Positions 1-64,000 of a stretch of DNA of 64,000 nucleotides are shown here, piece by piece. The notes beneath the pieces are model-generated. The model was not told the origin of the DNA and made no database searches. It saw nothing but the letters and a program-made list of their open reading frames with translations. Position 1 is the stretch's first letter. Each line of letters begins with the position of its first letter. The stretch comes from Litoditis marina. Taxonomy: Eukaryota; Nematoda; Chromadorea; Rhabditida; Rhabditidae. Location of the stretch: NCBI GenBank assembly GCA_964036275.1, contig OZ038433.1, positions 3,222,013-3,286,012 of the forward strand, in the 5' to 3' direction. The position numbers and the translations under genes were made by a program.

Positions 1-286
1 AGAGTGTAGGTTGTAGAGCGTACTGTAACTATATGGGATCAGTTCACGCAACTTCTCATGAGAATCTCACGAACATCTTCTGTGAAACACACTTTCTCAT
101 GAGCAGCTAGTGGTATAGTTCCAATGCGCATAAAGTTCCAATGAAAATATGAAAAGGTTGACGAAGATGTAGAAAATATTCAGCTTTGTTGTTACTCACA
201 TACAACAAACTAAGACGAACTTCCCCTATTTTCCAATCGGAAATTCATTGTTCTCTCGTTGCGACTTGTAATTCATGTTGTTGCAG

Positions 287-754
287 GCCAGTCCGCGCCC
301 GGTTCCCCGTGGGTTAACTATCCCTGCCTCACCGGCCCTGCCCCAGACACCTCCTCCGGGGACAGCCAACAACAAAAGGTGAGAACGAAGAAGTCTTGAA
401 CTACTCGCAACAATCATACACATTAAAAGTGAAAGTATGTATACTAGGAGAATTACACTGTGCAGAAAACCTTAATGTTTGAAATGCAACCAAAAATTGT
501 TCTACACTTCTACAGAGCCAAGAAGTCTATCTATCCAAGCAAAAGTATGTTTGCATTTGAAAAGCAACCAGATGTTGTTAACAAAAATATAGTTGGTTGT
601 ATATGGTTGTACACAATTGAAAGATACGGTTCTTTCCAGCTACAAAGCCCGGAAGGGATATTCTGTGTTCCCTGCCAACCCAATGCTGAACAAATCGTTG
701 CCGCGGAGGCCGAAACGGACTTCGCTCCCCACCAGAACCGCCGAGGCCGACTGA
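287..754 (+). CDS. 3' end of a proline-rich protein (last two exons)
   Basis: Two exons are visible: 287-378 (acceptor TTGCAG, donor GTGAGA) and 640-754 (acceptor TTTCCAG), joined at phase 2. The joined reading is open for about 68 residues and stops at TGA 752-754. The first exon is rich in Pro (SPRPVPRG, PQTPPPG); the second is basic (KARKGY, LPRRPKRTS). The rest of the gene lies left of the window. I do not recognise the protein. The low-complexity, basic tail could belong to many regulatory or cytoskeletal proteins. Codon use is GC-rich compared with the flanking introns, which supports it being coding. Confidence 0.6.
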
Positions 755-2113
755 ACTTCTCTCGAATCTCCAACTGGCATCTAATTCTTGAATAGTTTTG
801 ATCATTAATATGAGTTGAGTTGTGTATAGATTTCTAGTGTTTCGGACATTATTTTGCTTTTCAGTGGAAATAACCAGAAGCAACTTTGTTTTTCCAAACA
901 AAGCATGATTACACTTTGAGCATCTGCCATTAAGTTTATTCTCATAGAGCATTAGCACATAGTCCAAGTCCAACTGCAGCCTTGCTCGAAAACTTGTTGG
1001 CAACATCCCAGATCATACCAAATATCCTTTTTCTTCACATGATTCATGCATAATAGTACTGATTTTTTATCCAGAACTTCCCTGACCGTATATGATCTCA
1101 TTTTTTTCGCTCGCCTCATTTTCCTTGTGGCATAGCCTATTTTTATGTTCACGGGTATCACTAATTCAAATTGCTAAGAAAGATATTTTCAACAAACAAT
1201 AAATCATTTCGCATATGATGTTTCAAAGCAGTTTTCGCCTCATTTGCCTTCATGTGAGTTTCACATTCTCATGCACACTCTTCGATAGTCTCAGGTGAAA
1301 TTTGGCGGCGTGCTGATAAAATACGATATAGTATTTTCAGGAAAACTTAGGTTTTTCAGAACAGATGACGTTCTGTGTGAAGATTGATAGACTTCTTACA
1401 GAAACTCATATTGTGTGAATTCTAGCGTCACGGAAAAGAGGTTGCAAAAAAGAGAAACGCCGTATGCGAGAGTGGTAAGGTACCGGGAGGTTGGTCGTAT
1501 CTCGTTAACCATGTGTGTGGTATTGTGAAAATGGTTGCACCTCTTGTGGTCGAGAAAAAAATGAGAAGCTTGGGGTTCACAAATGTGTAACTCATGAATT
1601 CCAGAGTGTGCTGTTTTGGTCTGATCAAACTACAACTCTTTTTCGATCTATACCGCTTTCTATACGGGATACCGCTACTAAAATAAACAATTCACAAACT
1701 ATTACTCATAGTCACGTAGCAGTCTGAAACGTGTTTTTTCAACATGAGATTTTCTCCCGTGAACATCTTTTTATTCTACGATTCTTTTCGAATTGAGCAT
1801 AGCACGATTTGAACGTAATCCTGTGCTAAACCACATGTAGTGGCTTATTCCTTTGTAGACTCTTTGTAAATGCACTGTTTCTGATTGAAAATGCTTGCAT
1901 GTGCCCATAGTAGAAAACAGAAAGATTTGGGTCGTCATAATCTCATTCGTCGTCAGAAAATGAATAACAAGAGAGAATAGAAGAAGTTCGCTGCTTCACC
2001 TTCTTTGTTTCAGATGAGACATATCTTTTGTTGTGAACCTATAAGGAAAAGTACTGTAAGAATGCGCTTAGACCAGGTAGAAGGAAGATGGGTGAAGGTT
2101 TGAGGGCATTTAT

Positions 2114-2334
2114 CCCGGTATTTCGCTAACCCTATCAGGTAACCATCAATTGGGTTACCTGGTTAACCCTTTTGTTAACCCTAAGTAATCCAAAATTTCC
2201 CCCAAACTACATTGTAAAAAAGGGTTACAAAGCGGTTAACAAAGGGTTAACCGCTTTGTAACCCTTTTTTACAATGTAGTTTTTTAAAGGGTTAATGGTT
2301 AATGGTTAACTGAGAGGGTTAACGAAATACCGGG
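2114..2334. mobile_element. Palindromic MITE, GGTTAACC-rich
   Basis: The ends are inverted copies of each other (CCCGGTATTTCG at the left, CGAAATACCGGG at the right). Inside, 2206-2240 and 2246-2280 are a perfect 35-base inverted repeat separated by only 5 bases, so the transcript or single strand would fold into a near-perfect hairpin. No coding capacity. Related GGTTAACC-rich sequence occurs at 16270-16414 and 55777-56020. Confidence 0.75.
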
Positions 2335-2565
2335 TTCCTTGTGGAATTGGCCAGGTTCGAGTCCCTTCAGAGGTAAAAGTTTTGTAAATATTTATTTTCA
2401 CACCATTTTCAATCATACTTTAGAGGCGGTATTATGAACACCCCGGCCTTTTATCCCAACCTGCGTCGCATCAAACATATGCTATTTCCTCATTTTCCTC
2501 TCATTTCTCGCTGGGATGCAAGTGTCGAGCTACATGGTGCAAAACAAGATACGAAAAAAACAGCA

Positions 2566-2666
2566 GAAAATACAACTTAAGTGCCTTGTAAAAAAGAGAG
2601 AATAGAAAAACAACTTAAGTGTTCTAAGATGAGAATAGAAAATACAACTTAAGTGTTCTAAGATAC
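2566..2666. repeat. Imperfect short direct repeat (AACTTAAGTG)
   Basis: The motif ACAACTTAAGTG, followed by TTCTAAGAT in two of the copies, occurs three times within about 100 bases, separated by GA-rich spacers (AGAGAGAATAG, GAGAATAG). This is a small local duplication with no evident function. Confidence 0.5.
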
Positions 2667-4142
2667 GTACTCAGCACTACTATTACGATTTGGTTTTTTT
2701 ACGGAAGCCTTCTCTATAACATTTTCGGTTTCACGTATAGAAGTGAAATCCCGCCTTTCAATGTTTTAATCCGGTCGCACAATCAGGAAGTGTTCTCCAG
2801 ATGAGAGGAATTTCAAGTGTTTCTGCTTCCGTCATAATATAGATATTTTTGCAAAAAAATCTCTGAGAAATGTTATTTTAGTTGGAAGCCGTCTGTGGTA
2901 AAGATACTGAAAAGGAAGAAGATGCAAAACAGACACAATAACGTATTAGCCCCGAAACACATCTATGGTTTCACACTCATTGCAACTTCGAGATGAAAAC
3001 GACATTTGTGCACAATGGTATTTTCAACAGTTTTCAAGAGTACAAATTTCTTTTGACGGATGATTCCTGCTATCTGGCGTATACTTGAACAGGCACGACG
3101 ATTCCTCTAACTGATGAGAAGTTCACGTGACCATTATATGTATGCGGAGCTCTTGAACATCCTATGAGATGTTCATGACATGTCCATGAGATCCTCAGGA
3201 AAAGTTGCACATGAAGAGGCTCCTGGGAGCCACGTTTCACCATAGACACGGACAAAGGAAGCTATCTGTGATGGTCTCTTTCCGAACCAAGCCTCTACAG
3301 CGTATGTTACACTGTTCCGCTGGATTCGCCGTTTAGCCCGGTTGCCTTGCGGTCGGAAATCGTGAATTTGGGCGTGCATAGTGATCAAACTACAACTCAA
3401 ACTGTGTCACTCCATTAGAATTATAAGAAATGTTTGCGAAATTCGGTTATAATATCAGGAGTATGTAGCTTTTTGTTGAATTGCTATGCTGTCAGGAGCA
3501 GAGCGCAGTAGTAATCTCCAGATAACTCCTCAGTTAATCTCACAAGCTACCTCGTCAGCAAAGTTCGGGAGATGTGTCGTATATTGTACATTAATTATAG
3601 TGTATTTTTAAAACAGCACGAAGTCGCGGGATACCGGGAAATACTTTGTATGAAATATCTGGCAGATTTTGCAAAGATAACTGTAGTGCCAGCATCATTA
3701 TATGGAAGGTATGCTCAGTTATAGAAACGTGAACAAACCCAAGATCCTGGCCAGAGCGTGCTCCAATCGTAAAACAACATTGCGGTCGTTTTGTGGCCAC
3801 CAACAGTTTTTTTGCTGTCTCGCACATCAATTAGCGAAAACTGTGTTTCAGTTGGAAGGGACAGTCCCTTCGAGTCGGAAAGAATCGAGGCACAACTTCT
3901 CGACGTTTTTGTACCTGCTCCTTCAATTAGTCCAGTTTTCTCTTCTCGTGTGATTTCAGAATAGCCCACTTTACCGTACTTTCGTCGACAAACAGAGTGT
4001 CACGAGTGCAAACCAGTTACGTAGGTGACACAGTTGTATGTCTTCTCTTGTATCTGCTAATGTCATTCGGAATGAGTCCTTTTGTGAAGCGCCTTCCCCA
4101 CACCTCATATAATCCCCATGAAAAGGTATTAGGAGCTCGTTG

Positions 4143-4205
4143 ATTGGCCTAAACAGGCTCCGCCCCTTCGAGGGTATAAAGGCGGGAGGAGACGAAACAG
4201 ATACA
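4143..4205 (+). promoter_or_regulatory. Core promoter of the DM-domain gene
   Basis: A reverse CCAAT box (ATTGG, 4143-4147), a GC box (TCCGCCCC, 4159-4166) and a TATA box (TATAAA, 4175-4180) line up in the textbook order. The expected start of transcription is about 4205, giving a 5' leader of about 25 bases before the ATG at 4230. This is the only gene in the window with such a promoter directly in front of its start codon. Confidence 0.7.
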
Positions 4206-4229
4206 ATTATCTCCCATCCGATCAACACA

Positions 4230-7200
4230 ATGGAAACCGTGCGATTCAACAACGAAGAGTTCATCTCAAAGAAGAAGCCAAGTGAGTTATCGAAGCAGTT
4301 TGGGTACACTATTCTAGTTGGGTAGTGGTAGCGAACACTTCAGGTAGCGCAATCCAATACCTCAACGACTACGTTGAAACATTCAGGAACAATTTTGAGA
4401 AGGTAGCTGTAACATTCTCTATGATCACTCTTACTAAGTTTGGTTTGAACAAGGGGGCAGTTATCACTTTGCTACGGTGCCAATAGGTTACACCCAGAGA
4501 CGGTTCCAGCCATTTTGAGTATCGAGTTCACAGATAACAAAACCTCAGTCTGGTAGTTTAGCGAAAAGCATGAAGTTCTGTGTGAAAAACCTACTCTTTG
4601 TGAATTTTTGAAAAATAGGTATAACATTGAATTCGATACCGGGGATAGATCGATCCGTAAAATTTGCTCTTTCAAACATAGGAAACACCCGAAGAACTTT
4701 CTGGAGAGTCTCATCTTTCAAATCGAATGTATTTGAAGATTAAACGAACTTCAAGTTTGTTTAATCCCGACTAAGAAAGAAACTTGTTTGTACTGAGTTT
4801 GTGCCCGAGCTCTCTTTTTCGGCTTAGGTGTCATAATCCCTAAATCCCAGAAACCATAAAAGACGAGAAGCCTTTGCTTCTATTGCTCATATTGGATTAT
4901 CTTCGAATTTTGAGAAAGAAATTTACAAACAAATGGAAAAGAACTAACATGTCAGGCCGAAATTGTGATTTTGATCAAGAACGCAAGTATTGGTTTCAAC
5001 GAAATTGCCTCAACCCGCTATTCTTCTTCACAATTCCCACTTTTCGATCTCGAACAAAACTTTTCTTGTCGCGTTCTGCTCCTACGCACAAATGCAAAAA
5101 CCCGCGGAACATTCTATTACCAGTCATTCTGAGAAAATCCCGCATTATTGTGTTTGAGAAGTAATCTTCGCGGCGCTCGCGCGCGAAAAAAATATACTCT
5201 GATGGCGACGTCTCGGCGCGACGCATCATAATGCGAATCTGTGCCAATTCTGCCTAAGCCGGCCTTAAGGCTCTTCGTTCCGTGGCATATCTGTTTTGCC
5301 GATCCGATAATCTCATGTCTTGTCATTATCCCTTGAGCCGAGCGAAAAATCAACAATTAATGTCTAAAGATAGAGCGCGGATTTGGACACTCTGCTTACG
5401 TAGAAGGATCGATACTCATGTGCGGGCACGAGCGAAAAACTTCTGAAGGTCCCCAGATATCGTCTTCACGATGTACTGTAACATAGCCGTAGCCTACGTG
5501 TGATGGGGATACTGTATCCAGGGTTATTATGTGCTAGTTCTCAGTAACCAGATTAGAGCAGCCGAGCGCTATAGCATCTTTGCAAGTGTATAGTGTACCA
5601 ACGCTTACAACCGATTCCGACCTATTCTCTCTTTTTTACAAGAAAATAGAGAGCCGATAAAATAACCTCCTTGCTTGGGTCCGTTTGACGTTTGACGAAT
5701 AACGTTTGAGAATTGAAAAATACCACCGTGATTCGCTCATAAGTGATATTCGGCGGTTCTCAAAATAGTTTGTAGTGATCACTCTTTTGTTGCAAAGGTT
5801 GCTTGTCTAATGTCTACAGCACAGGTTAATGGTTTGATCTCAGCTTAGAGAACATGATGTGATGCTTTCACCTAAATACCTAGGATAAGGTCACGAACCA
5901 CTTTGGTCAAATTGCATTGCAACCTGAATTGCATAGATCGCAGAAAGGTTCTGTCGCTCATCTCAATGTGGCCTGGTTGTCCTAAGAAACTGAAATCTGG
6001 ATGATTTGATAGGATGACTCATAGGACACAAGATGAGATTCACTCCAAAAGAGGTTTATTCTCTCTTTATCCTATGGAGATGACTCAGGGATTTGTCGAA
6101 GCAGACGATTTTTCTACATCAGTTTTTCAGTGAAGAGACTGACGTGTCGAAAATGTGAGGGACACGGCTTCATTTCGGTTCTCAAGGGACACGCGTCGGC
6201 CTGTCCTTTCAACGAGTGTCGCTGTGATACGGTAAGTGAAAGGAGGGAGAGAGGGAGGGACGGGGGAGAGATAGATAAATAGAAAGAGATGGGAAGAGCA
6301 AGAGAAGAGAAACAGAGAGAGAAAAGACAAATATATCATATGTCTCCATTGCAGTGTTCATCTGTGATGAGCATGCGTGCGAACGCGTTGATTCGTCGTT
6401 TCCGCCACCGTCAGCCCGGCCAGAATGCGGCCGTTTTGCGGACAATCCGCTCAAAGAACGGAAACATGCGGCTCAGAATCGTCCCGAAGGCGGAGGGAAC
6501 CGAAGGTTGGTCACAATGCTACTGTAACTATAGCCTCTTGAACATACGTCGCACAATGAGAAAAGCTAGAACCGCCCCAATTTCATCGTTTTATACGTAG
6601 TAAGTAGTTTGATACCGTAATTCTCAAAGGCGCTATGAACGGAATTGACCGTACAACCAGTACAACTCGGTTGCTACTAAGTTACTGAAAGCTACTAGCA
6701 GATAACATCATCCTTTTTCCACATCTTGCTTTTGCAGACGCCACCGGAACTACCATCACGTACTCCGAGGACGCGGCCCGTCTCGGCTCCAGCGCCACTT
6801 CGGGCAGTTCGTCGCCCTCGCTGCCGGCCCTGTCGCCCACACTTAGCCAGGACTCCGCCGCCGTCTCGCCCATTCCCTCGAACGAGGCCATGCTGCTCGA
6901 GTACTTCCAGCAGCTCATTCAGACGAAACTGCTCACCGAACTGCTGCAGCAGCAACAGTCAAACATCACTCCCATGGTAGGTTTCACACAGAAATCAAAC
7001 TGACTGAATGAAAGTTGTACTGTTAGTCAAATGCACAGTCACGGGAAACATGTTAAACACATCATAACTCAGAAACGTGCATTGACAAAGTGCACAATTC
7101 CTCATTAGAATGCCAACTTTACGTGACTATTCAGTTCCCGTTGCAGGAATATAGTCAATTACTGCAGGAAAACCAAGTTTCGATACTGGTCGTTCGCGAC

Positions 7201-7348
7201 AAATATGTCGTAGTGAGGACTGGGGAATCGTTGGCAAAACTGAATGATAATACCGTAACCTCAACTCTATATTTTCCAGGCGGAACCCATCTCTCCCCTG
7301 CTGCTGCAAACCCTGTTCATGCCGCAGTTCTCGACACTATTCCGTTGA
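4230..7348 (+). CDS. DM-domain (doublesex/mab-3 class) transcription factor
   Basis: Five exons: 4230-4281, 6131-6231, 6355-6505, 6738-6976 and 7280-7348. Phases agree at every join and give 203 residues. The start [11 protein letters not shown] lies just downstream of a TATA promoter. Residues about 18-66 are a DM zinc module: TCRKCEGHG, then [18 protein letters not shown] and [17 protein letters not shown], with the CxxC, H, C, CxC and final C spacing of the family. DM proteins bind the DNA minor groove as dimers and control sexual differentiation and some neuronal fates. A Ser/Pro-rich linker (about 117-150) and a Leu/Gln-rich helix ([20 protein letters not shown]) follow, and the protein ends FSTLFR. 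The 1.85-kb first intron is long for the gene. Which DM paralogue it is cannot be told from this sequence alone. Confidence 0.85.
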
Positions 7349-8162
7349 AGACAGCGTCTCCTTAAATGTTCTCACAGAAAAAAGAACAACTACCGTATCC
7401 CCAATGGGGATCACACCATTTCTGCGTCGAAAACTCTCGATCAAAACCGACGCACATTTCATATATATTTTTATTTAGAGACGCCCTCGCGTCGTTTAGC
7501 CTTATATATATTTATTTGTTGTACAGTTTTTTTTTTATTTTCATAGTTCTTAGACATAGAGAGTACAATACATGCTGGTATGATAACATTTCGGATTTAC
7601 ACAAACATTGCTATCATTATTCCAACATATTTTACAGATTCTACGGAACAACTAACAGCCTTATTACAATTCAAAAATATTCTTATCAAATTACTGATTA
7701 TATATTTGTATTACTCTACATGTATTGATTATCGCATTTTTTGAATATATTATATTTGTACAGTTTTTTGGCTGATAAAAGATTTATGAATACTAACTCT
7801 TGAGCACCATGGCAGAAAATAAGATCTCTATACACGTGAAAAATTAAAATTATACAAACAAATGTCAAAACTATTTGAAAAGAAAAGTTGAATAGAAGAA
7901 TATATGGCAAATTTGGCAAAGGTAAAACTAATTAGAATCTGAAAAGCAAACAACTATACAATCACTACACTACTAATAAGCGAACTCACATCGATGAATA
8001 GAGCGAAAACACACGATTTATATAAAACTATTTACTACATTTTTACATTATTACAAAGCAGAGCTTTCCATAGTTATCATAGTGAAACTCACTAACTGAC
8101 TAATTTGCATTAAAATATATACATAAAAAACTAAAACCAAAACAAAATCCCTGAAAGACAAT
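7349..8162. other. Convergent 3' intergenic region
   Basis: About 810 bases of very AT-rich sequence between the stop of the DM gene (+) and the stop of the PHKB gene (-). It must contain both 3' UTRs. TTTATT at about 7470 and 7511 would read as AATAAA for the minus-strand gene; ATTAAA near 7843 and 8111 are candidates for the plus-strand gene. No coding exon is seen. Confidence 0.55.
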
Positions 8163-8174
8163 CTACTGCAGCTT
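8163..8174 (-). other. PHKB: CaaX-like C terminus of PHKB (CKLQ)
   Basis: The last four codons before the TAG stop encode C-K-L-Q. Mammalian alpha and beta subunits of phosphorylase kinase are known to be farnesylated at C-terminal CaaX boxes. Here the Cys, an aliphatic residue at the third position and Gln at the last position are retained, although the second position is Lys. Prenylation is therefore plausible but inferred. Confidence 0.6.
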
Positions 8175-11100
8175 GCAATCATCCTCATGTCCCCTCGCCT
8201 CTCCCGTGTACTGTTTCTCGCGTCCAAATATGTTGATCACTTGCGAAAAGTGTCGCCCCGAGAGTACGAACTCGACAATAGCCTGGAAATGAGCATATTA
8301 CTTTACATATGGAAAATGCCCGGACCCTCGTTGAGATTTGATCTAAGTTCACGCCCTATCATCACGCATTTCGACCGAAAGCAAAGGGATCACACTACAA
8401 ACACAGCGATAAAGTGACATACACCCCATAGGCCTGATAGGGGAAAAACGAGGCCTATGACTATACTACCAACAATGTTTCGCGCAGGACTTCAAAAACT
8501 GAACCGACTTGTGCATGCAGCATACATCACGTTCTGATGCGCCAAATACCAAGCACACTTTCCCCCCAGGAACAGCTTATTTGCTCACGTGCGAGACCCA
8601 TCGTCTTTAATATAATCCATGATACCTGTCTTTTTATTATGAGCGTCAGCCAAGCTACCAATTTTTCTGCATCGCCTACGACAATTGGTAGCAGTAATCT
8701 CGAAAAAATACCACATTTTGCATTATCTCTTCACGTCACAACACTGCAACGTGCCATGTTATAGTGGTTACATAAAACTCTCGAACTTGTGAACTAATCA
8801 CCTCTGCAAGCAACAAGACAGAACACAAATGCAGCAGCTATTCAAAAGACTTAATCCCACCCGAATGAACAAAGAATTGAGTACTGCATGCAAAAAAAAA
8901 GCGAGGGGAGCGGGGCATTTGATAGAAAGAACCCTTTCAGCACCGTAGCAAAGTCTCAAAAAAAGTCTCCTCTGAGCTGAACTATCTGGTTATCATCTGA
9001 CTAAGATTGTGCTAACATACAAAAGGTTTAAACTTCGAAAGTTGATATATATGTCGCAAAGGTCCGCGATCAGGCCAAGCTCACCACTTTCATTACTTTG
9101 CTACGGTAGCTGGAGAAGTGAAAGCTACAGTACACAGCGAATCTCACCTTCGTCAGATAGGTGGCGGTAGACGTTTTTAGAGCCAGATTTTCGAGTCTGT
9201 AGAACGAGGAGAGATCCGTCCTGTCAATCAACTTCTGTTCGTCGGCGAATATGTTGAAGGCCTTTCTGATCAACTGAAAAAAAAACATTTGATTCAGAAT
9301 GAACTCGAAAATCTTCGTTAGAGTAGGCAGTAAATTACTATTTCATTCAACGAAATCATTGTATTCATGAAATGTTGCGACCGAAATCTGTTTTTTTTAC
9401 TTCCAGGAACTCTATCTGCTCAACTTATAATGTCATCATTTTCTATTTTTGCAACGAAAAGTTGACCGAGTGATGTGCAAATTGAGCTGCGACTAAGCTG
9501 CTATCAAACAATCCAAATTCATTGCAGACAGACATCACTCTGATCTTTGAGGATGAACTTGGCTGAGTCCAGAAAAAGTTTCTACAAAAACTTCTCATCC
9601 TTTCTGTGTTCACTGAATTGTCGAACTCAGTCCACCAAGAAAGGTTGTTTTCCAAGAACCGAGTTTGACACGACTTTCAGTTTTTTGTCATTTGTCGTTT
9701 TATTTCAATTCGGAAGCTATGTGAACCAAAACTAACAGCATCACAGTCCACTGGCTGGGTGCCAAAACTGATCTCCGGATTCCTTTCCACAATTGTCGCA
9801 ATGATACAAAGGAGCTGGAAATACAAAATGTCTGATAGAGTTCCTGCGAACATTCATGTTCTCCTAAAAATCGATGAAAATCAACCGGGATAACAGCAAA
9901 GTTCACGCTTCAATTTCATTTAGTTTGCACACCGAGTTCGTCCAAGTATTGGTACGCCTAATGTACCAATCAGCTACCGTAAGAGGATTATCCATGACTT
10001 CATAATAATCTTCCCGGGGTGAAGCAGCAAAAAACGACATTTGCTTCCATTCATCAAAAATACAGCAATAGGCTCGCTACGATGTAGTATGAAGAGTACG
10101 ACCTTACGAACATCGTCACTCCCATACCCTAGAGTACCGAGAAACTAATACTAGGAACAGAAGTTGTTGTTCACACATCACACGTAATGCGAGGAACAAT
10201 GCTCATGAATTCCTCGTCGAGTACGATGGAAAAAAAGTTGAATGGTGAAGAAAAACCATACACCGCCAAGGCCTCCCATAAAGGGGGGAGTCGCGAACAA
10301 ATTCTCATGAAAAGTAGGGGTTGCGAACTGTCAACTAACGATTTTCATACACAATCAGCTATAATCGTACGGAAATCAGTTAAATATCGCCGTTTTGGGG
10401 GGTCGCGACACGAGAAAACACGGAGGGGTCGCGAGAATTTTGAAGGATTGAGAGGCCCTTGGCGGTGTATGAGAAAAACACATTTTAAGAGAGGATCAAA
10501 CCATAGTTGTAGTTTGATCTTGAAACACATCGGAATTTAGAAATGTTCATCAAAAACGCGCAGGAATCAAACTAAATCAGATTGGAACAAACTACCGTCT
10601 ACCCGAGACTCTTAAAACGAACTCTATATCATACTCATGCATTCTCTTCTGCTGACCCCAACTTATACTCTGTTTCCCCAATCGATGTCCTTCCACAGTA
10701 ATTCGTCAAATATTCAGGAGACCTTTTCTAATGAACAATTCATTATTTTGGTTTTAAACTTTCAGGGTCTGTAGTAGTACTAAACCTGGAAGAAACTCAA
10801 AAATGCCAACATACAAAACTTTGACCTGGAGGTTTGAGCATACTACTGTAGAGGTTTATAAGTGGGTGGAACAGACTATACCTCGACGAGCAGCTGTCGA
10901 TATTCCGGGTGGTCGATTCTACTCAACATCGTCTCGATTCGATGCGAGAAAGTCAGTTCGAACTGAGTCATGTCGCTCATCGTTGGCTGCTGGAAACAGT
11001 ACACAAATTATCAAACGTAAAGAAGAATAAAATAGAATAGAATGTCTACTCGCGATTGAACACGTCTCACAATAGTACATATTCCTAATTCGAATTCGAG

Positions 11101-14100
11101 TAAGAGTCGCGTCAACTTGTTGCGAAATGTTGTTCCTCGACTGTACTTCCAAATATGTTTCCATTTCCAAACTATCTCCTCTTTTTCGCCCCCATTAAGT
11201 TTCCTGGTGAGAAACTTATTTACCTCCCGGTTTCATACTTGGTGGAGGACTGATTATTTTATTTTCAACTACTACGAGATCCGTACAACCGTTCAACAAA
11301 CCTAAATTACGTTTTTCTCGGAAGGAGAAGAAAACTTCAAACTGTCACTATCCCAAATATTAACTTTGCGACCAAAATACACGTTTACTCTCTATCAAAT
11401 ATATCCTACCGAGTAATAGGGTAGGTTCGTTCTATGGTCACCGATGTCTGTTATCCGTTGTTTCATCAAATACACCACATCACTTTCTTGGAGCCGAAAA
11501 TCTGCCGCGTAAAATCCCCTCTTAACTATTCATTGGTAATCGACGCAGTGAACAGAGCTCATTCAGAAGTGAAATGACAACTCATACACATGCCAGGAAA
11601 CCACTATACCAGTGTCTTATGTAACCACTTTCACGCGATTTACACGTTAAGCAAACTGTTTCCTATATCTCTCCTTCTCTCTCTCTCTCTCTGTCTCTGT
11701 GATTCTCTCGCTCTCTCAAGCCTCTATCTGTATGTCTGTCTCTCTCCGCCAAAAACATTTCGAAAATGCCTATTTCTCATCTTTGACAGCAGCTGACCAG
11801 CGGCAGCTCTGCATTTCATTCGGGATCGGATAACCGGCTGAGTGGAAAGGAATCTGACTATATTATCTTCTTATCCATAGAAGACTTCTGTGACGACTAA
11901 TACCCAATTACTAAGAAGTTGGCCAATATGAAGCACTCAATAGAGAATGTAGTCGACTGAAAACGGGAGGATAATCTAAGGGGGGCTTATGACACCACCT
12001 GTTGTTTGCACGGAGAAAAGAAAGCGAGATTCACAATGGAGGACAATAGATGACTAACACCGGATGGTGAAATCTAAGGCAACACTTATACATTTGTACT
12101 AAGACTAATATGTAGGCATCAAACAATACTAATGTGTCATTGGCATACACGAAATGCAGGAATATCTGATGAAAAGACTTTGTTCCTGATTAAATACACA
12201 AACATACTTGGTTCTAAGGAATCATACACCAGAAAAGTCCGAGAAACCCGTGTGATATAAACCGTTTGATGAATAAAACTCGTCCAATTCCCCCATTTTC
12301 TTGTCCAAACAGTCCAAGTCATATTCAGCTTAGGAACCGTTCTATTCTTGAGTGTATGCATACCGAAACCCCAGGAGTTCCATTATAAAAATTTACTTCC
12401 CCGATTAGACAAATCTAAGGGCTTATAAAGAGCTATAAAGCATAATAACTTCTGTAAAGTAAAGTAAGATAGTTTTGCCAGGATCCACTCTCCCATAAAC
12501 CTAAATATTACCCGCACACCAGTAAGGTATGACTATTTCACAAAAAAAACCACCGTTTTTCATTGTCGACTCGTGACAATTCATAAATGGGCATCAAAAA
12601 TAGACCACTCCTTCGAACTTTTGTGATATCGAACCCTTGCATTTTACTGACTATTCATACAGCTTCAATTGAGCATGGTCCTACCTGAGGAAGGAACTGT
12701 TCGGCAATGGTGACCCCGCCGGGAGATCTTTCCAGAATTGACCAGACGCGGTCGTAGAAGTTGACCGGCATTCTATTGAGGGCCCCGTTGAGACGACGCG
12801 TCTGCTGGGGGGTACTGGAACGGGCAGAATTGAAACTATCACACGTAGCCACTGTTCCGGCGGTACCGCGGAAAGAACCGCGGTACTAGCGCCAGCGAAC
12901 CGCGCAATAACCCCCACAACTAACTATTATCGGGTGGTACTACCGCTTCCAGATGACAGCCGCCCGTTTAGAAACATGACTTTATTGACAGCTAGCAGCT
13001 ATTAGGCTTCGTTCAAAGTTTCCCCTAGTAAACTGGTCTCATAAAAAACTCATTAAAACACCAGAAAACGTCAGAACAGCTTTCTCAAAATACCACTATT
13101 ACAAATTGTGGAAAGCAGCCACAAGTCTGCAGGTAGAAAAAATAAAAACATCGTGTGTCAATAGGATTGCTACAACCCACAGCAGGTGCCAGTTGTTTCT
13201 TGTCATCAGAGCTCTGACGACATCTTTGACGACGGTGGGAGAGAGGTCGTAGATGGAACTATTCTTGAACTCTGCAATCATTCAATGAAATTAAGTGCAC
13301 CGTACTCACGTAGTTTCATGTGACAAATGAATAGGTTCAAAATCCGCTATCACGGAGAAAACTAGAAGACTCTATGTTGACTGCAGAAAAGAAGTGTGCA
13401 CGTGTGAACTGGGAAGGAAATTTGTGAATGTTATGTTAGAGATCTTTATAAGCTGAATAACCGCTCACCTTCGCGAATCTGCTCCGTTAGTTGTCGCGTG
13501 GGAACCAGACCCACGTGAGAGTAGACTGAAAACGAACCATGTTTTACACTTATTCTAATTTTTCAAAATCCACACACAAACGAAAACATGCATCGTTCAT
13601 TCCAAACTTCAATCTGCCAAAAAAATTCTATACAAATATTTTTCGTATTTTCGGCTTCAATCACTAATCGTCATTGAACAACGAAAGCCCTTTTATTCCA
13701 ATCTCCTCAGACACACACTACTTGTCTGCTCTAACATCCCGTCAATATATGAGTGTCGCGAAATAGTGCGCAAAGCGAGAAACGCAGGTGAGGATAGAAA
13801 GGTGGGGATGTTCCCGAATTCATCTCTAGATTCGTACCAGCCGGTATGTTCTGTTTCTTCCTGCTCGTTCCGGGTGACAATCCGCTCTTCTTTCTCCCGA
13901 AGCAGCCCGTCTCCACCACGTATTCGACCAACATGTGGAGGGCGTCTGCCATCCAACCCAGACGAATCGTCAGAACACCGTCAAACACAGACGGTAACTG
14001 AGTCATCTGGAAACCAAACATCTACTTTCTGTGGACTTTCGATCCCATTGGTTCAAAGCATGCTCTTAATCTTCATTTAACCGGGTTTCCCGTGAAACAA

Positions 14101-17100
14101 ACAGCTTTCTGGTTCTGGTTTGGGTGAATTGCGTAAGTGCTTCAAGAAAAAAAATCGGTTCTGAAACTATTTCTTAAAGGGACCGTTCCTCTATATTTTG
14201 GACGGATTGAAAAACATGAAATCTCAGAATACTGTCTTTATATTGTAATAGTAGCCCCTCACTATTACATTTGAAAGAAAAACAGAAATCGGTGGAGAAC
14301 CAACCCTTTTATGAGCCAAATTATTCTCGGGGTTACTGTATCACGAAGCTTTTGGCCGAGAGGTGAAATCTATTTTAGACTGAAATCCGAGAGGTGAATT
14401 CTATTTTAGACTGCAATTAGACTGAAATCTCAATCAAAACAAAAACAGTATAAAATACTTGAAACACTTTTTACACATGCCATTTGTTATCGTCACATGA
14501 ATTTACGATACGTTTCTAGCCGTTCTGCGAACAATTTGTGCGCGTCTCCATGAAAATGCGTACGTGCCGGTGCGTCCGCGCTGTTGCTGAACGCAGATTA
14601 TCGAGAAAGAGAGCTGAATTGAGGATTTTTCACCAAATGTGGTGTATTTGTTTTTTTCATTTATAACTCGAATCACCAAATGAAAGAGGGATGGTCCCTT
14701 TAAAAAATGATTTGTCCTGATTTCAGAAACGCCGGTTCCTCGTGGAATTGGTCGGTAGACTGACCAGATCTGAGCAGGCGATGATGAGTTCCTGCTGCAT
14801 GACTGCCACCTGGGGCTCGCGAGGGGGACAGCAGGAGAAGAGCAGCTGAGCCACATCGGACGGGGCGATCGGACGGGTTATGCACTCCTCACGCACCGAA
14901 CTCACGCCTATCGTCACCTGCAAGAAGCACTAGTAATCAAAGGACAAACTAAGGTAAACGAATTTAATTACCAGTTTCAAAGTTGATGAAGAGTGGCAAG
15001 CGTCTTGCACTGCCAGTGAACAACGCATAATAAACTAAATAGAATGAGAAAGATATACGGCCGTTCGTTTCGCCAAACTATACACCATCTTCTCTTATTT
15101 CCAAACAGTTTTACACAACTAATCCACTCCCATAAACAGTTTCATTTTGCCGATGAAATCTACTGTGAGCCAGTGTCGCAAATCACTCGTGAACCACGTT
15201 TCCCAATCTATCAGGTATAGCTGCAACTTTGCAAACTCCATAAGAAATCACTTATGAAATCACAATGAAACAGTTTTTGTGCCGGGAGCAGAATAATCGG
15301 ATTAGTCATTGGATCTCATCGGGAGAATTAAGGGTTGACAAAACGATAAACTGATAATTGAGCGGATAATGGGAAGAGAAAAATGAAGACGCAATACATC
15401 GTCACTGCGCATCACGTATCACTTGATACCAGATAATCGGATCTCAGAACTCGGAGTTCGGGGAAACTAGCTGAGAATCGCGGGGGAAATCTCAGTTGAA
15501 AAAAAATCACATTTTGATGCTTCAGAGTCCAATTTTTGCACCGCGATAACTTACAAATACAAGTACACTCTCTGAAGAGAAAACATCGACGAGAAAACTG
15601 ACAAACAGCGCACATTCACCACCGATTTGTGTTCTGTTGCATAATAGTAGGCGGCAAAGACAGAGTAATGGATCACGATTAGACACTGTATGGGTTTGTG
15701 GGCAGGGGAGGGCAGGTCTCGCTTGGCAAAACAAAAAAGTCAAGAAGGGGGGTCGTTTTTGATTAAGAAGAGGTAGAAAATTGCACGTTGTTAGCAACCA
15801 GAACAAAACTTCGCTCGAAATTTCCCGTTAAATTGTTGAAATTTGACTTTTTTTCATTTCCCAAAGGGGGGGGGGGGGGGTCGTATTGGACTCTACGTCG
15901 AACCATTCTGTGCTCGCCCTCGTTTGTGGGTTTGTAACTTTCCCACCCCAGATAACATCTTACATTCCCCATGTCTGACCTGCTTTCCTCTAACCAGCAT
16001 GTTGGTTATACTTGGCGCCAGACTGTTGATTGTTTTCCGCAGCCAGCCGGCACAGTATCGAACCAGCCACCAGAGTCGCATCTGACACGCACGACGGTAC
16101 ACTCGCTCCAGACGGTCACGCACTGTCACTGGAATCGAGAAGAATTTTCTGTTTAAGAGAAAAACAGCTGCTTTTAAAAAGGTCAGACAGTGTAACCTCA
16201 CGTGTGTTCAATTTGAGTGCCAAATCCACAAAGAAAGGTGGGTATTTCTTCGGCCACAACAGTTATCACTACCCGAGTTTCCTTTCCGGTTAACGGGTGT
16301 GTAACATATCTGTTAATCACTTGGTAACCACGTAATTCTCCCAAAGGGCGTTGTAAAAACGGGTTACAAAGTGGTTAGCAGAAGAACGATTAGTTGAAAC
16401 CCGGTTAATCCTTTTCCCCAGCCCTCTTATATACAATGCAATATGTCTTTTTCGTGTTGGTCGGCCAACACGCGTGTGGGACAGCCGACGTGTGGGACAG
16501 CCGAGCCGAAGTAGAAAGAATACATTAACTTGCTTCAAAATTGATATTTTTCAAAATACTTTTTTTTGATTCGTATCTAAACGAAAAGAGCTATTCAACT
16601 ATCACAACAAATTTCCCATACAATAGTGATATTATTGAGTTTTTGACAAACGTGATATTTGACGCGCTAATCAAAACGTTCTGTTCGTAATCAAAGTGCG
16701 CGAGAAAGTTGTTTCAAATTAAAATTATTCGGTGGATTACAACGTAAGAAAGTCTTATCTTTCCAATGGAAAAACTTTTAAATTCTAGAACTCCGTGGTT
16801 TTTGAGAAACTGGCCCTCTTTTGAATATTTCCGGTTTTACCATTTTGACACGCCGTGTAACTTGAGTCGCAACTCATGCCAATTGTGACGTTATTAGTGA
16901 AAATTTGTTTCTCACCCTTTCCTATAACCTCTTCTTTCTGCAAATGTTAACAAATTTTTGTTATAACGTTTGAGTCTTGCGTAGAAAGTTGTTTTTCACG
17001 AAAAAGACCACAAATTTTCACTATTAATGCTCGTGTTCAGTCAGTTTTCAACATTTTTCCATAAAATGAACGGCATATAACTCAGAACTCAATTATAAAA

Positions 17101-20100
17101 AAGAAAATAATAATTACTACTCGTGAAAATCAATATGAAAAATGTTAGTACCTTATTGTTTAGACCAGACTGCACCAAACAGTTTTAACTCAAATACAAC
17201 AAATTGATTATTATCTGTTAGAGAAAATTATCATGTATGTCTCTGTGAAATTTCATGAAATTATCTACATAAAGAGTCCATCAAGATCGTGAAACTTAGC
17301 GCGTAACCGAATGTAGATGTGCATAGCTGGCGTTTACTGTGCCATAGGCACAGTGGAACAGCGTAATTAGCAATCTTGTAACGATAACACATGTTTTACT
17401 ACCCCAGCGAAATACGTTGGCAGGCCTTACAAAAACGTGTAACATTTTAGCAGTAAGTTAACATTTTAGCAGTAAATTAACACGTGTTAAATTCAACGAA
17501 GTACGTTGGCAGGCCTTACAAAACGTAAAAACATTTCAGGAGTAAGTTAACACGTTTAAGGAAAGACGTGGGCAGGCCTCAAAAAACGTGAAACATTCTA
17601 GCAGTAAGTTAGCACGTGTTAACTTCAACAAAATTCGCTGGCAGGCCCCACAATAACGTGAACATTTTCTGCAGGCTAACATACGTAGGCAGGTCTTACA
17701 AATACGTGAACTTCTTTGGCAGGCCATTGGCACGCGTTAATATCAACAAAATTCGCTGGCAGGCCTTACAATAATGTGAACATTTTCTGCAGGCTAACTG
17801 CTAACATACGTTGGCAGGCCTTACAATACCGTGAACATTTTCTGCAGGCTAACATACATTGGCAGTCGTTACACTTACGTAAACATTTTGTGCAGAACAC
17901 CACACTTTGGCAGGCCTTACAATTACGTGAACATATTTTGCAGGCTAACAGACGTTGGCAGGCCTTACAACTACGTGAACATTTTTAGGACAACATACTT
18001 CGGCAGGCCTTACAACTACGTGAACATATTTGTAGATCCTACAATTACGTGGACGTTTTTGTAGAACAACATACGTAGGCAGGCCTTACAACTACGTGAA
18101 CATTCTTTGGCAGGCCATTGGCACGCGTTAATATCAACAAAATTCGCTGGCAGGCCTTACAATAATGTGAACATTTTCTGCAGGCTAACATACGTTGGCA
18201 GGCCTTACAATACCGTGAACATTTTCTGCAGGCTAACATACATTGGCAGTCGTTACACTTACGTAAACATTTTGTGCAGAACACCACACTTTGGCAGGCC
18301 TTACAATTACGTGAACATATTTTGCAGGCTAACAGACGTTGGCAGGCCTTACAATAACGTGAAGATTTTCTGCCGGCTAATATACATTGGCAAGTCCTAC
18401 ATATACGTGAAATTCTTTCGCAGACTAACATACGTTAGCAGACCTTACAATTACGTGAACATTTTGTGCAGAACACTACACTTTGGCAGGCCTTACAATT
18501 ACGTGATCATCTTTTGCAGGCTAACATACGTTAGCAGGCCTTACAACTACGTGAACATTTTTAGGACAACATACTTTGGCAGGCCTTACAACTACGTGAA
18601 CATATTTGTAGATCCTACAATTACGTGGACGTTTTTGTAGAACAACATACGTAGGCAGGCCTTACAACTACGTGAACATTTTTGCAGGCCAACATACGTT
18701 AGCAGACCTTACAATTACGTGAACATTTTAGGGCAACATACGTTAACATGCCTTACAACTACGTAAACATTTGTTGTCGGACAACATACGCCAACATACG
18801 TTGGCAGGTCTTACAAATACGTGAACTTCTTTGGCAGGCCATTGGCACGCGTTAATATCAACAAAATTCGCTGGCAGGCCTTACAATAATGTGAACATTT
18901 TCTGCAGGCTAACATACGTTGACAGGCCTTACAATACCGTGAACATTTTCTGCAGGCTAACATACATTGGCAGTCGTTACACTTACGTAAACATTTTGTG
19001 CAGAACACCACACTTTGGCAGGCCTTACAATTACGTGAACATATTTTGCAGGCTAACAGACGTTGGCAGGCCTTACAATAACGTGAAGATTTTCTGCCGG
19101 CTAATATACATTGGCAAGTCCTACATATACGTGAAATTCTTTCGCAGACTAACATACGTTGGCAGTCCTTACACTCACGTGAACATTTTGTGCAGAACAC
19201 TACACTTTGGCAGGCCTTACAATTACGTGATCATCTTTTGCAGGCTAACATACGTTAGCGGGCCTTACAACTACGTGAACATTTTTAGGACAACATACTT
19301 TGGCAGGCCTTACAACTACGTGAACATATTTGTAGGTCCAACAATTACGTGGACGTTTTTGTAGAACAACATACGTAGGCAGGCCTTACAACTACGTGAA
19401 CATTTTTGCAGGCCAACATACGTTAGCAGACCTTACAATTACGTGAACATTTTAGGGCAACATACGTTAACAGGCCTTACAACTACGTAAACATTTGTTG
19501 TAGGACAACATACGCTAGCAGGTCTTACAATTACGTGTACATATTTGTAGGCCTTACAATTACGTGGACGTTATTGTAGAAAAACATACGTTGGCAGGCC
19601 TTACAACTAAGTAAATATTGTTGTAGGGAATAACACGTTGTCAGGCTGTGCACGTACAATAAGTCCCGTGTTGAATTCAACGAAATACGTGAGCAGGTTT
19701 TTACAAAAAACGTTAAAATTTAAGCAGTAAGTTAGCACGCTTTAAATTTAATGAAATACGTGGGCAGGCTCTACAAAAACGGGAAACATTTTAGCAGCAC
19801 ACGCGTTAACTTCAACATCACACGTTCGCAAACCTTGCAACTACGCAAAATTCGTTGACAGCACGCGTTACAAGAAAATTTGGTGACAGGCTTTGTACTC
19901 AAATAAAGCTCTTTGGCATGCCGTTGACACAAATCAATTTTTTTACTATAAGGAACACAATATAGGCCTATTCGGTATCATTTTTCATGAAATTTTTGAG
20001 TGATCTATATGATATACAACTGCTAGACGCCGCAGGCGTCTAGTCCCCAGCCTCCTATATACAATGCAATATGTCTTTTTCGTGTCGGTCGGCCAAGACG

Positions 20101-23100
20101 CGTCTTGGACAGCCGACGTGTGGGACAGCCGAGCCGAAGTAGAAAAAAAACATGAACTTGCTTCAAAATTGATATTTTTCAAAATACTTTTTTTTGATTC
20201 GTATCTAAACTAAAAGAGCTATTGAACTATCACAACAAATTTCCCATACAATAGTGGTATTATTGAGTTTTTGACAAACGTGATATTTGACGCGCTAATC
20301 AAAACGTTCTGTTTCTAATCAAAGTGAGCGAGAAAGTTGTTTCAAATTAAAATTATTCGGTGGATTACAACGTAAGAAAGTCTTATCTTTCCAATGAAAA
20401 AACTTTTAAATTCTAGAACTTCGTAGTTTTTGAGAAACTGGCCCTCTTTTGAAAATTTCCGGTTTTACCATTTTGACACGTCGTGTAACTTGAGTCGTAA
20501 CTCATGCCAATTGTGACGTTATTAGTAAAAATTTGTTTCTCCCCTTTCCCTATAACCTCTTCTTTCTGAAAATGGTAACAAATTTTAGTTATAATGTTTG
20601 AGTCGTGCGTAGAAAGTTGTTTTTCACAAAAAAGGCCGCAAATTTTCACTATTAATGCTCGTGTTCAGTCAGTTTTCAACATTTTTTCCTAAAATAAACT
20701 GCATATAACTCAGAACTTATATGTAAAATAGAAAATGATAGTAACTACTCGTAAAAATCAATATGAAAAATGTTAGTACCGTATTGTTTAGACCGGACTG
20801 CGCCAAACAGTTTTGACTCAAATACAACAAGTTGATTATTATCTGGTAGAGAAAATTATCATGTATGTCTCTGTGGAATTTCATGAAATTATCTACATGA
20901 AGAGTCCATCAAGATCGTGAAACTTAGCGCGTAACCAAATGTAGGTGTGCATAGCTGGCGTTTACTGTGCCATAGGCACAGTGGAACAGCGTAATTAGCT
21001 ATTATAATAACGACCACATACGTGCTATGTAAAACATAGCATAGTCAGCCATGTTTGACATCTCGTAACGATAACACATGTTTTACTACCCCAGCGGAAT
21101 ACGTTGGCAGGCCTTACAAAAACGTGAAACATTTTAGCAGTAAGTTGGCACGTGTTAAATTCAACGAAATAAGTTGGCAGGCCGTACACAAACGTAAAAC
21201 ATTGTAGCAGTAATTTAACACGTGTTGAATTCAACGGAATCCGTTGATAAGCGTTACCAAACGTGAAACATTTTAGCAGTAAGTTAACACGTGTTGAACT
21301 CGACGAAATACTTTGGCAGGCCTTACAAAAACGTGGATCTTCTTGACAGTACAATGGCACGTGTTGAATTCAACATTATACGTTGGCAGGCCGTACACAA
21401 ACGTAAAACATTGTAGCAGTAATTTAACACGTGTTAAATTCAACGAAATACGTTGGCAGGCCGTACACGAACGTAAAACATTTTAGCAGTAAGTTAACAC
21501 GTGTTAAATTCAACGAAAAACGTGAGCAGGCCTCACAAAACGTGAAATATTTTAGCAGTAAGTTAACACGTGTTGAACTCGACGAAATACTTTGGCAGGC
21601 CTTACAAAAACGTGGATCTTCTTGACAGTAAAATGTCACGTGTTGAATTCAACATTATACGTTGGTAGGCGTTACACAACGTAAAACATTCTAGCAGTAA
21701 ATTAGCACGGGTGAAATTTAACGAAATACGTGGGCAGGCCTCACAAAAACGTGAAATTTTTTGATAGTACAATGTCATTCATTTACATGAAATTACGCCA
21801 GGCCTTGCAAGTACGTGAAACTCTCCGACAGGCCGTTGGAACGCAATATCATAAACGGAATACGATGGCAGGCCGGACAATTCCCGTAATGGTTTTGGCA
21901 GGCATTGGTGACGCGTTATTATCACAACTCACGTTAGCAGGTCTCAGAATCACGTGAACCTATCTGGTAAGCCGTTGGCTAACATTTGTCAACAAATAAC
22001 ATTGTCAGGCCTTGCAATTTCATAAAACTATACCAATATAAGTGAAACTCTAGCAGTAACGCGTTGATATGAAAAAAATTACGCTGACAAGACGTTGGAA
22101 CGATGTGAAATTTGTTGCAGAACGCGCGCGCGTGCACGCGACGCGACAAAAATTTCAAAATAGGTTTTACAGTACGAAAGTTGGCAAACGAATGTCATTG
22201 TCGCTACTAATGCTAAATACACTGTAAGTTTTGACGAAACGCGCGCGCGTGCACGCGACGCGACAAAAATTTCAAAATAGGTTTTACAGTACGAAAGTTG
22301 GCAAACGAATATCATTGTTGCTGCTCATGCTGAGCACACTATAAGTTTTAACAAAACGCGCGCGTGTGCACGCGACGCGACAAAAATTTCAAATTAAGTT
22401 CTACAGTACGAAAATTGGCAAACGAATATCATTGTTGCTGCTCATGCTGAGCACACTATAAGTTTTAACAAAACGCGCGCGTGTGCACGCGACGCGACAA
22501 AAATTTCAAATTAAGTTCTACAATACGAAATTTGGCGAACAAGTGTGATCGTACCTACCCATGCTAGACACAATTGTCCATTTCAACAAAACGCGTGCGC
22601 GTGCGCGCGACGCGACAAAAATTCAAATTAGGTTTTACAGTACGAAATCTGGAAAACGAAGGTGTAAGTGCATGCCGAATGACATATATTGCGAGGCCGC
22701 ACGACAACCATGGAAAAAGTCGATCTTTTGCAAACCCATGGCACAGGCTTAGTATAACGGAGAATAGTCATGTTTGGTATCGTTTTGTACAGAATTTTAC
22801 AAGTAATATACAATATTTACAACTGCTAGACGCCGCAGGCGTCTAGTCCCCTTGGGGTCATATACAATCGTAATGGTAATTCAAGGTTTGTCTTGACGGC
22901 CAAATGTCTTGACGGCTAATGTCTTGACGGCTTGAATTCCCGCTTCGTGTCACAAAAAGTGCCTTAATTTGCTTCAAAATTCATATATTTCCAAAAAATT
23001 TTTTTGTTCTATATTCAAATAAAAAGAGCTATTCAAATATCAGAATGATTTTTTTGTATCTTAACGTTGCTTGGGAGTTTTTGGCCAACAAGATATTTCA

Positions 23101-26100
23101 CGCGCTAATCAAAACGTCCTGTTCGTAATAGAAGTGCGCGAGAAAGTTGTTTCAACTCAAAAGTTCTTGATGGAATACAATGTAACAAAGTCTTATCTTT
23201 CGAATGGTATAACCTTTAAAGTCCAAAAAATATTAGTCTTCGAGTTACAGAGCTCGTTTCAAAATGTTTCAGTTTTACCATTTTGACACGCCTTGCAAAC
23301 TGAGTCGTAACTCATGGCATTCGTGATTAAATCAGTGAAATTTAGTCTCTCTTTTTTGCCTGAAACCTCTTCTTTCTGAAAATGTTATTACATTTTTGTT
23401 ATAACGTTTGGTTCGTGCGTAGGAAGTTGTTTTTCACGTTAATTGCTGCAAATTTTCACTAATAGTGCTCGTGTTCAAACAGTTTTCAACAGTTTTCCAT
23501 AAACTAAACGGCATATAACTCAAAACTCAATTTCAAAAAAGAAAATAATACTTTTCATGCGTAAAAGTCGACACAAAAAATGTTGGTAGCCTATTGTTTA
23601 AGCCGAACTGCACTAGACAGTTTTAACTCAACTACAACGAATTGGATATTAAGTGATAGTAAAAATTGTTGTGTATGTTTCTGTGAAATTCGATAGGAAT
23701 ATCTACATGACGAGCTCATCAAAACTGTCAAAACTGGGCGCATAACCAAAAGTAGGTGTGCTAAGCTGGCGTTTACTGTGCCATTGGCAATGGGGTCAGC
23801 TTAATTAGAAATTATGATTGGTACGACATACATGGTTTGTGAAATTCTTTAGCAGTAAGATGGCCGCATTAAATTCCACAAAATTTGGTGACAGGCCTCA
23901 CAATTACGTGAAACTTATTGACAGTACAGTTCCACGCGTTTGTGCCAACAAAATACGTTGGTAAGCTTTGTAGGAACGTAAAACTATTTGACAGTATGTT
24001 GGCACGCTTTAAATTAAACGAGATATGGTGAAAGGTCTCCTGATTACCTTAAACGTGCCGTCAGTACAATGCCACGCGTTTAAACTAACAAAATACGTTG
24101 ACAGACTTTACAAAAAAGTAAAACTCTTTAGCAGTAAGTTAACACGCGTTAAATTGCCTTACAATTGAATGAATTTTTTTTACAGTACAATGACACGCGT
24201 TTTTCTCAACAAAATACGTTGACAGGCCTTTCACTTATGTGAACATGTTTTACAGAACATCACGCGTTGGCAGGCCTTACACTTACGTGGATTTTTTTTT
24301 ACAGAACACGACACGTTGGAATGCCTTACAAATACGTGAACATCTTCTGCAGGCTAACATACGTTGGCAGGCCTTGCAATTACGTGAACATATTTTGCAG
24401 GCCGACCGTTGGCAGACCTTGAACTTACGTGAAAATCTTTTACAACATACGTTGGCAGCCCTTATACTTACGTGAACATCTTTTGCAACATACGTTGGCA
24501 GGCCTCACACTTACGTAAACATTTTTCGCATGCTGACATACGTTAGCAGGCCTTACACGTACGTGAACATCTTTTGCAGGCTGACATACGTTAGCAGGCC
24601 TCACACTTACGTGAACATCTTTTGCAGGCTAAGATACGTTGGCAGGCCTTACATTTACGTAAACATTTTTCGCAGGCTAAGATACGTTGGCAGGCCTTAT
24701 ACTTATATGAACATCTTTTGCAACATACTTTGGCAGGCCTTACACTAACGTAAACATTTTTCGCATGCTAAGATACGTTGGCAGGCCTTATACTTATATG
24801 AACATCTTTTGCAACATACTTTGGCAGGCCTTACAATTACGTGAACATTTGTTGCACTACAACATACGCTGGCAGGCCTCACCATAACGTAAATCATTTG
24901 GCAGCCCTTATAGATAGTGTGTATTATAGGCGCGTTTGGTATCATTTTTTTTCGCAGCATTTAGTAATCTACAAAATTCACAACTGCTAGGCGCCGCAGG
25001 CGTCTAGTAATGAAACTTCTATACAACCTAACCTATTTTCTATACAACCACAAATTTTGATACCGGTTCGAATTTTACTTACGGATCAATTTGGTATGAT
25101 GTAAAATGATTACAGTACTACAACAACTCACGTCCTTGTACAACCACATCGGGCGCTGAGCGTTGCCAAAGGGCGGTGAGGGCAAACGCCAATTGGCGCG
25201 GTCGCTCCACCTCATCTCGCGAGATTATCTCGTACAGCTCATGGTCAGACTTCTCCACCACCTCTGCCTGCAAAACAGATGCTATTTTTAGAATTTCTTC
25301 AGAGACGCACAAAATAGAGTTGTATGAAAATATTCGCTGACATTGACTTCTCTCAAATAGTGTTCATAGTCATCTGCAGGAGCTGATGTCCAGTCATCTG
25401 CAGGAGCTGATGTACAGTTACATGAGAAAAAGGAGGTCGAACCGCTGGTGTTCACAAAAACACGAGGATATACATTTTGGATATAAATAATGGTACAAAC
25501 GAGTGTAAGCAAAGTATCAGTGGTCATTTTCGAGTATTCCTAGTGAACTGGTCGTTGTTCACGCCAACGTAAAACGTCGACTTCGAAGGTATGACCCGGG
25601 CTTTAGTCCTACCTCACTGGCCAGCTCATCGTCATTCCCTCGCGTAGGCTATAGTGGAGAAAACATGATTATCGACTTACGTCGACATAATACGCCAACA
25701 AAATCAATACACATATTAAACGCCCATGTGAAAAAATATGAACCAGGTCTCACCTCACTGGCGAGCTCATCGTCATTTCCCTCCCTGAGACTGAGTCGCG
25801 AGAGCAGTTGTTGGTTGCCGTCCGCCTCCTCCATTATGGCGATGTCCAGTTCCACGTCGTCCGTCGAGGCAAAGTCCACGTGCTCGATGCAACTAGAGTT
25901 CAGCAGCTGCTGCAACACACAAAACATATATATGTACCGATTCATCCATGACAACATCTATGATCATTATATATGTATGACATATAGATTATTCTCTGGC
26001 TGACTCGGAGAATGCGACAGTACTAATATCAATCTCACTATAGGCGAAGTCTACAAAACCTTGTAATTCCTTTGCGAAGAAATGTAATCTTAAAGCAGGA

Positions 26101-29100
26101 CGACTAGATAGACCAATACAGTGTCAACGGTCCTTTAAACTGCAATTGAAAAATGTACTGCAGTTTAAAGGACTGAAGCGTTGAGATTGGACCACATAAT
26201 TGTCCTTTTTTAATTTGTGTTTTCAGAAAACTTTCAGCATCTAGGATACACATAGCAAAGCATAGGTTTGATACGTGAACCGTGTTGAGCAGATTACGAA
26301 TGAAACCTCGTGCGACTCACGTGTACGCGTCCCATCCGTATGCGAATATCGTTCACGTGTCCGTTCTTCAGTTGAACCAGCAGGTCGAGCACGTGATTGA
26401 AGTACTCGCCGACCACATTCTCCTCCCGCAACACAATGCACATCGTGGGTCGACCGGCCAACTTCCAGCGACGGGCCACGAATTCGATGTCACGCTGCAA
26501 TCACAGGGGGAATATTTACAAAATAATTACTCAGAGCAATTATCTATTTGACACAATCACACATTGTATCACATGGGGTTCTCTCAACTTCTTTAACCAC
26601 GCACGTTCGGACGTTTTTCTGGCTATTCGAACAAATTTATTGGTACATAGCTACAATCCACTGGGTAATACTCACGCGTGGGAAGACTTTCTCGTTTGCC
26701 CATCTCATATAGTCGACTGACATAAATAACAAATCATATTCCATTTTGACAAAGAAAGCATCGGTTCCAACTAACCACAAAAAATAAAATTTCCGGAATG
26801 GTCATTTCAAAATGTTTGTAAACTTGCAAGCAATTGCTAGCTGTACCCAGCCACCACCCTTGAACTCCACCCATCATTCTGAACTCTTCCTCAATTTGAA
26901 AGTAAGAAAACTTAATGTAATTCAGTGCAAGTCAAGTAATTTGGTGAAACATGTAGCCCAAAACCAAAACCATATTTCTCACGTAAACACCACAAAATAC
27001 CTTGATATCATCAATGAGAACGGAGGGATCGGAGCTGGTGTAGAAATCCTTCACTTCGAAGAGAAGTGGGAAACAGAGAACGGTATCCCCAAACACGCGG
27101 AACACCTGAAAGAGAGAGAGAGCAATACAGCACGGCTAAGAGGTAATATTGACTACATCTTGTCTAATTTAGAATGAAATTTGTGAAAATTATACAAAGC
27201 TATTAGGTTTCGGAAATAAGAAGTAGAAATTATTTCGATAATCGGCCTACCTTGGATGTGCTGAGTGGTCCAAAGGGTCGCGGGGGACGGCCACTCAGGC
27301 CTAGTTTCCCGTCTTTCCCCAAACATTCAAATACCTAAAAAGGTAGGTGAGTGGTATGGCAACAACTAAAACAGATAGCAATGACTGAAAACTGGCTGCA
27401 GTTGGTTTTGGTATCCCCTCCATTGATCAAGAATATCGCCACACACCAATGTAGGACCATTGTTCGGATAAATCCAGTCAAACTTAATAGTTTTGTATGA
27501 GAAAACAAATGTTTACGCGGCAGACGAGACAGTCATGTGTACTGATATCACCTAGTTGGGGTCAGCCGGGTTTCCATAATTCGACGAAAAATCGTTGACC
27601 GATACTCAGACCCCAATAATCAGTGTGAACGTACCTTGACCATTCTCCAGCTGGGCCATATCTGGACGGGTTCCACTTCGTGGGGGGTCTGAGACGAAAT
27701 GCCGTACGTGGATAGCATCATCTGGAGTCGACTCGACTCGGCGATCAACGCTATCTGCACCACCGGGTCACCCTCCATGCTACCCTAAAATATTAGTAAT
27801 AATTTGATACAGGAACTATTTGTATTTTTTTATATATGAGATTAGAAGACATTTTTAGTTACAATACCAATGTTACACAGTGGTGATCCGCCATCCGCGA
27901 CAGATTTTCAACGTTCATATTTGCAAGGCCTGAGAAACAAGACAAAAACAAAAGAGTTAAGATATTCTCAGCATAATATCGTCAAAATCGTACATGAATC
28001 AACGCTTAAAACATAAATTGCAGAAAACAAACACGCCGGATTGCTATTTCATATAACACTCTACTTACTTTGAGGAATTGAGATTGTGAACTGACCTGGA
28101 AGGCAGAGTGTCGATTGAGTATTTTCGGTCGACGACTGGCCGGCATATGACGGTTCACTGGATCCAAATCGCCATTGTGGATGAGACCCTCGCCTGAAAT
28201 GGATGAAAATATCATGATTAGAGACATACATCACATACACCGACTGGTCACACAACAAATTAATAATGGGATCGTCGAATATTAAGATGAAAGATCAAAC
28301 AAAAGTAAGTACAACTAAAACATGTTTCATAGAATCGAGTCAATTTTATTCCATTTGGAGGTCCCGATTTTCATTAACCTCATTGTGTTTGCCATCTCGG
28401 TTGTGACCGATTGGTCAAAATTGGATTAACTCAGCAGTACAAAGGCCAAATTTAGTTCAAATACTATACCCACTCCAATAACAAGATCTAAATCGATATC
28501 AACCGACGTTATCATAGATATTATAACTGGGACTGACGAAGAAGAATGAGAAGAATGTAGATAGCGTTGCTCCACAAATGATGTCCAAACTCGGACGGAT
28601 TGACCGGGTACAAATCCGTGGAATTCGGCTCTTTTCTCTCTTTTTCCATGTACAACTCGTCCACACAATAGCACTCGGGTACCACCAGACCACCGGGGAC
28701 TGGAATGAAATATTCATGCACTGCGCCAATTACTGTCCTTCATAAGTAGAAACAACGTACGTATTTGAGGCAAGACTAGAACACCTAGAGCACCATGAAA
28801 ATCGTTTACAAACATTTAACACAGATTATATATACACAACTGAGTAAGTAATGACGTCATTCATTTAAAGAAACCTAGTCGAAAAACGTTTTGTTAGGAG
28901 ATTGAAATAGTGTAGTTTGTACTACATCGAAAATTTAACCAATAAGGTGAAAAACAAGAATTAACACTGAAGTATCTCACTTGACTCATCATGTAGCAGT
29001 ACGCCCTGTAGCTTCTCCCAGTATTTGTTGGCCAGATGAGAATCGCCGCGGAGCTGAGCTGAAAAGTACAAACTACAACAATAACGAAATCTTCTAAACA

Positions 29101-32100
29101 CGGGGTGGTAACTAAGAACCATTTCAAAACAAAAGAAGTATTAATTTCTTTTGCTAAGAATATTAAGGAAAATTCGAAAAAGCGGAGTGAATAGAAGCTC
29201 AAAACTAAAGATGACTGATCACAAGTTTCACACTAACCTGTCAAGCTGACATACGCGAAAAACATGGGGAACTGGCTCTCGATGCCGTTGAAATGACTGG
29301 TCTCGTGGTCTTCGTAGAACGGTCGCGTATTATCCTCCAACTCGGTACGGTAGCCGTCACGAAGGAACCTGAACCGAGAATGGAACCAACAAAATAACCT
29401 GGTAACCGATTTGATTCTAGAGAGATTGTTTCAGCACTTTATTATTACACCGGCCTACTCGGCTCAAAACACTCGTAAACCCCAAAAATACTGGCAGTTA
29501 AAACTATATTCGGGATGTTCTATGAAAATAACATTTTGTATTCATAACTAGTTATACTTTGGAGGTTTCTAAACAAACGCTGACCGAAACGAAAAAAGTG
29601 TTTTGAGTCGGTTAAAACAAATTGAGATATATCAATTAGTCAGAGCACGTACCTTCGTATTCCGTACTTTCCCTCCAGCCGTCTAACACATTTGGTGACA
29701 GTCTTCTCGAATAATCCCTCGTCGTGGGTGGCAAAGGCCGGCCAACCAACAGTGAGCAGAAGAGACGCATCCGTATTCTGGAAGGAAACATGGACAATCG
29801 TGTCATCAATAATCATATGATTACAGGACTATTTCTGTCATGCCTCGGTTTCAATTATACTCTGAGAAGGACGATTATGTGGTCCAATCACAACGTTTCA
29901 GTCCTTTAAACTGCAATACATTGTTCAATTGCAGTTTAAAGGACCGATGACACGGGATTGGTCCACATAGTCCTCCTACTTTAAACCTGAAACGAGTGCT
30001 TCTAGTCAAACTTCGGCACTTGTCTAAGTAGCCAAAAACAGCCTACTTTCTGTTACATCTAAGGGAACTTGAGCAATGGCTTCAAAATTGGATACATTTT
30101 ACGTAATTTGATATAAAAAAATGATTACTTTTTAAAAAAATATTTGAACGTTATCAGTATGTTCTAGGTTTTAGGATTGTTAAAGTCGAGTTTACTGAGC
30201 TCAAAACTCGACTTAACTAGGAAAAAAACCAAAAATTAACTCGATCAACAACCCTGGTTTGATTAGCTCATACTCACCTTTGAATTGCTTTCTCGCGGCA
30301 GAATCGTCTCAAACGTGGTCCTATTCCTGTTGTGACCATCGATATCCACATAGATGACTGACGCACTGCTGCCGCTGCTTCCATACAAATTGAAGCCGTT
30401 GATAGCCTCCAGAGCCGCCTGAATACCAACAACTAAAACGGTCATTCATTTCATGTTTGAATCGTCAATGATTTCAACCTCACACACATGCGTGTGTTTG
30501 AATGTTTTGTACTTGCATTTTACCGACATGTGTTCAATCTCATATATATCACATGCATGCAATTATTTATTTCCCTACATCAGAAAAAAAAATTCCGCAC
30601 AGCTCCTTTCAGACATCGATTATTGTGAATGGAAGTTCTCTCTTACTTCTGCCGAGAAAAGACCCGTCTACGTTTTGTGAATTAACGGAGCTAAAATTTT
30701 GTAAATAGCTCATTCTAGAGATGGTATCTTTGAACAATCGTTAATAAGTCAGTTGCTGTTCGCGTTGTTGCTACTCCGACTTCCGTTTAAGACACAAACA
30801 CTAATTCCCTAGTACACTACAAAAACTATACAGTTTCGAGACTCTAATCTAATTCAAGATACCTTGACCATTCCGAGACTGCTCGCGTGTAGCTCCGGCT
30901 TCCCATTGTTGTACCGAGTACCGCGAGCCCACATACCAAAATCTGGGGTGCGATAGGTTCGTTCAATATAGAATACGAGATTCTGGATGAAGTTCACCTC
31001 GTGATGCGTGTAGATTATCTGAACTTGAGAAGAAACTCATATAGGCTTCGGTGGTAAACATACTCCAGTCAAAGTCTGAATGGTCAGAACAATTACAAAT
31101 AGGCGCTCTCTTTCGGCCAAATTAGGAAACTTTGCCCATTTTGTGTATGGTGGTAAATAGAAAATATCTGAACTGGTAGAGTATACATACACGGAACATA
31201 GAGTTAGACATTCCAAAACCACGGGAATTCAAGCACTAGAAGAACACAGGATAGTGAGCAATATTCATGTTTTATATTACTTTTCAATTACGTTTATTTC
31301 ATTGACGTCATTCAACAGCGAGGGCTGACTATCCTTAACAAAGGCGACTGTTCTCGATTCAAACCACGTGATTTCGCATCGAAAAAACACATTTCAAAAC
31401 AGATTTTAACCAAATATGTCCCCAAAACTGAAGCTTGAAGCTAACCTTGGCTCCTGAAGATGTCATTTGTACGAGTGATATGAGATAGAGGGCGATCAGG
31501 TCCATTTGCAGATGCCCATAGTGCTTGTCGTTGGGCGTCTTCAGACATAGACCCGTCTGCAGGTCGAAACGGGCATGCAGTGCAAACTCGGCACTGTTGT
31601 TCGACTTGAAAGCCGTCAGCTAAAGAAAAACACGTAATGGAAGTGAATGTAAACTAAGTGAACCAGTAGAATGCCAATGGCAATGACGCATACTGGTTCA
31701 GAAACTTTTTGACGTGGTTCTCGACATTAGGCTGTCTTCAGACTTTTTGTGCGATACAAGATACACGATACATGCGCGCTCTAATCATGTGTATCGATTG
31801 CATTTTTGTAGCGGCGACAGATACATGCGTCACGCGATGTATCTATCGTGTTCATACTTTTTCTACAGTATCTCGGCGTCAGATACATCATTTTGAATCG
31901 ACGATACACTTTTTTTGACGATTGCGGCCGGCATTCTACACTTCACTCATATTGTGGATACATCTAGGTTTTCGGATTATAAAAGTGATTTTTGTGAAAA
32001 TTTTCCAATTGATAGAATGTTCCCCCACACAAAAAAGATTGATATCCGCAAAAAAATTTCATTTTCGCGCGCGACGCGCGCACGCGACGCGTCAAAATGA

Positions 32101-34390
32101 AAAAAATATGCAGATTTGGGTCAAATTTGGGAACTGTGATTATCGATCATGGAGATTGCGAATGTGGATATCAATTTTATATCACGCACGCGCCGCGAGA
32201 AAAATTTAAAAACCCGTAGAATTCAATAAAACTTGGGAACCTGAGGAAATTGATCATTCTGAAGTCAGATGTGAGCTTGGTACGAATTTGGGGTCAAGCG
32301 CGCGCGTAGCACGCGACGCGACAAAAAAATTCAACTTTTGTGCATGAAGATAAATTTTTGGGATTAGGAGTGGTTGGCCACGCGGATAAGAAGGTATTAC
32401 GAGTTTCGGATTTATATTCATAACCAGCATGATCGAATACCTCACCCATCCCAATTTCATATGAATCGACTCATTTTGATAGTTCTGCCGCGTCGCGTGC
32501 ACGCGCTTCGCGTGAGTGAAATTGAGTATATGGCACGGGGATCGGTAACAATGATCATCAGCGTTTTTGTTTTTCACGATGTCCAAAGTTTCTCGAAATT
32601 CATTCATTTTCACATTTTGTCGCGGCGCGCGTCGCGTGCGATGAGATAGACGTCAATTTGAAGAATACCTATAAATATCTATGAAATAAAGAATTTAAAT
32701 CAATTGTTAAAAGTTACTTTTGAATTTGAAACTAACAAAATCGAAAAAATGTATCCTGGAACGTTCATACTTTTCTGATACGTTGGCGCCAAGATACGGA
32801 TACAAAATGAGACGATACAAACAATTCGAAAATGAATCGTGTATCTGTATCTTGTATCGCACAAAAAGTCTGAAGACAGCCTTATGTGTAGGTAGATACG
32901 ACAATCCCTTCAAAACTACGCATTCTTGCCTTCTGACTGCTATACAGGTTATTTACCTACTCTAAATATCAAAGAGAAGGAAGACTGATTCGCAAATAAA
33001 TTGTCGAATACATCTCCAAACACTACGCTAATCTAATTATCAGTTTTAGAGGAATGTACCAAGAAAACCCTTTATTCAAACTTCCAATGAGCGCGTGTTG
33101 TGCAGTTGTGCTTTAAAAACGACAAAAAAGCTGGAACTGACGCAGTCTGTTTGTTGCATCCAACAGAATAATATTCCTCTCATTGTCTTCACAGCGGACT
33201 GACGAAGCTCTGTTTGACGACCTCTTTCGTCATCCAACCTTCTAAAAAAGCAAAATGAGCATAGAGCTGGAAATTTACAATAGTCGTTATGCGCCTGCGC
33301 CCCAAAATATATAGATTCGAGTGTACATCTTTGATCCAAATCATACTTGTAAGCGATGGAGCATGCCCAACAGGCGAGTGCCGAGTAGATGCTGTCCTTC
33401 ACATAGCCGGCATCCCGGTCCTTCGAGTAACGGGGAAACAGACCACTCGTCACACACTGGTGATTCAGAAGCAACTCTTCCGCTGAAATGAGAAATAAAT
33501 ACAATGAGATATATTGAAATATATTCTGGATTCTGGCTCTCCTTCTAGGTTTGGGATTACCTCCATGTTTCGTTTCGATATAGAACAGCAAATGATTGGG
33601 TTGTGATTGACGTAATATACGTCGAACATAAATCGCAACACCCTGTTGTAAATATGTTAGCTGTGGTAACCATCAAGAATGTCAGGGTCCTCATTTAAAA
33701 TAGATTGACCGATATGCAAATAGGACCCTGGTATGTTCTGTAGAACACATTTTGGTTGTATTCTCGTGGTGACAAAAGCCATCGGCACGCTTGTTGGTTG
33801 CATACAGACGTATACAACTCTAGACGACGTCAGAATTTTGGTTACCCAAAACTTATGAAAAGCTCCAAAAATTCAGATAATCACCCAGAAATTTGCCGAA
33901 ATTGGGTGATTATCTGGATTTTGAACAAAAAATATCATTATGATCACCCAAAAAATAGATAGTCACACAATTTTTCGTTCTGTCACCCAAGAATTTAGAG
34001 AGTCGTCCAACAATTGTAAACGTCTGGTTGCATATTAAACCGCTTGCTTGTGAACTGTCGACTTTGAAAGCTCTCATGACCACATTAATTTCTTCCGAAA
34101 CGAAAACGACCCTACAATGGTTATACCAGACCTATTGAAGCAATTTGCTTCGGGGAGAGTTGGTTCGGGAAAATAATTGGTTGTAACTACTAATGTAAAT
34201 ATGAAATGACCCGAATTTCAGTTACAGTTTGAACTCACTCATGGCGTACACGTTGTCCAGTTTGGATATGACGGTATCCTGCTCCGAGTGACCCTGCTGG
34301 TATGGGTTCAGATAGGCTTGGGTCAGACGACGAAGTCTACTACCGTTCCTGTTTTTGCCATTCCCCTTCCGGTGTATTGACGGTGGCATT
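8163..34390 (-). CDS. PHKB: Phosphorylase b kinase regulatory subunit beta
   Basis: Coding exons in order: 34389-34239, 33482-33347, 33241-33142, 31619-31446, 31018-30863, 30418-30278, 29777-29653, 29368-29238, 29058-28981, 28699-28538, 28193-28096, 27784-27635, 27334-27251, 27105-27001, 26494-26321, 25909-25754, 25267-25132, 16128-15980, 14917-14765, 14006-13838, 13525-13469, 13271-13181, 12814-12685, 10989-10882, 9814-9737, 9273-9148, 8282-8163. All phases agree; total 1145 residues, close to vertebrate PHKB. Family landmarks: [20 protein letters not shown] and [13 protein letters not shown] in the GH15-like N-terminal half, then [118 protein letters not shown] and [22 protein letters not shown] and IEHVDF point to beta, not alpha. 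The subunit joins alpha, gamma and calmodulin in the cytosolic holoenzyme that activates glycogen phosphorylase. The C terminus CKLQ fits a prenylation box. The start ATG lies 1 base from a TTCAG acceptor. Confidence 0.92.
10257..10471. mobile_element. 215-bp MITE, CACCGCC family, copy 1
   Basis: The ends are inverted repeats (CATACACCGCCAAGGCCT at the left; AGGCCCTTGGCGGTGTATG at the right). A near-identical copy with the same interior (GGGGGGTCGCGACACGAG) lies at 44201-44416. It sits in a PHKB intron between exons 9814-9737 and 10989-10882. The short open frame across it is not a gene. Confidence 0.75.
16270..16414. repeat. Degenerate GGTTAACC-rich repeat
   Basis: Contains CCGGTTAACGGG, TTGGTAACCACG, TGTAAAAACGGGTTACAAAGTGGTTAGC and CCCGGTTAATCC in order. 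It resembles one half of the palindromic MITE at 2114-2334 (TGTAAAAAAGGGTTACAAAGCGGTTAAC). It directly abuts the left end of the Helitron-like array, so the array may have inserted into or beside it. Confidence 0.45.
16415..20043. mobile_element. Helitron/Helentron-like element, unit 1
   Basis: Starts TCCCCAGCC and ends in the hairpin CTAGACGCC-GCA-GGCGTCTAG, that is TC at the 5' end and CTAG (a CTRR end) at the 3' end. A core of about 980 bases (16415-17390) is followed by a minisatellite (17405-19930). There are no terminal inverted repeats and no transposase ORF, so the element is non-autonomous. The next unit starts with TC directly after this CTAG. Helentron-associated elements of the DINE-1 type also have a core plus internal minisatellite. 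Assignment rests on ends and arrangement only. Confidence 0.55.
17405..19930. repeat. Minisatellite, about 48-bp period, with 724-bp higher-order repeat
   Basis: Tandem units of the form GGCAGGCCTTACAATTACGT followed by GAACATATTTTGCAGGCTAA and a short ACGTT tail, about 48 bases, repeat across the region with variants. A block from 18107 recurs almost unchanged from 18831 (offset 724) and the match runs to about 19514. A shortened version starts at 17716. The open frames seen on both strands (for example runs of [13 protein letters not shown]) come from the repeat and are not genes. Confidence 0.85.
21085..22030. repeat. Minisatellite of unit 2, about 65-75 bp period
   Basis: Units contain GGCAGGCCTTACAAAAACGT, AACATTTTAGCAGTAAGTTA and ACACGTGTTAAATTCAACGA. 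This is a longer variant of the GGCAGGCCTTACA minisatellite of unit 1, with an added CACGTG palindrome. Units degrade towards the right end. Open frames through it are products of the repeat. Confidence 0.75.
22115..22640. repeat. CGCG-rich tandem repeat, 116-119 bp period, about 4.5 copies
   Basis: The palindromic GC-rich core (CGCGCGCGTGCACGCGACGCG followed by ACAAAAATTTCAAA) recurs at about 22136, 22252, 22371, 22488 and 22607. Each copy continues with a TACAGTACGAAA-type stretch. The alternating purine-pyrimidine CG runs could adopt unusual DNA structure. Similar CGCGCGACGCG cores lie inside the element at 31730-32881. Confidence 0.8.
22847..25007. mobile_element. Helitron/Helentron-like element, unit 3
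   Basis: Begins TCCCCTTGG right after unit 2 and ends with the hairpin CTAGGCGCC-GCA-GGCGTCTAG at 25007, followed by host T. The core (22847-23820) is the most diverged of the three. Its minisatellite is at 23860-24900. Head-to-tail joining of 3' CTAG to 5' TC is what rolling-circle replication would give. Confidence 0.55.
23860..24900. repeat. Minisatellite of unit 3
   Basis: Units of about 48 bases such as GGCAGGCCTTACACTTACGT, GAACATCTTTTGCAGGCTAA and ATACGTT are repeated with substitutions; the left part is more degenerate. It is the same family as the array in unit 1. Open frames on both strands are repeat products. Confidence 0.8.
25613..25641 (-). pseudogene. Partial duplicate of the 3' end of a PHKB exon
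   Basis: Read on the minus strand, GGGAATGACGATGAGCTGGC, then CAGTGAG and a GTAGGA donor, is an almost exact copy of the end of exon 25909-25754 (GNDDELASE plus its donor). It lies about 115 bases downstream of that exon. It has no good acceptor of its own, so it is probably a duplicated fragment. It could act as a decoy donor. Confidence 0.6.
26111..26211. mobile_element. MITE, GGACGATTATGTGG family, truncated copy
   Basis: Contains the family's inner palindrome (GGTCCTTTAAACTGCAATTG and its inverse CAGTTTAAAGGACTGAAGCG) and its right arm GATTGGACCACATAATTGTCC. The left arm is degraded. It lies in a PHKB intron between exons 25909-25754 and 26494-26321. Confidence 0.65.
29863..29978. mobile_element. 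MITE, GGACGATTATGTGG family
   Basis: Arms GAAGGACGATTATGTGGTCC and GGTCCACATAGTCCTCC are inverted copies. Between them is a second palindrome (TCCTTTAAACTGCAAT / ATTGCAGTTTAAAGGA). It lies in a PHKB intron. Other copies: 26111, 36442, 36615 and 42003. Confidence 0.75.
31727..32884. mobile_element. Non-autonomous PIF/Harbinger-like element with TTA target duplication
   Basis: Positions 31730-32881 are bounded by perfect inverted repeats of about 36 bases that begin GGCTGTCTTCAGACTTTTTG. Each end is flanked by TTA (31727-31729 and 32882-32884), the 3-base target duplication of the PIF/Harbinger superfamily. The interior has no transposase frame but carries several CGCGCGACGCG-type GC-rich palindromic cores. 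It sits in the PHKB intron between exons 33241-33142 and 31619-31446. Confidence 0.75.
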
Positions 34391-34395
34391 CTGAA
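34387..34395 (-). promoter_or_regulatory. PHKB: Splice acceptor next to the PHKB start codon
   Basis: Minus-strand reading TTAAGTGTTCAG|AATGCC places a splice acceptor one base before the ATG at 34389-34387. This is either the 3' end of an intron in the 5' UTR or, if the organism trans-splices, a spliced-leader site. It supports the chosen start. Confidence 0.5.
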
Positions 34396-35427
34396 CACTT
34401 AAGTGTTCGCAAATTGAAAAATGACAATTACAATAGGTAAATAATATATTTCGGGAAGAAACAAAATCGAACGAAAACGAGGCTGGTAGCAATTTTCAAA
34501 AGGTGGCACCAACGTGAATGAAACGTGTACATAGGTGCGCTGGCGTCGACAATATTTAGATAATGATGATGGAACTCCCATACACATAATCTATCATGCT
34601 ATTTTCGTATATGGAGGCAATAAAAGCAAATCAATTCAAAATATAGAAAATCTTGCAACCGGGCGTGACCACAAAAATGGCGCAGTGTAATGAAAGTATA
34701 TACGGTATCCCATTTTTTGATGTGTAAGCCTTCCTAAGATTTCTCCTGGAGGAAAACGAGTTCAATCAGATGATTTTTGATAATTTTATGAATACTTGCT
34801 TGCTAAAACATTTCAGCGAACAGCGCTGTCATAATATATTATAGTAATTGAGCGAAGCAAAACATTTACTGGCATTCATTGAAAAAACGAACATATTAAA
34901 AACAAAACAACATGGCAAAATGACAAATCTAGGGAAGATAAAAACTTTTCAATAACAAATTACGCAGGCGAAAAACGACACTGGAGAAGATCAAAAAACG
35001 AGAAATACCTACACAACTAGACAGACACGTAAATCGCGAAAGAACAGATTACTAACACGGATTGATGTAAAAAGTCAATTTTGTGATTGCCTGAGAATGA
35101 TAATGCACACAAATCTTACTAATTGCAATCACAGAATAAAAAGGTTGATTGTTGCAACAGACTCTCCGCAACAAATGACTAATATAAAGAGACACCGAGG
35201 GATGCATTTCAAAGTAGGTACAGTCAAGAGGAATGAATGAAGTGAAAATAGCAAAAAACTAGTAAGCTCATGAATCCCGCCCGCTGAATTACATATATCT
35301 CCGTGTCTGCTAATCTTACAACACACATGATAACATATGTGGAAAAGAGAGAAAATAGTTATAACAAGTATGTTGCTCAAAGTAGACAAGATAAGCACGA
35401 TACCCAATGTAAATAGGAGCAGGGTTT
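34391..35427. other. Intergenic region between gene A and PHKB
   Basis: About 1 kb between the stop of gene A and the PHKB start, both on the minus strand. It is AT-rich with no convincing exon. It holds the 3' UTR of gene A and any 5' leader or promoter of PHKB. The acceptor TTCAG at 34391-34395 lies one base before the PHKB ATG. Confidence 0.5.
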
Positions 35428-38400
35428 TCATACTTGGCTGAGCGTCTTCATGCGCTTGAAGATATTGCTATCATTGGCTTCGATGAATGAAGAAATATAC
35501 GAGTTATCCAGCAGGCAAGACAGAATATCGATGGCACTCACCTGTAAGAAAAAAGGAACTCCAACAAAATAGAAATATATTAGACAAAACTAATAAAACT
35601 AAAAAGCGCTGAAGAAAAAAAAACATCTATGAAAACGAAAAAAGTAACTATCAAATAAGGATTTGAGGCATTTCAGTCACAGATGAGCTCGAAAACAGTA
35701 GATCAGTAGAGCATTTTCTGTGATTTTCATACAATACGAGAAACTTCTGATTGTGTCCAAAATTTCCCAAGTTTTACCAACCTTGCCATTTTCCACCCCA
35801 TCGTATGCAAATACTTCATTCTCGCCATCTTGGAAATCGCGATGATCGTTCGCAAAACCAGAACGCGGTGACTGGAAATGTTTCCATATATTCAATGTTA
35901 TTTGTCAGAGAACACTATGACGGCGAAAACTAGGTCTCACTTCATATACGCAATTGGATAAAGCTACTGCGCACGTTCAAAAATGCCAAAACTGAATTTT
36001 TCATGTTCTAAGATTCAATAAAACTAAAACTAACTGGCTTATTCGATGGTAACTCTATGGTAGGGTACCGTAGTTGATTGGTCGGGTTGACCGAGACCGA
36101 TTTCAGCATACACTTCACGCTCCATTCCACGTTGAACGTGGGCCGATCATAGGGAAGAACCTCCAGGAGAAGGTGTCTGAAAAGAATCCGCCTGTCCGTT
36201 CATATGAATCCGTTCATGGAACAACAATGAAACGTAAACAATTAAGAACGAAAAACATTATAAGCAAATGGTTCGATTTTTCCGAAGCTTGTCAAAACGG
36301 TATATTGAATTTTTTTTTTGAAAAAAAAAGAGAGATTGTTAATTTTGAATAAATAAAATTGTTATTATTATGTAAACAAAACAATTATCATATGTGGGCC
36401 TAACCAGTGGTGCTTGTAGTTTGATCCAGTTGTTTTTTCCGTTTAAAGAAGGACGATTATGTGGACCAATCCCGTTACATCGGTCCTTTAAACTGCAATT
36501 GAAAAATATATTGCGGTTTAAAGGACTGAAGCGTTGCGATTGGACCACATAATCGTCCTTCTTTAAGCTTGTGAACTATGGCGCGTCTAGTTCAAAAAAA
36601 AAGCTCAGCTATGAATATCCGCTTGAAGAAGGACGATTATGTGGACCAATCCCAACGCTTCAGTCCTTTAAACCGCAATACATTTTTCAATTGCAGTGAC
36701 ACGGGATTGGTCCACATAATCGTCGTCATTTTTCAATTGCAGTTCAAAGGGGCCCTGAAGCGTTGGGATTGGACCACATAGTCGTCCTTCTTTAAGCGGA
36801 TATCGTATGAGTATGAGAGAGAGTGTAACTGACGCGCCGTGCTCCAGCTGGACGCCGGTCCGCTTGCAACAGTCGACTGCCAGGGTACCGTCCTCCAGAA
36901 GGAAGGCGCGGCCCTCTGTGCCCGCCCTCTTGCTCCTCGAGCTCATCCTCCCAATGTAGGTCGCCCATCTGACAAAACGCATCTGACAAAATTCATACTC
37001 CAGTGAAGTTGCCCGAACAGCCAGAAAAATTCAATAAACGGACTCCCTTTTCGCCAATCTCGGAGGAATTGGCCTAGTTTTGATGCAAAATCATAATTTT
37101 TCACGAATATTTCACGAGAGAACGGGCTCCCTTTTGTAGGACAGTCACACCTTACTGACAACAACACTGTCTTTATCTGGCATCTTGCTCAAATTCAGCT
37201 ATTTCATTTTTCTGTTTCTCTTCTATGTATCTCATGCTATATATTATATATACATGCTAGCATGTAGAATCAATCAACGATACTGAGTAGAGAACAGAAA
37301 CGAACAGAAACACTCTAGTCAAACATAGCACAGTAAGGTGTGACGTATGAGCCTTGATTAGAGATGTCAAACATGATTGAGCACCGAAAGTTTGAACGCG
37401 TTTGGCAGAAAGAATGCCCATTTTTCTGTCCATTCAGTCCATATTACTGGTTTGTCAGTTGGCACTCTAATTCCTATTGGCAGCCGATAGTGATACAATA
37501 GAAAATCATCAAATTTCAATCAAATCAACCATGAAAAGGCATGATGTCCAGAAACAAACCTTGCTTACGTCCACTAACACGACCTTGGGCACGTCAAGTA
37601 CACTAGAGACAACCCAGTCGGTATCGTAGATCGTCCCTTTATACTTCCGCAGATGTAGTAGGAGCATACTATAAAAATGAGTGTAGCATAACGTTTAAAA
37701 CTACACATTTTCACCAGTATAACATTACATGTTTTCGGGTAGATCCACATATCACATGGGAAAAACAGCTTGTAGTAAATACTTCATTTGAATTAACAAG
37801 AAGACCGGGGAACTGTCCATGAAACGATGAAACCACCTAGTCGAACCCAGTTCTGCATTAAAATAGGCACACGTTCCGTCGTATTTTATTCCCGTTTTCT
37901 GCTCTGGTTATTCAGACAAGAGCACTGGAGTATGGTGTATCTAGCCATTTCACTGAAAAACCGGGTCCTTCCCGAACCGAACCGTATACAAGGTAAAATG
38001 AGTTGGGGTCCACTCAGTTTACATTGTGTACGACTTGTTTGTTCAAATCATGATTAATGTCGGTCCGGTTCAAACCTTCCACGAAGAACGTGTGACCGGT
38101 TCTCGGGTCAATTCGCCTCTGGGGTTGGAAAACAAACCGTAGACATACTTGGAACTCTGGAACCCGCGTTCGTTCTTCAGAAGCAATGTATGAAGTTGAT
38201 ATAACATATCAGGCTTTTGAACACGGTACCTGTCCCGCAGCAGTGGTCCCACCCCGGTTGTGCGGTCGCAGTCAATTGCCAGTTCCGCACTGCCGTCCAT
38301 CAAAGAGAACCATCTGATACAGATACCAATATCGGCCGTCGTTCTCTCGCTATCCTCTTCGTGGTACAAACAATACGCCCACTTCTGAAACAGGTCTCTT

Positions 38401-39011
38401 TTGCTAGGACTCCAATTAGATCTCAGTGAAATAGATACTTGGAAAATTTCAAATAATGATTCTAGACGATTTTAGGTTTAATTGGCGGTTCAGTTGACCC
38501 CTTCAAGAAAACGTCAACTTTCCCATGAGAAGAATACTATCCAACTATTCATAGACTATAACGCCACTTCAGCAGAAGGGACGGCTTCGAAATAAGCACT
38601 CCGTCGAATGCACAGCTCTAGTTATGTTGATCAACACGGAAGTCATCGCGAATATATGAATCACCAAATACCATATAACACGCACGTGCATTACCCTTTC
38701 AGAACTTCACGAAACATTATATTCTGAGGACCATTTCCCTTAGTTCCATGATATAGTTACCTTCAATGATTTCACGTGGAAAGATTGTCTAGTAAACTCA
38801 CCTCATCCCTCATGTCTGCCATTTGGGTACGACATTTCTCTCTTAGGGCAGCCAGCTTCTCCGGGGGTAGGTCAGCCGGTCTTCTGGGCCGGAAATATCC
38901 CGGCACTTCGGGCAGGTTGTCAAGGAAAGACGGGTGCCGGCCGGATTCACCAACCAACTCACTACCAGTCACAGCGCTGGCTGAACACGATTCCATAGTA
39001 GGTGAACTTAG
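35428..39011 (-). CDS. Gene A: unrecognised modular protein, smallest member of tandem family
   Basis: Seven coding exons: 38996-38802, 38384-38230, 37668-37560, 36982-36834, 36176-36035, 35871-35782, 35541-35428, giving 317 residues with consistent phases. An acceptor (TTTTCAG) 15 bases before the ATG ends at 39012. The N-terminal exon begins MESCSASAVTGSEL. Then come two modules, each from a pair of exons joined at phase 2: one with RWFSLMDGSAELAIDCDRTT and LLHLRKYKGTIYDTDWVV, one with FLLEDGTLAVDCCKRTG and YDRPTFNVEWSVKC. An acidic exon (DFQDGENEVFAYDG) precedes the family's 37-residue C-terminal exon (VSAIDILSCLLDNSYIS). The architecture matches gene B modules 2 and 3. No catalytic motif, signal peptide or membrane segment is seen. 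Function unknown; the short beta-rich modules suggest binding domains, which is an inference. Confidence 0.75.
36442..36566. mobile_element. MITE, GGACGATTATGTGG family
   Basis: Begins TTTAAAGAAGGACGATTATG and ends with its inverse CATAATCGTCCTTCTTTAA, with the TCCTTTAAACTGCAATTG palindrome inside. The outer TTAA is present on both sides, so the target site may be TTAA or TTA. It lies in a gene A intron, 50 bases from the next copy. Confidence 0.8.
36615..36803. mobile_element. MITE, GGACGATTATGTGG family, compound copy
   Basis: Outer ends ATATCCGCTTGAAGAAGG and CCTTCTTTAAGCGGATAT are inverted copies, longer than in the other members. The interior has three arms (an extra ATTGGTCCACATAATCGTC followed by a second half-palindrome), as if two copies had recombined. 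Gene A intron. Confidence 0.75.
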
Positions 39012-39909
39012 CTGAAAACACTACCCAAATTAGTTAGCTACATACACTGTCACGTTTGGTGCGAGTTGTTTGAGGGTGTTTTCTCAAAGTTACTAGAATA
39101 ATCTATTTCTTTTCAATGCAATCAGATCCCTAGAAGGCAACATATTCACTTCGAAACTGGATAAACCCGTTTTGCAAAATTAACAAAGCTGCAAAGATAT
39201 AAAAGTGGTTAAACACAGAAGGTTTCTTTTGATGCAATAAGGTATACAAGCGACAATCGCTATTTTTCGATTAAAAATCATCAGAACAAGATTTTTTTAT
39301 TGAACAAATAAAATATTTAACAATTCACACGTACACTACTGCATTGAACTGAGAACAACAAGTAGCAGCTTTGAAGGAAGAATCTCCCCACGTGTCCAAG
39401 CTATTCATGCCTACTAAACTAATCGATAATGATAAAACTACAGTAGAACGAGAGGTAGAAAATAGACCAGACCACACACGTAGAATGAGAGTTCACACCT
39501 CAGGTGATTAAAACCGGTAGACATGTCTTTATACTGCTACTGCAGAATCTTCAGCAGCCAGGTTCACGGTAGATCGCGTAAGAAAAAGTATGATCCTATC
39601 GGAAATGGATGGAAATGCTAGAATATCTACAACCAGCCCAATTTCCTTGCAACCTAGCCGTGTCATGAAGATACTGCTCAAAGACTTGAACTTACTGCAG
39701 GATACAGCCAGCTTGCCAATAGGTAACCGGGGCTGGTTATTACACTAACGGCGGAACAAAGCGACACCTCGATACATAGAGGGGAAGGAAAGGACTAATG
39801 ACGATTGGAGAACAACACCGACTAAGGAAACATGAAAGACTAGGTGACTCGTCTGACTATTTCAGCCATAAACAAACAGCCACAAGCAATGCTTCTATAT
39901 CAGAGGAAG
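38997..39909. other. Intergenic region between genes B and A
   Basis: About 0.9 kb of AT-rich sequence. A TTTATT at about 39296-39301 reads as AATAAA on the minus strand, some 610 bases after the gene B stop, and may be its polyadenylation signal. The TTTTCAG acceptor used in front of the gene A start ends at 39012. No exon is seen otherwise. Confidence 0.5.
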
Positions 39910-42900
39910 TCAGAGCCGGCCGAGAGACTTCATCATCCTGAAAATCCTGTTGTCGTGAGCCGCGATGACGGCTGCGATCGCCTCGTTCTGAAGCAACGAC
40001 GACACCACTTCTTCGGCGCTCATCTGCAACTATGAATATGGTCAACAATGCATTTGCCTTCGGATCTACGCTCTTATGATGGTCATTTCATCAAGTTAAT
40101 TCACTAGGAACCTGTCAGTTACATGGCTTACATTGAACTCCCCATGCTCGGTTGGGCAATGAGTACATTATATTCACTTACTTATTTACATTCAAAGAAT
40201 GGGGCACTCGCTCATGACACAAAACTATCTCAAAGAGCAATGACGCTTCCTAGTCTCCTTTCTACGAAGATAGAGGGTAGCTTCTCACCTGTAGTGGGTC
40301 GGTTTCATTGATGCCGCTGGCCAGATTTGACCATAATTCGCCCGAGAGACTAGTAGTCGGCGAATAAGTATTCAGTCCGGCGACTTCACCCGATACCTGA
40401 ACATGAGTACATCAACTCACAAGTCGAAACAACTGTGGACATCTCAAAACACAAATGAACAGACCATGCACATGAAATATTGATTCAATCCCAGCCTTCG
40501 TTTCCCAACGGGAGCCTTGGCAGTTTTTGCTGAATGATTCACAAGTATATTACCCTGGCACCTGTAGTTCACCACTGAAAACCTTCTCTGTAGATACGGT
40601 ACAATGCTCATGAATGGTTCATATTTTCAACACATTCCCTATCAGAATCTATTTAAAACAAAATACAATATGTGAGAATTGCGACACACCTTACAGGAAT
40701 CTCGTGCAGTGTTGAGTTGGGCGGGCTCTTCGGGGTACCACATCTGCATCTCACTGTCATCCTCCCTGTTTGCGGATAGACTAGGAAGCTCCTTAAAACA
40801 ACGGAAAATCAATAACGAGTGAGCCTGATACCCTGCGATACGAACAACAGCCCAGTGGTGAAGTCAGACGATAGGCAAGGGTAAAATGGTCACATCTCCC
40901 ATGAACACCGCTTTCCACCCTGGACCCCCACTAACACCAGATTATATTTCGAGTGAATCTGAATTATCATGATTTCAAGATGCACGCATCATATTGCTGC
41001 AATATGCTATTCCTCCATGGCCACCCAGGTGAGTGGGTGACGATTAAGCTCAAACACATTAAGCTAAAACCTATAGCTCAAATTAAAACACCAACAAAGA
41101 GTTCAACGTGTCACAATGTATAGTTTTTATGGTTAACCTATGTTTGGTAAATTTTTGTGAAAAACTTCTTTCATACAGTTTTTAATAGGATACATCCGCT
41201 CAATGTGTTCAAGCTTAATCGTCACCCACTCCCCAGTACCCCTGTCTCTGCAAGACCGAAGGGTCACCCGATACACATACAGAGCAAACGATACTCAAAA
41301 CAAAGCGTTTTCCAAGGCCCCAATTCAGAAGTAGATTATCAGGTATTCTACATGTCTTACTGTTGCTATATTCTTGGAACAAACAATCAACAAAATGATG
41401 AGCCGACCAACCTCTCTACTTCTGAGCCCATCTTCCTCCTCGTCAGAGTAGACTCCGCCATCGTCCTCATCCAGATTCCCATAGTCCGCCGCACATGATG
41501 CCCGACGCCCTTCTGCCTCAAAACAAAACTATTCACATAAGAACTACGTCAAATACCATGAGACGTGACTAGATGAGAAGTTTTCGAATTATCAGTTCCA
41601 CATACTCAGGTTCTGGGGAAAATTGAAAGCATAAAGTAAATATTTACCAACTGCAGTGAGGGGGGGATCCACCTTCCAACTTTTGTATTGCGGATGATAC
41701 ATTGAATTGGGTATATATCAAAATAGACGTGTTCTGTAACAAATTTTGGTGGCAGCAAACCTACTGAAAATATACAAGTACCCTACCTGTATGTCGACAT
41801 GCCGAGCATTGTTCGCAAAAGGAGTTCTTCTCTCTCTTCCTTCGAAAGAGTGAAGTCGGCTGGGAGTAGCAGCCTTTGACACAGTCGCGTTATACTGAAA
41901 ATAAGGAAACATCAGTGAGACCAACCCAAAAAGAGAAAAGGATGAAGCGACTTAAGTTTTGGGTTTTGGTGATAACTCATTGAAATTCAATCCAATTTAG
42001 CTTCCTGAAGAAGGACGATTATGTGGTCCAATCCCAACGCTTCAGTCCTTTAAACTGCAATACACTTCAATTGCAGTTTAGAGGACCGATGCGTCAGGAT
42101 TCGTTCACATGATCGTCGTACTTCAAGGGTCCGGCTAAAAAGTAAATGTCCAGGTTGAGATGAAATACCGACCGGTTTCTTCACCGGCACGTGGTTTGCC
42201 GGCGGCGGCGGCGAGGCAGTCTGCGGCTCGCTCGCTTTCCTCGATCTCACACCGTCTGTCGCCAGTCCTTTCACCGTCCATTTAGCGTTGAAATTGGGTC
42301 CGGTGTAGGCCACGAGTACCAGGGAGACCGATCTAGAAAGAAAAACCATCGTCATCACTGACCACCAGATTCCGCAAACATCGGTCATTAAAACTCCAGG
42401 ATAAAACAAGGATGCTCTGTTTACATGTGTGAAAATGTGAAAAGCCGACTCTGACCAGTAAAAAAAGCGTTCAAGTCCAACTTCTCCACATCATTAGAGG
42501 ATTGATACACCCGTACTGGAGACAGTTTGCCTAATAGCAGCGAGAAATTAACACCAGTGAATTTGTTTTAAAAAAAATTGGAGTCCTTTTCGTCGAATAG
42601 TCGAATCTTACTGGCGTGTGGTGAAAAATGAGAGTAAGTTGGGATAAACTCACGTATTTTTCTGCAGAAATACTCCCGTCTTCTTGCTGCAGTCTACGGC
42701 GAATGAGCCATCTTCGAGCCGAAACTGTCGCACAAGGCCGACACCCCTCACCATTCCCGGGCCGCTTCTCGACAAATCTCCCACGTAGGTGGCCGTGGCA
42801 ACAATCTGTAAATACAAATAGAATTAAAACCACTACAAACGCAATACAATACGAATACCTATAAATCAAACTAGTAAATCGTATCATATATATATCTAGC

Positions 42901-45900
42901 ATCATATCAGACTACAGTCGGAAATTACCATATTTTCACCCTCTAAATAACAAGATGCCTAGGTAACGGGAAGCATTTGTATTTCTTAAAAACACAAAAA
43001 CGGATTTTTTTCTGTGAAAAGCCGCAAGTCTTTGAATCAAAAAATTTTTTTTTTTCTGGAATGGTCACCCTTTACCTGTTCACGCGGTGTCCTATTCGGT
43101 CTGCCATGCCGCACCACCCAGTCGGCATGATGTACATTTCCCTCGTATCTGCGCAAATCCAACAAATGACGCCTGAATACAACACTCAGTTAACGGGACA
43201 GAGGCGTACCTTTCTTTATTTCAATATACATTGTAACCATATTAAATTAGAGCCTTCATTCTTATTATAATCACAATGAACACTATCCGTAGTGTGACAC
43301 TTGAGAGGACATTTCAATCAACAACTGTTTTCTGTACCTGTAAACACGTAACTATTATTCAGATGTTCTCTACAAACAGAACAAATAGATAAAACCTATC
43401 CGCGTAACATGACATAATTTCCTATCCTCGACGAATGCTCATCGGGGAATACTTGCCAACAACTCACGTTCCCTCTCGCAGCGGTTTCAGACCGGTCACT
43501 TTGGCGCAGTCGAGTGCGAGCTCCTGCTCGGCCCCCTCCAGGCGAAACCATCTGTGGCAATTCTTATGCGCCGTCCTTTGTTCCGAGATGTATATACACA
43601 CAGCCACTTTCTAAAACAACGAAAATGGCTATATACAACGACAACCTCATTGAAAATGGTTTGCTTCGAGTATAGCGTACTGATAATGCGTTATTTTGAG
43701 TATGGATTCGCTTTTAATCATAAATATTACTTTTATTCAAAGCTCTGAATCGAAGTTGTTTTCCTTCATCGAAAAGTCGAAGGCTCTGACAGAACCTTGA
43801 GATGTTTTTTTTTACTTTTCACTATCACTCTGAACTCAGTCTCCCACAGTACGCTCCGCTAAGTACTAAGTAAGTACAACTGTATCACAAAAGTCCAGCA
43901 AAATACACATAACTACACAAACCATATGGCCATACAGGAACTTCGCCTACCGTTTCTTCTTTGCGTTCGGACGTCGAGCCTAGGGGAGCGTGTTGGGCCG
44001 CGGACTGGGTGCAGACTGTCGACGGCTGGGCTGCGACTGGTTGCAGAGCCACGGGAGCGACATTCGCGGTGGGCTGGTGAGGGTAAGGCCGCGCTGCCTC
44101 GTGGACAGGAGCAGTAGTGGTGGCTGGCTTTGTCTGCAATAGCAAGAGTACAATGGAGATCGAGCCCGTATGCATCATCATAGATGCAATATCCCTGTTC
44201 CACACACCGCCAAGGCCTTCCATAAAGGGGGGAGTCGCGAACAAATTCTTGTGAAAAGTAGGGGTCGCGAACTGTCAACTAACGATTTTCATACAAAATC
44301 AGCTATAATCGTGCGGAAATTAGTTGAATATCGCCGTTTTGGGGGGTCGCGACACGAGAAAACACGGAGGGGTCGCGAGAATTTTTGAAGGATTAAGAGG
44401 CCCTTGGCGGTGTATGCTGTTAGCTCATTGGGGTGGGGACATATTATGACTATTCCATGATTTCTGGACTAAAGTAACTGGAAAAATATCAGAGCAAAGA
44501 TCTATAACTTCCGCTTTTTCCACGGAACGATGTTCAATTCTTCTAACCCCTCAAACCGACAATATCCCACCGATGGTATGAATACACAGACACAGCTAAA
44601 TACCCAACAATAACAAAAGAACGGCACACCTGGCGGACAAGTGATGTGTCCTCGGCATCGTCCCTCGCACGGGAGACTTCTTCGGTCGACCGTGCCACCG
44701 GTCCAGCTGGGTCACGACTGTAGCCGATGCAACCCGGCTGCAAACATGTTTTCTCGAAACAAATCAACTGAAAAACGTCTGTCTGAATCTCAAATAACTT
44801 GCAATTTGCGGGACAATACTACAAACATCACATTCATAGTTATGACTGATTCCTATACATACGCCACCCAGTTAAGTATATAACTGTTCTCCGAAATAGA
44901 ACCAGTTTTGCGTTGAAAAAAAATCTAAATTGTCAGAACAGAAGTAGGTAACCTTTCCGTTTTTTCCTGGTCATACATTGAGCAAGTCAGCCAGAGTTTG
45001 TTGGCGATGCTAATCTGAGTAAAAGCACAAATTCCCACCTTTCCATGCAATCCGTTCCGAAACGAGCCAGTAGCTGCGATGTCTTCGAGGGGTGAAGATG
45101 GTACAGGCTGCAACCAAACAAATTGGTTATCAAAAAACGTGTGAAAAACGGTTCAATTATAAAAGCAGGAAAGCACCGAAAGACAATGGTTAAGGATCCA
45201 ATTGAATACAGGATAACGCATCGAAATGAAATGTTCCCAAAAGTAGTCCCGTTTTTTCATTATATATTCGTGAAAATTTATGATTTTGCAACGAAAATGG
45301 GAAGATTGTTTATTCTTCCTATTTCAGCCAAATGGAAGCATGTTTCTGACTATGCGGAATACTCTACTGGAGTAGGGATGTTCCAACTCACCGGAGCTGG
45401 ATCGGCGTTGACTATTCCCAGTTCCTGGAGAGGAATTCTTCTAGTTGCCTCGGTCGAGCCAGAAGGGGGGAAGGGCCCTCTTCTGATCACGCCACACACT
45501 GCCCACTGTACATTGTAGGACCGGTTGCAGTACTCGCGCAATTCCAGGTCGAACGAACTGAAAAACAACAACAGTGTATTAACATTCTGACTAAATAGTC
45601 AACATAACCATTTGAGAGAACACAAACGTCACAAACTAACTCGTTTGGGCGCAGATTCCTGCCGGTGACCATATTTCCGTCCAGGGCCCATTCCCCATTT
45701 TCCAGCTGGAAGAACCTCGTGATGACACGACGGCGTTTCGTATCCTTCGCACTTGAGTGACGGAATACACAGCGAGCAACTTTCTGAAAATGATCTACTC
45801 ATCAACTACAAACAAGAGAGTTCAATGCAGTTATGCAGTCGCCTATCGGGACAACCGAATACCAGTTTTCACCTGAACACCTTCAACCTGAAGAAACTAC

Positions 45901-46309
45901 CGTTAGATTACTTCGAACTGACAGTCAAACTCAATTTAGTTCGCCACTACGAAATAGTTTCTACTTGTCCATGACCGAGTACAAACACGACTAAGTAGTC
46001 ATGTCATACACCATTTAGTTCTTGGATTTGAAATGCATTGAAAGTGGCCTTGAAATTAGTGAATGTCGAGCTCCTTTTTCTTGGAATTTTTGAGCATTCG
46101 GACCCATAGGGTGGTATGAAAGTAAAGCTGACCGTGGTCTTGTCGGAGGAAAGTCGTCGAAACTTGGCTTCACCGAGAGCAACATTCCGGACCAGACTGC
46201 GACCGTGCTCGTCACTCCTTCGCTGGAACAGATGGTCCCCAGTCGCGTATGCCCTCGAGCGAGGCCTGGAAGGGGGGTTGTTGGTCGATCTGACATCGTA
46301 ATCAGACAT
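39910..46309 (-). CDS. Gene B: unrecognised modular protein of tandem family
   Basis: Fifteen exons: 46309-46010, 45783-45641, 45557-45392, 45107-45039, 44737-44630, 44133-43951, 43610-43468, 43172-43076, 42805-42654, 42332-42173, 41894-41787, 41516-41412, 40791-40690, 40396-40289, 40023-39910. Phases agree and give 685 residues. ATG (MSDYDVRST) lies directly after a TTTCAG acceptor. Three modules are each split by a phase-2 intron: KVARCVFRHSS..RFFQLENGEWALDG..VTG with SYNVQWAVCGV; KVAVCIYISEQ..WFRLEGAEQELALDC with YEGNVHHADWVV; and ATYVGDL..FRLEDGSFAVDCSKKTG with NFNAKWTVKG. Linker exons rich in Ser, Thr, Pro and Ala separate modules 1 and 2. The tail has an acidic exon (DYGNLDEDDGGVYSDEEED) and the family's C-terminal exon (MSAEEVVSSLLQNEAIAAVI). 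Function unknown. Module exons are all near 143-166 bases, which implies internal duplication. Confidence 0.78.
42003..42127. mobile_element. MITE, GGACGATTATGTGG family
   Basis: Left arm GAAGAAGGACGATTATGTGG is intact; the right arm (TCACATGATCGTCGTACTTC) is partly degraded. The inner palindrome TCCTTTAAACTGCAAT is present. It lies in a gene B intron between exons 42332-42173 and 41894-41787. Confidence 0.75.
44201..44416. mobile_element. 215-bp MITE, CACCGCC family, copy 2
   Basis: Begins CACACACCGCCAAGGCCT and ends CCCTTGGCGGTGTATG, with the same interior as the copy at 10257-10471, including AACGATTTTCATACA and GGGGGGTCGCGACACG. It lies in the gene B intron between exons 44737-44630 and 44133-43951. 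High similarity between copies suggests recent activity. Confidence 0.75.
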
Positions 46310-48659
46310 CTGAAATAAAAAAGGTTTCGTGTAAATAACTTCAGGGGAAACGGGAAAATGATGATGCGTTTTCATCGAAAAAGCTAACTATTGAGCAAGA
46401 AGGCGATCGAACAATGATTACAACAGTTAAAAACACATATATACGGTGTATGTAGAGGCAACAAAGAGAACAAACACACGGCGTTCTCAAGAACAGCTTT
46501 ATTAAATAAGGAACTCGCATCCTCGATTTGAGACGCTCCGCAAATGATTCGCGTGAAAATAAGCGCGATACGCAGCGAATTAGTGCTGGCACCGTTCCAA
46601 ATTGCAGTGGGATACAGTGTCCCGCCACGAAAACTTTGTGGACGGAGCTCAATACAAGTTTAATCGCAAAAATTACTGTATGCGAGAACGCCGTGAACAG
46701 AGGCTGATAGTGTGTATGTGAAGTGTGGAAGCCTAGCTGAATCGTAGATAGATCGACCCAAGTTCTAGGTACTAGGTTCGTTCAACTGCCTGCAATGCAA
46801 CATAACAGCAAATTGGGCGCTCAGATGAAAGGAGCGAGGTGACAAGAGGTCATGACCCAGCGTCACTTATTGATGCGATCGAATACTTCGTATCTGCGAA
46901 AAATTGACAGAGAACAGAGTTGATGAGAAAGAAGCAAAACGAAAATTGGAGCAGCAGAAAAGGGGAAGAAGAGAACACTGAATGGCATGCAGAAAAGAAT
47001 TCTAGCGAAGTGATGCAATGTGGCAGAAAACAGGAAAACGTGGTCTACACTCGTAACGTGTGTGCGAAGTAAGAAATGCTAATCAACCGCACACATACAG
47101 ATACTGAACTAAAATAACCAAATATAACATGAACAAGTAAGTGCGCCCACACTTCTGCTTCTTGCAAATTACGCGCGCAAAAAGTAAGTTTGAAAGAAGC
47201 AAATAATATATAGTTAATTCATGATTTATAAGGAATCGTCATAAAGTAATATTCGAATTTGGGAGACGCCGATATGAATCGAGAAACAGAAACATATCTG
47301 GCTGAGAGCTCCATTCATCCATGCAATTTTTGAGGCATTTTTTGACGACGAAAGATGTTTCCGGGCCATGAATTCAAAAGCCAGTTTCGGCGGGAAAACA
47401 CGCTAAATGACCTACACCGTAACCCAACTGAGAAATTACGAGAAAGGGGAAATTAGAAAAGGGGAGAATGAGGACCTTCTCATTCTGTGACAATTTTTAA
47501 TTTCTGGCATTGAGCTAAATTCGAGGGAAAACCCTAATAATAACATAAACGACCGAACATCACACAAGAATAATTATTTATCGAAAAGTACAGGTAAGAT
47601 CGAAACAATGTAGTGATTGTAAACATATGGCATAAGAGTTAGGATTCTGTAAGAACCACGATGACTTCAATGGAAGATAATTAAAGTTTAAAGATTACGT
47701 TTAGTGAAACAATTGATGAAGATGAAACTGTGTAGTAAGAATGAAGCCATGAAATGAACAGATTCCAAACTAGCACTGTACAGAAGTTGTATACGACAAG
47801 ATATCTTTGATTACAGCGAGACTAGTTAATAACCATAACCACATTAAATGCAAACACTGACTAAGATCTGATCTGGATAAAATTTAGAATACACATAACG
47901 ATAGATAATTGAACCTGTAAGATACATGTGTGTTTGGAACTACGATTAATAGATTGGAAGATAACTAAATAAAACACGATTTCTGCTTCCCAAACAACGT
48001 ACACCTGGTGTATCAGCTGAGATATATAGTGCTACATACCGTATTTCTCTCATCTTCTAGGGAGGCAACAACATTTCTAAGGCGATTAACACTAAGCTGA
48101 AACAATACAAGAAACACTTGAAAACAATACGTACGAGAGGGTATTATGAGAAAATAACTAGACACGCGTTCTAGAAGAAACATGCACCATATTTTGTAGA
48201 ATGAGAATTAGAGGAATAGATGTAGATGCAAAAATACAAAAGACCAAGATGCTACTGGATATGCTGGATATCACGCTAACATAGACGTGGGGCACGTTCT
48301 GCCGTTCTGGTAACAACATCGCAATTAGATCACGTGAGCAGGTAGCAAATATCGTTAATCGGCGGCTGGTCTGAAGAGAACCGCAAATGGGTTAATACGA
48401 GAACGCTCCCGTAACAACAACAAGATAATGCAACAATATACAACTTCGAACAAAAACGTGCTCCATATCAAAACGATGTTATTTCAATACTATTCCACAG
48501 AAAACATGTTCACCAGTTACTTAAAAAAAAGTCATGCAGTTTAGTCATCAAAAACAGGACAAAATCCTAGACAACAAAACTAATTACAGGAATAAGGAAA
48601 AACAAATACAGTAAAAACTACAAAGCGAAGGACAGAAGAGGTCATTGGGATTATCATGT
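46310..48659. other. Intergenic region between genes C and B
   Basis: About 2.3 kb, the longest gene-free stretch of the family cluster. It must hold the 3' UTR of gene C and the leader of gene B. One exon-like segment is at 48095-48037 on the minus strand (listed separately). The rest is AT-rich without open frames that have splice support. Confidence 0.5.
48037..48095 (-). other. Possible small exon upstream of gene B
   Basis: Minus-strand sequence between a TTTCAG acceptor and a GTATGT donor is open in phase 0 and reads LSVNRLRNVVASLEDERNT (about 19 residues), helix-like. Phase 0 would join directly to the gene B exon at 46309, making the gene B ATG internal. Alternatively it is a 5' UTR exon or chance. 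No upstream start exon is evident. Confidence 0.3.
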
Positions 48660-51600
48660 TCAAGAGAACATGAGATTGTTCATTTGAACAAAGGCATCCA
48701 TGTCGGTTCTCTGGATTGTTTCCGCAATCGTCGGGTTCTCCAGAAGTACCGTTATCATGTCAAGCGCCGACATCTGCAACAACAAAAGTATATTTCACAC
48801 CATTTATTCTGAGACTCCTACAGTAACCTTACATACTTTCCGAAGGCTGTTGTGATGCTAAATATTTAGTTCATCATAAATCCTCTCGCATATTCGCTGT
48901 ACCCGAGATTGAGAATAAGATGCGAAATTCCTCAACTTTTCCGATCTTAAATAAGTGAGTAAAACGGCTTAGAAAATTCGAAATCCTACTGTAGGAGTCT
49001 CAGTAGGAATGAAAAAGACTATAAAGTAGAGGGGATGACCAAATCTTCGTTGTAGTTTGATCTCAATTTTGATCTCGATACATCTCACAACTCATAACAT
49101 GCCAGTTTCAAACGGAAATAAACTGGTTCAAACTGCAAACACAGTAGGACAGAACGACAATTCCCATAAAGAATTATTTGGAAAGACCGAATTCTATAAT
49201 AAACTTCACAGCAGCACGGCAGAGCAGGTCATTGTGGTAGTTACAGCTTGCAGAAACTACAACTAAAACGCATGGGGACTAAACAACAAGCATACACCAG
49301 TACAGTTGTCCCAATAGTCAAAAAATTGGACCAACCGCTTGGTACGAAGGCTGCTTGTTCGAATTGTTATTATATCCCTTGGTTAGCGCTCCCATCTCAG
49401 CAGCCGCAGAAGAAATGGTACTCGTAGCGGAAACAGAGTCAGAGCGCCTCTGGAAATACCGAAAGAATAACAGATGAGGGGGAGGTCATGAAGAAGATTC
49501 TATAACTAACTGAATGTTAAGGTAGCATGACGTTCCGGTAATCGATTTTCCAGGTTATCCTGTTTTCAGGTCACCCCCAGATCGGGTTTCCTCAAATGAT
49601 TAGATTAGACAAAGCCGGTAGATAACCAGTGGAGAGACGCAACCTACAACCGTGGTATCAAGAGCGGCTGGAGCACGCGGTATTTCTAGTTTCCACTTTG
49701 ATTGTAAAAAGACGTACTGTAAACGACCGTAGGGAAATGAACTGTGAACGTACTCGTAAGCCTTGCTCGCTGGAAGTACTGAGAACGACCTCGGAGAGAT
49801 CTCCCGCACCGCTCGCGTTTGCATCAGCCACATTTCCAACTGTTCCGTGCTGAAAGTACATGGTGATATTAATACCAATTGAGCGAATACAGCAAATTAT
49901 CATGACTATAAAAATTTGAATTGTAACACTCAATTGTACATTTATTCCATTGGAAATACTCAACTGGATTTTTATACATAGCCAGTATGACCTGCTTGCA
50001 CCGGGGCGAAGTGCCAATGCTAATGATTCATCCACAAACCAGTAGGTGTAACTATTCTACTGAAGAAACCCGTTGTTGGCTAAAAATAGGTCAAATTGAT
50101 GCTTTTGCATCAAAAGTGGCATTCTATTTCCGTGTTTGACGAGAAAATGTATGCGTTTGTGAATATTTCGGCCATTTGGACAATGCTACTGGAAGATGGC
50201 TAGGAGAAAACGGCCTGGGAGAAAACATGATTTTCTGTCCTTTCTCGATAATTTCCCAACTATTCTGTATCGAAATTGTTCATCATGGACTCGCGCCCCA
50301 ACGTTCACACAAGAATTGTTCACTAGTCTCATATGGAGGGCCCTTGAAAGTGTATAATGGGGGTATATTCCGAGGTTGTACTATTGCCCACCATTTTGTT
50401 TGGGGTGATTGTGGGGGGTGATTGCTAAACGTCGACATTGTACAATCCCCCCCCCCCCCCCCCTCCATAGGGAATCGCATTTGGAGGGGGGTGATAGTAC
50501 TACGCGGGGGGGGGGGGGGGCTGAAGGTGAGGAGGGAGGGGGGAATTGTACGATTTTTCCTATTATGATCCCTCAATCAGGCTCACCGCGCCGTCTCCGG
50601 AGTTCAAAGTTTTGTCGTCTTCTTCTTCTTCGTCCGAATAAACTCCGCCGTCGTCGACCATAAGATTCCCATAATCGGAAACGTCGGGAACATGCGGGAC
50701 CCTTGGCATATTGACTTTCTAAAAACGTACTCGTATATAAAAGTAAAGACCTGGAAAGACAAAAAATTCTTGCGCCAAGCTTCTGCATCGAGCTGAGATG
50801 GTTCAACCGAAAAAAGCAGTTCATGAAGATTCGCTCTTGTCGAAGTATGCCTATACGGTGTATGTTGATCTATCCAATTGTGTTTGTTGTTCGATTCCGT
50901 TGCCTTTCGGTCAACATTTGTAAAATATGACGTGTATCGAATAACTAATGCTCTGCTATGGTTTTCCCATATAAGTTGAAAAACAAAAAGTTACGTAGTT
51001 GAACTGGAAGGCTTAGTTGAGAACAAGACCATAATTTGCTTACCGAACAACTTGTCTCATTCTTGGGTTGCTCGACAGCCTCTTCACCCTCTAGGCGGAC
51101 GATCTTCCAACCAGAATCGTCTTCCGGTCGCACGCAACGCATCACCACAACTTCAAACTTCCTGTAATTATCTTTCTACTGTTGACACCCTTGTTTATCT
51201 ATTGAAAGACTCAGGAACGCAGTCTGGGCAGTAATCGATTCTAGACATGGCTAATATATGAGGCTAGAAAAAGGTTCAAAAACTATCAGGTCGCACTATT
51301 CATGAAAAACAAGTTGTATATCCATAAACCTTGTCGGACAATCATCTGTCTGTGATTTCTATAAATACTTACTGTCCAACAGACGCGTGATATGGAATGA
51401 GATCTGCGACATCGACAATGTTTCCCAAGAAGGTATCTTCCAGTACAAGGTGCTGGTCTCTCGTAATAACACCACGGTATACGCAGCTGGCTTGCACCTT
51501 GAACAAATACAATTGGAAACATCAGACGATTCCAAAACGTCCCAAAAAATTAATGATTGAAAATCTGGGATCCTAAAAAATCGAATTTCAGAACTATGTA

Positions 51601-54600
51601 GATTGCACCGCCTTATATGCAACACATGACTGAAAACGTAAACAACTAGCTAAAACAGTGTGAAAATTTATGATTTTTATTTTCGTCTCAGAGGCTGTCA
51701 ATATTGTGAATGTGAATATGGTACAATGAGCCGAGCCCTGACATAATAGTATAATCTAACAGCTCACCTGGACTCCCTTTTTGTTGGCTTTCGTGGGTCG
51801 CCAAGTGCCAGATTTTTCAACAGAATTCACCAGCATTCGCAGATTTCCATTGACACGGACAGCTTGGAAATAAATCCAACTCCCAAGCATATCACGCTTC
51901 GGCCATCTGGGAAAACGGTAATAGTTTGCCAACAATTTCAAAGAATAAAGATTAACCAACGAAAATCCACTCACTCTCTATATCTGGATCTGGACTGCAG
52001 TCAAGAGCATTACAAAACAAATTAAACTGATCTAATAAATATTGAATCTTCTAAAAATTCAATCACATTGCCGAAACTTATTTTTGGAACACGCATGAGA
52101 CAACCTTTTCAGCATGAAAAGACGGGTGCAACCAACAAACCTGACGGATTTGTCTGCGATAATCTCATGTTTTTCTTGTATGCACCATATAAAATGCGAT
52201 CCACTGTTTGAGATATGCGTCACTATCCCGAAGCACGGAAGAACTTCTTCACCTCGACCTTCCTCGGGCAAAACGACTGGCAACTTCTGTGAACAGAACA
52301 GAGAGAATGTTGCATGAAGACCAAGTATTCAAGTACGGGGAGTACTACCACAAATACACAATAAAACTTACTTTTTCGTCAAAAAATACATTGTCGGACG
52401 TGAAAAAGAAAAATCTGACAAGGAGGAGGGGAAGAGTGACACATTATTCCCATTCTTTTGTACACCGCCAATGAACAATTTACCAGCTGGTACTTTATCG
52501 CCATCGAGTATCGATAGCTGCACTTGGCCTCAATGCAGTGATGACCAAAGTTGGTACGCGAACAACTTTTTGGAGGGGGGGGGGGGGGTCGTTTTCGGCC
52601 AAACATTAGAAAAAAATAATAGAGATTTGGGACGATTTCGATAAATTCAAACTTCGAATTGGAATAATTCTGGTTCAGAAAGCTTGTTTTTGACTATTTG
52701 AAAAAATTGATTTTGAAAGGGGCGGGGGTCGTTCCGGCCCAGGCCGGTCAAAGTTTTGGTGATCCCTGGCTTCAAATGGCTACAGCTTTAATCAAATACT
52801 CACCGGAATGCTTTCATTGACAGAAGTGGGCTTTCTCCTGTAAGATATCTCGACCAAGTGTATGACCTTCCAACGAGAAGATTCTCCTGGACGCGAATGG
52901 CGCTGCAACCAGACAACGAACTCGCTGCAATGGATGTATAGTTCAATTGATCTGCTCATTAAGAGATGGACTCAGAACCGTTTTGATTTCGACCCTGATT
53001 CAAGACGATTTTGAGTTATTTAGAGGGTTGAGTCATCATCAGTTGAACTCTTCTGAGAAAACGACGACAAAACCAACAGTAATAATGAATCTAGTTCGGT
53101 CGAGGTCGAATTATGTATATGTATCATAACTACATCCAAAAAGACCATAACATATTATCAAAGAATACGTAGGTAATTGGCACGAACAGCACACAAATGT
53201 ATCATTACAACAGGACCACACTTATCATGGTGTCTGCAAACTGTTTAGCGAACATTCAGTACACTACAACAGTTTTGCGCTGCGGCGGTTGTCAATATAT
53301 ATATATACTTCCACTATATCTAGCCATGCTTGAAGAACAAATTGAAAGCTGCTTGTCAGCAATAGGCCTCCTACATGTGTGAGTTTAGTGGGTCACTGAG
53401 TGTTTGGAATCAAACCAAGAACCAAATGTTTTCCCACCATTTTTAGCAGCGAGAAGCAAGTCTCTAAACTCTAATAATACTTGTACTCACTCTCCGAAAT
53501 AGGTGTCGGCCGGAATTTTCTTCAACGCATCGACAATACGTCCAGTTTCCTTGCTTTCGAGTATAAAATGGCCGTCTTGTGTACGATTTCCGCGGTACAA
53601 ACACGTAGTCCTCACCTAAACAATATAAAAACAATACAAAACTTTGTGTACAGAATAGCTACAGTGTAATGTGTAATTCTTTAGCGTATATCATCAAAAG
53701 TAGGCACATATTGAAATAGGCAAACAAACTGGTTTCCACAGGCAAATTCTTAATTAAGGTGAAACTAAAAACATGAAAGCGTGCACTTGCCGAACCGAAG
53801 ACAACGCACAGCGCATTAAAAATGGCTAGAAAGAAATAGTTGAATGCTTTTCAGGAAAGCACCGTATTTCTCGCGGATCATCTGCCTCAAAGAAATACTA
53901 ACCTGCGGTACGCGATTGACCAACTGTGTGGGTAGTCGATTAGATACAATTTCAACGGAATTTTCCAGAATTCGAAGATCTCCGTTACGATGAACGGCTT
54001 TGAAGGAGATCCATTTTCCGATCAGGTCACCCGCCGGCCTCAAACATTGTGAAATAGAAAATCTAACCCTACCCCATCAAATACGTGACCTGCGAAACTA
54101 GTGAGGGAAATGAAAGGGTCTCTATAATAATAATCTTTTACGGCAACTATTTCAGCCATGTGATACTTTATTCAACTAACAACCAAGACAATTATCACTG
54201 ATGAATCCGCAGAGGGGTGGGGTCCGTAGAAGAGAAACTAGGCATGGGTGAGCTTTATTACCAGGTCATGCGGTCCGCCATGAAGATACCGCGCCGAGTG
54301 GGATCGAACCATGGTGTTTTGAGTGCTAGCGCGCACACAACCAGTCGACCACTCGGCCTCTACTCCGAGTTGCATACGAGTTTTCCATGTTGTTTTCGCG
54401 AACCGATTTCGCGGTTCGGGAATGGCTTGGTTGGTGGAATGAGATTCTAATCGCGCGTTTTCGTACTTGAAAATCTGTTTCCGGGGTCACGTAAGTGTAC
54501 TGGTACCCGATTACTGGGGAAAAAATAATGAAAAAACCAACATGCTAAACTTGTCTCCAATTACGTCTGTTTCCACATTAGGACACCAAACGAAGGCCAT

Positions 54601-57478
54601 TCCCCTCTCCAGCACGTGTCCCACGACTCCGTACCCCGAAAAAACGTCTTGAGGTTCCTCAAACTGATCTGGACCTCGTCTACTGCTAGTAAAGCCGTCG
54701 AAAATCGGTTCCTGAAACAAGATATAACAGAAATGCTTCGCTTTCTGTCGTACACGTAATCTGATCGTTCATTGATCTCCCTCGAGATTATGAGAGCGGC
54801 TTGGACAAAGGATAAGATGAAAACAAAAAAAAACCCACGTTTGGAGCTATAGGGCGAGGCGAGAAGTTCGATGCTTCCAATGGAGCAGGTACATGTTCTC
54901 TGGCGTCTATTCTCTGATTTTCACTCTGAAACAATACAAAATGTGTTTGATTGACATGGTATAGCACTAATAACTCCGAATCAATCAATCAATGCAGTGA
55001 AAAACTACGTTCGGTTGAAACGAACCGAACCGTTGATTGGATTCATCGAGATCCATTTCGTTTGTGGTGTTATCGGTTCGAGGAACACTTACATAATTGT
55101 CGACGGAGATGACTTTCTTCACAATGAAGATCGACTGATCGCGGTCGCGGGGACTGCTGATGGTGCTGAGGAGGACCCCAACAGTCTCCCCCGACTGCAT
55201 GAAGTGCCTCGGTACACGGGCATTCACGTCAATAATGAGCCCTGCGCAAAGAAAATCAATAATTGGAGCTGTAATCATTCTAGTTACACATTGAAAAGAT
55301 TACTGGTGTGAAAAAAAACGTGGCGAGTTTCGTCTCTACCACGAATCCCGAACTAATCATACCAAAATCGAATCAAAACCCATGTCGAATTTTCTTCGTT
55401 CTGATATGCATAATCATAACGCGAAAGAAAAACAATAGTCTAAAAATAATGAATAAAACTTAACAATACAGAAAACTCACCTAAATCTTTATTTTCGAGC
55501 AACATCACACCATCTCCATTAAACTTGAGAGGAACGGCAGTAGTTTCAAACTAAAAGAAGTAAACTATGAATTTTCTTTATCAAAGCTCTAGTATAGCAG
55601 AACTAGACCAAACTTCCACTCCATCTGTTGCTAGCAACAACATTTATTTTTCTAGAAACAATCGGGGGCCCGAAGTGAAGGGAAAGGAGCAGACTTTCGT
55701 AAAAAAAAGCTATACCACATTGCGTTCATCACTACGGGGTGATCCGCAATAACCTCGAGCAGGCCAATTCTACAACTAACCGGGTTTTTAGGTAACCTAA
55801 CCCTTTTTTGGTAACCTTTTTTCAGGTTACCTTGTTAGGTAACCTGTAAGTAACCTGAAACTATAATCCGGTTACCGTCCAAACTAACGGTAAAAACCAC
55901 ATTTTGCGTTAGAAAAACAGGTAACCTGTTTTTCATTTTAGGTTACCAACCGGTTACCTACTGAGGTAACCTGAAAAATAGGTTACCAAAAAAGGGTTAG
56001 GTTACCTAAAAACCTGGTTAGATATAGAATTCACCCCTCGAGCATACGTCGAACCGCATGTGGTGCAAACTACGAAAACAACCAATCAAACATAATAACA
56101 AACTTTCTGTGTTTTTCGAGATACTTGCGCTGCTCTATAGCGTTCTATAACTGGCATTATTGGTGTACCTCCGCCCTTACTGAAAAGTTTCATCAAACTG
56201 CTCACCATGACTGCGTTGCGAACGGGGTCCACGTACGAATGTGGCCAGTCCTCCTGAGGAAGAAGGCGCAAGTCAGTCACCATGTGCTTGGCCTTGTTAT
56301 GTGCTTGAGCACGCGGATTTCGTCTGCGAAACAAACGAAATATAAAAGTGTACAATCGTGAGTTATTGTCCACCTTATTATTGTGCCTTAATACTGATGT
56401 ATTCAGAGTAGGAAGAGAATAATAATAATAATAATAATCTTTTACGGCAACTATTTCAGCCGTGTGTTACTTTATACATACAAATACAACCAAGACAGTG
56501 ATCACAATGTAGTATCCGTAGAGGGGTGGGGTCCGTAGATGAGAAACTAGGCATGGGTGAGCGTTATTACCAGCTCATGCGGTCCGCCATGAAGATACCG
56601 CGCCGAGTGGGATCGAACCATGGCGTTTTGAGTGCTACCGCGCACACAACCAGTCGACCACTCGAGAAAAAGGAAAGAGGGGTTTATCACACTCGCAACC
56701 AATGTCTGTTTAGCATGAACTATAGAACTGTAAAGCACCTGACGTCGAGCAGATCTAACGTTATCACACAAATACCGAATTCAGTACTGCGCTATACCTT
56801 TGAGAAGAAGTTAGCAAGAACAGCTCAAGCAACAAATGTTTCCAAAAGTTCCAATTAACAATATATTTATATAACGAAATAACTTCGAAAACTACCTTAC
56901 TCTTACTTCCACGAAATGGCCCACAGCTATACCGTCTTTCCAGGAAAGTGGAACGATGGCTGAAATACCAAGTCGGAGTGGAACTACGAACATGGCTGTT
57001 GCGCATGAGCTGTTCACCACCGCCGGTAGCCAGCCCGACTCTTCGAAGCTCTGAAACATGAAACAAATAATGAAACAACTTAGAGGAGAGCAGAATTGAA
57101 AACTAGTTTGGGTACCCCGGGGTACATAAACATAACGTTGGGCTCGCCAAAAGAGACCAAAACATGTGAATTTTATGCAAATTAGGTGTGTTAGCTTGAG
57201 CAAATAAAGAATAAACTAGTTTCTGTTGAGCAGCTCTTTCATATTAGGTTTCATTTCTGCCTCTCTTTAATAGATGTATACTTGTAGAGAAATAATACTG
57301 AAACGGAGTTAACCACATCTTATCCTCATTTCAGATTACCAGAGAACTATTATATTAAAAAAAACATTATATAGCTTAACTTTTAATGGATAAAAGCCTT
57401 AAAACAAATAATAAAACTTAAACTTACGCAGGGATGGTATTGCACTACAGGATCCATCCGATCCGAAGATGGCACCAC
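48660..57478 (-). CDS. Gene C: largest complete member of tandem modular family
   Basis: Eighteen coding exons: 57457-57428, 57050-56896, 56323-56125, 55550-55481, 55241-55093, 54925-54839, 54711-54542, 54038-53903, 53615-53491, 52924-52804, 52286-52141, 51906-51768, 51497-51373, 51161-51044, 50718-50587, 49849-49754, 49449-49336, 48773-48660. Phases agree and give 741 residues. The start MDPVVQYHPC follows an acceptor (TTTGTAG) at 57478 by 21 bases. Modules alternate between two types: one with YGVVGHVLERGMAFVWCP then LIGKWISFKAVHRNGDLRIL, and one with CLYRGNRTQDGHFILE then FVVWLQRHSRPGESSRWKVI. The pair is repeated as FGIVTHISNSGSHFIWC..LGSWIYFQAVRVNGNLRML and CVYRGVITRDQHLVLE..FEVVVMRC..SGWKIVRLE. 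The tail has an acidic exon (DYGNLMVDDGGVYSDEEEED) and the C-terminal exon MSALDMITVLLENPTIAETI. Fold and function unknown. The repeating G-x-V, W-x-x-F pattern would suit small beta barrels, an inference only. Confidence 0.78.
48809..49003. mobile_element. Small foldback element, 195 bp
   Basis: The 17-base ends CTGAGACTCCTACAGTA (48809-48825) and TACTGTAGGAGTCTCAG (48987-49003) are exact inverted copies. The interior is AT-rich and non-coding. It lies in the last intron of gene C, beside the terminal exon. Confidence 0.65.
50440..50545. repeat. Long C and G homopolymer tracts
   Basis: A run of C (about 50449-50462) and, about 45 bases on, a run of G (about 50507-50520) with further G-rich sequence (GAGGAGGGAGGGGGG) flank GGAATCGCATTTGGAGGGGG. 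The two tracts are complementary and could pair or form G-quadruplexes. They lie in a gene C intron. Similar G runs are at about 15866-15880 and 52576-52587. Confidence 0.7.
54124..54362 (-). mobile_element. tRNA-derived SINE, copy 1
   Basis: Read on the minus strand it starts with a tRNA-like head: GGCCGAGTGGTCGACTGG (box A-like) and GGTTCGATCCCA (box B of a pol III promoter). A unique body (CATGGCGGACCGCATGACC, CGGACCCCACCCCTCTGCGG) follows, then a tail GTTGCCGTAAAAGATTATTATTAT. It matches the copy at 56419-56664. Not a working tRNA: no proper anticodon arm or acceptor pairing. In an intron of gene C, same orientation. Confidence 0.75.
55777..56020. mobile_element. Palindromic MITE, GGTTACC-rich
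   Basis: Ends TAACCGGGTTTTTAGGTAACC and GGTTACCTAAAAACCTGGTTA are near-perfect inverted copies extending about 40 bases each. The interior is a series of GGTAACC/GGTTACC motifs. Related in style to 2114-2334. It lies in a gene C intron between exons 56323-56125 and 55550-55481. Confidence 0.75.
56419..56664 (-). mobile_element. tRNA-derived SINE, copy 2
   Basis: Same head, body and tail as the copy at 54124-54362 with a few base changes, and a longer (ATT)n tail of about eight repeats, which is the usual signature of a retroposed 3' end. In another intron of gene C, same orientation as the gene. Confidence 0.75.
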
Positions 57479-58795
57479 CTACAAATAGATCATTTATTTG
57501 ATAAGTTCTCATCCTTCACGTTGACAGCAAATCACGTGAGATGAATCAAGAAAACTGCAACAATTCAATCGCAAAAGTACATTATTATCTAAAAGTCAAT
57601 GGAGAAAACGGCGCCACTGCCACTAAACTCAAATGGACTTCATGTTTTCACGTTTCTCGCTCCAATTAAACAGGTTTGATTTGCGGACAGCCTATGAAAA
57701 GAAGTTGACTGACTTTAGTTGAAAATCCAGAGCTCCCTAGAGAACAATGTAATGTTCAAGTGAAATCTTTGAGTCCCACAAAATCTTTGCTGGCAAACAA
57801 TAGTGAATAAAGGCAAATACACGGGACAAAGACCGAATAGATTTTTCACAAAACAAAATACACCATGTAAAATATTCTTCCCATGTAATAATGGCTTCAA
57901 AATTTCCACAAAAACAATATTGCAATTCAGAGCAGAGGAGCAGAAATGTCAGGTGAAGGGGGCTTTCTATTCAGAACTGGGTGCGGGTGCACCCAAAATT
58001 CGACTATTCTAGCATTTCGCGGCAGCAGCCTGCCTATAGTGACGCGTACTAGGCCAGTTCCTCCGCGACTGAGAGAGAAAGTGAGAGAGAGAGAGAGAAC
58101 CGCAAAACAACCGTTCGAAAATGGAATGCAAGAAATAACAATAATGAAATATAATGCACTGAGAGTAACATATGTAGAGATGGAGAGCGAAAAGTATGTG
58201 AATACTAGTAATACAATAATGGAATTCATTACATGAATACTGCATCAGAAGTCTTTCGAGGTTTCGCAGAAACCATGAAACAACATAATACACATACATA
58301 TTGAGAGTATCTTTCAACTGCACAATAACCAGTAAAAAATGAGCAGAATAGCCAATACAACAACTGACTCAAGCATAACCCGTTTCAACCGGGTACCAAT
58401 TTTATGACGAGTTTCTGATGAGAAGAAATTGAAAAAAAATGTAGAACTCTGAACACATAATCAGGCTGCGTTCATATTTTCCGACCTTTGGCGATACAGA
58501 GATGAAGCTTCACTTTGACGGGTTCTGTGAGTATCTTTGGATGATTATGAACGCAGCCCAATATGAGCATTTAAAACTACTCCATAATTAACCGCTATCA
58601 TACCCTATCTATTCAAAGAGTACAATTCAAAACAATGGAATTTAAAATTCAATCGTCAAGCTCGCCAAACAGCTTTGAAAAGACAACTAGTGAAAAAATA
58701 GTTATCACGAGTAACCTTAGCGTGGTAACCTTAGCAGTTGCTCGTGAGTTATATATATTTTTATTCAACTACAAGTATTTAAATTCTAGGGCAAA
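57479..58795. other. Intergenic region between genes D and C
   Basis: About 1.3 kb without a supported exon. It includes a GA-rich run (about 58070-58100) and a 95-base sequence (58464-58558) with 13-base inverted ends GGCTGCGTTCATA / TATGAACGCAGCC, possibly a tiny MITE without a clear target duplication. Confidence 0.5.
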
Positions 58796-61700
58796 CTATT
58801 CCTCGAAAACTAGATTGTTTATCCTGACAAATGCAGCCACGTCCTCCTGCTCGATTGTAGCGGCGATGGCAGGATTGTCCAGAAGAACGCACATCATATC
58901 CAACAGGGACATCTGAAACGTTTTCTGTTGTGACGTGAAAAGAATAACAGGAAACAAGGATGGTTGTCACATAAAACAATTAGTCGAACAACAGACTACA
59001 GAGCGCAGAAAGTGTTTTACTGGCGAAATTCGATAGATATAGTCTTTTTCATTCCAACTAAGAGCACTACAGTAAGATTTTGGAGCGTTCAGACTGTTTT
59101 CGCACTCAATTATGATCGCATGTACAAAGAGTTTTTCAGAATATTCTCGACTAATTGAAATTAGATTAGAATTGGAGAATTGGGGTAGAATAGAGAAGTC
59201 AATCGAAACATCTAATGTATACTGTCTCAGTAGAAATCACGTGGACTATGACAAAGTGTGCAGCTGTTGGTCCTAGAAAAATAGCAATGTCTGCCACCCA
59301 TCGAGACACCCCAAAAAGTTGTAGAAACCTCAGACATTCTGAGATACTATTGAAACCACGTGAAGAGCTCAGTAAACTCAATCCAGCTGACTTTTTTGAG
59401 CGGCCCTCCCTCCATGAGACCCATTTTTTTACAATGGGGTCCCATCTACATCTTACCTACTTTGTCGAAAAACGATGTATTCGGTCGGAATCCCAATTTT
59501 TGAGTCCCAGCGATGTTTCAAATCTGTGTAAATTTGAAGTCATCACCTTCTCATACTCCTCCAATCGTTTTGCGGGTGAAGATGTGGTGATTCGACCGGT
59601 GTCACCTATACTCCTTCTATGACTGTCACATGCAGAGAGAGCCGCCATCTCGCTAGCCATTGAAGACATCGTTTCGCTGTGCAACGAAGACGGCGAACGC
59701 GCCTGCAAAACAATACAAATACATAGATATATGTGAAACCTTCTCGAAAGACCTATTAAATATGAAACAATATTGTTGTTGTCTAAAAATAAACCAGAGT
59801 TTAGAAAAAAATACACTGGAACTTTTCTGTCAAAAATAGGAAATTTGGACAATTTTCTTTCATCTGTGTGTAAGCACTAATTAGTTACATTCGAATTCTG
59901 AGCTCTCCCAAACATATCTTGCGAATTCAAAAAAAGTTTCAAGTATAAGTGCTGATCTATTGCGCTGCTTAGTGGTTTTCATATATACGAAATCTAACAC
60001 GAACTCAAGAAAAATACCCAGTTGAGCTCAAGAAAGAACTACTTTGAATCATTTGTTAGGCACACATGGAAGGAACTTCCGAAGAAAATATTTTGAAACT
60101 TCCCCAGTTGAGCAGCCCGAAAAATACCCAGTTGAGCTCAAGAAAGAACTACTTTGAATCATTTGTTGGGCACACATGGAAGGAACTTCCGAAGAAAATA
60201 TTTTGAAACTTCCCCAGTTGAGCAGCCCGAAAAATACCCAGTTGAGCTCAAGAAAGAACTACTTTGAATCATTTGTTGGGCACACATGGAAGGAACTTCC
60301 GAAGAAAATATTTTGAAACTTCCCCAGTTGAGCAGCCCGAAAAATACCCAGTTGAGCTCAAGAAAGAACTACTTTGAATCATTTGTTGGGCACACATGGA
60401 AGGAACTTCCGAAGAAAATTTTTCGAAACTACCCCTTTACAACGATTTATTCAGGAGAAGAGTGCAATTATGAATACTGATCACACCTTGCTGGCCCGAT
60501 GATTCGCAGATAAAATATCCCACCTGTTTTCCACTGAGCCTCCTCTCCCTCGAACCCAATACTAGCCCCGGACGCTCTATTCCATTCGCGGATGAGCGAC
60601 CAGATACCACTTGGTCCAAAACATCATCCGGGTAGTTACTCTGAATACATTTGCAATTGCAATTATTAGAGAACAAACAACTCAGATAATTAATAAAACA
60701 TAGTTTCAGTAAGGGCCATACACACTTATTCGTTAGTTTAGTTCGTTCTTTAAGAATAAACGAACTGTGCCACTCCCACTAACAGAATAAATAGAGCGCA
60801 ATTACACTGCGTCCCGTTGAAAACGCAGTTAACACTGTACATGATCTACAGTAGCACGTAGCACCTTGACCTACGGTTACTGACCGCCATCGGGATACTT
60901 CCGCGTAACTGCTTCAACTCGGGCGGTGTCGTCTCCATTTTCGAGATTTTCCAGCGATGCGAATGCGTGTCACTGCTATGCCGCACCATCCATACCGTGA
61001 AAGTGCTGTAATACATCATATTTTCCCATCGCATCAAAAATGATTGAGTGGTAGAATGCTCGCCTTCCAAGCCAAAGAACCAACTTGTACAAGTACAACA
61101 CAGATACTCAAGATGCAAACGATGGGGATTTTTGCCATTTTGATCTTGTCACAAACTTTATACGAAACTTTAGTTTTTTTCTCTCTATTTTCCGTTCAAG
61201 GCACATGAGCGCAGACCAAAATTTAACAATCAAACGTACTGTCGAAGTGGAGTGTTGAGGGGCAGATATCCGTGTAGATCAATAACTTCACCGACAATTA
61301 CATTCCAAAGATTGGCGTGTCCGCACTTGTCCGTGCCGAGATAAACACATTCTCCCCTGATCTGGGATAACAGAATAATAAGTTAGTTTCAGATCAGAAA
61401 ACGAACCACAATCCACAAAACCGAACCAGCAAACTTTTCTAGACGGGTGTCAATATCACACCCATCTAGAAAAAGTTTAGAAAAAAAGGCTCTTTTGGTT
61501 TTGTGGATTTTGGTTTGTTTTCTGACCTGAACTTTTCATAGACGGGTGTCAAATCTAGTCATTCGAAAAAGCGCTATCCATAACATACACAGTCTCTTAG
61601 GGACTGATCAAACGAAATTCACCGTTAAGACTGAGAACGTGAGTGAAACAATCACCGACGCCAGATACCATTTCCAAGAACGAACTGCAATCATAGTGTA

Positions 61701-64000
61701 GCCGCTTAAACTGCGACAAAGGTACTCACTTCTGGAATTCCATTCAACGTTCGGGTTGGTAGAACATCGTCAATCACTCGAATGGGAGCACAAACGTGCG
61801 CACGACGGGCCCCTCGGCTGAACTCTGCCTTGAACTCCACCCATTTGCCCAGTTCAGCTTCCAGCCTGAACACTTTGTTCACATACTACAGTAGTTATCC
61901 AAATAGTAAAAAAAATCTCAAACGAGCAAATTTTCCTTTCCGTTTCGCGAGATTAAATGGAAAAACGGGTTCCCATAATCCCATAAAGGAGCCATACTTT
62001 ACTAGTGTATGACTTTTCATTCAATCCGTGTGAAACTTGTGGTAGAAAGCAAATAAAACAATCTCATCTCATTCTCATATCTTCTGTAAATAAGATGCCG
62101 TAAAAAAAACTAAATTATTTCCAAAAATACATAAATTTAACAACAGTTATTTTTCTATCTGTCACCCGGCACAGCTATAATGAGGCAACTCACACAAACG
62201 GCTTCCTCAGCTCGACATCTATGTCATAACTTCGGCTCCAAATAAATCCATTCATATCGGGCACTAAGTATCCGACAAAACCAACGGAAGGGAGTGACAT
62301 GAGCGGTAAAACAGTACTTTCCACTTTTGGAACAGTACTTTCCACTTTGCTCGAAACCCAAAACAAGTATATTTTCTCAAACAAAGAAATCGAGCGTAGA
62401 CCACTTTCAACTATTCAATAAAATTCTCATTCAAAAGGTCGATTGAAAGAATGTTTCATCTAGCAACAGTATCGACCAACAGGCAACAATTCTACAGAGG
62501 TCCGAAAAATATATTAGGAAATATTGATAAAGAGTGAATGATTCAACCCACTGACCGTGTCAACATTCGTACAGGCCGGCTTCATTGTCACGTCTAATAC
62601 ATTCGTGACTGTGAAAATGGACTTTGTTGCATCTAACGGGCTGGTGGCGACTTTGAACTCAACCAATGCTGTTTCCATTCCTACCGCCTTAGAAAGTGGT
62701 ATATGGCCATGCAGATCGACAATTATACCTAAACAAACATAAAGTCTGTAATCCAATATGACCTTTGCTGAACATAGAATAGAATAGAATAGAATAGTTT
62801 ATTGAAATCGTAAGTGAGTTCAAAAGTGTGAATACAAAATGAATGCAAAATGATTCGAAAGTCCCGTGCGAAATGGTTGTTGCAAAAGAATGCGAAACAC
62901 TAGGAAACGAAAGAAACGAAACATAGGGAATCGCACTTGTGAAAGAACGTTGAGAGATGGTTGGTTAGTTATGACCATCTCGCAACGTTCTTTCACAAGT
63001 AACGTGAATGAATAAATATGTAAATATGGTTAGTAGAATTCGTGCAAATTTGGATCACGCTCGGTTTCACGTTTGTCCCAACTTGTTAAAGAAATCGATA
63101 AAAAATATCTACATAATACTCACCAAATTGTGCATTTTCGAGAAGGACTATCTTCCTTTCATCATAGGGAACAGTGTTTTGAAACTTAGCTCTCGCTTGA
63201 ATCTGAAACAAGCCACAGTTTATTGATTAGCGTTTTTCAGTTTTCCTTCCAACTCTATTTTATGAGAGTAGAGAAAATATTCACTGTTCACACCAGCCGT
63301 CTACGAATCGAAAACATCGTGAAGTTCCAGTTAAGCTCGTCGCATTTTGCTTCCCAAGCAACTAAAACATTTTGAAAAACAGGAAACACTAAACATTTCG
63401 AAAAACAGGAAACACTAAACATTTCGTAAAACACTGGAACATTTCGTAGAACAGACAATCTTATAATTTAACAGATGTGCGAAAAGATACACTTTTTCGA
63501 ACCGCGCATTCAACAGCCACAATACGCTTCTATCCATAGCCAAGAATTCAATTTGTGGTTAACGTTCTTTTTCCGAACACTTTTCGAACCGCTTATTCAA
63601 CAGCCACAATACGCTTCTATCCATAGCCAAGAATTCAATTTGTGGTTAACGTTCTTTTTCCGACATCAGACGGGACTCCATACGCCTAGAAACAAATTTC
63701 CCCATACTCTTAGAGTAGACCGTTTTTCAATTGAAATAGAATGAAAATTAGTAAAAACCATTTGGGGACGTACCAGCAACGCCTGCCTCGCCCCGCTGCC
63801 CTCGATTCGCATGGGCGGCCATTCGGAGATGCGACATCCGCGCGCGTCCACCACCTCGTGTCGGAGGTGCGGCGTCTCAGGAGTTGGATCCAACTTTAAC
63901 CTGAACAGGAAGGTTACACGGGAGAATATTTTTTGGGGGGCGTCACCTATCCCAGCTGAGTTCAATACCCAGCTCGTACAATAATTTTGATTGGGCTGGT
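58796..64000 (-). CDS. Gene D: tandem-family member, 5' end outside the window
   Basis: Eleven exons in the window: 64000(partial)-63947, 63900-63774, 63202-63124, 62728-62556, 62375-62194, 61865-61730, 61361-61240, 61005-60885, 60640-60524, 59702-59547, 58912-58796, giving 460 residues with consistent phases. Modules parallel those of gene C: IVLLENAQFG + IIVDLHGHIPLSKAVG; VGFVGYLVPDMNGFIWS + LGKWVEFKAEFSRG; CVYLGTDKCGHANLW.. GEVIDLHGYLPL + FTVWMVRHSSDTHSHRWKI. Ser-rich linkers follow, then the C-terminal exon MSLLDMMCVLLDNPAIAATI (38 residues). The exon 62375-62194 start uses a GAG-type acceptor and contains an in-frame seven-residue duplication (KVESTVP/KVESTVL). The exon at 60640 could instead end at 60524 or slightly further. 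Function unknown. Confidence 0.75.
60005..60425. repeat. Tandem repeat, 110 bp x about 3.8
   Basis: AAAATACCCAGTTGAGCTCA starts at 60011, 60121, 60231 and 60341. The copies are almost identical, so the array is young. The period is not a multiple of three, and the open frame through it is not a gene. It is in a gene D intron just downstream of exon 60640-60524. Confidence 0.9.
61388..61531. mobile_element. MITE-like inverted repeat, 144 bp
   Basis: Arms of 35 bases (left AGATCAGAAAACGAACC.., right ..GGTTTGTTTTCTGACCT) match in inverted order with about four mismatches. A second palindrome (CTAGACGGGTGT / ACACCCATCTAG) lies between them. In a gene D intron. Confidence 0.65.
62771..62800. repeat. 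GAATA microsatellite
   Basis: About five repeats of AGAAT/GAATA in a gene D intron, followed by AGTTTATTGAAATCG. Short and unremarkable. Confidence 0.7.
62934..63001. repeat. 27-bp stem hairpin in a gene D intron
   Basis: ACTTGTGAAAGAACGTTGAG.. pairs with ..CGCAACGTTCTTTCACAAGT over 27 base pairs with a single mismatch and a loop of about 12 bases. The size would suit a small-RNA precursor on either strand, or it may be the remains of a foldback element. No further evidence for an RNA gene. Confidence 0.6.
63496..63669. repeat. 87-bp direct duplication
   Basis: TTCGAACCG..ATTCAACAGCCACAATACGC..TTCTTTTTCCGA is present twice in tandem, offset 87 bases. 87 is a multiple of three, so an open frame persists (IQQPQYASIHSQEFN twice), but this is in a gene D intron and on the opposite strand, with no start or splice support. 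Confidence 0.8.

Follow-up and report, generated by a model that had tools for sequence, protein, structure and literature searches.

A head-to-tail array on the minus strand

The window, that is the whole stretch of 64,000 nucleotides of Litoditis marina DNA that was analysed, contained the minus-strand genes D, C, B and A arranged head to tail, with 3' ends at 35428, 39910, 48660 and 58796 respectively and a terminal exon in each (Table 1). This confirmed the four tandem paralogues proposed in an earlier sequence-only reading, but the number four did not hold for the family, since a profile search of 182 kb revealed two further genes, E and F, upstream of A-D, giving an array of at least six paralogues. 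Profiles of the X and Y modules and of the tail (see below), run on both strands of these 182 kb, returned matches in the array only at E<1e-3, and four of the matches fell in E and F, whose sequences were absent from profile building. The terminal exon of gene F was weak, with E 0.85 in one profile search and no match at E<=1 in another. Across the whole 262-Mb assembly, five protein queries gave 30 matches (11 paralogous, the others self-matches), all inside C4:3258818-3297235; W copies elsewhere were sought by protein query only. A phosphorylase kinase gene neighbours the array.

Most exons were derived from fixed splice and codon scores together with frame reading, and their joins are predictions; where several donors were possible the frame-keeping one was picked, so that in-frame joins are partly a matter of choice. 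The predicted chains of genes A (11 exons, 464 aa), B (17 exons; 682, 684 or 685 aa according to the end of one exon) and D (7 exons, 293 aa) were open from ATG to stop. For the first X1 exon of gene B, the third end tried, 54545, lacks a GT. Gene A extends past the edge of the window, its likely initial exon and first W exon lying outside. Exon 63294-63361 was first assigned to gene A and removed after the W module had been found, and a self-trained gene finder, which fused every exon into one 292-exon minus-strand chain, was dropped.

Table 1. Predicted exons and modules of genes A-D (window positions; all on the minus strand)
Gene	Feature	Position	Strand	Remarks
A	Likely initial exon	65002-65028	-	Outside window
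A	First W exon	64549-64703	-	Outside window
A	W module, second exon	63774-63900	-	Placed by frame and position; weak likeness to other W second exons (z 3.2 with B)
A	Y0 module	62556-63202	-	Exons 63124-63202 and 62556-62728; phase-1 split
A	X module	61730-62375	-	Exons 62194-62375 (5' border uncertain, poor acceptor) and 61730-61865
A	Y1 module	60885-61361	-	Exons 61240-61361 and 60885-61005
A	Ser-rich linker exon	59547-59702	-	In frame
A	Terminal exon	58796-58912	-	38 codons and stop, 117 bases
B	Likely initial exon	57428-57457	-	10 codons; picked from two candidates by short Y-(D/H)-P likeness to A, E and F
B	W module	56206-57050	-	Exons 56896-57050 and 56206-56323
B	Y0 module	55093-55550	-	Exons 55481-55550 and 55093-55241; phase-1 split
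B	X1 module	53903-54711	-	First exon 54711 to 54551 or 54542 (two in-frame GT donors); second 53903-54038
B	Y1 module	52804-53615	-	Exons 53491-53615 and 52804-52924
B	X2 module	51768-52286	-	Exons 52141-52286 and 51768-51906
B	Y2 module	51044-51497	-	Exons 51373-51497 and 51044-51161
B	Acidic linker exon	50587-50718	-	DYGNL..DDGGVYSDEEE common to gene C (E 5e-7)
B	Two linker exons	49336-49849	-	49754-49849 and 49336-49449; in frame
B	Terminal exon	48660-48773	-	37 codons and stop, 114 bases
C	Initial exon	46133-46309	-	Immediately 3' of splice-acceptor-like site
C	Y1 module	45392-45783	-	Exons 45641-45783 and 45392-45557
C	Possible degenerate X first exon	44953-45107	-	By position alone; second exon not found
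C	Pro/Gln/Ala-rich linker exon	43951-44133	-	
C	Y2 module	43076-43610	-	Exons 43468-43610 and 43076-43172
C	Y3 module	42185-42805	-	Exons 42654-42805 and 42185-42332
C	Acidic linker exon	41412-41516	-	
C	Linker exon	40289-40396	-	
C	Terminal exon	39910-40023	-	37 codons and stop, 114 bases
D	Initial exon	38802-38996	-	65 codons
D	Y1 module	37569-38384	-	Exons 38230-38384 and 37569-37668
D	Y2 module	36098-36982	-	Exons 36834-36982 and 36098-36176; last donor weak
D	Linker exon	35782-35871	-	
D	Terminal exon	35428-35541	-	37 codons and stop, 114 bases

Module architecture, exon-pair duplication and the common tail

Three module types, W, X and Y, were distinguished, each of approximately 80-95 residues and mostly encoded by one exon pair. 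In each protein, linkers, some of them acidic, come after the modules, and the C-terminal tail of 37-38 residues comes last. The pairs were mostly symmetric, with outer borders in phase 0 and, as described previously, the inner intron in phase 2; the Y0 modules of A and B departed from this pattern in being split at phase 1. Module number varied between members, again as had been claimed, with four in A (including the W module crossing the window end), six in B, two in D and at least three in C. In gene B, X and Y modules alternate, and an X-Y block of four exons was duplicated in tandem (X1/X2 39 % and Y1/Y2 40 % identical), whilst any relatedness between X and Y was below detection. This block, together with six paralogues at one locus, supports the proposal that the family has grown by gene and exon-pair duplication, with the amendment that the unit duplicated in gene B was a block of two pairs and not a single pair.

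Likeness between paralogous exons exceeded chance, as 49 of 62 exon pairs reached z>=5 against shuffles (best 22.9, lowest 2.4) and identity at codon positions 1, 2 and 3 was 0.50, 0.63 and 0.34 over 1967 codon pairs, which were aligned by amino acid, a procedure that alone lifts positions 1 and 2. Divergence among these exons is of the coding type, as expected of coding exons. A reading of the chains as artefacts, or as copies in decay instead of working genes, appears highly improbable, given the diverging third positions and the 11, 17 and 7 exons of A, B and D that read open. What such an account could draw on is gene C, where no join between 44953 and 44133 could be settled, and where a dispersed repeat occupies the same gap, as well as the weak or uncertain splice sites at the first A X acceptor, the first B X1 donor and the last D Y donor.

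The terminal exon was confirmed in all four genes as a 37-38-codon unit of the form (M/V)S-x-x-(D/E)-x-x-x-x-L-L-x-N. Its reported lengths had been swapped between A and D; the longer form, of 117 bases, belongs to A, and the exon has 114 bases in the other three genes. Between A and B the tail was the most conserved of the parts compared (61 % identity, versus 46 % for the first W exon, 33 % for the second exons of both Y0 and X and 30 % for the first Y1 exon), whereas between C and D it was 41 % identical and ranked below the first Y exons (50-56 %). The Y modules of C/D were tied only weakly to those of A/B (best BLAST E 0.005, hhalign 0.4 %), the stronger link being provided by the tail, the acidic exon and the exon phases. 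An acidic linker had been ascribed to A, B and C; B and C indeed share an exon with a common motif, but a homologous exon was looked for in gene A and not found. AlphaFold2 modelled the tail as two helices, predicted at residues 3-11 and 14-36 with a mean pLDDT of 89.4. The Foldseek comparison put forward earlier, carried out on this model, gave no PDB match at E<=10 and names no partner.

Searches for known relatives

No Pfam model reached its cut-off in scans of modules and chains, a sequence search of the PDB gave no credible match, and two protein searches (gene B chain; gene A chain and tail) returned no homologue. In one Pfam scan and the word search, the gene A chain still held exon 63294-63361 and was without the W module. 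The protein searches depend on shared exact 5-residue words and would, as we estimate, overlook relatives less than about 50-60 % identical, and the description of the family as unrecognised thus stands within the limits of searches for close relatives. For gene B, 7992 candidates were scored with none at E<=10, although low-complexity words may have filled the list; for the gene A tail, no protein within the allowed range of 212-675 residues had three shared words. The neighbouring phosphorylase kinase served as a control and was easily found, with best identities among the 120 proteins listed of 71 % (a contig protein), 69 % (a partial Cooperia protein) and 67 % (Cylicocyclus). Viral contigs scanned with three X copies contained no relative (33 pattern matches), and the literature, within the words searched, yielded nothing on this gene family.

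Several PDB matches were set aside. The Y profile matched ankyrin/DARPin entries in the PDB (best E 7e-5), mainly as many short pieces summed, and we regard this as a helix or composition match. The tail profile had 112 PDB matches, the best 60 mostly DARPin (best E 2e-9), which were again mainly sums of short pieces and rejected; its best single-stretch match, 28 residues of the ankyrin protein 2aja (E 0.0075), was rejected as helix or composition. The best PDB match of the X profile was ribosomal protein eS12 (E 1.2).

The proteins might instead belong, in strongly diverged form, to a nematode family for which annotation exists in worms that have been studied better, and look new only through searches that rely on near-identical words. 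This is possible, if somewhat doubtful. The ceiling of 71 % identity for phosphorylase kinase among the 120 proteins listed indicates that a close relative of this species seems absent from the proteins searched, and the possible filling of the gene B list points the same way. The X module of gene A also matched DUF7039 (PF23049) at 12.6-12.9 bits (E 0.15) over 52-61 of 105 profile positions; this is far under the cut-off of 27 bits, concerns one of the four X copies scanned and was accompanied by no match above cut-off across the whole genome, and the three-word search with the gene A tail likewise speaks against an annotated relative.

An alternative that we consider unlikely is that the modules are OB-type beta barrels forming RNA-binding chains like Unr/CSDE1, with X cold-shock-like and Y and W non-canonical. 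In Unr/CSDE1, cold-shock domains (CSDs) alternate with non-canonical ones (ncCSDs), and canonical cold-shock domains carry FGF and (F/Y)FH RNA-binding motifs. The X-Y-X-Y alternation in gene B recalls this arrangement, and X has G-x-V close to its beginning, then F-(I/V)-W, D/E-(I/V) some seven residues later and G-x-W-x-F, with NG in two copies, in the order of motifs of a cold-shock domain as aligned by eye. However, the four X copies read NGFIW, SHFIW, AFVW and SFVW, showing neither FGF nor any equivalent of FFH, and Pfam scans of modules and chains gave no CSD match at E<=10. A long first loop is present in the Y modules of C and D, a feature also described for ncCSDs (PMC7383231). Profile comparison was similarly divided: C/D Y reached z 4.9 against the CSD set over 25 hhalign shuffles, and the scores of Y against CSD and ncCSD were each reached by 2 of 100 shuffles, but reversed Y nearly equalled Y against CSD (11.5 vs 11.7), the score of X against CSD was reached by 10 of 100 shuffles and unrelated sets attained z 3.4-3.5 (C/D Y vs ubiquitin, W vs Tudor). 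The hhalign probability of X, Y and W against CSD, ncCSD and S1 was at most 3.8 %, compared with 41 % for the control of CSD against ncCSD. Rough estimates from propensities and periodicity lean weakly towards strands in X and W. An overlap profile alignment of our own making was set aside, its positive control (ncCSD vs CSD) giving z -0.8.

Proposed function and comparison with known systems

As the favoured reading, we find it quite plausible, though short of probable, that the tandemly duplicated rhabditid family formed by genes A-F works as modular adaptors, in which varying ligand modules are combined with a common docking tail. The proteins are probably intracellular: visual inspection of the six initial exons, of which four are candidates, revealed no hydrophobic leader in any of them, which we count in favour of the adaptor reading, including the intracellular place. 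The common tail would dock family members on one partner, the varying modules would give each member different ligands, either protein or RNA, and symmetric exon pairs would allow modules to be gained or lost with the frame intact. It is a more doubtful proposition that W, X and Y, unmatched in Pfam and the PDB, are three domain families of their own and that the adaptors, with their helical docking tail and their gain or loss of ligand modules by duplication of symmetric exon pairs, are restricted to a single nematode lineage and represent a fast-evolving recognition system.

As a gene array in which duplications of genes and of exon pairs are both preserved, and which carries no recognised domain, the locus offers a clean case. 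Were the modules divergent nucleic-acid-binding barrels, they would show the origin of such chains outside known families; were they new domains, up to three would be added. According to PMC6643871, roughly one in three genes of Pristionchus pacificus is without detectable relatives; families of this sort are common in nematodes, and the find is thus unsurprising in kind.

The proteins may resemble Unr/CSDE1 in stringing together, by turns, two kinds of module that are alike in size, in the long first loop of one kind and perhaps in a beta-rich fold. They differ in having no significant sequence or profile relation and no CSD motifs, and in being shorter, with 2-6 modules and six tandem paralogues. 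The resemblance to DUF7039 is weak and limited to one of four X copies, the others being without a match. RSD-6 of C. elegans also comes from a nematode and has N-terminal domains in tandem whose function is unknown, but as described in PMC12817956 these comprise three helices and two sheets and are followed by Tudor domains at the end; the distinction is drawn by description only, and identity with RSD-2/RSD-6 was set aside on this description. Nematode orphan families, as portrayed in excerpts of PMC6643871 and PMC5633384, are similar in that no homologue is detected, here by searches that reach near relatives only, and the lineage is poorly sampled, whereas the present family is set apart by its multi-module build, its symmetric exon pairs and a tail common to six members.

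Gene models and extent of the array

Genes A to D, tandem paralogues on the minus strand in the coordinate order D, C, B, A, belong with E and F, two members upstream of A and outside the window, to a real, uncharacterised and locally duplicated gene family. All-against-all comparison of reading frames revealed a shared terminal exon, encoding a C-terminal motif (the tail), and many module exons; fixed splice and codon scores yielded an exon list with consistent phases. Gene A was modelled with 11 exons in a single open frame (464 residues), D with 7 exons (293 residues, open) and B with 17 exons, giving 682 or 685 residues by the in-frame GT donor after 54551 or 54542; an exon end at 54545 was rejected as it lacks a GT. 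Gene C was modelled as two open parts (213 and 349 residues) with one join missing between 44953 and 44133, in a gap that contains a dispersed repeat. The terminal exon measured 117 bases in A and 114 in each of B, C and D; the sequence-only reading, which gave 114 in A and 117 in D, had exchanged the two.

Three module types (W, X and Y), mostly one exon pair each, make up the proteins. The N-terminal type, W, was recognised in A, B, E and F from exons further upstream. For each of these genes an initial exon encoding 7-11 residues with Y-(D/H)-P was chosen as a candidate out of 2 to 5 possibilities, on the strength of that shared motif. Upstream DNA was scanned to 118 kb beyond the window with X, Y and tail profiles built from window copies. 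Two further members emerged: E, by its tail (E 7e-7) and Y0 (E 6e-5), and F, by its second X exon (E 1.5e-6) and Y0 (E 8e-4), with a weak tail match (E 0.85). Apart from these, the profiles gave no match below E 1e-3 up to that distance. The models of E and F both lack the first Y0 exon; that of F also lacks a secure second Y1 exon, an acceptor for the second X exon and some linkers. The four paralogues first described are real, in an array larger than was claimed.

A whole-genome search with five protein queries returned 30 matches, 11 paralogous and the remainder self, all within C4:3258818-3297235; as only the best 3 to 8 candidates per query were scored across the 261.8-Mb assembly, distant copies could escape. 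On the same contig, C4 (55.65 Mb), the window occupies 3222013-3286012.

Module order of the family members, and other features by window position
Feature	Position	Strand	Description
A and F			W-Y0-X-Y1, linkers, tail
B		minus	W-Y0-X1-Y1-X2-Y2, linkers, tail
C		minus	at least Y-Y-Y, linkers, tail
D		minus	Y-Y, linkers, tail
E			W-Y0, linkers, tail
DM-domain (DMRT) gene exons	6131-6976	plus	Pfam DM, E 7e-13
Phosphorylase kinase regulatory subunit gene	about 9148-33482	minus	neighbour of array; protein matches
Tandem arrays	17757-19627, 21098-21774, 24210-24879		periods about 48, 70 and 139 bases
Tandem array	22121-22660		117-base unit, 4.6 copies
Tandem array	60009-60435		110-base unit, 98% matches; gene A model intron
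Dispersed repeat	54196-54355, 56505-56664		94% identical; gene B model introns
Second dispersed repeat	10174-10536, 44181-44468		phosphorylase kinase region; gap in gene C model

Relationships within the family

Pairwise module identities indicate two pairs, A with B and C with D: AX and BX1 share 28% (E 1e-7), AY1 and BY1 34% (E 2e-10), CY2 and DY1 44% (E 5e-18), and CY3 and DY2 43% (E 7e-14). The similarity of BX1 to BX2 (39%, E 5e-18) and of BY1 to BY2 (40%, E 9e-16) shows a tandem duplication of an X-Y block within B. Together with the array itself, this supports the proposal of growth by gene and exon-pair duplication. The two pairs are tied together by the tail (B-C, E 4e-4; B-D, 9e-6; A-D, 2e-4), by the acidic exon that B and C share (E 5e-7), by exon phases and, weakly, by Y modules (best BLAST E 0.005; hhalign 0.4%). 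No relation was detected between X and Y (pairwise; hhalign 0.1-0.3%) or between W and Y (hhalign at most 0.8%).

Across 62 paralogous exon pairs (1967 codon pairs), identity at codon positions 1, 2 and 3 was 0.50, 0.63 and 0.34, and 49 pairs aligned at z>=5 over shuffles. The 13 below were tail (5), W second exon (3), X first exon (2), and X second exon, Y1 second exon and C/D Y (1 each).

Searches for relatives and the cold-shock comparison

That the family could not be placed was upheld in Pfam, PDB and, as regards close relatives, word-based protein searches, none giving a credible match. Nothing exceeded the cut-off in a Pfam scan at E<=10; DUF7039 weakly matched one X copy under the cut-off, with no genome match above it. 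PDB profile searches yielded no credible match. Of 7992 protein database candidates scored for B without its W module, none reached E<=10; among proteins of the permitted length, none shared three words with the A tail. Since candidates must share exact words, these two results exclude close relatives in that database only.

Phosphorylase kinase, used as a control query, brought up 2799 proteins, so the database covers nematodes. For its approximate exon chain (838 residues), the best 120 matches listed were led by nematode proteins, with identities of 71% (a contig protein), 69% (partial, Cooperia), 67% (Cylicocyclus), 66% (Ancylostoma duodenale and C. elegans) and 57% (Pristionchus); these matches mark the species as a rhabditid nematode, and a maximum of 71% implies that it has no close relative among those listed. 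A 110-residue piece best matched the beta chain in PDB (E 4e-26), then alpha (E 1.5e-19). Within this gene's span, the consensus units of the 48-, 70- and 139-base arrays have GGCAGGCCTTACA in common.

The modules may be related to cold-shock domains (CSDs) and bind RNA as do those of Unr/CSDE1, in which CSDs alternate with non-canonical ones (ncCSDs). C/D Y scored z 4.9 against CSD over 25 shuffles, and the Y scores against CSD and ncCSD were each equalled or exceeded by 2 of 100 shuffles; however, reversed Y scored nearly as high, the X score against CSD was equalled or exceeded by 10 of 100, and some unrelated domain sets also gave z 3.4-3.5. In hhalign the probability did not exceed 3.8% for any domain set compared (cold-shock, ncCSD, S1 and six unrelated ones), the positive control giving 41%.

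The tail and a possible mode of action

AlphaFold2 modelled the four window tails as helices at 3-11 and 14-36 (mean pLDDT 89.4, pTM 0.48), with no PDB match by Foldseek at E<=10. Such a two-helix tail would look like a docking motif, the model being too short to prove function. Between A and B the tail was the most conserved of the segments compared while modules diverge, suggesting a constant tail partner and varying module ligands; between C and D this contrast was absent. The tail would bind one partner throughout, and the modules different ligands, candidates being RNA, as for Unr domains, or proteins. Symmetric exon pairs would permit module gain without a frame break, and one in-frame gain is visible in B. 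The acidic DYGNL..DDGGVYSDEEE of B (50587-50718) and C (41412-41516), 80% identical over 20 aligned residues and so above every module exon pair compared, may be a linear binding motif. Judged by eye, the initial exons encode no hydrophobic leader, and the A-F proteins look intracellular.

Gene families confined to one lineage occur commonly among nematodes (PMC6643871, PMC5633384).
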